Part shown: positions 1 to 64,000 of the stretch, one piece after another
How the letters are laid out: every line of letters starts with the position of its first letter
Position numbering within the stretch: the first letter of the stretch is position 1
Assembly: GCA_001972305.1 (NCBI GenBank)
Contig: BDDD01000565.1
Coordinates: 181,127 to 245,126, forward strand
DNA: 64,000 nt
Reading direction: 5' to 3'
Source: Cephalotus follicularis
Lineage: Eukaryota > Streptophyta > Magnoliopsida > Oxalidales > Cephalotaceae
Notes under the pieces: generated by a model
What the model was told of the DNA's origin: nothing
Databases searched by the model: none
Seen by the model: only the letters and a program-made list of their open reading frames with translations
Made by a program: the position numbers and the translations under genes

Positions 1-1471
1 TAAAGATATCGACATCTTTCCACCGTTTTAAAAAGGAGTCGAAGTCTTTCACCAAAGACATCGACGCCTAATGTACTGAAAGGAGTTTTTAACTGTTTTA
101 AAGCTGGCTTTCAACTTCTTTTCACATTGCCACTTGACTAGAGCCTCACTTGAGGTGTTCAAGTGTTTGAAAACAGTTTTAAATGATTGGATAAATTAAT
201 TGATTGCTTGAGTCGTGAGTGTTGTTATGAGTCTAAGTCGGTAAAATGGACGCACGTCTCCATCCCTCCATTAGGCACCATCATTTATCGGCCTTGTATC
301 GACGTTGTATTGATACATCGATCGATTGCTTGAGTCGTAAGTGTTGTTGTGAGTATAAGTTGGTAAGATGGACGCACGTTCCCATTTCTCCATTAGGCAC
401 CACCACTCATTGACTTTACTTAATGTTGTACTGACTCAATGGAATGATTGATTGTATTGTATGAATGCTATAGAGTGACCTTGTGGGTTACGTCGGCATG
501 TTAGGTTGACTTTGTCCACCTATTCCGTCGACCGTTTCTTTTATTGTATTGTCATACTGAGGAGCATGTGCTGACGAGCACGATTGATTGGCGATTGACG
601 CTCGCTGAGGGCCGTAGCTCCCTAATGGCATCAGTAGCTCCCTCAGCTGTAGCTCATCGAGATTGTATTGGCCCAGCCATAGGCTGGAAGATCTATGCGT
701 TCCAGACCTGATCAGTCTGAGAACCGTAGATAGATCTCCCACCCTTTTCGAAGGACTACCTTCCGTGGGATTGATCACTGCTAACTGATTGACACTGTAT
801 TGACACCGGTCGCATGCTCTATAGGATATTGATTGATTGATTGGGTGTTTCATACACCACCATTGAATGTCTGCTATTGATTGATTGATTATTATAGATC
901 CTATCCGTATGCTCTGTTATGGGCCATTGTCATACGGGTAGTCTGATCGCCAATTGTACATGTACATTTGTCATGTCATGCATTGATATTGTACACTGCA
1001 CATTGATATTGTATAAATTGTCACCGATATTGCACATTGTACATGCATACATGCTGCATGGGGTTTCTGCTTAGCCAGTGTGGCTAACCCCATCCTTCGG
1101 GGTGGGGCTGTGTTGTGCCTTTGTGTGCGGCATAGGTAGGGCAGCAGGTAGCAGTGGACAGAAGGACTGAAGACTGTTGATCGCATGACTGCTTGGGTAC
1201 CGCAGAGCTGGTTGTGAGACACCGTAGTAGATTTTGGAATGTATTGCTTTGAGATATTGAAATGAAAGATAGATATGTACTGTATTGTAATGCTGTTTAA
1301 AGGATTGCTATGTATTGAAAAGGCTTGTAATGTTTTGTATCTTCCGCAACTGATACGTATTGTAAAGTTTTAAAGTTTTCCGGATTTTTATATTGCGAGT
1401 CCCGACCATTTTATTGTGTATTGGATTGAGAGTAATGCCACGTGTCCGCCCTGCGGGCGCGGGGTGTTACA
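1..1471 (+). repeat. B-family Gypsy LTR, 3' portion, cut by window start
   Basis: This stretch is the reverse complement of 4014 to about 5485, a second copy of the same LTR, with only scattered differences by eye. It ends at 1471 with GGGGTGTTACA, a normal plant Gypsy LTR end. The start of the LTR and the element it belongs to lie left of the window. Where the LTR stops, sequence matching the E-family LTR begins, so this copy appears to have landed in an E-type LTR. A 121-residue open frame at 488-853 is present in both copies but has no recognisable domain and is most likely chance. The first 75 bases hold the edge of a TCGA-core palindrome array. Confidence 0.85.
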
Positions 1472-1848
1472 TTTCTTTCTCCACGTCAGTTCATTTAAGA
1501 TATTTTTTTTCAAGTAAGGACACGTGTCAAGCTAGGGAGTGAAGGAATTAGATATTTCAACCAGGTGTGATGAGTAGAATGATGATATGGGACAAGTGTC
1601 ATCAATTTGTAGGTGGCAAATGTAGTCACATGGGCAACTAACATGGTGACTCACATAGGAGGAAGCTTGCATCCCAAGTCTCTCTCTTTGTATATATATG
1701 TGTAGTTTTAGCCTGAAATGAGGTTGTCCTCTGCTGAGATTGACTAAGAATTCGGTTAAGTGAAGGAGAGAAGGATATTGAATTAAAGTAAGGATTCCTA
1801 TTCATTTTCTAAAGTATGAAATGTCCTGTTTTCTCTTGATATTTAGGG
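1472..1848 (+). repeat. E-family LTR fragment
   Basis: Nearly the same sequence occurs at about 22730-23098 inside the complete E LTR, in the same orientation. The fragment has neither LTR terminus. Its left edge is the B-family LTR end and its right edge passes directly into minus-strand integrase coding of element A. It may be what remains of the 5' LTR of E, or of another E-family copy. No gene is present. Confidence 0.8.
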
Positions 1849-4013
1849 GATGATACTGATAACCCCTCAACAAAGACACGTGGAACACATTATGGATGTG
1901 TGCTAACTGCGGAGGCAAAGCTAACCGATAAGCAACTGCGCCTACCTTCTCCAGAACTTCGAAAGGCCTTATATACCGTGGACTCAACTTTCCCTTCAGC
2001 CCAAAATGTCGGACTCCTTTCCAAGGTGAAACTTTCCAGAACACATGTTCACCTACCTTGAACTCCAAGTCCCTCCGATGTCTGTCCGCATAACTCTTCT
2101 GTCGAGATTGAGCTGCTTTCAATCTCTCCCTTTCTATAGCCACTTTCTCTGTAGTGATCTACACTAGCTCGGGTCCCTCGATAACTCGCTCTCCAACCTC
2201 ATCCCAATATGTCGGAGCTCGACACTTCCTCCCATAAAGAGTTTCAAATGGAGCCGTACCGATACTAGCGTGCCAACTGTTATTGTAGGCAAACTCCACC
2301 AAGCTCAAATACTCATCCCAGCTCCCAGTCCACTCCAAAGCACAAGACCTCAACATATCCTCCAAGGTCTGGATGGTCCTCTCAGTCTGCCCATCAGTAT
2401 GTGGATGGAAAGCTGTACTGTAACTGAGCCTAGTACCCCAAGCTTTCTGAAACTCTTTCCAAAATCGCGAAGTGAAACGAGGATCCCTATCCGAAACAAT
2501 GGATACCGGAGTCCCATGTAGTCTCACTATCTCCTGCTGAAACACCTCAGCTAAACAATCAACAGAGAAGTCCTCTTGGATAGCCAAGAAGTGAGCCAAT
2601 TTAGTCAATCGATCCACTACTACCCAGATAGCATCGTTTCTTCTGAAAGTTCTCGGCAAACCTGTAACAAAGTCCATCGAAATACTCTCCCATTTCCATA
2701 CTGGGACTTCCAAGGGCTGTAACAAACCACTAGCACGTTGGTGCTCAATCCTTACCTGCTGACAATCAAACACCTCCCAACATACTCCGCTACATCCCTT
2801 TTCATTCCATTCCACCAGAAAGTCTTCTTCAAGTCTCTATACATTTTCATAGAACCGGGATGTATAAAAAATGGAGAACTGTGTGCCTCTGACAAAGCAG
2901 CATCTCTGATAGAAGAATCTGACAGAACACACAACCGATTACCCAGCCATATCACACCACGCTCATCTATACGGAACTCTGACTGCTTTCTCTTTTCAAC
3001 ATCCTGGACTAAGGCCCAAAGTTCACCATCGTCACTTTGAGCTGTCTTAATCCGAGATAAAAGAGTAGGCTCTACGTTCATTGTAGCAACACAACCTTCA
3101 GAACCCCGAACATACAAATGCAAATCCATCCGCTCCATATCAGCTATCAACTGCGGCTGAGTAAGCAAAGCCGCTACAATCCCAGAACTCTTTCGACTAA
3201 GAGCATCAACTACCACATTTGCTTTACCAGGATGGTACTGAATATTTAGATCATAGTCTTTCAGAAGTTCCAACCACCTTCTCCGACGCATGTTCAACTC
3301 CTTCTGCGTAAAGATATACTTGGCACTCTTATGATTGGTAAAGACGTCACAAGTTTCTCTGTACAAGTAGTGCCTCCAGATCTTCAACGCAAACACTACT
3401 GCTACCAACTCAAGATCATGTGTAGGATAGTTCACTTCATAAGGCTTCAACTGTCTCGAAGCATAAGCTATCACATGACCGTGCTGCATCAAAACACACC
3501 CCAAACCCTTCTTAGAAGCATCACTGTAAATCTGGTATCCACCCGACCCAGATGGTAAACGAAGAATCAGTGCTGATACAAGACCATTCTTCAATTTCTT
3601 GAAACTTGCTTCACGCTCTTCATTCCATTCAAACTTAGCTCATTTCCTCATAAGCTAAGTTAGTGGTAAGGCTATAGAGTAAAAACCTTCCACAAACCGC
3701 CTATAGTATCCAGCCAAGCCCAAAAAGCTCCTAACTTCTTTCACTGTGGTAGGTCTCAGCCATTTATTAATAGCCTCTACTTTAGCAGGATCCACACAGA
3801 TACCTTCATCTGTAACCACGTGACCCAAAAATGCCACCTGTTCCAACCAGAACTCACACTTCGAGAACTTCGCGTATAGCTGATTCTTCCTTAGAATACC
3901 CAGCACAATACGAAGTTGTTCTTCATGTTCTTCTTTCAACTTGGAATACACAAGAATGCCATCTATGAATACAATCACAAACTGATCCAAGTACTCATGA
4001 AACACCCTATTAA
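1849..4013 (-). pseudogene. Element A (Ty3/Gypsy) pol, 3' portion: RT end, RNase H, integrase
   Basis: Read on the minus strand, this gives the end of a Gypsy reverse transcriptase (about 3655-4010, with the [14 protein letters not shown] connection motif), RNase H (about 3250-3594, [13 protein letters not shown]), and the integrase zinc-binding domain (about 2750-2880, [19 protein letters not shown]). The integrase core follows (about 2200-2720, [39 protein letters not shown]) and then a GKLSPRYIRPFEVLE C-terminal module ending near 1849. The upstream part of the same coding region appears at 15942, beyond the B/D insert. The copy is broken in several places, and its 3' LTR is not in the window. 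The product would be a polyprotein that copies element RNA and integrates the cDNA. Confidence 0.85.
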
Positions 4014-6442
4014 TGGAACACCCCACGGCTGCAGGGCGGACACGTGACATTACTCTCAATCCAATACACGATACAATGGTCGGGACTAGCAATATAAAAA
4101 TGCGGAAAACTTTAAGACTTTATAATACGTATCAGTTGCGGAAGATACAAAACATTACAAGCCTTTTCAATACATAACAATCCTTTAAACAGCATTACAA
4201 TACAGTACATATCCATCTTTCATTACAATATCACAAAGCAATACATTCCAAAATCTACTACAATCTCTCACAACCAGCTCCGCGGTACCCAAGCAGTCAT
4301 GCGATCAACGGTCTTCAGTCCTTCTGTCCACTGCTACCTGCTGCCCTACCTATGCCGCACACAAAGGTACAACACAGCCCCACCCCGAAGGATGGGGTTA
4401 GCCACACTAGCTAAGCAGAAACCCCATGCAGCATGTATGCATGTACAATGTGCAATATCGGTGATAATTTATACAATATCAATGTGCGATGTACAATATC
4501 AATGCATGACATGACAAATGTACATGTACAATTGGCGATCATACTACCTGTATGACAATGGCCCATAACAAAGCATACGGATAGGATCTATAATAATCAA
4601 TCAATCAATAGCAGACATTCAATGGTTGTGTATGAAACACCCAATCAATCAATCAATATCCTATAGAGCATGCGACCGGTGTCAATACAGTGTCAATCAG
4701 TTAGCAGTGATCAATCCCACGGAAGGTAGTCCTTCGAAAAGGGTGGGAGATCTATCTACAGTTTTCAGACTAATCAGGTCTGGAACGCATAGATCTTCCA
4801 GCCTATGGCTGGGCCAATACAATCTCGATGAGCTACAACTGAGGGAGCTACTGATGCCGTTAGGGAGCTACGGCCCTCAGCGAGTGTCAATCATCAATCA
4901 ATCGTGCTCGTCAGCACATGCTCGTCAGCATGACAATACAATAAAAGAAATGGTCGACGGAATAGGTGGACAAAGTCAACCTAACATGCCGATGTAACCC
5001 ACAAGGTCGCTCTATAGGATTCATACAATACAATCAATCATTCAATCGAGTCAGTACAACATTAAGTAAAGTCAATGAGTGGTGGTGCCTAATGGAGAAA
5101 TGGGAACGTGCGTCCATCTTACCGACTTAGACTCACAACAACACTTACGACTCAAGCAATCGATCGATGTATCAATACAACGTCGATACAAGGCCGATAA
5201 ATGGTGGTGCCTAATGGAGGGATGGAGACGTGCGTCCATTTTACCGACTTAGACTCACAACAACACTCACGGCTCAAGCAATCAATCAATAATCCAATCA
5301 TTTAAAACTATTTTCAAACACTTGAACACCTCGAGTGAGGCTCTAGTCAAGTGACAATGTGAAAAGAAGTTGAAAACCAGCTTTAAAACAGTTAAAAATT
5401 CCTTTCAGTACATTAGGCGTCGATATGACATCGACTCCTTTTTAAAACGGTGGAAAGACGTCGATGTCTTTAAAAGACATCGATGTCTTTCCCCATTTGT
5501 GTGGAGACCTGGCCGAAGACGTTGACGTCCTTTAAGAAAGGCGTCGACGCGTTTCAATAAAAATAGCCTGAGAATGCACATCGATATTCGGCATCGACGT
5601 CTTTCCAGGGGAGAGACATCTCGAGGCAAAGACATCGACGTCTTTGAAAGGCGTCGATGTCTTTGCTGCAGAATCAAGGATATAGCACTCGTATGAGAAA
5701 GACATCGACGTCTTTGGTCTAAGGGTCGATGTCTTTTCTGGGCAAAGTCGATTTTGTGCAGAAAATAGGGCCAATCTCGGGTGAAAATAAAATTTAAAGC
5801 CATTATTTGAAAACCAAAGTTTACAATCAATCATTTGAGGTTAGTAAGACTAGTTACAACCTTCCAAATTTGATTTCAATCATTCAATTTAACAATTAGG
5901 TCAAGGGTTTTCTATAAACCCTAAAAACCTCAATTCAATCACTCAATCACTCAATTCAATCATGCAATTCATTCAATCAATCAATAAAACAGTAGGCAAT
6001 TCAGTAAAGAAGTCCTACCTTTCACTGAAGTTTCAAAAGTTGAGCTAACGAACGATCAATCGGCTGAAAACACCCAATAATCCGCTACTTTCTTGTTCAA
6101 TCGGTAAGCCACCACTTGTAATCACTGTCCTTGTCGATGGAGATGCAATTCCGGCTACAAGGGAGGAAGATGGAGGCTCCAGCTAGAGAGAGAGAGGGAG
6201 AAGGATAGAGAGAGAAGAGGATATGAGAATAATGAGAGATAAGAGAGAAAGAATTGACTTAAATAGTCGATTCGATCAACTCTCCGAAACTCGGCCCAAA
6301 ATCCCGACTATACATGCATATAACCAATACAATATCAATAGGTATAAGAATACATCAAATCAATACAGTTCAGTACGGTCCAATACGGTACAATACGGTA
6401 TGATGTATGCATGAATATTACAAAGGGGAATTCGGGACGTCA
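4014..6442 (-). repeat. Element B 3' LTR (about 2.4 kb)
   Basis: On the minus strand the LTR starts at 6442 with TGACGTCCCGAATTCC, directly after a purine tract, and ends at 4014 with GGGGTGTTCCA. About 1.47 kb of its far end is repeated in inverted orientation at 1-1471. Its first 125 bases recur at 15816-15941. The U3 side contains long runs of ATTGATTG-type repeats, and a TCGA palindrome array lies at about 5405-5770. No TATA box was assigned with confidence. Confidence 0.85.
5405..5770. repeat. TCGA-core palindrome array in B LTR
   Basis: Copies of AAGACATCGACGTCTTT and close variants (GGCGTCGATGTCTTT, GACGTCGATGTC, AAGGCGTCGACG) occur roughly every 20-60 bases with unrelated spacers. 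Each copy is a near-palindrome around TCGA. The matching edge is at 1-75 in the inverted copy. The overlapping open frames here simply translate the repeat and are not genes. Confidence 0.8.
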
Positions 6443-6457
6443 AATTCTCCCCTCCTT
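6443..6457 (-). other. Element B polypurine tract
   Basis: On the minus strand AAGGAGGGGAGAATT directly precedes the LTR start TGACG. This is the expected place and composition for the plus-strand primer site of a Gypsy element. Confidence 0.75.
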
Positions 6458-6479
6458 AAAAGAATCTGGTCCCCAGATT

Positions 6480-9400
6480 CATCGGTCAAACAATCAATCA
6501 GTCAAAAAGGAAAGGATATGTCTCTCTCATATCGTCCTCGCGCTCCAGGTGCGCTCCATAGAACCGTGATACTGCCATAGAACACTGACCAAAGAGATGG
6601 TCTTGTTCCTCAATACTCTGGTCTGTCGGTCAACAATCTGTATAGGAGTCTCTGTAAACGATAAGTCAGGTGCTAGCTGAATCTAACCATACTCAATGAT
6701 GTGTGAAGGATATCGAACATATCTCCTCAACTGAGAAACATGGAACACATCATGCACTCCCGACAATGCTGGAGGCAAAGAAAGCCTGTAAGCAAGTCGG
6801 CCAATCCGATCTAATACCTCAAAAGGTCCAATAAAACGAGGAGAAAGCTTTCCTTTCTTCCCAAATCTCATGACTCCTTTAGTGGGCGACACTTTGAGGA
6901 AAACATGGTCACCAACACTAAACTCCAAGCCTCTGCGATGAACATCAGCATATCTTTTCTGTCTACTCTGTGCAACAATCAATCGGTCTCTAATTAGTTT
7001 CACTTTCTCTGCGGTAATCTGTACAATCTCTGGCCCCAAAATACTATTCTCACCGACCTGATCCCAACAAACTGGCGATCGACACTTCCTACCATATAGG
7101 GCTTCATAGGGAGCCATCTGTATGCTCTCGTGATAATTGTTGTTATATGAGAACTCAATCAAATGCAAGTAGTCATCCCAACTACCTCCAAAGTCGAGTA
7201 CGCATGCTCGAAGCACGTCCTCCAATGTCTGAATGGTCCTTTCGGACAAACCATCTGTTTGGGGATGAAAAGCAGTGCTGAAACTCAACTCTGTACCCAT
7301 AGCTACCTGTAACTTCCTCCAAAACCCGGAAGTAAAGGGAGAGTCTCGATCCGAAACAATGCTGACAGGAGCTCCATGTGCTTTAACAATCTCTTCCATG
7401 AACAATCTGGACAACTTTTCTCTAGAATAAGTCATCCGAATCGGTAGGAAGTGGGCCGACTTCGTGAGTCGATCGACCACAACCCAAATACCATCATGTC
7501 TATCATGGGTCAAAGGCAACCCAGACACGAAATCCATGGTAATGTGCTCCCATTTCCACTCAGGAATGAGCAAAGGCTGAAGCAAGCCCACCGGTCTCTG
7601 GTGCTCTGCCTTAACTTGCTGACGAGTAAGGCATCTCGATACAAACTCTGCGATTTCTCTCTTCATGCCAGTCCACCAATAGCTAAGTTTTAGGTCACGA
7701 TACATCTTCGTACTCCCTGGATGAACAGAGAGACGGGATTTATGAGCTTGAGAAAGAAGCTCTTCCTTCAACTCGCTATCGGCTGGAATGCAAATTCTGT
7801 TCCTGTATCTCAATAACCCATTTGTAGATAGAGAGAAATCGGGTTTCAATCCTTCATCAATAGCAGTAGCCACTTTCTGTAATTCAATATTCACTATCTG
7901 TGCATCTCTAATCCGGTCAAGCAATGCAGGTTGCACCTGTATATGGGAAAGAGTCATACAAGACAACTTGCGACTCATTGCATCTGCAACGACATTGGCT
8001 TTTCCAGGATGATATTCGATATCACAATCATAATCATTAAGAAGCTCAAACCACCTTCTCTGTCTCATGCTCAATTCCTTCGGTGAAAAGAGATATCTCA
8101 GACTCCTATGATCAGTGAAAACTGTGAACTTGGTCCCATAAAGGTAGTGGCGCCATTTTCCAAGAGCAAAGACAATGGCCGCCAACTCCAAGTCATGCAC
8201 TGGGTAGTTTTCCTCATGTGGTTTGATCTTCCTCGATGCATATGCAATCACTTTGCCGTATTGCATAAGAACACAACCAAGCCCCTTTCTAGAAGCATCG
8301 GTGTATACAACAAAGTCTTCGTTCCCGTCTGGCAAGGCTAGGACAGGAGCGGAAATCAATCTATCTTTCAACTCTTGAAAACTTCTTTCACAATCGCTAT
8401 CCCATACAAAGGCAGCGTTCTTCTATGTCAATCTGGTCAACGGTGTAACAATACGGGAAAATCCCTCAACAAACCGACGATAATACCCTGCTAAACCCAA
8501 GAAGCTGCGAACTTCGGAAGCATTCGTCGGTCGTCTCCAATCTTTCACTGCCTCTACTTTCAATGGATCCACTAATAAACCATTACCAGAAACAATATGC
8601 CCTAGAAAAGCAACCTCCGGTAGCCAAAACTCGCACTTGTCAAATTTGGCATACAGTCGGTGATCCCTCAAAGTTTGCAATACAATATAAAGGTGTTGGG
8701 CATGCTCCTCATCGGTTCTGGAATAGACCAAGAGGTCGTCAATGAACACTACAATGAACTGATCCAAATACTGGCTGAACACTCGGTTCATCAGGTCCAT
8801 GAAAGCCGCGGGAGCATTAGTCACACCAAAAGGCATAACTAAGAACTCATAATGGCCATATCTCGATCTGAAAGCCGTATTCGGAATATCCTCCGGTTCG
8901 AATTTCAACTGGTGGTAGCCAGATCTCAAATCGAGCTTGGAAAACACTGTCGCTCCTCTAAGCTGATCAAACAGCTCAACAATGTGCGGTAGAGGGTACT
9001 TATTCTTCACTGTAACTTTATTGAGCTGTCGGTAGTCAATACACATACGGAGCGATCCATCTTTCTTCTTGACAAAAAGGATAGGTGCTCCCCAGGGTGA
9101 AGCACTAGGTCTTATAAAGCCTTTGTCCAGAAGATTTTGTAACTGCATCTTTAACTCTTTCAATTCTATCGGTGCCATTCGGTACAGTGCTCAAGAAATC
9201 GATGCAGTTCCTGGTATCAGATCAATCACAAACTCTATCTCTCTGTCTGGCGGCAACGACGTCAAATCCTGAGGAAAAACATCTCCGAACTCGCAAACCA
9301 CTGGAATGTCCTCCAGTCCCGGCCGCCATCTGTCTGTATCAAGCACATGTACAAGAAACCCCTGGCATCCCTGTCGTAACAATCTGTCCGCATGCAAAGC

Positions 9401-11116
9401 CGAAATCATTGGAACAAACAAAGGCTCTAAGGTTCCAAGAAACCGAAAAGGTGGTCGTCCCGGAGGACTGAAAACCACTACTTTCTGATGACAATCCACC
9501 TGAGCAAAGCTAGCAGACAACCAATCCATGCCAAGAATCACATTTAGGCAATCCATCGGTAAAACAATAAGATCGGCTAACAAGCAACGATCATCAATCT
9601 CAACAATACAATCTCTACACACTCGATCGGTGGTCGCTGACTCACCGAGAGTTGTGGATACCTCCATCAAGAAAGGAAGGTACTCAGGCCTCAAACCAAC
9701 ATGGGAGACAAAAAGCATTGCAATGAATGAATGGGATGAACCCGGATCAATAAGAACCCGTGCTGGAAGCTGAAAGAGTCGAATGGTACCTCCAATCACA
9801 ACATCGGACCCAGCTGTAGCACTCGGTTCCATAGCAAACACACTAGCCTGAACTGTCGGAGTGGAACTCATAGGCTGCTTCCCCCTGGACTGCGAAGCCC
9901 CACGGGAAGAAGACGGTACACTAGTTGTCGGTCCTGGTGGAGGCGGTGCCCGTTGTGTCTGATCAAATCCTCTAGGACGAGAACTCCGAGGACAATCTCT
10001 AGCAATGTGGTCGGAACCACCACAAACCAAGCAATGGCCCAAGAACCATCTACAATTCTCAGAAGTATGGTTGGTCTTCTTACAATGTACACAAGGAACT
10101 GTAGCACTCTGATTACCACTCCCAGAAAGTCTGGAGGGTGTACCCTGACTAGGTGCTGAAGATCGGTCTCCTCGGCGTGCGTTCCTCAATCTGCCTCTCC
10201 TCTGAGAATGGGACGGGTTCCCGCTATCCTGATTGCTTCCCTGAGAACCAGGTGAGGGGCTACTATCAGTCTTCTACGATTTAGCACTGCCACTGTCACT
10301 ACCACTCTGCCAAGAAGAAGGAGTAGGCCTGGTATGGGCTATATTTCTCATCTGTCTAGCCTCAGCTGCAATATCCTCGAGCTGCATAGCTCGGGAAGAA
10401 ATATCCGATATGGAGGTCAACCCGAAGGGGGTCAGCTGCCTCCTCAAATCCAATCTCAGTCCCCGAAGAAACTTCTTTGGTCTACACTCTAGGCTTTCCA
10501 CTAAGTACGGGGCGGATCGGGCTAGTTGCGTGAACCTCGCCTCATACTCAGCAACTGTCATGCTCCCTTGTACCAAGTTAGCAAATTCAATCTCCCTTCT
10601 GTCTATCTCCACCTGAGGGTCGTACCTTGCATAGAATTCTCTTTTGAAGGCATCCCAAGAGCGGACTATACCATTTCTTGTCCAATCTGTATTAACCATA
10701 GCCCACCAATGCTCAGCTTCTCCTTGGAGCATATACACTGCCAATACCAATCTCTGTTCATCATCACATCCCATGACCTCAAAGATCTTTTCCAGATGGA
10801 TTAGCCATGACTCAGCAAGGGTAGGATTAGGGAGTCCTCAAATGCTGGAGGCTGCAACTTTAAGAAACGGCTCAACATGTCTTCCCTCCTTGGTCTACAT
10901 TCCACTCTAGCCTGTTGGCGTCCCATCAGAGTATGCATCTGTGCCATAGTGGCACACAATTGTCTCCAAACCTCAGGGTCAGCACCCGCGGGTGGAGCAT
11001 TAGGATCATACTCTAGAAAAGCATTACCAAGAGCCGGTTCATCATCAACAAGAATAGGGGCAGAAGCAAGGGCAGGAGCATTCCTTCCACCCCGTCGGCC
11101 ACGCCTTCCTCTGTTA
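6480..11116 (-). pseudogene. Element B gag-pol coding region
   Basis: In minus-strand order: Gag (about 10274-11116, RRGRRGGRN-type basic start and a PEVWRQL...MHTLMGRQQ helix region), then two zinc knuckles (about 9992-10093, CVHCKKTNHTSENC and CLVCGGSDHIARDC). Aspartic protease follows (about 9716-9751, LIDPGSSHSFIA), then RT (about 8423-9178, [41 protein letters not shown]) and RNase H (about 8030-8371). The integrase zinc finger is at about 7600-7720 (HPGSTKMYRDLKLSYWW). The integrase core is at about 7080-7570 ([27 protein letters not shown]), with a C-terminal part and a decayed chromodomain-type tail to about 6480. Broken in several places. B keeps the longest readable pol in the window. 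Confidence 0.88.
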
Positions 11117-12081
11117 TTAATCAATTTCCTGTCAAACACTAACTATTAAGTTTAAAACCTGTTTACTGCCATTATTAGACTTTCCAGGACTTACTAACAA
11201 TCTTAACAGTAACAAAACATGCATGGCAGGAAATCAAAACTAAAACTCACTAGCAACCACATGAACATGCATTGGATATCATTAAACTGATTTTAATTGT
11301 TAAACCATAATAACAGAGGAAGACAAACCTGGTATGATGATCAAAGGAGAACAAAACGAATACTAATCTTGCAGGTTCGGCTCTAGGAGGAAGATACACA
11401 GTGGAGGCACAACCATGAACATATAGCATACATATACAACTTAGAAAAGGCAATTTAGGTCATGCTAAGCCAAAAAGGAAATCAAAATCTGTTATGATAA
11501 GGAAAAGGAGCAAAATTTTTGGGATTTGTGAGTGAGAATTGAGGAAAGGAATCTGTTTTTGTGAGGGAGAAGGAAGAAAAACGGGAAAGGGGGGGAAGAA
11601 AGGGAAAAATAAGTCTTTATTCCAATAAATGAATATTTTGTTTCCTAATAATTTAATTTTGCCATTTATAATAAATAAAACTAATTTTAATCAATTTAAA
11701 ATGCCAAACAACCATTATTACTTATTACAATTATATTTTATCAATTATCCAAAGGCAATATAATTGGTATTAGAAAGCCCAAAATAAAAGGATTTGTTTT
11801 CCAATTAAACCAATTTCACCACGTTAATAATAAAAACCAATTTAATATTTATACGAAATATAATTCAATTAATTTTACCTATTCATATACATAATCCAAC
11901 CATATAATAACAAGACAATAGATTTTTGTTTTTCCAACAATCATATCCTAATAAAATAAAAGCCCTAAATTTAAATTCTCACAACCCAAGGAACACATTA
12001 TGCCACAACAAAATATGCCAACACAACCAATAAATCAAATTTAAAATCCGAAATATGCACGTGAATGAACGGGGTATTACA
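11117..12081 (-). repeat. Element D 3' LTR, first part only
   Basis: Starts on the minus strand at 12081 with TGTAATACCCCG, right after a purine tract, and matches 14656-15622 along its whole length. It stops where element B gag begins. Small open frames such as 11250-11453 recur in the other copy and have no domain. Most of the rest is AT-rich. Confidence 0.85.
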
Positions 12082-12477
12082 TCCTTCCCCCCTTAAAAAG
12101 ATTTCGTCCCGAAATCTTAACATATATCAATCCGAAATAAATAACAGCAAAGACACACCAAGATGCATAACAAACAATTCAGTTACCATAGCATAAGTTG
12201 ACTTATCAATCAAAAACAAACTTCTCACGGTTACCAAACAAAACAAAACCAAAACAATACCTGGAGCATTTCCTTGTGGGATATTCCTTGCTCGTACCAT
12301 TTACGAAACATAAATCCCAAAACATAACACAACAACAACAGAGAAACCAAGGTTGAAACAACAAACACGTCAGAAAGATCACAACAAAATATCCTAACCC
12401 AAGGTCTACCCAGTCTCACAGGTCAAACCTAGACAGGTCTTCTAAGGAAAGCAAAACCTATTCTCTGATACCATAAC
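12082..12477 (-). other. Element D interior: primer site, leader, gag start remnant, purine tract
   Basis: On the minus strand this runs from the primer site (12462-12473) through a leader similar to 18108-18260 of element A. A short Gag-like start (MVRARNIPQ, near 12298) follows, then unassigned sequence, then a purine tract (AAGGGGGGAAGG, 12083-12094) directly before the 3' LTR. Protease, RT, RNase H and integrase are absent. The signals needed for reverse transcription of a substrate RNA are therefore visible while the enzymes are not. Confidence 0.75.
12462..12473 (-). other. Element D primer binding site (initiator tRNA-Met)
   Basis: The minus strand reads TGGTATCAGAGA four bases after the LTR end. 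This is one mismatch from the complement of the plant initiator tRNA-Met 3' end, the usual primer for plant Gypsy and Copia elements. Confidence 0.8.
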
Positions 12478-15400
12478 TGTAACACCCCCGATTCGGAGGG
12501 AGTCGTCGCGGGTCCTCATCCGAGACTAAACATAACCGATCATATGACATGGGTCAATTTTATTCTTTTTATCAATTTATTAACTTAGCATATATTCCTA
12601 TTTAACTATAAATCAAGGTTCGTCTTTATTCTTACTATCAAATTATTAACTCATCTTTTATTCAAGTTGCATGATGGTCTAAACGTAACAATTATAATCT
12701 AATAATGGTCTAGCAACTTTATTCAATATATGAGACTTAAACATAAACTGGAAGTTAAAACATAAACCAAAAGCTTAAACATAATTGTAAGTCAAAACTG
12801 AAAAACATAATATAGTTTTAAGGGGTCCTAACATAACCATAAAATAACTAAGCAAAAACGAGTCCATCTCCTAAGTAATCCTTATCATAGGTGACATCTC
12901 GCTCATCACACATTGCCCGGATGCTGTCCCATAGTACCTGCCGCATGGAAACAAAAACGCGGCTGAGCAAACCTCAGTACGGATATAGAATCATAAAACA
13001 TAAAACGATAATTTATGATATAGAAAAATACCTGAATCTTTAAGTATCATATACTTTATGCATAAAAATAAATTAACATTATTTTCAAAAAGAGTGAAGG
13101 TAAGTAGTCATACAATCAATTCAAACAAGTATTAAATTTTCAAGCGTTATTCAATTTTATAATCTAGGTTCAACATCCCAAAACATATTCAAAACGAAAA
13201 ACAACAAACAGAGACTTATCTGATTCCATAATATCATTACCGAGATCCAAAGTGCATACACATATGCATAGGTACAAGGGGTTCATGAGGCACACATGCC
13301 AAACGGAAGGACGTGTACGGCACTACACAATCAATCCCCAGAATCCGTGTCCTTAACATAACATATAACTAGAGTATACCCATACGTCTCTATCACACAA
13401 AATCGGATCCATAAATCCACCTCATGGGATTTATTCAAAACAAAGAGAGACGCCGTAGTCGAATCACACCGCTACGGAAGTGTCACGTCCCCGTGCCAGG
13501 CCCACGATGTGCCTATGGTACCTCCATAGGTAGGAAATATCTATGTGTATAAACTTATTTCGAAAACATTGATTTATTTCTAAAAACAATTTAAAAACGT
13601 AAACACATTTTCTAACATTTCTAGACATAGCAAAAATCATTACGTAGTATCAACTCATTTATTTTTCCACTATAAAGAGATGATCATTTCATAAAATATC
13701 GTAGTGTATCTTAGCATAAAAATATAATTAGGAACATTTAATTTCATAAAATGTCAAAAACCAATTTATTTATGTGACATATCATAAAACATAATCAAGT
13801 CTATAAAACAAAATCATAGAATAAAACTGATTTTAGTTTAATGAACAGATAGCCAAAGAAAGAAAGACATTCGTACGTTATTCATAAAGTTAGACTATAT
13901 TTTTATTTACCATAGTAAAACCAATAGGAGGGTATCAAGAAACGAAGATCCGTACATTTTATCCAAAAACATATAACTGATTTATTTTAATAAAATCATC
14001 AGAGTACATCAAGGAACGGAAAATCCTACCTTAAGCGATCACAACAAAGATAGATGAATTGATCAACAATTAAAAGTCCTTCGAAGCACAAAAATCTAAA
14101 AGATGCAATATCATTCATATAAGCATTCAAATATCACTTCCAAACATCAAACAGTAATTTAACAATGCTTAAAACATGCTCCAATTCATTACAAAACAAA
14201 ACGGATGAAAAAATTTGAAACCAGAAAATTTTCTGGGTAATTCCAGTCGACTGTATCAGGGTCCAGTCGACCACTCAAAGGTGGCAGTCGACTGTGTGGC
14301 ATTGGCAGCCGACTACTCAACTGGGTATGAATCCGGTCGACTACTCAAAGGGTGGCAGTCGACTACTCAAACTGGGTTGAATCCAGTCGACTGGGACAGG
14401 GGTCCAGTCGACTGTGCAAGGCCAAACAGTCGACTGTTTCAAGAGGCAGTCGACTGTTCTGGGCGACAGAACAGCAAAAACACAGCAATTTAATTCCAGT
14501 TTTCTGTCAAACATCCAATATTACTATACTAAATGATTTCAAACACTTACATATGACTTATGTGACTTATCAGTTGCATTTAAACATGCAGAAATCATGC
14601 AGTGGGTGATCTTTCTTTTAAGGGAAGCAAACTCTACTTCATAGCATGCATAACTATTAATCAATTTCCTGTCAAACACTAACTATTAAGTTTAAAACCT
14701 GTTTACTGCCATTATTAGACTTTCCAGGACTTACTAACAATCTCATAACAGTAACAAAACATGCATGGCAGGAAATCAAAACTAAAACTCACTAGCAACC
14801 ACATGAACATGCATTGGATATCATTAAACTGATTTTAATTGTTAAACCATAATAACAGAGGAAGACAAACCTGGTATGATGATCAAAGGAGAACAAAACA
14901 AATACTAATCTTGCAGGTTCGGCTCTAGGAGGAAGATACACAGTGGAGGCACAACCATGAACACATAGCATACATATACAACTTAGAAAAGGCAATTTAG
15001 GTCATGATAAGCCAAAAAGGAAATCAAAATCTGTTATGATAAGGAAAATGAGCAAAATTTCAGGATTTGTGAGTGAGAATTGAGGAAAGGAATCTGTTTT
15101 TGTGAGGGAGAAGGAAGAAAAACGGGAAAGGGAGGGAAGAAAGGGAAAAATAAGTCTTTATTCCAATAAATGAATATTTTGTTTCCTAATAATTTAATTT
15201 TGCCATTTATAATAAATAAAACTAATTTTAATCAATTTAAAATGTCAAACAACCATTATTACTTATTACAATTATATTTTATCAATTATCCAAAGGCAAT
15301 ATAATTAGTATTATAAAGCCCAAAATAAAAGGATTTGTTTTCCAATTAAACCAATTTCACCACGTTAATAATAAAAACCAATTTAATATTTATACGAAAT

Positions 15401-15622
15401 ATAATTCAATTAATTTTACCTATTCATATACATAATCCAACCATATAATAACAAGACAATAGATTTTTGTTTTTCCAACAATCATATCCTAATAAAATAA
15501 AAGCCCTAAATTTAAATTCACATAACCCAAGGAACACATTATACCACAACAAAATATGCCAACACAACCAATAAATCAAATTTAAAATCCGAAATATGCA
15601 CGTGAACGAACGGGGTACCACC
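12478..15622 (-). repeat. Element D 5' LTR (about 3.1 kb)
   Basis: Runs on the minus strand from 15622 to TGTTACA at 12478, immediately before the primer site. The first 965 bases are duplicated at 11117-12081. The part near 12840-13000 (GCTGAGCAAACCTCAGTACGG) and the end resemble the LTR of element A at 18278-21015, placing both in one lineage. A CAGTCGACTG array lies at 14245-14472. The remainder is AT-rich without genes. Confidence 0.85.
14245..14472. repeat. CAGTCGACTG palindrome array in D LTR
   Basis: Eleven or so copies of CAGTCGACTG or one-base variants (CAGCCGACTA, CGGTCGACTA) are spaced 15-30 bases apart by non-repeated sequence. The array ends with a TGTTCTGG..GACAGAACAGC stem-loop that recurs at the end of the array in element A. 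An open frame across it is a by-product of the repeat. Confidence 0.85.
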
Positions 15623-15815
15623 TGTAACGACCCGGCCCAATCTTGTGAGGTATTGTCCGCTTTGGGTTCAAGAGGTGGCCCCCGTGTCCCACACGTGGCA
15701 CTTTGCCCCGCACGGTTTTGTTCTCAAAAGGCGCCTCACAAGTTTGAGAAGGGTTTTCACATATATACCAAGGATCTCCCCAGTACACTTCCGATGTGGG
15801 ATGCGAGTCATGACA
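15623..15815 (+). repeat. F: short LTR-like element
   Basis: Starts TGTAACGACCCGGCCC, contains GTGAGGTATTGTCCGCTTTG and TTCCGATGTGGGAT, and ends near TGACA. This layout resembles a widespread class of short plant LTRs that I recall as being common in many dicots. No interior or clean target duplication is visible, so it would be a solo LTR or remnant. Alternatively, 15623-15941 as a unit, with TGTAACGACCCG and CGGGTCGTCA at its ends, could be one 319-base LTR. Confidence 0.5.
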
Positions 15816-15941
15816 CATATAACCAATACAATATCAATAGGTATAAGAATACCTCAATTCAATACAGTTCAGTACGGTCCAATATGGTACAATACGGTAC
15901 GATGTATGCATGAACAGTACAAAAGGGAATTCGGGTCGTCA
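15816..15941 (-). repeat. B-family LTR head remnant
   Basis: About 125 bases nearly identical to 6317-6442, the first bases of the B 3' LTR, in the same orientation. It starts on the minus strand at 15941 with TGACGACCCGAATTCC directly next to element A RT coding. It is probably the outer end of B's 5' LTR, the rest having been replaced by F and D sequence. Confidence 0.75.
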
Positions 15942-18125
15942 TAATTCATCAAATCCATGAAAACTGCCAGTGCATTAGTGAGTCCGAAAGGCATCACCAA
16001 AAACTCATAATGCCCATACCGAGTACGGAAAGCAGTTTTAGGCACATCTTCATCCTTTATCCAAAGCTGATGATATCCCGATCTCAAATCGATCTTAGAG
16101 AAATACCGAGCGCCTTGGAGTTGATCAAACAAGTCATCAATCCTAGGTAGCGGGTATGTATTCCGAACAGTAATCCGATTCAACTCTCTGTATTCTATGC
16201 ATAGCCTCATAGACCCGTCCTTCTTCTTCACGAAAAGAACCGGAGCACCCCATGGCGAAACACTAGGCCGAATGAAACCTCGATCCAACAACTCTTGCAA
16301 TTGTTCTTTCAATTCTTGTAGTTCCAATGGTGCCATCCTGTAGGGTGCCTTAGATAAAGGTGCCGCCCCAGGAATGAGTTCGATGGTAAACTCCACTTCC
16401 AGTTGCGGTGGCAAACCCGGTAACTCTTCCAGAAATACATCTGAAAATTCTCTAACCACAGCATAGTCTTCAAGGTGAGGCTCAACCTTTGAGACATCCT
16501 TCACAACAGGTAAGAAACCTTCAGCGCCCTTAGCCACCAACTTCCTAGCCTTCAGAGCAGAGATAACTTTCACTTCTTTCCTCGGCCATGAACCCTGATA
16601 AATAAAATCAGGTTTATTCACATCCCCAAACAGAACCCTCCGAGCGTAGCAGTCAATCGTAGCCCGATGATGATCCAACCAGTTCATACCCAGAATCACA
16701 TCGAAGTCATACATATCGGTAGGAAGTAGATCCGCATCTCGAATCCGATCATCAAAAACAAGAGGACAAGCATAAAAACACTTAGATATCACAACAGAAG
16801 AACCCGTAGGGGTCTAAAGAACCAAAGCTGGATCAAGCAACTGTGAAGACATCCCAAGATGCCGAACAAAAGACCTCGCTACAACCGAGTGGGTCGATCC
16901 AGTATCATACAAAACATAAGCCCTACGGTTACCAACATAAATTAAGCCCGAAAAGGTGCATTAGCAGCCTGTTGAGTCGTGATAGCAAAGACACGACCTC
17001 CCACATTGCGTTGTCCATGATCTGCATTGTTCCCCTTCCTTTCTTTCGCACGAGGGTCAGGACAATCCTTCACGAAATGCCCTTTCTGACCACATACAAA
17101 ACAGGCCCCGATAGCCTTGTAGCACACTCCCACTGGATGCTGTCTACCGCAAACATCACACTTGGAAATCTGGACATCCGCAGCTCCCTGTGTCTACCTC
17201 TTATCATTACCGGGTTGTTGCTATCCCCGGTTATCATTCCTCTTTCCTCGCTTGCCATTTCTATTCTTATTATTCTGTCCAAAACCTTACCCTTGAGAAT
17301 CTCCTCTGTTTCTCTTCTTGTCACTTTCTTGACGAGCTGCCTGGAAATCTAACCTTTCCAGTTCCATGTTCTTTGCCGCATTTGCCACTTCAGAAACATC
17401 AGCAAACCTGGTGTTGATCAGTTTACCCCGGAGCTGATAGTGTAACTTCCACTTGAACTTTTCTGCCTGCTCCAGTGCTGTCCCCGCCGTGGACCCAGCA
17501 AAACCAGCAAGCCTAGTAAAGTGGGTCAGAAACTCCATGACCGATTCTCCATCCTTCTGTCTTGTATTGATGAACTCCCTAGCATAAGCCTCCTTATCAG
17601 CAGCGGGAAAGTACTGCTGATAAAAAACTTCGCAAAACTTGGACCAGGTCAAAGTCCTTGCATAGTTACCACCCCTAGCAAAACTCAGAGCCTTCCACCA
17701 TTTCTGAGCATCACCCTCAATCTTGTAAGCAGCTAACTTAACCTTCTGCTCATCACTACAACCGAGCACATCAAAGATCTTGTCCATATGCACAATCCAG
17801 TGCTCAGTCTCTACCGGAGTCACGGCTGAGATGAAAGACTGCGGTCTCTGCTTCTGGAACCGCTCTAGCCAGATATAAGTAGGTATGTCAGTCCTGACCC
17901 TAGCTTCTCTTCCCAACTGAATATCAGCTGGAGCATCCTCCTCAACGACCGGCTCTCTACGACCCTGATCCTGATTCTGCTGACCCATCACACTACGTAC
18001 TTCTTGAGTGACTGCCTGACGCACTAACTCCTCCATAGACGGCTCATCTCTAACTTCCTGAGCCTCAACGGGTGCAGTCCTCTGAGCAGCGTTCCTTGTA
18101 TGTACCATCTACGAAAAGGCACTCA
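15942..18125 (-). pseudogene. Element A gag, protease and start of RT
   Basis: On the minus strand Gag starts near 18108 (MVHTRNAAQRTAP) and contains the retrotrans_gag core (WSKFCEVFYQQYFPA, RQKDGESVMEFLTHFTRLA). A zinc knuckle follows (about 17030-17110, CFVCGQKGHFVKDC), then a protease region with [12 protein letters not shown] (about 16650-16720). The first half of RT is at 15942-16420 ([46 protein letters not shown]). Coding stops at the B insertion, and the remainder of pol lies at 1849-4013. Several breaks. The Gag start sits about 150 bases after the primer site, as expected. Confidence 0.87.
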
Positions 18126-18260
18126 AAACATAAAACATCACAAAGAACAAAGACCGAAACAGAAAACAATCATAAAATCAAAACCGAAACAGCCTAACCT
18201 AGTGTCTACCCAATCTCACAGGTCAAACCTAGTTAGGTCTTCTAAGGAAACAAAACCTAT

Positions 18261-18272
18261 GCTCTGATACCA
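18261..18272 (-). other. Element A primer binding site (initiator tRNA-Met)
   Basis: The minus strand reads TGGTATCAGAGC, an exact complement of the plant initiator tRNA-Met 3' end, a few bases after the LTR end at 18278. Confidence 0.9.
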
Positions 18273-19689
18273 CAATCTGTAACACCCCCGGATGGCGGGA
18301 GTCGTCACAGGTCATAATACAGAATCTATCATAACATAACATATCTAAACATAAACGTAACTTATTAGCCAAAAACGTGGCGGTCATAGCATAACTGAAA
18401 ACTTAAAAACTTAACAATTTCAGAAAACTTAAACATATTCCGGTTCAAAACTAAAACATATGTATCTTATTGTTCATGACCACTAAACAGAAAACATAAT
18501 GGGATCACACTCCTAGGGATCCAAAATATAAGGTGGTCATCTCTCGTTCACACATTCCCCCACTGCTCCTGATAACCTGCTGCCTGGAAAACAAAACGCG
18601 GTTGAGCAAACCTCAGTACAGATAAGGGAAATAAAATAGTAAACGATAAATTTTAAAAGCAATAAGATTTCAATAAATCTCGTAACAAAAATCTTAAGCA
18701 ATTAAAAACAATTAAATATTCGTAAAGTCACATTTGTACTTTCATAAAATCCATATAACTTTCGAAACATTTACGAAACATTTCAAAACATCACATCACG
18801 ATTCATAAGTCATACTGAGCCATATACGTATCACATAACATATATTTTGGCAAGGGAGGCGCTAATTCCACATGCCCACTAGAATTGAAGTGTACGACAC
18901 TACACAAGTCAATTCTCAAATATCACATATCATATCACATATCATATACTAGAATCGATTCATACGCCTCTATCACATAGCGGATCCATAAATCCACCTC
19001 ATGGGATTTATTCATAACATTCAGAGACACCGTAGACTAATCACACCGCTACGGAAGTGTCATGTCCCCGGGCCAGGCCTACGTCATGCCTATGGTACGC
19101 CCCATAGGTGAGTACAATACTCAGTATTCAATCATTTGGAAAACATTGATTTATCAAAATCAATTTATAAACACATAAATATGCTTCCATAAAACATATT
19201 TAAATATCGTTCACAGCGGTATCATAACATACATTTCATAGTCAAAACATCAACTCATTTATTTTTCACTATAAAGAGGTGATCATAACATATCGTAACG
19301 TATCGTATCATATGAATAACATCGGAATCATTCATAAATGTCAAAAACCAACTTCATTTTCAAAACATGTCAAAACCATAAAACATTACCAAGTTCATAA
19401 ACGAAGAAGCATAGCAATAAGCAAAACTGATTTCTTTTGATAAAATCTTATGAGTGTATCAAGGAACGAAGTATCCATACCTTACACATTCACAAAAGCA
19501 CTTACAAATAGATGATTTGAATCAAACTCCCCTTGAAGCACAATAATCTAAAAGACACCTAAAACCATTCATATAAGGGTCTAAGAAACATTAGAGACAT
19601 TAAACAGACTCATCACAGTGTTTAGAAAAGACCCAGATTGATTCGAGGAACAAACAAATCAAAATAGTTGAAAACAACACTTTTCTAGG

Positions 19690-19915
19690 CAAAACAGCTG
19701 ACTGTTACAGAGCACGAGCCGACTGGGGAAGCTTGGCAGTCGACTAATCATAAGAGCCGGCCGACTACACAAGACATACTACAGGCAGTCGACTGTCACA
19801 TAGATCCAGTCGACTACACAACCCAAGACAGTCGACTGTTTTCATATGGTAGTTGACTACTCATCCAATCCAGCCGACTGTCAACAAGAACAACCGACTG
19901 TTCTGGATGACAGAA
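19690..19915. repeat. CAGTCGACTG palindrome array in A LTR
   Basis: About nine copies of the 10-base palindrome and variants (CAGCTGACTG, GCCGACTACA) with variable spacers. It ends with a TGTTCTGGATGACAGAATAGC stem as in the D array. It occupies the same relative place in the LTR as the D array. Confidence 0.82.
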
Positions 19916-20694
19916 TAGCAGAAACTTGACATTTTCATGCAAAAACTGGTTCAAACGAGTACAACGTTAAACCAGAGACACAAGAACATGAACATATGAC
20001 ATTTAGATGACACAAAAACACAAAATTGACATAGCAAAAGATAGACGGTGGCTCAACTTCAAGAGAAAGAAATAAGTCTCTAAGCATATGCATATGTTCA
20101 AGTCCAATTTCTGTCCATTATCACTTACAGACTTTAAAACCAGATTACGACATGTTTAGAGCGTTTAAAACATGCCGACAGACTTAATAACATAATGACA
20201 TAATATATATGGGCAAGGAATCAAAATTTAAAGGACACTAAGAACAACACCAAAGACAAAGTGAATAAACCAGTACAGTGAAGTCACTAACCTGCAATAA
20301 TTATCCAGAACCCAGAAAATAGCAGAAAGGAATACCACAATTCACTTTTACTCGGCTGTACAAAAAGGAAGACAAGAGAACAAAACAAAGAGTACATAAC
20401 ATGCTTAACAAACTAAAGGGATTCAACCTAAAAGAAAAAGGAAGATTAAAATTACCTCTGTAACGATTTCACAAGGATCAACAAACTCCAATAATGCAGA
20501 AATTCGGCAGTGACACTTGCAGAAAAGAGAGGCACATTTAAAAGGCAATGTCTCTCACCAAAAGGGAAAAAGGGACACAAAAATCTGACCAAAAAGGAAG
20601 AAGAAAGGATTTCAGGGAATGAGAAAGGTAAAAAGGATTGCAACCATGTGAATTTGATGAGGGGAGGGAGAGGATTACGGGAGAAGAGAGGGAA

Positions 20695-20780
20695 GAATAG
20701 GAAAGAAAGAAAGAAAGAAAAAGAAAAGGAAAAGGAAAAGGAAAAGAAAAATAAAATAAATAAATAAAATAAAAGGATTT
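20695..20780 (+). repeat. Purine-rich low-complexity tract
   Basis: A run of AAAGAAAG, AAAAGGAAAAGG and AAATAAAATAAA units inside the A LTR. Open frames on both strands here are low-complexity (for example poly-KEKEK) and are not genes. Confidence 0.85.
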
Positions 20781-21015
20781 TAAAATAAAAAGTAATTGTT
20801 TTAATAAAATAAAATTTTGATTAAATAAAATAAAAACCCCAACCCAACATTGCATTAACACATCCAAAAATTCAGGCTGGTATCAGTCAGCCCAAATCAC
20901 ATAGGCCCAAAACAGAGGGCAACCAGACTTTAAAATTAAACAAAATTAAAAAGTCCGAAAACAAACACATAAAAAAAATCCGTAAAACACATTTACGAAC
21001 ATACAGGGTATTACA

Positions 21016-21968
21016 CAAATAGTCTGGTCAATGCGAAGAGAGTTTCTTGGAGTTGAAGGAGAGATGGATTAACGTATCAATACTAACTTTACTAGCTGAA
21101 TCAGGAAGTTTTGTATGTAGCAATGCTTCTCGCAAAGGACTTGGTTGTAGTCGTTTTTGCACTAAGGATTTGGGCGACAATGATTACCATACAATAGGAG
21201 TTAGTAAGATACTTTCAAAACTTGAACTTGGAAATTATAAGGCAAGGAAAAGGAGCTTCCCTATATCAAGTCATAGCTCAACCATCTTTAGTTGAAAGAG
21301 TAAAGCAATGCCAATTTAATGATCCGGAACTTAAGAAGTTAGTGGATGGAGGTGTCGAACGCCTATATGTTGGGGAAAGGAAGATGTTGGGACCAGAAAT
21401 GGTACAAATAACAACTGAGAAAGTAAGGTTAATTCAGAAGCATCTACTAGCAGCCCAAAGTAGATAAAAGAGTTATGCAGATAATAGACGAAGGGAGTTA
21501 CAGTTTGAAGTGGGAGATCATGTTTTCTTAAAAAGTATCGCCTTGGAAAGGAGTGATGAGATCTGGCAAGAAGGGAAAGCTTCGTCCGAGATACATTGGA
21601 CCATTTGAGATTCTGGAAAGACTCGGAGAAGTTGCATATAGGATTGTTTTGCCACCAAATCTCCCTCACGTTCACGATGTGTTTCATGTATCGCTTCTTC
21701 GGATATATATATGGCAAACCCGTCTCATGTTTTGAGAGGAGCGAACCAATGCAAGTGCATGAAAACTTGTCCTACAACGAGCAACCAATAGAAATCTTGG
21801 ATTACAAAGAACAAATTCTACGAACCAAGAAAATTCCTTTAGAAAAAGTATGGTGGAGGAATCATGAAGACGAGGAAGCCACTTGGGAATTAGAAGAAGC
21901 AATGAGACAAGAATATCCTCAACTTTTTAAGTCTACTGTATCACAAATTTTGAGGACAAAATTTTTGT
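21016..21968 (+). pseudogene. Element E (Ty3/Gypsy) pol 3' remnant
   Basis: Plus-strand remnant beginning at the RT/RNase H boundary (NASRKGLGCSR). Most of RNase H and the integrase core are missing. The integrase C-terminal part follows (about 21390-21700, [56 protein letters not shown]). A chromodomain-type tail ends it (about 21770-21940, EQPIEILDYKEQ, WWRNHEDEEATWELEEAMR). The tail marks E as a chromovirus, probably Tekay-like. Several breaks and a large internal loss. Confidence 0.85.
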
Positions 21969-21981
21969 AAAGAGGGTGAAA
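21969..21981 (+). other. Element E polypurine tract
   Basis: AAAGAGGGTGAAA sits directly before the LTR start TGTAACAACCGG and just after the end of pol. Confidence 0.75.
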
Positions 21982-22329
21982 TGTAACAACCGGAGTATTT
22001 GTTAAAGTTATTTATGGAATTATGATTACCCTAAAGAAAATTTTGAGGATAAAGAGCTTATGTTTTGAAAATGATATATTAAAGCAAGAAATTCCACTAT
22101 GTATAGGAAGAAAACTTATGTTGTTCTTTATGATTGCAGAAAAGGCAGTGAATGTCTCTAGTCAGAGGACTAGTATGTCCTGTAATAGTACTTTGATGAA
22201 AGAAATGGATGTTTCTAGTCTGTGGACTAGTTTTACCTTTTCCTTTGATGAATGTTTGGTGATATGAGTTTCTGTTATCAAATACGTCCAAGGAGCTAAG
22301 GAGTCCTCGTATAGTTTTATGAGAATATA

Positions 22330-22440
22330 AGGCTCAAGGTGGAGTCCTCTAATTAAAGTCAGAGGTGGAGTCTTCTGATAAAGTCAGAGGTGGAGTCCTC
22401 TGATTAAAGTCAGAGGAGGCAAGTTAGAAAAGAGTCAGAG
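22330..22440. repeat. CAGAGG/CCTCTG inverted-motif array in E LTR
   Basis: Repeats of GTCAGAGGTGGAGTCCTCTG, each an imperfect inverted repeat, three to four times, separated by ATTAAA-type spacers. Related GTCAGAGGACTAG copies lie upstream at about 22160-22235. Confidence 0.75.
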
Positions 22441-22520
22441 GAAGACTTTGAGTTCTTATAGCAAAGGATTATGTTATGTGTTGATGGGTGAGACTCGTTG
22501 AGGAGTCCTTGGATAGTAAA

Positions 22521-22665
22521 GCAGAGGATCGCATAGCAGAGGATCGTATAGCGGAGGATCACATAGAGGAAGATTGCATGGCAGAGGATCGCATAGCTGA
22601 GGATCGTATAGTAGAAGATATCATAGAGGAGGATCGCATGGCAGAGGATCGCATGGACAAAGATG
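22521..22665 (+). repeat. 15-bp tandem array with 60-bp higher order
   Basis: About 9.5 units of GCAGAGGATCGCATA. Units 1-4 and 5-8 follow the same variant order, so the array looks like a duplicated 60-base block. A 63-residue open frame (EDRIAEDRIAED type) is just its translation. Confidence 0.85.
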
Positions 22666-23733
22666 ATGATTACGTGTAAGAGGTTCTACCGAAGAAGCAG
22701 GGAGTCCTCGGTATTTTTGTCCTCTGCCTTTCTTTCTCCACGTTAGTTCATTTAAGATATTTTTTCCAAGTAAGGACACATGTCAAGATAGAGAGTGAAG
22801 GAATTAGATATTTCAACTAGGTGTCATGAGTAGAATGATGATATGGGACAAGGGTCATCAATTTGTAGGTGGAGAATTTAGTCACATGGGCAACTAACAT
22901 GGTGACTCACATAGGATGAATCTTGCATCCCAAGTCTCTCTCTTTGTATATATATGTGTAGTTTTAGCCTGAAATGAAGTTGTCATCTGCTGAGATTGAC
23001 TAAGAATTCGGCTAAGTGAAGGAGAGGAGGAGATTGAATTAAAGTAAGGATTCCTACTCATTTTGTAAAGTATGAAATGTCATGTTTTCTGCTGATATTT
23101 TACAAAACCTTCTTTTATTCATAACTTATTCGTTTCTTGATGGAATTTTGAATGGTTGAATGTTTTGGAAACCTTAAGATGTCCTCTAAAACTGTTGTGT
23201 TTGGTATACTTCTGAATTTTGTCATTTTCTTGAAAAAAATCTGTGTCTAATATTACTGCTCATGTCCTACTATTATATACAAGCTACAACTTTAAAAATT
23301 CATTGTAACTTCGTTTCTCAACTAAACTTTATGAACTTTATATTCCTGGATTCTTTGAGATGTCTACTTTAACTTTGATGTTTTAAGTTTTCCATGAAAA
23401 TGAACTTTACTATATGAAATATCAGTTTTAGAAATGTTGTATAATGCTGCTTTTATGAGCACTTTGAGATGATCACTCAAGGTACTAAGAAATGATTTAT
23501 GAAATATGAAAATGTAATGAACTGAGATGAATGACTCTTGTATTGAGATCCAATGAGGGGTAATGGAGCGAGATCCTCACGGACATGCATGTGATGTAAG
23601 GATAGTAATTGGTGAGTGCACAATGCCCCGGTGAAGCGTGGTTCAAAAGGAGTTCTTTACGATTTTCATAACCCTCAGTTTTTATGAAATGTTTTCTGAT
23701 TCATGAGATATGATCAGAATAAGGAATGTGATA

Positions 23734-23747
23734 AAGTATGTTATTTT
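23734..23747 (+). repeat. LINE target-site duplication, left copy
   Basis: AAGTATGTTATTTT, identical to 26002-26015. Confidence 0.9.
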
Positions 23748-26001
23748 TTTGGAACTGCTTTGGTATTATAGAATAAGAAAACTATGATAATTACAAAAGG
23801 TGTAGCAGCATGTTTACAAAAAGACAAGCATACATACATCTCCTCATTTCCTCTGTTGGTATACACCACAACATACACTAACACAGTGCTCACATAGCCA
23901 AAGAAAGCTAAGAAATCTGTAGAGTATCAACACTAAGCCCCAGAGTTTAAGAAGCCTTTAGCCAGCCACAGCGATAGCATCTCCCAGCCATTTCATGACA
24001 ACCTAAGTTCTACACCATTTCATGCACCCAGGGATTATATTGCATTCTCTGGAACGAGACCCCAGTTAATACAAATGCTATGGTGCCTCTCATTTCCCTG
24101 AATTTTCCCACCCGTGAGCAGCTTCCAACCCACATCCTGTCTCATATGCCTGATGATCTCGAAAACGGGGAAGAGGTGATTCTTGAAGCTTCTGCGGTTT
24201 CTTTCCATCCAGATGTGATACACCGAAGCAGCCAAAGCCATCTTCCTCACAGTATCCAGGAACAAATGCCCCCTTGAATGATCTGTCATCCAAATAACTT
24301 CTTCTTCCCACTGGAGGATTGGCCTGGATACATTGCACATAGCAAGAACTATCGTCCATATGTTTTTGGTATAAGGGCACTGGAGGAAGAGATGTTCCAA
24401 TGATTCCACTTCCCCACAATGGAAAACACAGTCAGCCGTTTGCACCACTCCAACCGCAAAGAGTTTCTCCTTAGTTTTGTGAGCTCCTCTAATCACGAGC
24501 AAAGGGCAGAAGGCATGTTTCGGTTACCGAGAAGGGAACCACACCAGATTATGCTAGGGAACCTCATTGGAGCGAGTCCGAATATCCTGTCATGCCTTAT
24601 TGGTAGAGAAGGAGTGTCCAGCGGTTTCCCAAAAAATACAGTCCGGGGCGTGCGAAATGGGGGTATCTTGTACCCTCTGCTGGATCTCTATCAGATCCCT
24701 AGAATATTATGGCTAACACCACCTACCCTCACAGATCACCTCCTTGACCAATGCCGACCTGCCCAACCCTGCATCATATATAACCCTATGTCCATAAAGA
24801 GCATGAACCGTCTCACCTTGCATCCACAGATTGAACCACAAGGAAAACTTATCTCCCCTTCCACATCTCTATACCAAGTGTTCCTTTGCTATTGGTCTGA
24901 GTAGGAGGATCTTCCTCCAAGACCACGTATGTAGGCCATGTGAAGGGACGGACCAGAAATTGGACTGCTTTATAAGGTAAGCATGGCACCATCTTGCCCA
25001 AAGAGACTGTTCTTGCAGGACGTTCCATACCTGTTTAAGAAGCAAAGCCTTATTCCAAGTCTTCATATCCTTTATACCAAGACCCCCTTCCTTAACGGGT
25101 TTACATACCGAAGACCACTTCATTTTTCCTCTAACATGACTACCACAAAGGAAGATGCTGAGGACACGTTCACAGTCCTTGATAATTGAAACAGGTATGA
25201 GGAACATGCTGCGCCAGTAAACTTGCATGCTTGTTAAAGTGGATTTAATAAGTTGGAGTCATCCTGCAAACGACAATGTTTTGCTTATCCAGCTATTGGC
25301 CCTTGCCATAAGGCATTCGAGTAAAGGAGCAGAGTCTGACTTAGAGAGTCTCTTTGTAACTAGAGGAAGCCCCAAATAGGTCACTGCTAAGGAGCCTTCA
25401 TAAAAATGTACCCTTCGAAGAATGTCTCCCTTAGTTCTTATGTTAGTGTTACAGAAAAAAAAATAACACTCTTATGAGTGCTCACCATGAGACCCGAAAC
25501 CTCCTTGAACTTTTCCAATCCCTCCATCAAGAAGTTAATCGATTCCATCTTGGCTGCTGAGAATAGTAACAGATCATCTGCATAGCACAAGTGAGTGATG
25601 TCTAAAAGTTGACATTTCGGGTGGAACCTGTAGGACCCTCTTTGTTCATCCGGGTGGAGAAGGTGAGAAAGGTAGTCCATCCCTATAGCAAACAAGTAAG
25701 GTGATAGCGGATCTCCCTGCCTCAAGTCCCTTTTTCCTTGGAATAAACCATGTAGCCCTCCATTGATAGCCAAAGAGAAGGTTGGGTTAGTAATGCACTA
25801 CCGAATCTAAAACACAAAAATCTCTCGGCAACCAACCTTGCTAAACATTGCTAGAATAGACTCCCAACTCATGGTATCATAGGCTTTGTGTATATCCACC
25901 TTAATAGCACATCTAGTAGCCCCTATATTAGAATGATAGCCCTTTAAGATTTCTTGGGCCAAAAGGACATTATCTTTAATGTTTCTCCCCTTAATATGAT
26001 G
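23748..26001 (-). mobile_element. Plant L1-type LINE, 5'-truncated
   Basis: A non-LTR retrotransposon in minus orientation inside the E LTR, bounded by a perfect 14-base target duplication. At its 3' end there is a short poly(A) (T run at 23745-23750), then about 280 bases of 3' UTR. Its 5' end is truncated inside RT. Reading down the minus strand: KDNVLLAQE and VDIHKAYD at about 25820-25970, then LRQGDPLSPYLFAIGMDYLS and CYADDLLLFS at about 25550-25740. Thumb and connection follow (about 24869-25440, GGLGIKDMKTWNKALL), then a zf-RVT module (about 24300-24460, C-x3-CG-x8-HLFLQC). In-frame stops lie just upstream of the second RT block (about 25780-25800), and frame changes occur near 25440 and between 24870 and 24500. 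The copy is dead. Endonuclease and ORF1 are absent. Confidence 0.92.
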
Positions 26002-26015
26002 AAGTATGTTATTTT
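26002..26015 (+). repeat. LINE target-site duplication, right copy
   Basis: AAGTATGTTATTTT, identical to 23734-23747. Confidence 0.9.
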
Positions 26016-26866
26016 GAAAACAGAAAAAGGAAATAAATGTGAAAAGTTTTGGTTTTATAAAATGACACCAGAAAATGGTTTCAATGTGGTTGTGTTTTCA
26101 AGTATGGCGGTGCTATGCACGAGAAAATGTATGATTTTTGAAATGTTCGGATTTTATGAAATTATCAGAGAAATGGATTTCGATAGTGAAATGTTCTGGT
26201 TTTATAGAACTAGAAGATGAATTTCAATGATGTTTTGAGATGTATGATTTGGAAATGTTTTGATAAAGATTATCAAAAACAATGGATTTCGATAACGTTT
26301 TACGACTATGATTCTTACTGGGCTATTCGAGCTCACTCCTTTCAATGTTTGTTTTCAAATAAAATTTCCAGGGAATGGTTGAACGTGGAATTCCTAGCTT
26401 TAGAGGAACTTCCTAAGAGAAGTGTTGGAAAGGAAGTATGCTATGCAATAATGTTTTGTACAACTTCTTTTGATGAAATAAGTTAATGTTTTCCGCTATG
26501 TAATGTATTATGACAGATGATGTATAAATGTAGACGTATAGAGACGAATGTTATGGTTTATGATGTTTAGAAGTTAGTGTTGATTATTGTAAGACATATT
26601 TGAGATTATGAGAAAGAAATGAAAGATGTTAGGAATAAGCAAGATTTTTGATATATAATAGTTTCAATTAAGAGTATGATGATTTTAAGGACTAGTGTTC
26701 AAAGTTGTATGTATATTTTGAAGTGATAAGATTATTGAATACGATATAACATAGATCGTTAAATGATTAAATGATTTGATGGATTGTTAATGGTCATACC
26801 CACGCATCGCACTGGATCCTCGAGGTTCGCTTTGAGCTTTAGTGAACTTTGACCGGGGGCGTTACA

Positions 26867-27180
26867 CGTGTAGGTTGATCGACTGATCTCCTTGTTGTCA
26901 TCGTACGCCTAAGGGGTCTTGCAGCCAGACGTTGCTCAGGTGTTTCAGCTACTCATCTATTAGGTATGGCGGCTGATGTTCGTTCCGGTGCAGTCGCATG
27001 ACGCTGCATAAATTCATTCATCTGAGACATCATTGCACGCATTCTTCTCATAAGGCCCCTAGGTTCCTCTCGATTGGGACCTGTCATTTTCGCCTCTTGG
27101 TTAACATTCACTTCTTCTACATCTCCACTTGCTCGATTACGTCTAATCAACGGCTCGACTCTCGCTCCTCGTGTTGTTCT
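26867..27180 (-). pseudogene. Element G (Ty3/Gypsy) gag start remnant
   Basis: A minus-strand reading MIRRNRASGDVEEV ... RGLMRRMRAMMSQMNEFMQRH resembles the N-terminal helical part of plant Gypsy Gag. It begins about 150 bases after a primer site and is cut by the end of the E LTR at 26866. Only this N-terminal piece exists here. Its position downstream of LTR and primer site supports the call more than the sequence does. Confidence 0.65.
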
Positions 27181-27311
27181 ACTTCAACAACCGTCCATTT
27201 TTATACCTTGTATAAGAACAAAGGGTTAATATCCACTTATCTTATCTGCATGCAGTCAACTTTACTCGCCAAGGACTCTATACTGGTGTACCCAGTATAG
27301 AAGAACCTGGC

Positions 27312-27323
27312 ACTCTGAAACCA
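27312..27323 (-). other. Element G primer binding site (diverged)
   Basis: The minus strand reads TGGTTTCAGAGT, two mismatches from the initiator tRNA-Met complement, placed four bases after the LTR end. Confidence 0.65.
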
Positions 27324-27819
27324 AAACTGTAACGCCCCACACCCCAAGGGTCAATCCCCCAAGGCTTGACGCGTCTTACGCAGTACCATTCAATTTATTA
27401 AACATTCAATGGATTAATTTAAAACAATTTATCGTTCAATAATGAATGCAGAAATCCTAAATAAACAACAACTCTTATGGATAAAACCAAATGTTATACA
27501 ATACTGTCCAAAGTTAGCACTGCCAGAAACTGGAAGGTCATAAAATAATATACAATCTCTTCACCATACTCTTGGGTAGTCGAACTGCAATTGGAGGGAG
27601 GAGACTTACTCAGTGTTTCAATCCTCTGCTTGCTATGAAGCTCCACCTGCACCTGACCCATTACATTACAATGCAATGGGTCAGCAACCACTGGTTGTGT
27701 AGGAACTACTACCCATGCATGTGTGAAGTGCAATGCAGCAAGTATGAGCATGTATGCAAGGAGAGATGCAATTATCATACAGTACAAGCATTCATGCATT
27801 CATAGGACCATTATCAATC

Positions 27820-27845
27820 ATATATATATATATATATATATATAT
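27820..27845. repeat. (TA)n microsatellite
   Basis: A perfect TA run of about 25 bases within the G LTR. Confidence 0.95.
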
Positions 27846-28284
27846 CCTTCCTCGGTATCCCCTACTTAGGGAGGAGCGGAATACTCACTCCAGACGTTGA
27901 AGGCAGAGGAGCCGGGATAGGAACCTTTACATTTTCCTTAGGTCATACCTCACTACAGTTGTGTCATTTATACGTTATCCTTACACTATACAGTAACATT
28001 CATTCAACATTGTGGCTCATCTCGACTGGTGATCCTCCTGGCTCATCTCAATCGGTGATCCATTGGGCTATCTTTGTGACCCTCCTGGTTCATCTCAGTT
28101 GGTGACCCATTGGTTATCTCGGGAATAGCCTTACTGGTTCATCTCAGTGGTGACCCAGTACATTACATTACATTAACACTACATTTCTATTTCTCTGCGA
28201 GGTCTGCCTTTATTTCATTAAACTACATTCATTTATCTTTCCGTAGTTTACATTTCATTCACTCATTCGCACTAGCCTTCTTGA

Positions 28285-28500
28285 ATACTTAAGGTCGGGC
28301 ATGATTTGGGAATACATGCCCTGAAGCATTTGGTGTATAGCTTGGAATGCTCAGCGCATAGCTTTGCATGCTCGGGCGCTATACCGTGCTCGGGCGCTAT
28401 GCTATGCTCGAACATATAGCTTGGCATGCTCGGCACATAGCGTAGCATGCTCGGGACGCATGCTATGGAGAGCTTGGATGCACTAGCGCTGGTCGGACAC
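28285..28500. repeat. GCATGC-type motif array in G LTR
   Basis: Repeats of TAGCTTGGCATGCTCGG and GGGCGCTATGC-like units around GCATGC or TGCTCG cores, about nine times. The M LTR has a much longer array of related GCATGC units. Confidence 0.75.
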
Positions 28501-29161
28501 GTTAAAATTCCTTGAACACTAACACTAATGATTCAATCTAGAACGCAGTATGAAACCACTCTTTTCTAGGGGATGATAAAATACATTTTTCTAACACATT
28601 CAGTGCTATAAAATAATTGATTATCATAGTAACACATACATTCAGACATTTATGCAGTAGTTCGAGTAGGTAGTAGAACCTACCTCAACTGTCAAAACTC
28701 GATTTCTTAGAGTTCTAGCCTCCAGAATCCTTCTCCGCACTTTCCTTCCTTGCCGATAGACACGAACAGTTGCTCCTCTAACTTCTAACTGCGCTCTCGC
28801 TTGACAATTACTCCTTCACTCTCAGTGTAGTCCATTTCATGTCACTCTCAAGGCTAGAAGTGAGGGGATTTAAACGAGAGTGGAGAGGAGAGACAAGAAT
28901 TCTCTAGACAATGATAGACTCTTGTCTCCTTCCCCAAAAGTTACAGCATCCGTCCCCACTGCATCACTTTCCATTATATATACATGCAGTGGAAGGCTTT
29001 GGAACTTCCTACACATTTCTTCAGTCGGTGCATACATTATGTGGGCTGAGCACTTGAGTCAGCCCAACACTCCCTTTTCTCTATAAGCTCAGCCCAATAA
29101 CAATAATAAACATTTCAAGCCCAATTGTCATGCTACCCATAATAAAATTCCGGGTGTTACA

Positions 29162-29248
29162 ATCCTCCCCCCTTAAGAGAATCTCGTCTCGAGATTCTTG
29201 GGTCAGAACAGGTGAGGATACGTTTCCTTCATGTCAACCTCACGTTAA
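29162..29248 (-). pseudogene. Element G pol extreme 3' end and polypurine tract
   Basis: On the minus strand a chromodomain-type C-terminus (VDMKETYPHLF, stop) is followed by about 30 bases and then AAGGGGGGAGGA (29163-29174) right before the LTR. This is typical of plant chromoviruses. The rest of pol is gone, and H sequence starts at 29249. Confidence 0.75.
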
Positions 29249-30328
29249 TGAACAAGAATAATGAACAATAGCAATATGAACAACAATGTGAAGAGATAGA
29301 GTTAGAGAGATTTGCAAACACTAGTTTAGAGTGGTTCGGCGATACTCTTGCCTACGTCCACTTTTCCCAAGGATCTCCTTGAGTTTCCAGTAGTTCTCCG
29401 AATACAATTCCGGGTGCTATTCGGTAAACCTTTGTGATTGACCTCAATCACTTACAATTCTCTTTGGGTTCACTCCCCAAATTCACTAGGGTTCACTCCC
29501 CTATTACAATCAAAGTATAAAGAGTAGTGTTGGTATCTAAACCTCTCACAAGGTTGGATTTTACAAGATAAAATTGCTCAAATCAGTGAGAACAAGAAAT
29601 AGCTCAAAATGTAAAATGTAAACTATTTGGATGAGCGTTGGATTTGAATCCTCTTTTAATGTTTGCTTTGAATGATGTTTGTATATGTGCTTTGCTTGTG
29701 TTGTTCTTTTTTCATTCTTCAAAACTTTCGTCCATTTATAGCTTCTTGCCTCATAGATCCGTTGGGAAAGCATTAGGATTAATTCCTTAATGGAATGTCC
29801 ACTAACACTCTGTCAGAAACTGTTCCAGCCGACTAAAGCATCGACTATCACGCTTAAAGCGTCGACGGTCATGTGACCATTGGGGATCTCAAATTTGAAT
29901 CTTCAACTCAAAGCGCAGGCATTCAAAACGTTGGAGTCGACTGGCACCTCAAAGCGCTGACGCTTAGTCTTAGGCGTCGATGCTTAAGCAGATTTTAATT
30001 GCCATTTGCTCCACTGGTTTAGCCGGCAGGCGCTTTGCACAAAGAGCAGGCGCTTAGTGCCCCAAAGCACAGACGCCTTGAATCTAGGCGTCGACGGTTG
30101 AAGTGTTTGTTCCAATTCTCCAAGTGCTTCACCGGTAGGCGCTTTGTTCCTTGTCTCAACCGTTTGTCAAAGCACACACGCTTTAATCTTGGGCGTCGAC
30201 GGTCTGAGCTGTCTTCTGCAGAATTCTTGCTGTTTTGCTCACTTTGTTGCTTTCTTGCACATTAAGAAACTTTGTCAAATACAAATATGTTATCATCAAA
30301 ACTTAGGATTGAGACATAAATATCAACA
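29249..30328 (-). repeat. Element H 3' LTR
   Basis: Starts on the minus strand at 30328 with TGTTGATATTTATGTC after a purine tract and ends near 29249 (TTGTTCA), where the G pol end begins. About 29491-30328 matches 40629-41477. The GTGGACGTAGGC..GCCGAACCAC block found in other LTRs here lies at 29330-29366. A GCGTCGACGC-type array is at 29820-30215. Confidence 0.82.
29820..30215. repeat. GCGTCGACGC-type palindrome array in H 3' LTR
   Basis: About twelve copies of AAGCGTCGACGG, AGGCGTCGACGG, AAAGCGCAGGCGCTT and related near-palindromes with variable spacers. The same array is at about 40975-41365 in the other H LTR, with many one-base differences at CpG sites. Confidence 0.8.
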
Positions 30329-31055
30329 ATCTCCCCCTTTTTGATGATGACAAAATTTGTTTCAATTTAAGCATAATAATATCATTAAGTTAAAAACATT
30401 AACAATCAGAGTACATATTATGTAAAATTTTGATAATTTTGATTAGTGCTCAAAGGCATTAGCTCCCCCTGAGTTTATTACCTCCCCCTTAGTCATATAG
30501 GGGATATTTTACTTTGTCATTAAATCCATAATGCATTATTGTGCCATCTCTCAAATTCTCTCAATATCTCTCAATTTCTCTCAATTTCTCCCCCAAACTT
30601 ACAATATTCTCCCCCTTTTTGTTATCGTCTTAAAAAGGGAGTAAAAAGCTATATCCAAACTTATAAATCATGTCATTTTAGCATACAATCTATGCTCCAA
30701 TTTACACATTTTGCTTAAGCCCAACCCTACAAATAAACATGCTGCAAAAACATTGAAATGGTAAATATGCACAAAATGGCAAACATGCCTCCATAATATT
30801 TGAAACTTGCATAGTCCACAGTAGAACTAAAACACCAACACATATATTCTGCACATTCATTTCATATATCAAGCTGCAAATTACCAAGCAATCTAACTTC
30901 ATAAACTTTAAACCAATACTCATTAAAACAAACATTGTCATTACATAATAGAGTTTGTTACAAAACTGAAATCAAATTGTTCAAGCTAAGATTGCAAACC
31001 ACAAGACCATAGAAAAGACAACAGAAAATGCAAAAGAGACATGAGATGCAAATGC
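30329..31055 (-). other. Element H 3' non-coding region with repeated polypurine tracts
   Basis: Besides the tract next to the LTR (AAAAAGGGGGAGAT, 30329-30345), GGGGGAG-type tracts recur on the minus strand at about 30461-30493 and 30588-30625. Several such tracts before the 3' LTR are, as I recall, a known mark of the Sirevirus genus. The remaining sequence has no recognisable gene. Confidence 0.7.
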
Positions 31056-32358
31056 TCAATCCTCCATGTGAGTGCCCTCATCATCACCTCCGACATCTCC
31101 CTCCATATCGTCGGTTGCAGCATCGTCCGGGGGATTGTCGTCATGGCTAGAAGATGAAGATATGAGGCCACCATACTCGATAATGCCTGTGTCAGCAAAC
31201 CTTTTGGCAAGTCTCTTTTGTCGCCTCCTCACGCATTGCATACTCGACTTCGTTTCCGCAATATTCTGCTTCATGCCTTTGATAGCATCGAATATCTCAT
31301 CTAGTCTATTTCTTGGAAGATGGACATCCGGGATTGGTTCAGGTTGTGGTTCGATCTGTCGAGGTATATTCTCAGCTTCTTCCCCTATCTCGGATTCACC
31401 TTCCTCTTCCACTACCCTATTGGAGTCCTCGTCTCTCGGAATCCAAGTACCAAGCCTCTTGTGCTTTTTGAACCCCATTCTTCCGAGGGTTCCTTTTCCA
31501 AGTTTGTCTGCACTTTGGAGATCATGGTGCACTTCTCCAGAAAGGTCGATATGGAAATATTGGAGAATCTTGGTTATAATATTGCTATAACCTAATTTCG
31601 CATTCTCTCGATCGTGAATCGAATGCATATGATTGAGCATCAAAGACAGAACATTTATTTTTCGGCCAGTAATAAAATGATACATCGTGTAGGCTTCCAT
31701 GTGGGTCAACTCATCGAACCCACCGGCCTTTGGTAGAATGTGCGTGCATACCGCACGGTGTAGGAATCTATAATCCAAGGGTAGGTTCCTAGTATACATT
31801 CGCTGAACATGATCAGCGTTCTCACCAAATAACACACGCACGCAGTCTTGTCGGTCAAAATCTGGACTAGTCACCCACGACCTTTGATTCCAACCCCTAG
31901 CCCCTAGGTTCGGAACATTTAGGATAGTGTTTAGTCTATTTCGGTCTAGATCAATACTCTTATTTTCGACCATTGTGGTTAAGCCATCCATAGAACCACC
32001 ATGTATATGCACATAGAACTCTTTCATGAGTTCGGGATAACTAGGAAAATTTAGAGAAAAGAAAGGTTCTAAACCTTGAAATCTAATCCAATCAACAATG
32101 GGAAAACCTTCTCTAATGCAGAAATCAAAGTCTAGAACTTTACCTTCAAGTATTTTCCTATTGAAAATAAGCTTCTGGGTACCTAGGGAGAGTGGGTATC
32201 ACCTCAGGAGCTGCAGATTCAGTGGCAACCCCCTTGCCTTTCTTCCCAGCCGATTTCTTCTTGCTCTTGGAGCCTTGTCCAACCTCAACATTCTTAGTTC
32301 TAGGCATGATTGGAGAGAGGAGATGGTTAATCTCAGATATTCGACTGATAATCGCCAA
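31056..32358 (-). pseudogene. Element H extra 3' reading frame (plant transposon-associated domain)
   Basis: This lies between RNase H and the 3' LTR. The minus-strand reading has a Lys/Ser-rich start (GSKSKKKSAGKKGKGVA), then a globular region with EFYVHIHGG, FDRQDCVRVLFG, DYRFLHRAVCTHILP and EAYTMYHFITGRKINVLSLM. A helical stretch follows (RLDEIFDAIKGMKQNI), then an acidic tail rich in D and E. I take the globular part for the putative plant transposon protein family (PF20167-like) often seen in large plant retroelements, but this is from memory. No membrane segment is visible, so it is unlike the envelope-like frames of some Sireviruses. Element L has a relative in the same place. The region is not one clean frame. 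Confidence 0.6.
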
Positions 32359-32685
32359 GAAATCACCAGAGAGAGGTGTATTTCGAAGTTAGGGTTTTTG
32401 AAAACGCGTAGAAATGTGTGGCAGACAGCGCTTACAAACTTAAAACCCGCTTAAAGCGTCGACGAAATTGGTTTAAGCATTGGCGCTTAGACCAATTTCC
32501 CCAATTTCGAACCCTAATTTTGTTTTAAAGCGCTGACGCTTTAAAAGCAACGGTCGGCACTTTGCTCTATTTTTCTGTAGATTTGCCATTTATTCCTGAG
32601 AACGAATGCAAATGATGCAAACATGAAAAAAATAAGCATTTTGAGCAAGCATGCATATTTATAATAGTCATAGAAACATGTTAAA

Positions 32686-33054
32686 TCACTCAATTTCACA
32701 CAAACCTAATTGCAATCTAAACTTCGAGAATGATTGTTCGTCTAAAGGTTTGGTGAATATGTCCGCGACTTGTTCTTCGGTCGGGACGAAAACTAATTCT
32801 ATATCACCTTTTTCAATGTGGTCTTTAATGAAGTGATATCTAATGTCTATGTGCTTAGTTCTAGAGTGGTGAACGGGATTTTTCCCTAAGCATATAGCAC
32901 TAGTGTTATCACACCTAATTGGCACTTTTTCAAAGATAAACCCATAAACAAGAAGTTGTTGCTTCATCCACATGACTTGTGCGCAACAACTGCCTTCGGC
33001 AATATATTCAGCTTCGGTAGTTGAAAGAGCTACCGAATTTTGTTTCTTGCTAAA
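32686..33054 (-). pseudogene. Element H RNase H (Ty1/Copia)
   Basis: The minus-strand reading has FSKKQNSVALSTTEAEYIA, IRCDNTSAICLGKNPVHHSRTK, HIDIRYHFIKDHIEKGDIEL and ADIFTKPL, the standard end of Copia pol. L is inserted at its upstream edge. RT is on the other side of L, at 39679-40628. Confidence 0.9.
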
Positions 33055-33059
33055 CCAAG

Positions 33060-34313
33060 TGTTGGCCTTTGCCACCCCGTTTAATTACGTTTACATATGT
33101 TATTTTGATGATTAACAAACATAGATTACTTGTATGCATAATTCCTTGAGTTATAACTTCATATACTCACTTGATTTTATGTCCAAAGTTGTGCCAAGAA
33201 CATTTTTGCAGATACAGGCCAATCCAGCCGACTGGCAAGCAATCCAGTCGACTGCCCAAGGTTGAGTAGTCGACTGGTTCTTCAACCAAACTCAGAATCT
33301 GCAGGAACACCAATCCAGTCGACTGCCATAGGGGTCCAGTCGACTGCCAGGCCAAGACAGTCGTCTGCCACAGGACACCAGTCGACTGCCATGGGGTACA
33401 AATTCAGGCAGTAGCTTATGTATCATTTCAACACCCAATCCAGCCAACTGAAGCAGGGCACCAGTTGACTGCCAGGGGATCCAGTCGACTGCCAGTGAAT
33501 CCAGCCGACTGTTTTCATTTGTGCAAAATCAGGCAGTAGCAATTCTAAACTCCAATTTCAGCTCAACAGCCGACTGGAACAGAGCAACCAGTCGACTGCC
33601 AGCTCAACCAGTCGACTGCCAGGAGAAAGCAGTCGACTGTCCAACACCAACGGCTATATTCAAATATACGTGCCATCAATCCAGCCGACTGCCGTACAAA
33701 TCCAGCCGACTGGATTTGTAACAGACCTTTAAAAATAGATCCGTTGGAGGCACACCTGTAAGAGGAAAATTGGAGCTCTTGCACAAGTGATCAAGCATTC
33801 AAGTTGCATATTCTTTCAAGCTATCTCAAGTACAATACCAAGCTTTCAAACAATCAAAAGAGATCATTTCGAAGCAATCCTATACATTACAAAGCTCACA
33901 TTTTACATTCCACATTTACTAGAAGCTTTGTTAGAAGTTGAGCTTTATTGTAAACAAATTCATTACGAATTTGTAACCCTTTAAACACTTATTTCACTCA
34001 TACAAGAGAGGTTGTCTCTTGTATTGCTCGGTTGGAGCAAAGTTGTAATTCGCTTGGTTGGAGCGAAAGTTGTTGGAGCTCGGTTGGAGTTTCAAGCCCG
34101 GATTGGGGCATACGTAGTGAAATACTTAAGGGGAGGCCTTGGGGAGTGGACGTAGGCGGTTTGCCGAACCACTATACATCCGTTTGCAAATTCTCTTAAC
34201 CCTACACTCTTTACATTTCCGCAATTGTGTGTTTGTGACAATTGAATTATTTGTGGTATAATTGCTAGTTATTTTTTAATAAGTCTATTCACTCCCCCTC
34301 TAGACTTCCTACA
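33060..34313 (+). repeat. Element L 5' LTR (1254 bp)
   Basis: Starts TGTTGGCCTTTGCC and ends TTCCTACA directly before the primer site. It includes a CAGTCGACTG array (33220-33715) and the GTGGACGTAGGC..GCCGAACCAC block (34145-34172). Confidence 0.93.
33220..33715. repeat. CAGTCGACTG palindrome array in L 5' LTR
   Basis: Around eighteen copies of CCAGTCGACTGCC and variants, 10-35 bases apart. The motif is the same as in the A, D and K LTRs although L is Copia. The corresponding 3' LTR array (38935-39395) differs in copy number and in many C/T positions. Confidence 0.88.
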
Positions 34314-34315
34314 AT

Positions 34316-34326
34316 TGGTATCAGAG
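34316..34326 (+). other. Element L primer binding site (initiator tRNA-Met)
   Basis: TGGTATCAGAG lies two bases after the LTR end, matching the complement of the initiator tRNA-Met 3' end. Confidence 0.9.
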
Positions 34327-34362
34327 AGGGTTACTCTTTATTAAAGATTAACATCTTGAGTT

Positions 34363-36982
34363 TTGATCATGGCCTCTACTAGCATGAACAACCAATCCCG
34401 ACACAATGACGATGTCTCCGAATTTAAGGTACCATTCTTTAGTGGTGACGATTTTCCATATTGGAAAAGTCGTATGGAGATATACCTTAAGTCTAGAGAC
34501 TTTAGGAATTGGCTTAGTGTAAAGAATGGCCCTCACACCCCTATAAAGCTAAATGATAAAAACGAACTCGTTTCCAAACCGGAAGACGAATGGGATGAGG
34601 ATGACTTTAGAAAATTGACTATAGATAACAAGGCCTTGAATATATTACTTGTATCTTTAGACAAGACCGAATACAATCCCGTTAGGAGATGTACTTCCGC
34701 ACATGAGGTGTGGAAATTGCTCATCCTTACCCATGAGGGTACCGAGCAAGTTAAGAATGCTAAACTCGCCTTGCTAAATAGAGATTACGAATTATTTAAA
34801 ATGCAACCGAACGAATCCATTAAGAATTTGTATAATCGGTTGCTTGACATTACTAATGGTTTTCTTGGTCTTGGTAAGGTGTTTGGGCAGGACGAACTCG
34901 TGAGGAAATTGCTAGGGTGTCTCAATGATGAGTGGGAACCCAAGGTGACGGCAATTGAAGAATCAAAAGACTTGAAGACCATGGAGATTGAAGAACTTCT
35001 AGGCTCCCTCATGACTCATGAGCTAAAATTGAACAAAAGATCTGCCAATCTTGTGGAGACAAAGCCGCAAGAGGAGAGAAGAAAGGACATTGCTCTTAAA
35101 AGTATACACAAAGAATAAATGTCAAGTGAAGATGAGCTAGAGGAAGAGGACTATGTTCTCTTTGCGAAACGGTTCACAAAATTCGCAAAGATGAACAAAG
35201 CAAGAAGATTCCAAAGAAAGAACCTCAACAAGGGAGAGGGAAGCAAGATAGATCCTCCCACATGTTTCGAATGCAATAAACCGGGACACATCAAAGTCGA
35301 TTGCCCACAATTGAAGAAAAAGAAGTTATTCAAGAAGAAAGCACTCAAGGCATGGCACCTTAGTGATGACGAATCCTCCGATGATGAAGTCACCGAGCAA
35401 GTGGCAAACCTATGCTTTATGGCATTGAGTGACGACGAGGATAGCGAAAATGAGGTAGGTGATTCTTACACTTTTGGTGAATTGCAATTTGCTTTTGATG
35501 AATTGCTTGTAGAGTTTAAGAAGAAATGTTCACAATGCTCTTTGCTTAAGAAAAACATGACTAGTGTAGAAAAATAAAAAGAATTACTAGTTGTTGAAAA
35601 TGAACATTTGAAAAATGACAGTGCCATTTTAGAACATGAATTAGCTAAAAAGGATAATGACATAGCTAAACCTATTTCATCTAGTGACATTGCATTAGAA
35701 AAAGAAGTAGTGTCCCTAAGAGAAAAGAATGTGAATTTAGAACAATCATTTAGTAAATTCACATTAGGATGCAAGAAGTTAGAAGAGATGCTAGGTAGTC
35801 AAAGATCATACCTAGATAAGACTGGTATAGGTTATGCCCCTCTAGAGGTTAAGGCTAAGTTAAAAAGGACTAGAATAAGACCTCATTGTACTTATTGCAA
35901 TAAAATGGGACATACTAGAAATAAATGCTTTAGAAGAATTGCACACTCACATTACTCACACACTAGACCATCACCTTATCATGATCCAATTACTTTTAGA
36001 CAAGTGTGGTTTCCCAAGGGAACTATTAGTCCTAAAAGTAACATTAAAGGACCCAATAAACAATGGGTACCAAGATCAAACTTTTTCAACACTTTTGTAG
36101 GTGGAACAATGCTTGCGGGCAAACCACAAAGAGGAGCAACCGTGGTATGTGGATAGCGGGTGCTCGAAGCACATGACGGGTGACAAAAGCCTTTTCATCG
36201 ATCTTAAAGAAGTAGATGGAGGAAAGGTCACCTTTGGGGATAACAACAAGGCAAAAATTTGTGGTATTGGTTCAATTGGTAACAAATTCTCTACTCTTAT
36301 TGAAAATGTGTCTTATGTTGTAGGCCTTAAGCATAATTTGCTTAGCGTTAGCCAATTGTGTGACAAGGGATATAAAAATAATTTTGAATCCTCTTGTTGT
36401 CACATAATTGACATTAGCACCAATGTCGTAAAGTTTATTGGTCATAGACAAGGCAATGTGTATGTTGTTTATCTAAAGGAAATGTTTTCAAAAGATGTTT
36501 GTTTTAATGCAAATACTAATGACAAATGGCTTTGGCATAGAAGATTAGGCCATGCTAGCATGGATGTTCTTGCCAAACTTTCAAGAAAAGATTTAGTTAT
36601 TGGTTTGCCAAAAATGAAATTTGAAAATGATAAATTGTGTGATGCTTGTGCACAAGGCAAACAAACAAGAACATCTTTTAAGGCTAAAAATGTTGTTTCA
36701 ACTACTCGTATTTTACAATTACTACACATTGATTTGTTTGGACCAACTAGAACGTTAAGTCTTGGTGGTAAACAATATGGCTTAGTTATTGTTGATGATT
36801 ATTATAGGTTTACTTGGGTTATTTTCTTAGCTTTAAAGAGTGATGCCTTAGATTACTTTGTTAAATTTGGTAGACGTATTCAAAATGAAAAGAGTCTATC
36901 TATTGTTAGCATACGTAGTGATCACGGCAAAGAATTTGAAAACCTTGCACTTATGGATCAAGTAGTGTTTTTAAAAGTTTTG
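34363..36982 (+). pseudogene. Element L gag, protease and start of integrase
   Basis: Gag begins near 34363 (FKVPFFSGDDFPYWKSRME), continues with a UBN2-type body (NLYNRLLDITNGFLGLGK, ELLGSLMTHELKLN), and has zinc knuckles at about 35264-35311 (CFECNKPGHIKVDC) and about 35888-35930 (CTYCNKMGHTRNKC). Protease follows (about 36140-36190, WYVDSGCSKHMTG). The integrase zinc-binding region is at about 36526-36680 (WHRRLGHASMDVLAKL, CDACAQGKQTRTSF). The start of the integrase core (LLHIDLFGPTRTLSLGGKQY, VIVDDYYRFTWV) runs into the gap. A few breaks. This is the best-preserved Copia gag in the window. Confidence 0.9.
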
Positions 36983-37192
36983 NNNNNNNNNNNNNNNNNN
37001 NNNNNNNNNNNNNNNNNNNNNNNNNNNNNNNNNNNNNNNNNNNNNNNNNNNNNNNNNNNNNNNNNNNNNNNNNNNNNNNNNNNNNNNNNNNNNNNNNNNN
37101 NNNNNNNNNNNNNNNNNNNNNNNNNNNNNNNNNNNNNNNNNNNNNNNNNNNNNNNNNNNNNNNNNNNNNNNNNNNNNNNNNNNNNNNNNNNN
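36983..37192. other. Assembly gap (210 N)
   Basis: A run of N within element L. Integrase core lies left of it and the extra 3' reading frame right of it, so the remaining integrase, RT and RNase H (normally 2-3 kb) are either deleted or hidden by a gap of arbitrary size. Confidence 0.98.
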
Positions 37193-38126
37193 TACCATTG
37201 TCATGACTTGGTTAGAAACTATGGGTTGGTTTGATTACATTTGCTCATCTCATGTCATATACCCTAGGTTAGTGAAGTTGTTCTATGCAAATTTAGAGTC
37301 TTCCACCTCTTGCATTGCAAATTCCTTTGTTTTAGGCACTCCTATATCTATTACTCCCGATTTAATTGTCGAAACCTTAGGAATTCCTAATGAAGGAATC
37401 ACTCATTTTAATGACATTGGTAAAACGGAGGCCCTAGGAATTTGTTTAGAACAACCTAATGTCAATCCTCTTATGAATGTGACAAGTAGCCATTTGCCCA
37501 TTGCCTCTAGGATCATTCTACTTCTTGTAACAAACACATTCCTCCCAAAAGAAGGCTCGCACACTCTTCCTTCCGAGCGAGACCTTAAATTCGTTGCTTG
37601 TGTTAAGAATGGAACCCCAATTAACCTTCCCTATCTTATTGTCAACCACTTATTGTCTAGACCAAATCACACTCCTTATCCTATGCTTCTCAGTAGGATC
37701 ATTATGGTTGTCCTTGCATCACTTAACATAGATATTCCTGATGATGAGAAAAGTGTCAAACCTACCCATAAGCAATTGGTGAATAAGGCAGGGCTTAGAC
37801 TATGTAACATTATATTTGAGGAAGGTGAGTGGGTCAAGTTACAAGGAAGAGGTAGAGAGCAAATAAGAGAGCAAGCCAATGTACGAGCAGGAGATGATGA
37901 GGATGATGATGAGGACGATCCTCAGCAGTTTGAGATGCGTCCGAATGTTGGCACGAGCAGCAGCAGCAGTAGCAGGCCTACCCTGGAGTCACTTCAGGCT
38001 AGGATGGACTTGGCTCAGGCCGACATTGATTATCTTCGAGGTCGTGTGGACCAGATATACGAGGGACAAGCCACCATCATTCAGATGTTTCAGAATGCTT
38101 TTCCTCAGCACCCTCCTCCCTCTTGA
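37193..38126 (+). pseudogene. Element L extra 3' reading frame (plant transposon-associated domain)
   Basis: About 307 readable residues from just right of the gap: WLETMGWFDYICSSHVIYPR, LVKLFYANLE, GTPISITPDLIVETLGIPNE, MNVTSSHLPIASRIILLLVT, HTPYPMLLSRIIMVVLASLN. An acidic linker (GDDEDDDEDDPQQFE) and a C-terminal heptad-like helix (LESLQARMDLAQADIDYLRG) complete it. The order of globular domain, acidic stretch and helix resembles the H frame, and the position between pol and the 3' LTR is the same. The N-terminus may be hidden by the gap. No signal peptide or membrane span is seen. I take it for the same PF20167-like family. Within 37203-38126 the frame is open. Confidence 0.65.
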
Positions 38127-38776
38127 GCTACATTTGCATTTCATGTGTTTTCTATTGTATTTTGGATCTTTGATTATGTATTGTCTTTCTTCTTTTAGCT
38201 TTTGAAATATGTAAAAGACAATGTGGTTTATGTACTTCAGGTTTTTAAGTACTTAATGTTCAAATGCTTTGATCTTAAATGCTTTGGCTTACATGAATGT
38301 GGTTTATGAAATTGATGGTTTATGTGTTGAATGCCAAAATGTTACAATGTTTATTGCTTTGCATTATGTTTAATGAATGTGGTTTCTCCTATTGCATTGA
38401 TCTTATTGATAAAATTGTATATGAATGCATAAGTTGAGGGGGAGCTCTTCAATCCGTGCTATGATTGAGGGGGAGCTTCCATTTCATCTTTTTGTTGTTT
38501 CACAAAAAGGGGGAGAGAATTATAGTTTGCATTACACATTGCATTGAAGTTGAAAGCTTGCATAAATGAAGTTGCATGCATTTGGGGGAATATATTGCTA
38601 AAATCGCATATTGGTGAGATGGGTTGTAACCTTGCATTGAGCAAGTGTATTTTGATATGACATGTGCCTTGGATATGCAAAATTGATAAAATTGGACTTT
38701 GAACTAAAAATGGTTACGTTTGTCAAGAATTTATGCAAAATATGCATGTTTTGTCAATCATCAAAAAGGGGGAGAT
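38127..38776 (+). other. Element L 3' non-coding region with repeated polypurine tracts
   Basis: AT-rich sequence holding several purine tracts: GAGGGGGAGCT (about 38436), GAGGGGGAGCTTCC (about 38467), AAAAAGGGGGAGAG (about 38504), and AAAAAGGGGGAGATTG directly before the LTR (38764-38777). This matches the multiple-tract layout of element H. Confidence 0.8.
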
Positions 38777-39673
38777 TGTTGGCCTTTGCCACCCCGTTTA
38801 ATTACGTTTACATATGTTATTTTGATGATTAAAAAACATAGATTACTTGTATGCATAATTCCTTGAGTTATAACTTCATATACTCACTTGATTTTATGTC
38901 CAAAGTTGTGCCAAGAACATTTTTGTAGATACAGGTCAATCCAGCTGACTGGCAAGCAATCCAGTCGACTGCCCAAGGTTGAGTAGTCGACTGCCAGAGG
39001 TTGTGTAGTCGACTGGTTCTTCAACCAAACTCAGAATCTGCAGGAACACCAATCCAGTCGACTGTCACAGGGGTCCAGTCGACTGCCAGGCCAAGACAGC
39101 CGACTGCCACAGGACACCAGTCGACTGCCATGGGGTACAAATTCAGGCAGTAGCTTCTGTATCATTTCAACACCCAATCCAGCCGACTGAAGCAGGGCAC
39201 CAGTCGACTGCCAGGGGATCCAGTCGACTGTCAGTGAATCCAGTCGACTGTTTTCATTTGTACAAAATCAGGCAGTAGCAATTCTAAACTCCAATTTCAG
39301 CTCAACAGCCGACTGGAACAGAGCAACCAGTCGACTACCAGCTCAACAGCCGACTGGAACAGAGCAACCAGTCGACTACCAGCTCAATCAGTTGGAGCAA
39401 AGTTATAATTCGCTTGGTTGGAGCGAAAGTTGTTGGAGCTCGGTTGGAGTTTCAAGCCCGGATTGGGGCATACCTAGTGAAATACTCAAGGGGAGGCCTT
39501 GGGGAGTGGACGTAGGCTGTTTGCCGAACCACTATACATCCGTTTGCAAATTCTCTTAACCCTACACTCTTTACATTTCCGCAATTGTGTGTTTGTGACA
39601 ATTGAATTATTTGTGGTATAATTGCTAGTTATTTTTTAATAAGTCTATTCACCCCCCCTCTAGACCTCCTACA
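38777..39673 (+). repeat. Element L 3' LTR (897 bp, shortened)
   Basis: Matches the 5' LTR at both ends but lacks about 430 bases from inside the CAGTCGACTG array to the GGTTGGAGCAAAG region, and has two small extra array units. It ends at 39673 followed by CCAAG. The conserved GTGGACGTAGGC block is at 39505-39532. Confidence 0.9.
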
Positions 39674-39678
39674 CCAAG

Positions 39679-40628
39679 AAATGAGCATATTGCCTAAGAA
39701 TTGACATGTGCCACTTGTGCTCTTTCTATCCACCTTATATCCTCCGAAATCGGCATCAGAGTAAGTGTGTAAGTCAAATGAAGATTTCCTAGGATACCAT
39801 AATCCTAAGGACGGTGTATATGCTAAATATTTGAAAAAGCGTTTTACGGCATGCAAATGAGATTCTTTGGAACAAGCTTGAAATCTAGCACACAAGCATA
39901 CACTAAACAAGATATCCGGCCTACTTGCCGTTAAATACAACAACGATCCAATCATACTTCTATATAATTTTTGATCGATTGACTTACCTTGCTCATCCTT
40001 GTCCAGCTTTGTTGTTGTGCTCATGGGTGTCTTGCTCTTTTTTGCATTCTCCATCCCAAATCTCTTAAGTAAGTCCTTGACATACTTTGATTGATTGATG
40101 AAGATGCCTTCCTCCAATTGTTTGACTTGAAGTCCAAGGAAGTAATTTAGCTCACCCATCATGCTCATTTCGAATTCCACCTGCATAATCTTAGCAAAGT
40201 TCTTGCACAAGTTTTTGTTAGTAGAACCAAATATGATATCATCTACATATACTTGAACAATCAAAATTTCATCATTGACAGATTTTGTAAAAAGGGTAAT
40301 GTCAATGGTGCCTCTTTTGAAACCGTTTTCAAGTAAATAACCACTAAGCTTTTCATACCAAGCTCTTGGAGCTTGTTTCAAGCCATATAAAGCCTTTGAA
40401 AGCTTAAAAACATGATTGGGAAAACGAGGGTTTTCAAACCCGGGAGGTTGTTCCACATACACTTCCTCCTTTATTAACCCATTTAAGAAAGCACTTTTGA
40501 CATCCATTTGAAAAAGAGTAAAATCTTTAAAAGAAGCATATGCAAGCAACATACGAATAGATTCTAATCTTGCTACGGGTGCATAAGATTCATCAAAGTG
40601 AATTCCCTCTTCTTGGGAATAACCCTTA
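39679..40628 (-). pseudogene. Element H reverse transcriptase (Ty1/Copia)
   Basis: The minus-strand reading has [110 protein letters not shown] and [20 protein letters not shown], the full set of Copia RT blocks. It begins abruptly after the H 5' LTR piece and is interrupted by L, beyond which RNase H lies. The RT itself reads nearly clean. Confidence 0.92.
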
Positions 40629-41477
40629 AATTCACTAGGGTTCACTCCCCTATTACAATCAAAGTATAAAGAGTAGTGTTGGTATCTAAACCTCTCACAA
40701 GGTTGGATTTTACAAGATAAAATTGCTCAAATCAGTGAGAACAAGAAATAGCTCAAAATGTAAAATGTAAACTATTTGGATGAGCTTTGGATTTGAATCC
40801 TCTTTTAATGTTTGCTTTGAATGATGTTTGTATATGTGCTTTGCTTGTGTTGTTCTTTTTTCATTCTTCAAAACTTTCGTCCATTTATAGCTTCTTGCCT
40901 CATAGATCCGTTGGGAAAGCATTAGGATTAATTCCTTAATGGAATGTCCACTAACACTCTGTCAGAAACTGTTCCAGCCGACTAAAGCGTCGACTGTCAC
41001 GCTTAAAGCGTCGATGGTCATGTGACTGTTGGGGATCTCAAATTTGAATCTTCAACTCAAAGCCCAGGCGTTCAAAACATTGGAGTCGACTGGCACCTCA
41101 AAGCGCTAACGCTTAGTCTTGGGCATCGACGCTTAAGCAGATTTTAATTGCCATTTGCTCCACTGGTTTAGCCGACAGGCGCTTTGCACAAAGAGCAGGC
41201 GCTTAGTGCCCCAAAGCGCAGACACTTTGAATCTAGGCGTCGACGGTTGAAGTGTTTGTTCCAATTCTCCAAGTGCTTCACCGGTAGGCACTTTGTTCCT
41301 TGTCTCGACCGTTTGTCAAAGCGCAGACGCTTTAATCTTGGGCGTCGACGGTCTGAGCTGTTTTCTGCATAATTCTTGCTGTTTTGCTCACTTTGTTTCT
41401 TTCTTGCACATTAAGAAACTTTGTCAAATACAAATATGTTATCATCAAAACTTAGGATTGAGACATAAATGTCAACA
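40629..41477 (-). repeat. Element H 5' LTR, first part
   Basis: Starts on the minus strand at 41477 with TGTTGACATTTATGTC and matches 29491-30328. It stops where RT coding begins, so the end of the LTR, primer site, gag, protease and integrase are lost. It carries the GCGTCGACGC-type array at about 40975-41365. Confidence 0.85.
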
Positions 41478-41966
41478 CTACCTCAACTGTAGAAACTTGA
41501 TCTCTTATAGTTCTAGCTTCCAGAATCCTTCTCCGTACTTTCCTTCCTTGTCGTTAGACACGAACAGTTGCTCCTTTGACCTCTAACCACACTCTCACCC
41601 TAACAATTACTCCTTCACTCTCAGTGTAGTCCACTTCATGTCACTCTCAAGGCTATAAGTGAGGGGATTGAAACGAGAGTGAGAGGAGAGACAAGAATTC
41701 TCTAGACAATGACAGACTCTTTTCTCCTTCCCCAAAAGTTGCAACAGCCATCCCCACTGCATCACTTTCTATTATATAGACATACAGTGGAAGGCTCTGA
41801 AACTTCCTACACATTTCTTCAACCGGTGCATACATTATGTGGACTAAGCACTTCAGTCGGCCCAACACTCCCTTTTCTCTATTAAATCCAAGCTCGGCCC
41901 AATAACAATAATAAACATTTTGAGCCCAATTTTCATGCTACCCATAATAAAATTCCGGGTGTTACA
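41478..41966 (-). repeat. G-family LTR head
   Basis: Matches 28679-29161, starting on the minus strand at 41966 with TGTAACACCCGG. Cut at 41478 by the start of H. Probably the outer remnant of the 5' LTR of element G, into which H landed. Confidence 0.82.
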
Positions 41967-42241
41967 TGGAGCTTGGGCCGGCCTTACATGAAAAAAAAAT
42001 GTTTTGGCCTTAAAAATGTGCTAACTTTGGCTGCACTATTGAAAAAAAAAAAAACTTAACATAATTGGGCCAAATTTGTACAATTCCTAAGCATTATTTG
42101 GGCCTTAAACACCAAAAATTCGGCCTTGCATGAAGTTAGTAAATTTGGGCCTTAAAATTTCAATGTTTTGGGCCATCATGCATGTAATTCCAGCCATGAC
42201 CAAAGAATTAAAATTTTGGGCTTAATTGCTTATGGTTTAAC
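41967..42241. other. Unassigned sequence left of solo LTR M
   Basis: AT-rich sequence with many TTGGGCC/GGCCTTA motifs and an A run at about 42042. No gene or terminus could be recognised. Sequence of the same character continues after M at 45578, so M landed inside it. It may be part of an old LTR. Confidence 0.6.
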
Positions 42242-42894
42242 TGTAACACCCAAATTTTATAAATATTAAGGAAGGGAAAATGGGCCAAAAAATGTAATAC
42301 TGATATTGGACCTTAAATAGATAAATCGTATTTGGGCCTAATATATATTATTTCTTTTTGCACTTGGAAATGTTTATGGCCCAAATTAAAATAAAGGAGG
42401 AATGGGAGTATTGGGCCTATTGTTATAAATAGAATTAAAGGTAAAGGAAAGGCTTAGGCTGAATTATGGTGGAATGGAGAAAGGAAATGTTGGGCTGATC
42501 ACTTTAATACCACCGGGCCCAAATTTGTAAGGAAAATGGTAGAAATGCCCAGCAAATTCTAGAGGCTTCCACTAGTGGCTATAAAAATGAGAAAAGAGTG
42601 AGAGGTAATGGCTGCTAATAAATTGGGAGTGAAAGAGACGAGAAAGCTGCCAGCAAAGGAGCAATTGAAGAGATTGTGCTGAGCAAGGAAGGTACTGCAA
42701 TCTCGTCATTTGAGGTAGGATTTACTTCCTACTCAGCCTTATTGTCTGTGTGTATTGTTATAAATTGTGATTGCTCGGGCTAGAATTAGATGAATGTTAT
42801 AAAGGTAAAATGACTGAGATAGGTTAAATGGTCCTCTGAAATGGATGGCAATTAGATTAGTGAATGTTTATTGTGTTTTGCTACACTTACATAT

Positions 42895-44400
42895 ATACAT
42901 TTATGCCCCTGGAACGATTGAAGGCACGACGCCCTGGCAAGTTGTGGCGCGCGCATATTACCACACACGCCCAGGTGCCGAGGATGTAAAGACATGCGTC
43001 CAGGAGGAAACGTTATGCGTACTGAGCATGGCATGAGTCCTGAACTCCCATGCGTGCTCCGTCCTTTGCCATGTGCCGAGGACACCATTTTACCATGCGT
43101 CATCCTCTGTTAGGCACCCTAGGGTGCACCATAGCTCTCAGGAAAGCACCAAGATCTCCTCTACCATGCATCTGCAGAGGATGCATCCTATCCTCCATCC
43201 ACTGGGCATGCGTTCTACCATGTATGTGCCGAGGAAGCGTTCCACTATCCACGGCACCGAGGAGCCATGCCCGAGGTGACAAGCCAGAGGTGGCACGGTG
43301 TCAAGACTTCCACTACTGAGGTGCCGAGCATGCAACGACCATGGTGCATCACCAAACTCTTTACCGGCATGCTTCCCGAGCATCCAATAAATTGCACCAT
43401 GCGCCAGGGCTCTCCCCTGCATGCGTCCTCGGCATGCATCACCAAATGCCAATGCACTCCACTGCCTTATATCCGAGCATGCAAAGCCATGGTACTGAGC
43501 TCCCATGCATCCGTCCTCTGTATGCGACATAGGTACCCGACCACTGTCCTCTGCCAGGCATGCACCATGGCTCTCCTCTGCCAAAGCGCATGGCTTTCCT
43601 CTGTTATGCCACCGAGTACTGAGTGTAACACCTGAGCTCTCCCAATGTGGCATGCGTCCGAAGTATGCCAACCATGGCTCTCCACTGTCCACTGGCACAT
43701 GTCAGACGATGCGTTGTAATAGCCAAGCATGCACCAAGCCCTCCTCCGCCATGTGTCCGAGGTGCGCCAAATCCTGGCCCTCCTCTGCCATGCGCCCGAG
43801 GTGCAGAGCTCTCTACGTTGGTGATGCTGAGCACTGTCCTGTGAACACCGAACATGTGACACCATGCCAAGCTCTCCACTGGCAACGATGAGCATGGCAC
43901 CCATGTGCCATCATGACACCTTCTCCTCTAGCATGTGTTGTCCCCTACCATATGTGCCATGCATTGTTATAAGCTGAGCTCTCCTCTGCCATACATGGTA
44001 TATAGCGTCGAGGATGAACCACCATGCGTCCTGAGCATGGAAAGACGCTGAACACCATACAACATGCATCCTGAGCATTCAGGACCAAGTACCGAGCTCC
44101 CCACAATGTGTGTATGCATCCTGGAGCATGCAATAATGAACGTCATGATTGGGGTCTCCTCTGGCTATGTACCAAACATGCATCTAGGCGCTGAACATGG
44201 CATAGTATTGCATTCTCCTAAGGCATCTAAGCATGCATTGTGAAGTACCGAGTATTGTCCTCTGCCATGCGCCGAGCATGCGCCCTGGAGTGCTAAGATG
44301 ACATCTAAGTGTGCGTCTACTGCATGCATTTGAGAAGGCACCAGAGCATGGGCCATGAACTCGTGCATGCCATTGCATGTATTCTAATCATGATAGAATA
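42895..44400. repeat. GCATGC motif array in M (about 1.5 kb)
   Basis: Dozens of units around CCATGCGTCC, GAGCATGCA and CTCCTCTGCCATGC, irregularly spaced, each holding CATGC or GCATGC, and repeating terms such as CCGAGG and GAGCTCTCC. GC content is far above the surroundings. The many overlapping open frames on both strands reflect the absence of AT-rich stops, not coding. Confidence 0.8.
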
Positions 44401-44584
44401 TTAATAAATGAATGATAAGTGCAATATATAAATGAATGATAAGTGCAGTATATATATGGATAGTAAGTGTAGTATAAAATAGTGTAAATAAAGTGATAAA
44501 GGCAGACCCTGTAGTGAATGGAAATGTAGTGGCAATGCACTGTTAGTGTAATGTACTGTTAATGTAGTGTAATGTAATGTAATA

Positions 44585-44800
44585 TACTGAATCGCCACTG
44601 AGATGAGCCCTACAGGGATCACCACCAAGATGAGCCCTACGGGGATCACCATTGAGATGAGCCAGTAAGGCTATTTTTGAGATGACCTAATGGATCACAA
44701 ATTGAGCTGAACCAGGTGGGTCACCGAGATAGCCGAGTGGATCACCGACTGAGATGAACCAATGGATCACCAACCGAGTTGAGCGGCGCCGACTGAATGA
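44585..44800. repeat. GATGAGCC/GGATCACC tandem in M
   Basis: About seven units of roughly 28 bases built on GAGATGAGCCNNNNGGGATCACC. The reverse-complement counterpart in the G LTR is at about 28010-28150. Confidence 0.8.
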
Positions 44801-45572
44801 CTGTTACTGTATAGTGTTATAGTGAATGTATACGTTCCTCTCCTCTGCCTGTAACGCCTAGAGCGCATATATTGCTCTTCATAAAGCCGAGGACCGAGGA
44901 ATTTGTCAACCTAAAATGTAATGGTTATTCCTGTCCTGGCTCCTCTGCCTTGACGTCTGGAGTGCGTTACCACTCCTCCTTAAGTATGGGATGTCGAGGA
45001 AGGATTGATAAATATTGTCAATGATTGTATAATGATTGTGAATGACTGTTAATGACTGTTATGGAATGAATGATTGTATACTGAATGGACCGCACTGATA
45101 GTGACTGTTTATTGATTGAATTGTACTATTGTTATTGCATATCTCATTGCATTGCATATGCCTACTGCATTTGCATCTTTCATCCGTACGTGGGTAGTAG
45201 TTCCTACATGACCAGTGGTCGCTGACCCATTGCATTTTTAATGTAATGGGTTAGGTACAGGTGGAGCTTCGCAGCAAGCTGAGGATTGAAGTCCCGGGTG
45301 AGTCTCCTCCCTCTCATTGCAGTTCGGTGACCTAAGAGTATATGGTGATGATTATTGTATTTGTATTATGACCTGTCGATTTGTGGCAGAGGTTTTATGA
45401 ACAGAATTGTATAACATTGGGTTATCCACACAAGTGATATTTTATTGGATTTAGTCTGCATGCATTATTATATGTTAAAAGTTTTTAATTTCCGCTGAAT
45501 ATTGGTAAATGAATGGTACCGTTGTAGCGCGTAAAACCTTGGGGGTTGACCCCTGGGGTTTGGGGCGTTACA

Positions 45573-46660
45573 TTAACACATAAACCAACTTATACATTAG
45601 CCCATTTAAGAATTTTACTAGCTTAGCCCAAATTTTTTAAACCCAATCAACTTAACCCAAATTTAAGCTTCGAATAGTTAAATCCATAATAAGCTAATGC
45701 ATGCCTTAAATCACCAAAGGTCCATAAATCAATATACAAGGCATGCACACATAGAATGAGATCTTATAAGACTATACTCTAAATTATAACACTGGGTGTT
45801 ATAATACATATCTCATGCATATCCTATATTTGATGGATGATTATGGACTTTATTACTAAAGTAATTTACTAGAGCCTTTAGTAAATCCCATTGTCTTATC
45901 CAAGGGGTTGAAAAATAAATGAACTAATTTACTACATAATGCATCCCATGTATACATGGGTCTTGTAATCTTCATGGGCTAGGATCTCCATCCATGGACT
46001 CGCGTCATATGGATCCTTCGTTGGATTTGGACTTCCATATATCTTCAGTCTCCAAACTTGAAAACTAAATTACATATAATCTATTTTTCTAATTAACAAT
46101 CTAATTAACAAAACAAATCGAAGACTGTATCCCCATTTAAATAACAAACCAAAATAAATTAACTAATTTAAATTACAACCCAATAGCAATCACATTTCAT
46201 AAATAAAACCAATCACATGGGTCTAAGTCCATAATCATCTCATCCATGTAGTTAAATCTCATTGAAAATAGATAAAAATGTATACTAATTATTATTGTAG
46301 ATATATTAATATATAGCAATTAAACTTTTAAATTAAAACAATTTTAATTTGTATATAAGTCAACTTTTGACTTTAATTATTTTAACCATGGAATAACTCT
46401 TAGTTTAGGTTTAGTTTAGACTAAAAAATAAAACTTGGGTTTTAAAAATTATCTCTTAATTTTAAATTGATTTGGGCTTAACACATTAACTCAAATCTCC
46501 AATTTATTAAATCGACTTTTGGGCCACAATCCAAAACCATACTTTAATTTGATCCTTGGGCCTTTGAAATTTAACAGCCCAATTTTAATAATCAAACATA
46601 TTCGGCCTTAGAAGCCAGTTTCTTGGGCTAGGGTTTCGGGTCAACGCTTGACTCGTACCC
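45573..46660. other. Unassigned AT-rich sequence between M and N
   Basis: No gene is recognisable. It includes the right TTAAC duplication of M and the left TACCC duplication of N, many TTGGGC motifs, and a perfect inverted repeat at 45783-45805 (ATTATAACAC, 3-base loop, GTGTTATAAT). The same sequence resumes for 44 bases at 49980-50023 before element J. It could be a decayed LTR or plain intergenic DNA. Confidence 0.6.
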
Positions 46661-49600
46661 TGTAACGGCCCGCATTAATTTTTGGGTAAATTGATGTTTG
46701 GGGCTTGGGGGAAATTTTTTTTTCTTTTTCTCCTTGGTTGTGGTTGGCTTGGGCTTCTCTTCTTGGATAATGTTAGTTTGGCTTGGGCTTGGTGGAGGCC
46801 CAATGGTTGTATGTGGTTAAGAGATAAGAGATGTTTAGTTGGTGTTGGGATATGTGTAAATCTTGCTTAAGAAGCTTGGCAGTTGTCTTTCGACAGATGT
46901 CATATCCATCATCTCACGCCTGAAGAAGCATTTGGGAGAGAGAGCTTTCATCTTTCTTCTTCATCTTTCTTCTGAAGCTTTGGTCGCTGTTTGAGGTTGG
47001 GACTTTCTTTCACCCGTCTACGCGTCTAGCAGGTGAGTGTCCTCCTCAGCACATTTTGGTGCGTCGCATGGTTGGTGTAGGCACGATCTTTGAGGCCGAG
47101 GAAGAGCTTCGCCTTGGTTTTCATGGATGTATGTGGTTCATGCATAGCTTCAGAGGTGTTGTTCTTGGTAGCTAAGCGTTGTTGTGTGTTGATCTTGCAA
47201 AGGAGGACCTAGGCACGAAATCCGCACAACAAGGAAGCTACTGATACTAGTGAGTGGGATCTTCTTTCTATCAATTGATAATTGAGAGTTTATTGTTTAT
47301 ATGCCTTTCCATGATATTATCTTTGACTAGGATTTCTTATCCTGTCATCTTGTTGATATTGCATGTGAATACTGTTGTTTTCGAGCTGAAGGCTCAATGC
47401 CTGGGTTGAACTTGTTGTTTCCCCTTTCTGTTTAAGTATTCATGCTTTATTTGATATCATGTGTTGTTGTCCTTGGGTACTGGTTACCGGTTACTGGTGA
47501 CTTGGTTATGTATGAGACTTGTTATGGCTAATGGGGGAGTGGGCGTTTGATCCCAATTCCATTCAGCAGTGCCATTGTCTATGATGAGCTATTGAGTGTG
47601 ACTGTGCCTGGGTTCCATACCCAGATCTGCTCATTTCATTGGTCTATCATGGAATGATGTGTGAGGGCAGTCGTGGATCCGCTGGCCAGGCCATAATGGA
47701 GTCCACGGGCATGAGATTTCCGGCATGAGATGGTCTAAGTGGTGAAACACTTACCTCAAAGCCGATGTTCTCCTCTGTCATCTCGTCAAGGGTGGAGCTG
47801 AGCTGTGATTCGCAAGCCCCTTGGACGATACTAACGCTATATGATTGCCGACGAGGTAGCTCCTCGATCGAGGTTCATATGGTGTAGTGTTGAGCTCAAG
47901 ATTGCAGACTGGGGTGGGCTTGCGTAGCCCCTTGATCGATGTTCATGGAATGAGGTGCGCCAACTTTTGATTTCCAGGGAAGGGGTGCTTGCGTAACCCT
48001 TCTACCGATGTTCATGCGGTACTCTAGAAGTGGGTATCTATATGCGTATATCAGGGATGTGTACAGTCCTGTAGCCCATGACCGCGTTGATGGAACGTCA
48101 ACGGAGTTGTTATTTGTGCTCGCCGAGGTGGTTCCGGCTATGGAAGTGTGTGAGTTTGATGTGTGCATGTGCGTGTGTGTAATGTGCTTATGATTGATAC
48201 AGTACCAGTAGTCCCCTCGATAATTGTTGATCCTTAGAGTTGATTTTTCATTGATCCTTGGACCCCTGGCATGTTCTGACATATAAACTGTTGTTTATCT
48301 TCTTTCCTTGAGGTCAGTCATTGAGTTGGTAGCTCTGACGTCTCCTTGGGTTTTCCTTTTTATCAATATCCTTATATATTTTCACCTCCGCCCTGTTTTG
48401 TTGAGCAGGGGATATGGGTTGTCCTTTGGCCCAGTTGGGGCAGGGCATGTTCACCTTGACTCTTGGCACCCCAGTGGAAGTGGGTTTGTCCAGAATATTC
48501 CTCGATCTTACTCACTAGTCAGTTGGACTAATCCCCTCTCAGTTTTGTGTGCAGAGGGAGCGAGGCAGCAGGGTTCTTGAGATCCACTAAGGACAGCTTG
48601 TTGAAAGAGGTAGACGCCGGACGCAGCACCTTAGGATGGCTCCTAGGCCACAGGCACCTTCATGCATTTGGGGACATTCATGGGGTTTTTGTGTAGATTT
48701 TGTTAATGTCTATGCCATGTAACCCTTTTGTTGTAAACATGTATGTGACTTCATGGATGTTGTGGGTCCTTGGCATTTTGCCCGGGACCGTGTATATAAT
48801 TCTCTTGTTTTATGTACTTTGTTGTTATGAGCTCTTTTCCCAGCCCTTGCATTGTTTATGCATAGTGTTTGGGCGTGCAGAGACGACGTATGAGTTCAGG
48901 GGTTGTTTGACCCTGGGAAGAGGAGCATGTCTCCCCAGCCCTAGCCTTGGTGAAACTTCAGTGTTTCTCCCCGGGCCCTTTTGTGCGTGGCACCTCTGTT
49001 GAGATGCAGGGGGAGGGGTGGCTATGTTCATGATTGGTCAAACCTTAGGTTGACTTCGCAGATCAGGTTGGTTAACCCTTAGTTGAGGTCTGGTAGTGTC
49101 CCTAGGTGTTGTCCCCGAGCATGCCCGTAAGCTTTAAGTGGGAGTAAGAAGTTTTCCTTAGTTTTGCCCTTCCTCCCGACCTCGGACCAGCTCGGTCCCT
49201 GGAGATGTTTTGGTGGGTGAGCCCTGGTGGATCCCATGGGCGCTAGACCGGGGTGAGATTCCATCTCTTTAGTGTAAGTTGAGCGTTTGGGGGACCTCGG
49301 GTAATGGTCCCACGCTTGGCGTTTGTCCCCGGGCCCTTGTGTTGATCCCAGGCTTAGATTATGTTAAACGTTGTCATTTTCTTGTGCCCGGGCATAACCT
49401 TGTTTGTACGGGTCATGCCCTGGGGAGGACATGCCCAGGGAGGACATGTCCGAAGTTAGTCATCCAATGAGGACATGCCCAAGGATGGTTCGTCCGGGGA
49501 AGGCATGTCTTAGGATGGGGCGCAGGCCTTGCTTGTGTTACGTCATGATGTGTTGGGTTGTGTTGGCATCCCCTGCCCGGGACCCCAGGCAAGACGTAGT

Positions 49601-49974
49601 CTTACGTCTCTGCCCTGGCTCTCTCCCCTGGCATGTTCCTTTAGTGGAACGGTGCGTTTGGGCAATGGGTGTTGTGTATGTCCTTTTAGTTAAACGGTGA
49701 GTTTTGGGAATGGTTTTATGTAAGGGTTATTTACAGTTTTGCCATTCCTTCTTTGTCCCTTATCTGCCGTGTGTTTCTTCGGGCATTTCTTGTTTTTATG
49801 CCTTAGGTGCGTTTGGCCTAGGGAGCGTGGCTCTCCTCGGCAGCGTGTTTTAACGCCTACCCTGGCCTTAGCCTTAGCCTTTGTTTTTGGGGTTTTGGTT
49901 AGGGATCCATGTGGGGATCCTTCCACCTGGTACAGCCGTCCTCGGGTGGGGGTGCTCAGGAACGGGGCGTGTCA
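46661..49974 (+). repeat. N: solo LTR (3314 bp)
   Basis: Starts TGTAACGGCCCGC and ends GAACGGGGCGTGTCA, with perfect duplications TACCC (46656-46660 and 49975-49979). No interior is present. The 47560-47700 part (GCCATTGTCTATGATGAGC, GGTCTATCATGG) resembles 57770-57870 of Q, so N and Q are related, and the terminus style is Gypsy-like. It includes a GGACATGTCC-type array at about 49400-49520. Open frames inside are unrecognised and probably chance. Confidence 0.85.
49400..49520. repeat. GGACATG(T/C)CC motif array in N
   Basis: About six units of GGACATGCCC, GGACATGTCC and GGTCATGCCC with AGGGA or AAGGATGG spacers. GGACATGTCC is a perfect palindrome. Confidence 0.7.
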
Positions 49975-50179
49975 TACCCATCTTGCAACCCGGTTAACTT
50001 TTGGGCATTTTAGGGTTTCAAAATGTTGACATTTTTTTGTCTCAATCCTAATTTTAATGATAATATATTTGCATCAAAACATTGTTTCTCACTTAAGCCA
50101 GATGTTAGAAATGTTAAGGATTACAAGAAAAATCAAACAAAAAAGCATTTTAAGCACTAAGTAAGGAAGTAGGGCAAAC

Positions 50180-50660
50180 CAGCGACAGTTAACATGTGAT
50201 TGTCAACGCTTAGTAAAAGCGGCCACGTCTAATTTTTAAGCGTCAACAGTTAAGCTTTTGAAGTCCAGACATAAGTGCGCAAACCGTGAACAGTTAGATG
50301 AAACTGTCAACGGTTAGGAGCAAAGCGTCACCAGTTTAAAGTCCCTTCTCTGCGCTTTGAGATAGTGGATTCAGGAAGCTACCCAAATGCTTTAAGCGGC
50401 GATGCTTTCAAGGGAACCGTCAGCACTTAATGCAAACAGTGGACAATATAGACGAAGCTTCAATGGTTAAGAACTCATAAGAAAACCTAAGGCTCACTAA
50501 CTAACGACGCTATGGGAAAAGTGTCAATGCTTTGCTAAGCTCAGATATTAAGAAGCCAAACCAACGAAGGTTAAATAGTGGGATTTCGAATTAAGACATA
50601 ATGATAACTTCAAAGCGGTTATGCTTAGTGACAACCGGCAGTGCTTTGGTCGCAGGGCAC
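50180..50660. repeat. Decayed palindrome array in J LTR
   Basis: About fifteen degenerate units such as AACTGTCAACGGTTAG, AAGCGTCAACAGTTAAGC, GCGGCGATGCTTTC and AAAGCGGTTATGCTT. They resemble the H array but most CpG positions have become TpG or CpA, in line with greater age. Confidence 0.65.
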
Positions 50661-51478
50661 TAACCCAGTCAGCATTTCAACTAGAAATTAGTTCCCAAAT
50701 CTCCACAAACGGCTCTATTTTGCCAAGGACTATAAATTGAAGACTTTGGCAGATAAAGACAATTAATAACATTTATCAACTCCCACCAAGCAATCAATTC
50801 AATCAAGCAAATTTTCTCAAGATCAAAAGTCTCAAGGTTGAAGAAAGTTTTTATTTTCTTATCCTGAGTGTTGTAAGTGAGCATATTTATTCAATATCAA
50901 ACCTTGTAGAGGTTACATAAAAACACCAAACACTCATTTGTAATCTTGATTATCAAGAGGAGTGAACCCTTGTTACACTTTGTTCAGAAAGTGTATGTGA
51001 TTGAATTCAATCACGGAAATTATAAGGTGCACCGAATTGCTCCCGTAAAGAAATTCGGAGTTTGTATTCACGGTTGAATACTAGTCGAATCTCAAGAATG
51101 TCTTGGAAAAAGTGGACGTAGGAAAAAGTTTAGCCGAACCACTCTAAATTGTGTTTGCAATTTCTAAACCCTTATGCTTTACTTACATTTCAATTCAAGT
51201 CATTTACTTACTAAATTTGAATTGCCTGAGTATTGTTTAGCATTCTATCTTTAATTTTCTAATTTTGTATTCATAAATTGAAAAAGTTCATAATTTCACA
51301 TATAATATAATTGTAATACTCACAATTTTATATTCGATGTATATTGTACCATTAATGAATAAAGTATACATTGAACTGAGAATTTTTGCTTAATTGCCTT
51401 TTAATTGAGCAATGTGTCGATACTGAATTAATGTGAAAGCTAGTTGTATGGTATTGACTTCAATGAGGGTTTACCACC

Positions 51479-51603
51479 AGCCGATTGTTTGGTAAGACAG
51501 CCGACTGGGAGACCTGAGGTGGCAACAGTCGAATGTTAGATAAACAGTCGACTGGATGACTAATGAATGAACAGCCGACTGTCCACAGGAAGCAGTCGAC
51601 TGT
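51479..51603. repeat. CAGTCGACTG array 1 in K
   Basis: About six copies (CAGCCGATTG, CAGCCGACTG, CAGTCGAATG, CAGTCGACTG) with variable spacers. Confidence 0.8.
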
Positions 51604-52339
51604 TAGGACACAGACAGATGTCCTAATACGTGTTGCATGAAATAGGGCAGGCATGTCTTCAGCTTAAACAGGTGTTGGCTGGCGAGAATTGCTATGAAAT
51701 GTGGCACAAAACGTGTCACCAACTGCCTACACTGATGTATTAGTGTCCTCTGTGTGTGTCTTGAGTCAATGTAACCTGCAAGAAGAAACAAAATAGTAAG
51801 TGGTGAGGGAGAAGAGAAAAGGTTGAAACCTTGAGTTAATGGCTGTAAATGGTTACTGGAATATGGTTCCTTTATATCAGATGTCATGTGAGTGAATTGA
51901 GAGGTTGGAAATCACCTGGGAAGGAGAGAATCGTATGCCATAGTGGTTGCATGTTGAACAAGGAGTTCCAAGTGGAGTCTTGAAGCTTTATGTTAATTGG
52001 TAAGCTTTTGAATCGATTAAATGTTGATGTTATAGTTAATCAGTTAGGTATAACCACTGTTTTTTGTTTTATACCTACTGTCAACATGAATCTATAGCTT
52101 TAATTGCTGGATTGTTGAAATTGAGTTGGATTGACGTGTGTTGGAACTCAAAGAGAATAATCAATTCTAATTTGATTCTGGGATAGCGAATTGAGGTAGG
52201 AACTTTGACATGATTCTGAAATATATAGTATGCTTATCGTGTTGAGATGGTCTATATTGATTGCATGTTGAATTGGTGTGAGTTGAATTGTATTAAGCAT
52301 GCTCTGTTTTTTGTTTCTGCTGGAACGATAATCTGGGCA

Positions 52340-52497
52340 AAAGCAGTCGACTGTCTTGGTTAACAATCGACTACTAAATGTAAACAACCGACTGTTAAGT
52401 GTAAACAGTAGACTACTCAAGGTATCCAGTCGGCTATTCATAAGTGATAGCCGACTGTGCAAGGACTCAGCCGACTGCTAAGTGTAACAGTCGACTG
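52340..52497. repeat. CAGTCGACTG array 2 in K
   Basis: About eight copies (CAGTCGACTG, CAATCGACTA, CAACCGACTG, CAGTCGGCTA and others) 12-20 bases apart. Confidence 0.8.
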
Positions 52498-53730
52498 TTA
52501 AATGATTTTATTCCCCCGGACAGGAGCTGTTTAGGCTAAATGACCTGTAATTATACTAACTTCCGTAAGGGATGATTCCAATAATCAACCTTGATATGTA
52601 TAATCAAAATATACAGCAAGTGAATGACTTATGCACCTTGTGATTGCATAGATTGATATTGAGTGTAACTTGTTCATGGTTGAAATCCTTGAATTGCTGT
52701 TGTTATGCCATGTTATTGTTACGATTATGAAATTGTTATTGCTGCTGCTATAGGTATTTAATATCTATCAAAGTATTTCATAATACTATTGTTTCAAGTG
52801 ATTTCAAAAGTGTAAGTGTTCAAGTGTTCAAGTGTGTTCTCTAATGAAGAACCTATTGAAAGTGTTTTACTAGTTTCTCTAGAAACGAGAATACTGTTTT
52901 ATTACATTACCTATGTAATATCATTGAATTGTTTGTGATTGAAGTGAAGCCGATGGTTTAGTGACCGTAGTGGGTCACTAGACTACAGCGGTGAGCGGAT
53001 GTGCCAGGAGTTGGCTCTTGCTTATACACCAACTTATCTGCAATGCAGAATGTGAGTACGTGATTTCCCGCCAAGTGCCAAAAATAGTGTTTACCCTTTC
53101 TATCATCATCGGAGTGCATGGTGGTAGTTGGGAAGTGCATCGATTGAGCTAGGAGGTAGCACAAGATGACACCCACCAATGGTCTTTGGACAAAGTGATT
53201 GATTGTTTGTACCCTTGTGTGCTATGATTGATACGTGAATGAGTGTAGCCACTTGGCATGATTGTTTATATATTGTCATATATATTAACTTTTTCAAAGG
53301 ATAAATTATCATGCATGGTTTCATCTTATATTCATTGTCATGCATATTGCCTACTTAGCCAAGTGAGGACAATGGCTAATACCTACCATTTCAGATTGAC
53401 AAGGTGAAGTGGAGTTGACTGCTGAAGCCGTTCTTGAAGGCTTCTCTTTTTTAAGGTTGTTAATGTTAATTTGTAATAATCATAGTCCGTTATGTTATTT
53501 TTACATTTCAGATATGTAACATATAACTTGTGTTGTACTTGTACGCATGTAGTATGGTCTACATGTGGAGACTTAAATAATCCAGTATGTGAATGCTTCC
53601 GCAAGTTTTAAAGTTTTGATTGTTTTGGATTATTGTTAAATACTGGATTATTAACTGATAACCATATATATGTTGTTAATGGAAAACGGGGTGTGACAAT
53701 AATTGACCACCCTCTTGTAGTACTTTCAAT

Positions 53731-53742
53731 TGGTATCAAAGT
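53731..53742 (+). other. Element J primer binding site
   Basis: TGGTATCAAAGT, close to the initiator tRNA-Met complement, two bases after the LTR end. Confidence 0.75.
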
Positions 53743-53787
53743 GAGTAAACTTATTATTCTTAATTGCTAGAGTTTTAAAGATCCATA

Positions 53788-54264
53788 ATGGCCATGAACA
53801 TGAATACCGGTGAAAGCCAAAATATCTCCAAGCCAGCATATTTTAATGGCAACAATTATAGCCATTGGAAGACTAAAATGACCATTTTCATTCAATCTTT
53901 GGACTACAATCTTTGGGACCTAATTGTTAATGGTCCAAGATTACCTACCACCACAAATGAAAGTGGTGAAACCATTTCCAAACCTAGGACTAGCTATAAT
54001 GATGAAGATAGAAAAAGAGTGCAAATGAATGCAAAAACTAAACATGTTATAATGTGTGCTATTAACTCTAATGATTTTAATAAAGTGTCTTCATGCATTT
54101 CGACTAAGGAAATGTGTGATAGACTTGAGGTAACCAATGAAATTACTAATCAAGTCGAAGAGGCTAAAGTTAGCATGCTTGTATGTGAATATGAAATATT
54201 TATCATGCATGAAAATGAGGATATAAAAATCATGTTCACTAGATTTACAAATATTACAAATGCT
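53788..54264 (+). pseudogene. Element J gag, first part
   Basis: MAMNMNTGESQNISKPAYFN, NNYSHWKTKMTIFIQSLDYN and WDLIVNGPRLPT are the N-terminal part of Copia Gag (DUF4219/UBN2 type), parallel to L Gag at 34363. It is cut by P at 54265. The next part of Gag is seen from 61471. Confidence 0.88.
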
Positions 54265-54879
54265 TTACATGTCACACCCGTCCCGACCAAGACGAATGCG
54301 ACCATCACGTGGCAAGTCTCCTTTCGAAAACCCCCATGTGATAACTTTAAAACTAGTTTGAAGATTTCCTCAAACCACCGTCACATTAAAAGTTCATAAA
54401 GTTGAAAATTTTCTAAAAACTTGAAAATAATTCTAACTCTTAATTTTTTACGAAAATCGGGCATGTAGTATTCGTTTATCGGACTATGCCCCCTGTAAAG
54501 AAAATGCAATTTATAAAATGGGCTCAGCCCTCAATAAACCACAAGAAAAATAGAAAATATGGATTGGTTGGGCTCCACCTCAATCATACATAAAAACATA
54601 AATAAATGCATAATTTAAATGCTGATGCTATGAACGATATGCACTTGTTGAAGCTCTGATAGTCATGCCCTCGTGGTCCGATGTCGACTGAAACAGACTT
54701 AGCCACTGCTTGCCACTATCTGAAATGGATAAAAAGGAAGGGGTTAGTTCAAATGACTAAGTGAGTAGAAACAAAACATCCCCTGGTACATCCATCAAAG
54801 AACTGGATGTGCTGAATAAAATGAACATAATATAATCAAGGATATATGCAACAAAAACAAGATAATATAAATCTTCATA

Positions 54880-55300
54880 AAGAAAGGCTCAAATCTCAAT
54901 AAGATCCATAATGATAGCTAAACAAATGATACCACAAATATAACAAGATCCACAAGAAAATCAGATCCTCAAGTATGATCAACAATAAGATCAAGATCCA
55001 CAAAGGACTTAAATCTCGATCATAGCAAGTGCTCCATAGATATAACAAGACTCACAAATGAGTATGAGATCCACAAATATAAATGAAAACCACAACGTAA
55101 ACAAAATTCACAAATGTAAACAAAATCCAGAAAAGTGAACAAGATCCATAAAAGTACTCTAGATCCATAAAGGACATCAAGATTCATAAATGTAAACGGA
55201 ATCCAAAGATGTAATCAGGATCCCCAATGTAATTGAGAATCACAAATGTAAATGAGATACATAAGTGTAAACGATATCCATGAAAGGAATCTCGATACTC
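54880..55300. repeat. GATCCACAAATGTAAAC-type tandem array in P
   Basis: Around fifteen degenerate units of about 25 bases (AAGATCCACAA, AATGTAAACGAGATCC, CATAAATGTAAACGG). The array continues on the far side of Q at 59410-59560, showing Q landed within it. Confidence 0.75.
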
Positions 55301-55739
55301 AACATGGAATACCCAATGTCATTTTAAGGTGGATCATCTCTGCTTAAGAAGAAGACACCATAGCTGGGGAGACGTATCTCCAGGTTTGTTGTGAAAAGTT
55401 AAATGGGCATGGCCCTGATTATTTCCACTGGGTTACGGAGGATCCCTTGATTTTTTTGTTCTAAATTCTTCTATAAGTTTTGTTACTAGTGAGCCTATGT
55501 GGTAGTTAGCTCAGTCTTGGTGCTAATGTCAGAGGACGAGTGGCTCAAAGAGCTTCAGACGAAATCCTAGTTGGTGACAAGGTTGGACATATGGTTTGGG
55601 CTGACCTTAGTTGGTTTGTTTGGTTAAGCTGTTCAACGTCAGAGCAGACATGCGTATGCTGTAGAGCTCATGAGATGCCCTCGTGGTGGGGACATATTTG
55701 TGTTGTGCATTTTAATGAATTAGCTCCAGGGTGTGATGC

Positions 55740-55960
55740 TTTGCGGTAATAGCAGCTGAGCAAAGCTGTGGTAATAGCAGAAGAGCAGAGTTGTAGTCTA
55801 TGTAGCAAAGCAGAGGTGCGGTAACAACAACAAAGCAGAGCTGTGGTAATAGCAGTAGAGCAGAGCTACAGTCTATGTAGCAAAGTAGAGCTGCAGTCTA
55901 TGTAGCAGAGCAGAGTTGCGGTCTTTGTTACGGAGTAGTCCTGGTCTAGGAAGAGCAGAC
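55740..55960 (+). repeat. AGAGCAGAGCTGTGG repeat array in Q
   Basis: About eight units of roughly 25 bases (GGTAATAGCAGNAGAGCAGAGCT, GTCTATGTAGCAAAGCAGAG). Not coding. Confidence 0.8.
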
Positions 55961-56439
55961 CAGGATGAGAAGACTTGGTCGAGTAGACCTAGTCTTTGGA
56001 GCGAACCTGATTAAGTAGACCTGGGAGAAGCTGGGAGCCGAACCGGAAGTATCTAGATCGAGTGAGCCTGGGATGGGCTTGTTTTCTTAAAGCCCAAAAA
56101 TTTTGGTCCATTATGTCCAAAATTCTCCAGAATTCTAGAAAGCTCTCCACACTCATATATATATACATATAAGATGATATGAAAATTTGAAGAGAGAGAG
56201 AGACGGGCCTTTCTTCACACTGGGCATTGTCCAAACTTTATCTTCTCCAAGCCCTCTACTTTTTCTTCAAGAATCCTTCAGAAAGTCGAGTTTATAAGCG
56301 ATTCTTATCTACTCTTTCAACATATTAACACTTGTATCCAGTAACTGGTCGAAAGTATCAAGAAGTTAGTCCGTGGTGGTGGATTTTAATAAATCTGTGA
56401 GTGGGACATTCCTTCCTTCTATCTTATTGTCATGGAGAT

Positions 56440-56480
56440 TCTGATAAATATATATATATATCTGTGTGTGTGTGTGTGTG
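56440..56480. repeat. (TA)n(TG)n microsatellite left of gap
   Basis: GATAAATATATATATATATC followed by a TG run that runs straight into the N gap. Confidence 0.9.
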
Positions 56481-57280
56481 NNNNNNNNNNNNNNNNNNNN
56501 NNNNNNNNNNNNNNNNNNNNNNNNNNNNNNNNNNNNNNNNNNNNNNNNNNNNNNNNNNNNNNNNNNNNNNNNNNNNNNNNNNNNNNNNNNNNNNNNNNNN
56601 NNNNNNNNNNNNNNNNNNNNNNNNNNNNNNNNNNNNNNNNNNNNNNNNNNNNNNNNNNNNNNNNNNNNNNNNNNNNNNNNNNNNNNNNNNNNNNNNNNNN
56701 NNNNNNNNNNNNNNNNNNNNNNNNNNNNNNNNNNNNNNNNNNNNNNNNNNNNNNNNNNNNNNNNNNNNNNNNNNNNNNNNNNNNNNNNNNNNNNNNNNNN
56801 NNNNNNNNNNNNNNNNNNNNNNNNNNNNNNNNNNNNNNNNNNNNNNNNNNNNNNNNNNNNNNNNNNNNNNNNNNNNNNNNNNNNNNNNNNNNNNNNNNNN
56901 NNNNNNNNNNNNNNNNNNNNNNNNNNNNNNNNNNNNNNNNNNNNNNNNNNNNNNNNNNNNNNNNNNNNNNNNNNNNNNNNNNNNNNNNNNNNNNNNNNNN
57001 NNNNNNNNNNNNNNNNNNNNNNNNNNNNNNNNNNNNNNNNNNNNNNNNNNNNNNNNNNNNNNNNNNNNNNNNNNNNNNNNNNNNNNNNNNNNNNNNNNNN
57101 NNNNNNNNNNNNNNNNNNNNNNNNNNNNNNNNNNNNNNNNNNNNNNNNNNNNNNNNNNNNNNNNNNNNNNNNNNNNNNNNNNNNNNNNNNNNNNNNNNNN
57201 NNNNNNNNNNNNNNNNNNNNNNNNNNNNNNNNNNNNNNNNNNNNNNNNNNNNNNNNNNNNNNNNNNNNNNNNNNNNNNNN
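56481..57280. other. Assembly gap (800 N)
   Basis: A run of N inside Q, bordered on the left by a TG microsatellite. Open frames listed across it are meaningless. Confidence 0.98.
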
Positions 57281-57414
57281 ATAGATGAAATAAAGCTACT
57301 AACAATAAATCATCAAAACAGATTTTATATATTAAAAATTCTTCTCATCAATGTTGTCACTACATTAACAAGAAAAACTGTCTCATAAACATGCAATTAA
57401 ACGTGAAACTATCT

Positions 57415-57500
57415 GATAAATATAAATATATATATATATATATATATCTGTGTGTGTGTGTGTGCGCGCGCGCCTGTGCGTGCGTGTGTGTGTGTGTGCC
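57415..57500. repeat. (TA)n(TG)n(CG)n microsatellite right of gap
   Basis: GATAAATATAAATATATA, then a TG run, a GCGCGC run and more TG. The order TA then TG matches the sequence left of the gap. Confidence 0.93.
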
Positions 57501-58009
57501 CTTTTATATTCATGGGGTTTCATGATTTGACTGGGATTTGGGTTTCGTAAGCGTCACACGGAGTATATTATATCATTGGGATATGTTTACCGAGCATATG
57601 AGTGCTCTGGCATTGGGTGATGATATTATCTCCCTCAACTATATAATATCATGCTCTATGATACTATAAATTGTACTCTAGTGCTGGGTGCCATGTGAAT
57701 CTTCATATACGATACCATCTCGGTCGATGGTGAGGTGAACGTCTGATGCCCACTCTCCTAGCATACTCGTTGGTCTATGACGGGGTCTTATGTGGGACTG
57801 CTCCTTGGAATCCATGGCCTGGATCTGTAGCATACCATTGGTCTATGACAGTATGTTGAGTGTGAGTGCAGTGGGTCATCCGTTACTCACCTATTAGACC
57901 GTGTTTGGTTATCTGATGTCTAATTAGCCTCTCGGCAGAGACCGAGGTACGGTTTATTGCCTGTGTGGGTTGTTTGATTAGCCTCTCGGTAGAGACTAAG
58001 GTATGGATT

Positions 58010-58335
58010 ATTGCTTGTGTGGCTGGTCTGACGAGAGACATAGCCTATGTGGCTGGTCTAATGAGATACATAGCCTGTGTGGCTACTCTGAACCAGAGTA
58101 TGAAGGATGAAGATATATACCTTGTGTGGCTGGTCTGATATTATACAGCCTGTGTGGCTGGTGAGATGATATGCAGCCTGTGTGGCTGGTCTGATATTAT
58201 GCAGCCTGTGTGGCTAGTGAGAAGATATGCAGCCTGTGTGGCTGGTATGATATTATGCAGCTTGTGTGGCTGGCAAGATGATATGCAGCCTGTATGGCTA
58301 GTCTGGGGATATAAAGCCTATGTGGCTACTTTGCA
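58010..58335 (+). repeat. 29-bp tandem array with alternating units in Q
   Basis: About eleven units of GCCTGTGTGGCTGGT followed alternately by CTGATATTATGCA and GAGATGATATGCA, so the working repeat is a dimer of about 58 bases. A 62-residue open frame only translates it. Confidence 0.85.
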
Positions 58336-58939
58336 CAGATGATATGAAGATGATGATGTGTGATGATAATATGATTATGGCGTTCCAGATATTATGATCT
58401 CTTGGGCACATGCTTTGATTACCTCCGCAAAAATTTAATGTTATTCTGTGATCTAATGGATGATGCGAAGCTCTTATTCATGGAGTATATTCTGTGGATC
58501 TCGGCATGCAGCAACAGGGAATGGTTGTCCCAACTCACTTTGTCAGCTGGACTAGTTTTTTATTATTTACATTTCAGTTGAGGCAGCGGGTGAATTGCTA
58601 GAGGTAGACTATGGGCATGGACATTATTCTTTAGCAGCACAGGCCAGCTTCCCATGCATGTCCTGGGGTATATGGAATTCTGATGATGATTTATTATGAG
58701 AAAATTATTGTATATGGCTAAAAATGATCATGTAAAAGAATTTACACTAGTGGAACATCAAGGATACTTGAGGAAGTGGACGTAGGCACGGTTGGACCGA
58801 ACCACTATAAAATCTCTTCCTCATTTTCTAACTTACTCCTCTCTCGTTTATTTTAATATTGCTGATTCCTCCTTCAGGAGTGTGAAAATATATATTGTGG
58901 TTGAATTGCAGATTTTTAGTAGTTGAATTCGATGTTATG

Positions 58940-59260
58940 CAAGTCAGAGTTTGGACAATGGAAGGCAGAGCTCCAGATGCTAAAGCAGATCTCGAAGGAA
59001 GAGGTCAGAGCTTCGAGCTCAAAGCCAGACCTCTATACCTGAAGGCAGACCTCGGAGGAAAAGACCAGAGGAAGAGGTTAGACCTCGGTGTCTTGACGAC
59101 AGACCTCAGGGACAGAGGTCAGCCTTGATGTAAAGAAATTAAGGTACTAATCAGAGCTCAAATATTGATGGCAGACTTCAGAGGTAGAGGTCAACCTTGG
59201 AGTAGAGAAGCTGATGCAGAGCTTGGGGATAACGCAGACCTTGGCACTTAGAGCCCTATT
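58940..59260. repeat. GAGGTCAGAGCT/AGACCTCGG repeat array in Q
   Basis: About ten irregular units with GAGGTC, its complement GACCTC, and AGAGCT, giving inverted-repeat potential. Not coding. Confidence 0.7.
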
Positions 59261-59729
59261 CTCTACTAAACCCAATTTGATGTGCGTAGTATGTTATAAA
59301 ATAGAAGTAAAGGATATGGAAAAAGTTAGGAAGAAATATGGCTAAGTATAGCATGACACGACTCGTCTGGTGGGATTATGGTTTAGGGGACGGGTCGTTA
59401 CACAACAAATGGGCTCCACAATGGTAAACATGATCCACAAATATGCCCACGTGTGAATAAAATATAAATCCACTGAAAGTAATTTCAAATCTCAAAAACG
59501 TGCTCCACAAATATAAATACGCTTCACAATGAACACAAGGTACACAATAAAATCAAGACTATGGACATAATGAACAATCAAAGATCAAGAGATGTGCCTA
59601 CATAACCATAATATCTGGAGATGCTGGTACAACTATAATGTCATAATCATATAATAGCTGCAGCAATAATAGCATGCCATTAGGCTACTTTATGTGTACA
59701 TCATACACCATACACCGGTGCTGAGTGCC

Positions 59730-59860
59730 TAAGGTAAGCGGCACTCATTCGACCCCGTACGTTGGACCTGCGTGTAAGCGGCACGTATCCCACCCCTTAC
59801 AATTGGCCTTGTGTAAGCGGCACGTACGCCTCCCTGTACGTTGGGCATACGTGTAAGCAA
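59730..59860. repeat. GTGTAAGCGGCACGTA tandem in P
   Basis: Four units of about 42 bases containing GTAAGCGGCAC and CCNNGTACGTTGG. Confidence 0.8.
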
Positions 59861-61470
59861 CACTATAAGGGTACCAGCATCAAAATACAAACACGATATC
59901 CCATATTACGATAATACACATAAGAGAATGTGACATTGTCACCCAGAGCCAAAGCACTCACATGCTCATCAAACATATCACAATCATGGAAAAAAGTCAA
60001 CATAATCACATACGGGATTCAAATCCCAATCGAACTACCCTATAACAAGAATATGAACAAGGGCACATATCATACAAGAATATCAAAGACAGTAAAATAG
60101 AGGAAGGGAATGTCCCACTCTCAAACTCATGGAATATAATGAATATAGCAGTAGAAAAAGAAGCAAATATCTATCCGCGAGAGCCAAGCGAATATAACAG
60201 CAGAGTCAAAATGAATATACAAATGATAACGTGTCATATCAATATGAGAGTTCAATCGAGACACCAATAAAGGATCCAAAGTAAACTATTATGGAATCTA
60301 TTTCAAATCGGATTACCAACAAGCCATATCACATTTAAGAATCACAATAAAGGCACATATCCATCATCAAATAATTTCAAGAACAAATAAAATAAGGGAA
60401 TGATACGTTCTACTCACAATATCAATGGCAATTACTACCATAGACTAGCCCCTCAAGCTCTGGATTAGTTATCGGATCCTCGTCATCGTTTGGAAACTCC
60501 CCCATCCTTGGTCACCTCCTTCACAATTAATGAATAGCACATTTCTGATGAGTCCTACACACAAGCGGCAAAACAAGATCGCCACCGGAGCTCCAGCCAT
60601 ATTCCAGTCAACATGCCAGAGCTCCGGCCATGCCATAAAAGGCCCCAAAAATGTCCGATCTATACATAACTATCGAAGACTTACTGTGACTAACCTCAGA
60701 ATGCCCAGTCACAGTAGGTAGTGAGTCTGACTCACTGAGTCTACTCGCCCGTCATCAACAACTCTGGCCACTTCACAAACAAGCTTCCACAAGACTCGTT
60801 CTACACGTCTTTGCCCAAGACTCACCAAGACTTGGCGCTGGGTCACCTCGCCGTAACTCTGGCAAGGTCGTCGGAGCTCTGGTCATGCCATAACCAGCCT
60901 TCAAACCTTCCTATCAAGTCATTGGTGATTGAGACTCACCGTGACTAGGCGTAAAACGCAGAGCCACATGCGGCAGTGAGCCAAGATGACCGAGTTGACC
61001 CATTCGTCTAAATCAGGCCAATTTCGGCCAAAAAACGCCCAATCTAATATCAAAATTAGTGTAGCTGATCTTCAAGGTGAAGGACAACTTCATCCGTGAT
61101 GATATCGGTGGAGAAAAAAGGCCAGCAGTGACGACAAAAAAAACTCGAGGAAAAAAAGAGAGAAAGAAAGAAGGAGAGGAAAAGGAAGGTTACCGTCAGT
61201 GGCAGAGGCTCTGACCTACGAGCTCTCTCTCTTCCCGGCGCCGATCCAGCGCCCGCTGCTAGCCTCTCTCTCTCTGGCGTTTTCGTTGCCCGGCGATACG
61301 AAGAAGACTCGTTCTCGCGTCATTCTCTTTTCTTTAAATGTCGGGCGTTTCTAGAAAACGCCCGACCTTCCTCTTTTTTTTCCCGTAATTGCTAAAAATA
61401 TACAACATTTAAAACATGATTTTACAAAATGCATTTTACCAACTGATTGGAACACGGATGTTACATTACA

Positions 61471-64000
61471 AGCACTTGATAAAGTGTTTACTGATAGTGA
61501 AATGGTGAAAAAGATCCTTAGGTGTCTACCAAGAGTATGGATGCTAAAGGTGACCGCTATTGAGGAAGCCAAATACCTCAATACTCTTCCATTGGAGGAC
61601 CTCCTGGGGTCATTGATGACCCATAAACTCTCTATCAAGAAAAAGGATCATGATGAAGAGAATGAGGAAAGAAAGAAGAAATTGGTAGCACTAAAGTCTT
61701 CCATAAATGAAGACAGTGAATATGATAGTGATGAAGAGCTTGCCCTCATCACAAGGAAGTACAAAATTTTCCTTGCAAACAAGAAGAAGTTTGGAGGCAA
61801 ACCATACAAGAAGACTCGTCCTCAAAAAAGAGACACAAGCAAGTTTGAGGAAGTCATTTTCTACGAATGCAACAAATCGAAGCACTTCAAGAGTGATTGC
61901 CCATGGCTTAAAACCAAAGAGCAAATAAATAAGAATAAAGCCTTACTTGTAACTTGGGAATATAATGCCGATTCAAGCTCTGATGAGGAGACACAAGAAG
62001 AAGTCTCACAATTGGCATTGATGTCCATAAAGGAGGAGGAAGGTAATGTAGAGGTAAGCTATGATGAACTCATAATAATTGTACAAAAACATAGTTCTAT
62101 CATCTCTTCATTAAAGAAAAAGGTCAAATCCCTCACTAATGAGAACATGACATTAAAAAGGACCACTCCTACTATGATTAATCAAGATGAATCCAAAGTG
62201 GAGAAAATGTGTTTATTAGAAAAGGAAAATAAAAATCTTAAAATTGAAATATATGCTTTAAAGAAAAAATTTCTAGTTTTTCTAATAGTAGGAAAAAGTT
62301 AGAAACACTTTTGTGTATGCAAATATGTGTGTTTGACAGAGCCGGATTAAGTTATGATGAAATGAACAATGTCAAACATTACCAAAATTTCTTTGAAAGA
62401 AAGAAAAATCTTGAAAAAGAAAAACTTGAGAAAGAAGCTATAAAAAAGAAAAATGCGAAAGTCACTTGTAATTATTGTGGCAAAAATGGACACATTTCAT
62501 TATCTTGCTTTTACAAGAAAAATACTTTGCCTAATTCAAAAGTTGTTAGAATTAGGAAGATTTGGGTATCAAAAAAAAAACTAAAGTTACTAACCCTCAA
62601 GCACCCAAACTTGTTGGGTACCTCAAACAAAACATTGACGTTTTTATATGTAGGTATGCTTGAAGGCACTGTCCAAGAAGTCATAATGGTACTTGGATAG
62701 TGGATGTTCAAACCACATGACCAATGACAAGAGCTTATTTGTCACTTTGAACCCAAAGTAAGGAGGAGATGTCACTTTTCGAAACAATACTAAAGGCAAA
62801 ATCATGGGATTTGGCTCCATAGGTAATCATCACGCATCTATCTCTAATGTTTTATATGTTGATGGACTCAAACACGATCTATTGAACATAAGTCAATTAT
62901 GTGACAAAGATTGTAGAGTTGTTCTTGAAAAAGATTGTTGCAAGGTAATAGATATCAATAATAACTTAACCAACTTTATTGGATATAGACATGACAATAT
63001 TTATGTAGTTGATATAAATGATTTACAAAATCAAAATGTCAAATGTCTAGTATCCATTACTGATGATAGTTGGTTATAGCATGAGAGACTTGGTCATGTT
63101 AGCATGACAACTCTTTCAAAGGTTTTAAAACATGATCTAGTTAAAGAGCTTCCTAAAATTACTTTTCAAAAAAATAAAATTTGTGATGCTTGTTAACATG
63201 GGAAGCAAACTAGAGCATCTTTTAATAGCAAGAATATTGTCTCTACAACTAGGCCATTGCAACTCTTACATATTGATTTATTTGGACCAATAGATGTAAG
63301 AAGCCTAGGTGGTAAATCATATTAAATGGTTATTGTTGATGACTATTCAAGGTATACATGGACTATTTTTCTTGCCCACAAAAGTGAAACTTTTAAAGAA
63401 TTTTCACATTTTTGTAACATTGTTCAAAAATAAAAAGATTCTTCTATTTTAATTATTAGAAGTGATCAACGAAAAAAAATTAAAAACCATTTCTTTGAAG
63501 ATTTTTGTAAAGAAAATGATTTTATTCATGAGTTCTCCACTCCTAGAACACCTCAATAAAATGGGGTTGTTGAAATAAAAAATATAACTCTCAAGAGATG
63601 TGTAGAACTATGTTTAATCAAAATCATTTGCAAAAATACATTTGGGTCGAGGCAATAAATACCTCTTGCTACATTTTAAACCATGTATCAATTAGGTAAA
63701 TTCTCAAAAAGACTCTATATGAATTATGGAATGGGAGAAAGCCTAATATTGGTTACTTTCATGCCTTTGATGCAAATGCTTCATCCATAATAATGGAAAA
63801 AATCATCTTGTTAAGTTTGACTCCAAAGTCAACGAATGTATTTTTCTTGGGTATTCCACTACAAATATAGCTTATAGATATTTTAATAAAAGAACATTAT
63901 TTGTAGAAGAATCAATGCATGTTGTATTTAATGAATGTAACCCTATGCTTCCAAAAGAAGTAATGAATATTGATCATATAGATTTCATTGAAAAGAGTAT
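61471..64000 (+). pseudogene. Element J gag end, protease and integrase, decayed
   Basis: Gag resumes (DSEMVKKILRCLPRVW, LEDLLGSLMTHKLSIKKK). Zinc-knuckle regions follow at about 61863-61905 (YECNKSKHFKSDC) and about 62467-62510 (CNYCGKNGHISLSC). A protease region lies near 62700 (NHMTNDKSLFVTL). The integrase zinc-binding part (about 63080-63240, ERLGHVSMTTLSKV, GKQTRASF) is followed by the integrase core (about 63260-63620, LLHIDLFGPIDVRSLGGKSY, MVIVDDYSRYTWTIF, IHEFSTPRTPQ). It closely follows the L plan but has many breaks. It runs off the window. Confidence 0.87.

Follow-up and report, generated by a model that had tools for sequence, protein, structure and literature searches.

TCGA-cored palindrome arrays with a two-turn spacing in Gypsy and Copia LTRs of Cephalotus follicularis: putative site rows for a dimeric DNA-binding protein

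The window analyzed here is a 64-kb stretch of the Cephalotus follicularis genome. It raises the question of why LTR retrotransposons of unrelated families carry arrays of short palindromes around one TCGA core. A first-pass annotation attributed the arrays to a shared constraint and offered three causes: a dimeric host-factor site, an RNA stem-loop code, or template switching.

The arrays themselves are confirmed. The window holds 30 perfect TCGA-core palindromes of at least 10 bp, well above 60 dinucleotide shuffles (mean 2.7, maximum 6); of 16 cores tested, TCGA shows the strongest enrichment. In ten 5-kb samples from set positions on ten contigs there are 10 such palindromes, whereas 40 shuffles average 2.1 and never exceed 5. 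Genome-wide counts extend the arrays far beyond the window. CAGTCGACTG, whose palindromy ends at 10 bp, is found at 197,377 places, and its control, the same letters reversed and also palindromic, at 939. AAGCGTCGACGCTT is found at 18,108 places and its reversed form at 15.

The arrays and elements of the window are as follows, with array letters matched to coordinates by this analysis.

1..71, plus strand: last part of another B-type array, three sites spaced by 30 and 22
1-1473: inverted copy of the B LTR, holding this array end
about 4012-6444, minus strand: 3' LTR of the B element, a minus-strand Gypsy; extent from 20 family copies, with the PPT and TG start near 6444
5424..5760, minus strand: B array, GACATCGACGTC/AAAGACRTCGAYGTCTTT type, nine sites, each with no more than 5 mismatches, spaced by 30, 19, 42, 22, 50, 41, 19 and 51
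6683-9178, minus strand: integrase, RNase H and RT of the B Gypsy element
15617 down to about 12476, minus strand: 5' LTR of the A element; PBS at 12463, truncated 3' LTR at 12075-11115
14244..14456, minus strand: A array, CAGTCGACTG, within the 5' LTR of the Gypsy-type A element; 8 relaxed sites
18262, minus strand: PBS of the D Gypsy element; gag 17287-18108, protease/RT 15869-16792
19737..19900, minus strand: D array, CAGTCGACTG, within the Gypsy 5' LTR of the D element; 6 relaxed sites, with more degenerate ones between and before them
29836..30204, minus strand: H array, AAGCGTCGACGCTT type, 9 sites with 2-4 mismatches, spacings 21, 95, 20, 70, 23, 21, 84 and 21
30328, minus strand: start of the H LTR, Copia, probably Sirevirus-like
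32454..32562, minus strand: four AAGCGTCGACGCTT-type sites with 2-4 mismatches, spacings 21, 53 and 21, ahead of the H element's PF20167 ORF (31056-32027)
33060-34313, plus strand: K 5' LTR, Sirevirus-like Copia; PBS at 34316, TSD CCAAG
33225..33712, plus strand: K array, CAGTCGACTG, 14 relaxed sites
34363-35118, plus strand: Copia gag of the K/L element
38777-39673, plus strand: L 3' LTR, belonging to K's own element, preceded by the PPT AAAAAGGGGGAGAT
38962..39378, plus strand: L array, CAGTCGACTG, 15 relaxed sites
40985..41353, minus strand: J array, the second AAGCGTCGACGCTT-type copy, 9 sites with 2-4 mismatches, spacings as at 29836
51478..51602, strand unassigned: CAGTCGACTG-type array of six relaxed sites spaced by 20, 28, 19, 27 and 21
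52344..52497, strand unassigned: CAGTCGACTG-type array of seven relaxed sites spaced by 20, 21, 42, 21, 20 and 20

CAGTCGACTG arrays occupy both Gypsy LTRs and Sirevirus-like Copia LTRs. Two more TCGA-cored palindromes occur, the GACRTCGAYGTC type in a Gypsy family and the AAGCGTCGACGCTT type in a Copia family. The assignment of AAGCGTCGACGCTT-type units to the H and J LTRs holds for relatives, nine in each, but the exact sequence is absent from both in the window. Among the array owners, A, D, B and locus L106 are Gypsy. A is so classed through the relationship of its LTR to that of the next element (68-78% in blocks). At L106 a PBS, gag, protease and RT come after the LTR, and the array at 52344-52497 is placed in a Gypsy-family LTR by the likeness of 53250-53462 to this locus. 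The K/L element is Sirevirus-like by its Copia gag, PPT and C-rich LTR end, and locus L105 is a Sirevirus-type Copia with three GGGGGAGA copies before its 3' LTR.

The sites are regularly spaced. Whichever of the three motifs is taken, most centre-to-centre distances are 19-22 bp, equal to two helical turns, or double that. Genome-wide, 45,874 of the 48,686 exact CAGTCGACTG pairs lying 11-40 bp apart fall at 19-22 or 27-28 bp, which are 6 of 30 possible distances. All 69 CAGTCGACTG places listed agree (57 at 19-22 bp and 12 at 27-28 bp), and 45 of the 50 AAGCGTCGACGCTT places and 47 of the 50 GACRTCGAYGTC places listed lie at 19-22 or 40-43 bp. Because different palindromes, from 10 to 18 bp long, keep these distances, it is the roughly 21-bp centre distance that is held and not the spacer length; B-type neighbours 19 bp apart leave about 1 bp between 18-bp palindromes. 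Spacings of 36, 32, 18 and 23 bp also occur. The main exception is the 27-28 bp gap, which is not a whole number of turns. A centred CACG core is present in 26 of 39 gap strings of this length (7 of 14 after collapsing likeness), which suggests a second factor in this gap. The spacers, described earlier as unrelated, are mostly dissimilar in sequence, but their lengths are not random. The helical spacing is absent from the first-pass annotation.

One alternative is a roughly 21-bp unit that duplicates in tandem, decays and is read by nothing. In keeping with such a neutral minisatellite, units are alike in orientation, ACAGG-type words are shared by 7 of 51 distinct spacers, and four-site and eight-site layouts recur across families. 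Conservation points the other way. When related arrays of different lineages are compared, differences are half as frequent in the motif as in the spacers (ten array pairs: motif 104/933, spacer 282/1266, flank 710/3730). Five non-overlapping pairs give 54/414 for motif and 138/502 for spacer (Fisher p 6e-8), so the refuting outcome named in the first-pass annotation, equal conservation of spacers and motifs, did not appear. The proposed shared constraint is supported by this difference and by the centre distance common to three palindromes. Within the A family the differences are 61/2100 for motif, 144/2372 for spacer and 158/4154 for flank. The two LTRs of one element show no motif advantage after insertion (motif 9/150, spacer 10/264, flank 3/164), and this contrast is small (p 0.33). 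Young B copies differ at 72/3617 motif and 64/4608 other positions. The core CpGs of young copies show no clear protection from decay, and the significant contrast with young copies sets different motif classes against each other. The neutral reading must also have three different palindromes arrive at one centre distance, palindromy itself maintained, and arrays recurring at two presumed promoters of one element. It is very unlikely. Tandem duplication accounts for part of the origin of the arrays, not for their conservation.

The common motif could instead reflect descent, with recombination or template switching having moved one ancestral array module between Gypsy and Copia. Around one site, Gypsy A and Copia L have two neighbouring spacers in common, a match that may hint at exchange. 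TTCTG/CAGAA stands at 38 of 72 array edges against a shuffle mean of 3.9, although LTR pairs and related copies are among the 36 arrays. With respect to transcription, however, the A/L stretch runs in opposite directions in the two elements, an outcome that simple template switching of co-packaged RNAs does not yield, and the other two motif classes would need separate origins with identical spacing. Exchange is a possible but doubtful source of the shared motif. It is compatible with a dimer-site explanation.

The RNA stem-loop code is disfavoured. Here, in line with an argument made for maize Sirevirus palindromes, array transcripts would form hairpins used by the element or recognized by the silencing machinery. 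Pieces of two arrays do fold better than whole-sequence shuffles, more so in sense (z -5.6 and -4.5) than in antisense (-2.3 and -2.7), and small RNAs are reported to be drawn to palindrome regions of maize Sireviruses (PMC10760457, PMC5311732). Shuffling the spacers alone, however, leaves folding about equal, with a mean z of -0.13 sense and -0.47 antisense for nine arrays of known sense and -0.48 over all 72 strands. The commonest Copia variant, CAGCCGACTG, sets C against A in sense RNA and so disrupts pairing. A centre distance that stays fixed while palindromes range from 10 to 18 bp, with B neighbours about 1 bp apart, is unexpected for loops. This explanation is very unlikely.

In Copia, arrays lie near presumed promoters. 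In K, 12 of 14 sites precede a TATA-like CTATATTC at 33654. In H, all 9 sites precede a TATA-like CTATAAATGG at about 29741, downstream in sense. The L 3' LTR is without the segment that holds the TATA-like box in K, and no TATA box was found near the Gypsy arrays A and D. The arrays had been described as an LTR feature; LTRs do hold them, but Copia elements also carry one upstream of an accessory ORF. Besides the sites of the H element, L105 has four, with about 115 bp between the end of the final one and the ATG of its PF20167 ORF, and locus C1:7490-7674 has six upstream of an accessory ORF. No sites were seen before the PF20167 ORF of the K element in the list of TCGA palindromes of the window.

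A further alternative takes the VANC proteins of Arabidopsis VANDAL transposons as its model. VANC21 binds YAGTATTAY in dense arrays of one orientation in non-coding regions; the arrays evolve by tandem repeats, and related VANCs use other motifs (Hosaka et al. 2017, PMC5735166). By analogy, an accessory protein, with the PF20167 ORF of Copia as candidate, would bind the arrays and remove silencing marks, and the arms would change with the protein. The arrays described here match this arrangement in lying in LTR or pre-ORF non-coding DNA and in their polarity, since 12 of the 14 arrays that have two or more asymmetric sites show CCGAC alone or GTCGG alone. PF20167 ORFs go with both Copia motif classes, and the two in the window, 19% identical in alignment, pair with different motifs. 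Gypsy elements nevertheless share CAGTCGACTG, and in the partial Gypsy loci covered the arrays had no PF20167 ORF next to them. The PF20167 structure model is unusable at a mean pLDDT of 45, and a DNA-binding fold was not found. PF20167 is without a Pfam match to the VANC domains, and the two ORFs gave no DUF1985 or DUF287 match at E up to 10 within HMMER filters. VANDAL is a DNA transposon with a proven element-encoded protein, whereas the carriers here are LTR retrotransposons. The VANC motif has 9 bases, is non-palindromic and is rare outside its one family, and the words "palindrom" and "spacer" are absent from its description (PMC5735166). An element-encoded reader of this kind is unlikely, and a host factor exploited by many families is the more likely reader, given that one site serves both Gypsy and Copia.

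Of the three proposed causes the dimeric host-factor site fits best, and the arrays are probably site rows for a dimeric, sequence-specific DNA-binding protein or small protein family. Each palindrome would hold one dimer. Because palindromes stand about two helical turns apart, neighbouring dimers would share one DNA face, where they could touch and bind cooperatively, and a second factor might occupy the 27-28 bp gaps. The polarity of the arrays counts against this reading, as a symmetric dimer does not require it, and so do the 27-28 bp distance, the other irregular spacings and the failure to find a TATA-like box beside the Gypsy arrays A and D. The rows may serve as an enhancer or anti-silencing platform. 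The likeliest task would be opening or driving the promoters of the LTR and the accessory ORF, since in two Copia LTRs of the window most or all of the array precedes a TATA-like box and Copia elements have another array before the accessory ORF. The rows would have grown at least partly by tandem duplication, after which selection would have kept the sites in lineages that went on copying, as their spacers diverged. A geometry common to Gypsy and Copia, in which spacing stays constant although palindromes differ in length, points to a protein with self-contacts along the helix and offers a direct route to fishing out the candidate. Such a factor, with about 200,000 exact sites available in a single genome, would encounter many repeats, and this bears on how whole element classes are switched on or off and how unrelated elements come to share one switch.

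More speculatively, LTR retrotransposons may share one genome-wide cis-regulatory grammar, with TCGA palindromes as interchangeable words, the two-turn pitch as syntax and the CACG gap as punctuation. Gypsy and Copia would have converged on it or exchanged it, to recruit a cooperative protein row that keeps promoters open against silencing, and arm changes would mark protein changes.

We know of no identified reader of plant LTR palindrome arrays. The variant CAGCCGACTG contains GCCGAC, a putative match to the DRE/CRT site of AP2/ERF (CBF/DREB) factors. GTCGAC is a site of barley HvCBF2. CBF/DREB factors bind single non-palindromic sites, and the ATCGAT form of the B motif is no DRE.

The parallel with palindromes in Sirevirus LTRs drawn in the first-pass annotation was right. 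Repeated palindromic motifs (RM), called Sirevirus-specific, are described by Bousios et al. (2010, PMC2829016). Like the present arrays, RM occur as many dyad-symmetric copies with divergent flanks and a second cluster before a 3' ORF, env in RM and PF20167 here. RM lie in the upper LTR half shortly before a TATA box, a placement that K and H share mainly or wholly but that was not found for A and D. RM come in at least eight dyad-symmetric copies per element; here K has 14, L 15, and both H and J have 9. L105, the H element and C1 also carry copies ahead of the 3' ORF. The RM core is CGG-CCG in all but Tnd-1, whereas the cores here are TCGA, with one CCG in CAGCCGACTG; TCGA is the core of 2 of 13 Sirevirus motifs, Tnd-1 ACAATCGATTGT and Vitis CGGTCGACCG. 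No spacing analysis was seen in the parts of that paper covered here. Palindrome-rich cis-regions of maize Sireviruses, with the motif CACCGGAC..GTCCGGTG, are described as folding and as small-RNA hot spots (Bousios et al. 2016, as cited in PMC5311732 and PMC10760457). They also lie in the LTR regulatory region, but their carriers are Copia. The arrays here, unlike Sirevirus-specific RM, also fill Gypsy LTRs. The TCGA-cored, helically phased form common to Gypsy and Copia is an extension of the known Sirevirus palindrome arrays.

Perfect palindromes of at least 10 bp with a TCGA core occur 30 times in the window. Sixty dinucleotide shuffles averaged 2.7 and never gave more than 6, which bears out the enrichment predicted by the first-pass annotation. 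Other cores are less enriched in the window (TATA, 26 vs. 6.3; ATAT, 23 vs. 6.7; TGCA, 13 vs. 5.2). Across the genome (1.577 Gb in 9,746 contigs), CAGTCGACTG is present at 197,377 places and its reversed form, also a palindrome and of the same composition, at 939. AAGCGTCGACGCTT is found at 18,108 places and its control at 15, both genome-wide, and pairs of GACRTCGAYGTC separated by 1-30 bp number 18,444 compared to 62 for the control. The palindromy of CAGTCGACTG does not extend past 10 bp; the first flanking position is complementary in 24 of 123 cases (expected share 0.32), and positions 2-5 are near expectation.

The arrays of the window and the Copia accessory open reading frames (ORFs) discussed with them are as follows.

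14244-14456, minus strand: array A, CAGTCGACTG type, in the 5' LTR of a Gypsy-type element; the LTR extends from 15617 to about 12476, and the PBS comes next at 12463
19737-19900, minus strand: array D, CAGTCGACTG type, in a Gypsy 5' LTR; followed by the PBS at 18262, Gypsy gag and protease/RT
5424-5760, minus strand: array B, a second palindrome type, in a Gypsy 3' LTR; integrase, RNase H and RT lie above it, with a PPT at the junction
33225-33712 and 38962-39378, plus strand: arrays K and L, CAGTCGACTG type, in the two LTRs of one Copia element with TSD CCAAG, PBS, Sirevirus-like PPT and C-rich LTR end
29836-30204 and 40985-41353, minus strand: arrays H and J, a third type, in LTRs of probable Sirevirus-like Copia elements; Sirevirus-like PPT junction at 30328, with a PF20167 ORF adjoining H
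37203-38126 and 31056-32027 of the window, and 1277-2434 of L105 (a K-like Copia outside it): PF20167 (Transposase_32) accessory ORFs

The gag/RT, PBS and PPT context upholds the earlier proposal that one TCGA palindrome design is used in both Gypsy and Copia LTRs. The A-array LTR is related to that of the next element, which holds array D (68-78% in blocks). At L106, a locus resembling window 53250-53462, a four-site array in a 5' LTR is followed by a PBS and Gypsy gag, protease, and RT. Since CAGTCGACTG arrays are found in Gypsy (A, D, L106) and Copia (K/L) LTRs, the same 10-mer serves both.

Several of these elements are rearranged. The Gypsy-type element at 12077-15617 has a 5' LTR, and its PBS and PPT lie only about 360 bp from each other; its internal coding region is missing and its 3' LTR is truncated at 11115. 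A Copia RT ORF (39629-40645) adjoins J, an unusual order. The J LTR is permuted, with 40628-41477 matching 29479-30328 and 41478-41966 matching 28680-29161, so an LTR start abuts the far part of an LTR at 41477-41478, an arrangement resembling a two-LTR or tandem junction.

Spacing within the arrays is mostly about two helical turns. Genome-wide, two exact copies of CAGTCGACTG are separated by 1-30 bp (11-40 bp between centres) in 48,686 cases; 38,192 of these pairs are at 19-22 bp and 7,682 at 27-28 bp, placing 94% in 6 of the 30 possible distances. All 69 listed pair places fall at these distances. This recount covers every listed place; the spacer-word count used 51 spacer strings hand-picked from the listed pairs with near-duplicates omitted, and counted every word twice in data and shuffles alike. 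With mismatches allowed, the arrays number 36 and hold 230 sites; they come from the window, from ten stretches of 5 kb, and from the first-listed places on contig C1, and some of them are LTR pairs of a single element. Of their 194 neighbour distances, 141 are at 19-22 bp and 14 at 27-28 bp. Some CAGTCGACTG arrays have the layout 21-28-21 (e.g., L075, L076, L082) and others approach 20-22-21-28-21-22-20 (C1_57420). For AAGCGTCGACGCTT, 45 of 50 listed pair places are at 19-22 or 42-43 bp (the others at 18, 23, 32, 32, and 36), and for GACRTCGAYGTC, 47 of 50 are at 19-22 or 40-42 bp (the others at 29-31, three turns); the pair searches for the three motifs stopped at 40, 44, and 42 bp, where the distributions are cut. 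Centre distances are thus alike for palindromes of 10 bp, of 14 bp, and of as much as 18 bp in the B type, leaving spacers of about 11, 7, and 1-4 bp.

The motif, its geometry, its conservation, and its placement are observed; from these we infer a reader protein that binds cooperatively and probably acts at promoters. One dimer would occupy each palindrome, and neighbouring dimers, two turns apart on the same helix face, would contact each other. Through this contact, binding would be strong only at several in-phase sites, leaving isolated chance sites inactive and LTR arrays active. Because the site is common to Gypsy and Copia, the reader is more probably a host factor than a protein encoded by the elements. 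The product of the PF20167 accessory ORF is still a candidate on the Copia side. Its predicted model has a mean pLDDT of 45, and a search of solved structures returned four weak matches (best E 0.009) to the C-terminal part. The protein has 331 relatives, and all 120 listed are from Cephalotus. One paper (PMC11728184) describes PF20167 as related to ORF1 of Athila, a Gypsy lineage. The RNA stem-loop code suggested earlier would place the function of the arrays in RNA pairing or folding. Array pieces do fold well relative to whole-sequence shuffles, the result most in its favour, but not clearly beyond the folding of the palindromes alone, and this explanation is disfavoured.

Array placement is consistent with a promoter role for the sites bound by the putative reader. 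In the K LTR, 12 of 14 sites precede a TATA-like CTATATTC at 33654, and in the H LTR, all nine precede a TATA-like CTATAAATGG at about 29741. In L105, a four-site array ends approximately 115 bp upstream of the start codon of a PF20167 ORF of 385 aa, and three copies of GGGGGAGA precede the 3' LTR. Four H-type sites lie upstream of the PF20167 ORF of the H element, as do six CAGTCGACTG-type sites for another such ORF (C1:7490-7674); among the listed TCGA palindromes, none was seen upstream of the PF20167 ORF of the K element. The placement in Copia resembles that described for the repeated palindromic motifs of Sirevirus LTRs by Bousios et al. 2010 (PMC2829016). The internal Copia array at C1 7490-7674 also holds a GACATCGACGTC-type site, otherwise seen in Gypsy B, between its CAGTCGACTG sites. 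The L LTR is without about 390 bp of K (39378-39388 vs. 33640-34028); as the L105 LTR has the K form, the segment with the TATA-like box was probably lost from L.

The 28-bp gap often has a core sequence of its own. CACG or CGTG is present in 26 of 39 gap strings (41 before strands were merged) compared to 4.1 in shuffles. After likeness is collapsed, the CACG core remains in 7 of 14 strings vs. 1.3, starting at gap base 5-7; it is in none of 28 distinct 11-bp spacers. The core is read as a putative site for a second factor, embedded among the palindromes, with half of the collapsed set being without CACG. The CAGTCGACTG arrays also share an edge element: TTCTG or CAGAA lies no more than 25 bp from the edge in 38 of 72 cases (e.g., 14457-14480; shuffle mean 3.9).

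Palindrome arrays in plant LTRs are already known. What appears to be new here is that Gypsy LTRs share a Copia motif, that several motifs keep one helical lattice, and that a gap element is present. Among the papers listed in a literature search, which covered few subscription papers, none dealt with these three or with such arrays in Gypsy or Cephalotus LTRs; among the matches listed for CAGTCGACTG, the titles were on other subjects.

The expectation that motifs are conserved above spacers among family members held between lineages and in the A family, and failed in the LTR pair of one element and in young B copies. All counts are raw differences, uncorrected for multiple hits. Ten pairs of related arrays, which reuse sequences, differ at 104/933 motif, 282/1266 spacer, and 710/3730 LTR flank positions; five non-overlapping pairs were chosen for the test after the numbers were seen. 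The A family (the window and 20 copies fetched among 40 places listed) gives 61/2100, 144/2372, and 158/4154, respectively. The order is reversed between the two LTRs of one element (motif 9/150, spacer 10/264, flank 3/164; motif vs. spacer p = 0.33) and in young B copies (motif 72/3617, other 64/4608; p = 0.04), which indicates that the motif of dead copies changes at least as fast as elsewhere. Lineages still copying thus appear to keep the motif and dead copies do not, as judged from these alignments. The between-lineage contrast has p = 7e-6 against the B copies, a comparison of different motif classes, and p = 0.11 against K/L, which is not significant.

The commonest single change in array sites is TCGA to CCGA. 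CAGCCGACTG occurs at 88,572 places on one strand and 88,820 on the other (control, 708 and 622), and variants of this type mostly keep one orientation per array (12 of the 14 arrays holding at least two). Growth in tandem from a polar unit would account for this, as would an asymmetric protein. K and L differ by CAGCCGACTG/CAGTCGACTG at some sites, as deamination would give. An origin of CAGTCGACTG by decay of CAGCCGACTG alone is disfavoured; in the A-family reference frame, 9 of 10 sites are TCGA-cored and six are exact CAGTCGACTG, more than decay by itself would suggest. As for protection of the core CpG, CAGTTGACTG is found at 10,378 and 10,983 places (control, 2,035 and 2,138), few beside the 197,377 of CAGTCGACTG. 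Against such protection, the core of young copies shows no clear deficit of decay relative to other positions (B copies: core 12/260, outer 18/260, spacer 11/120; A copies: motif 14/210, flank 1/42). Other tandem arrays in the window, at 55742-55928 and 58014-58328, have periods of 25 and 28/56 bp and are without TCGA palindromes.
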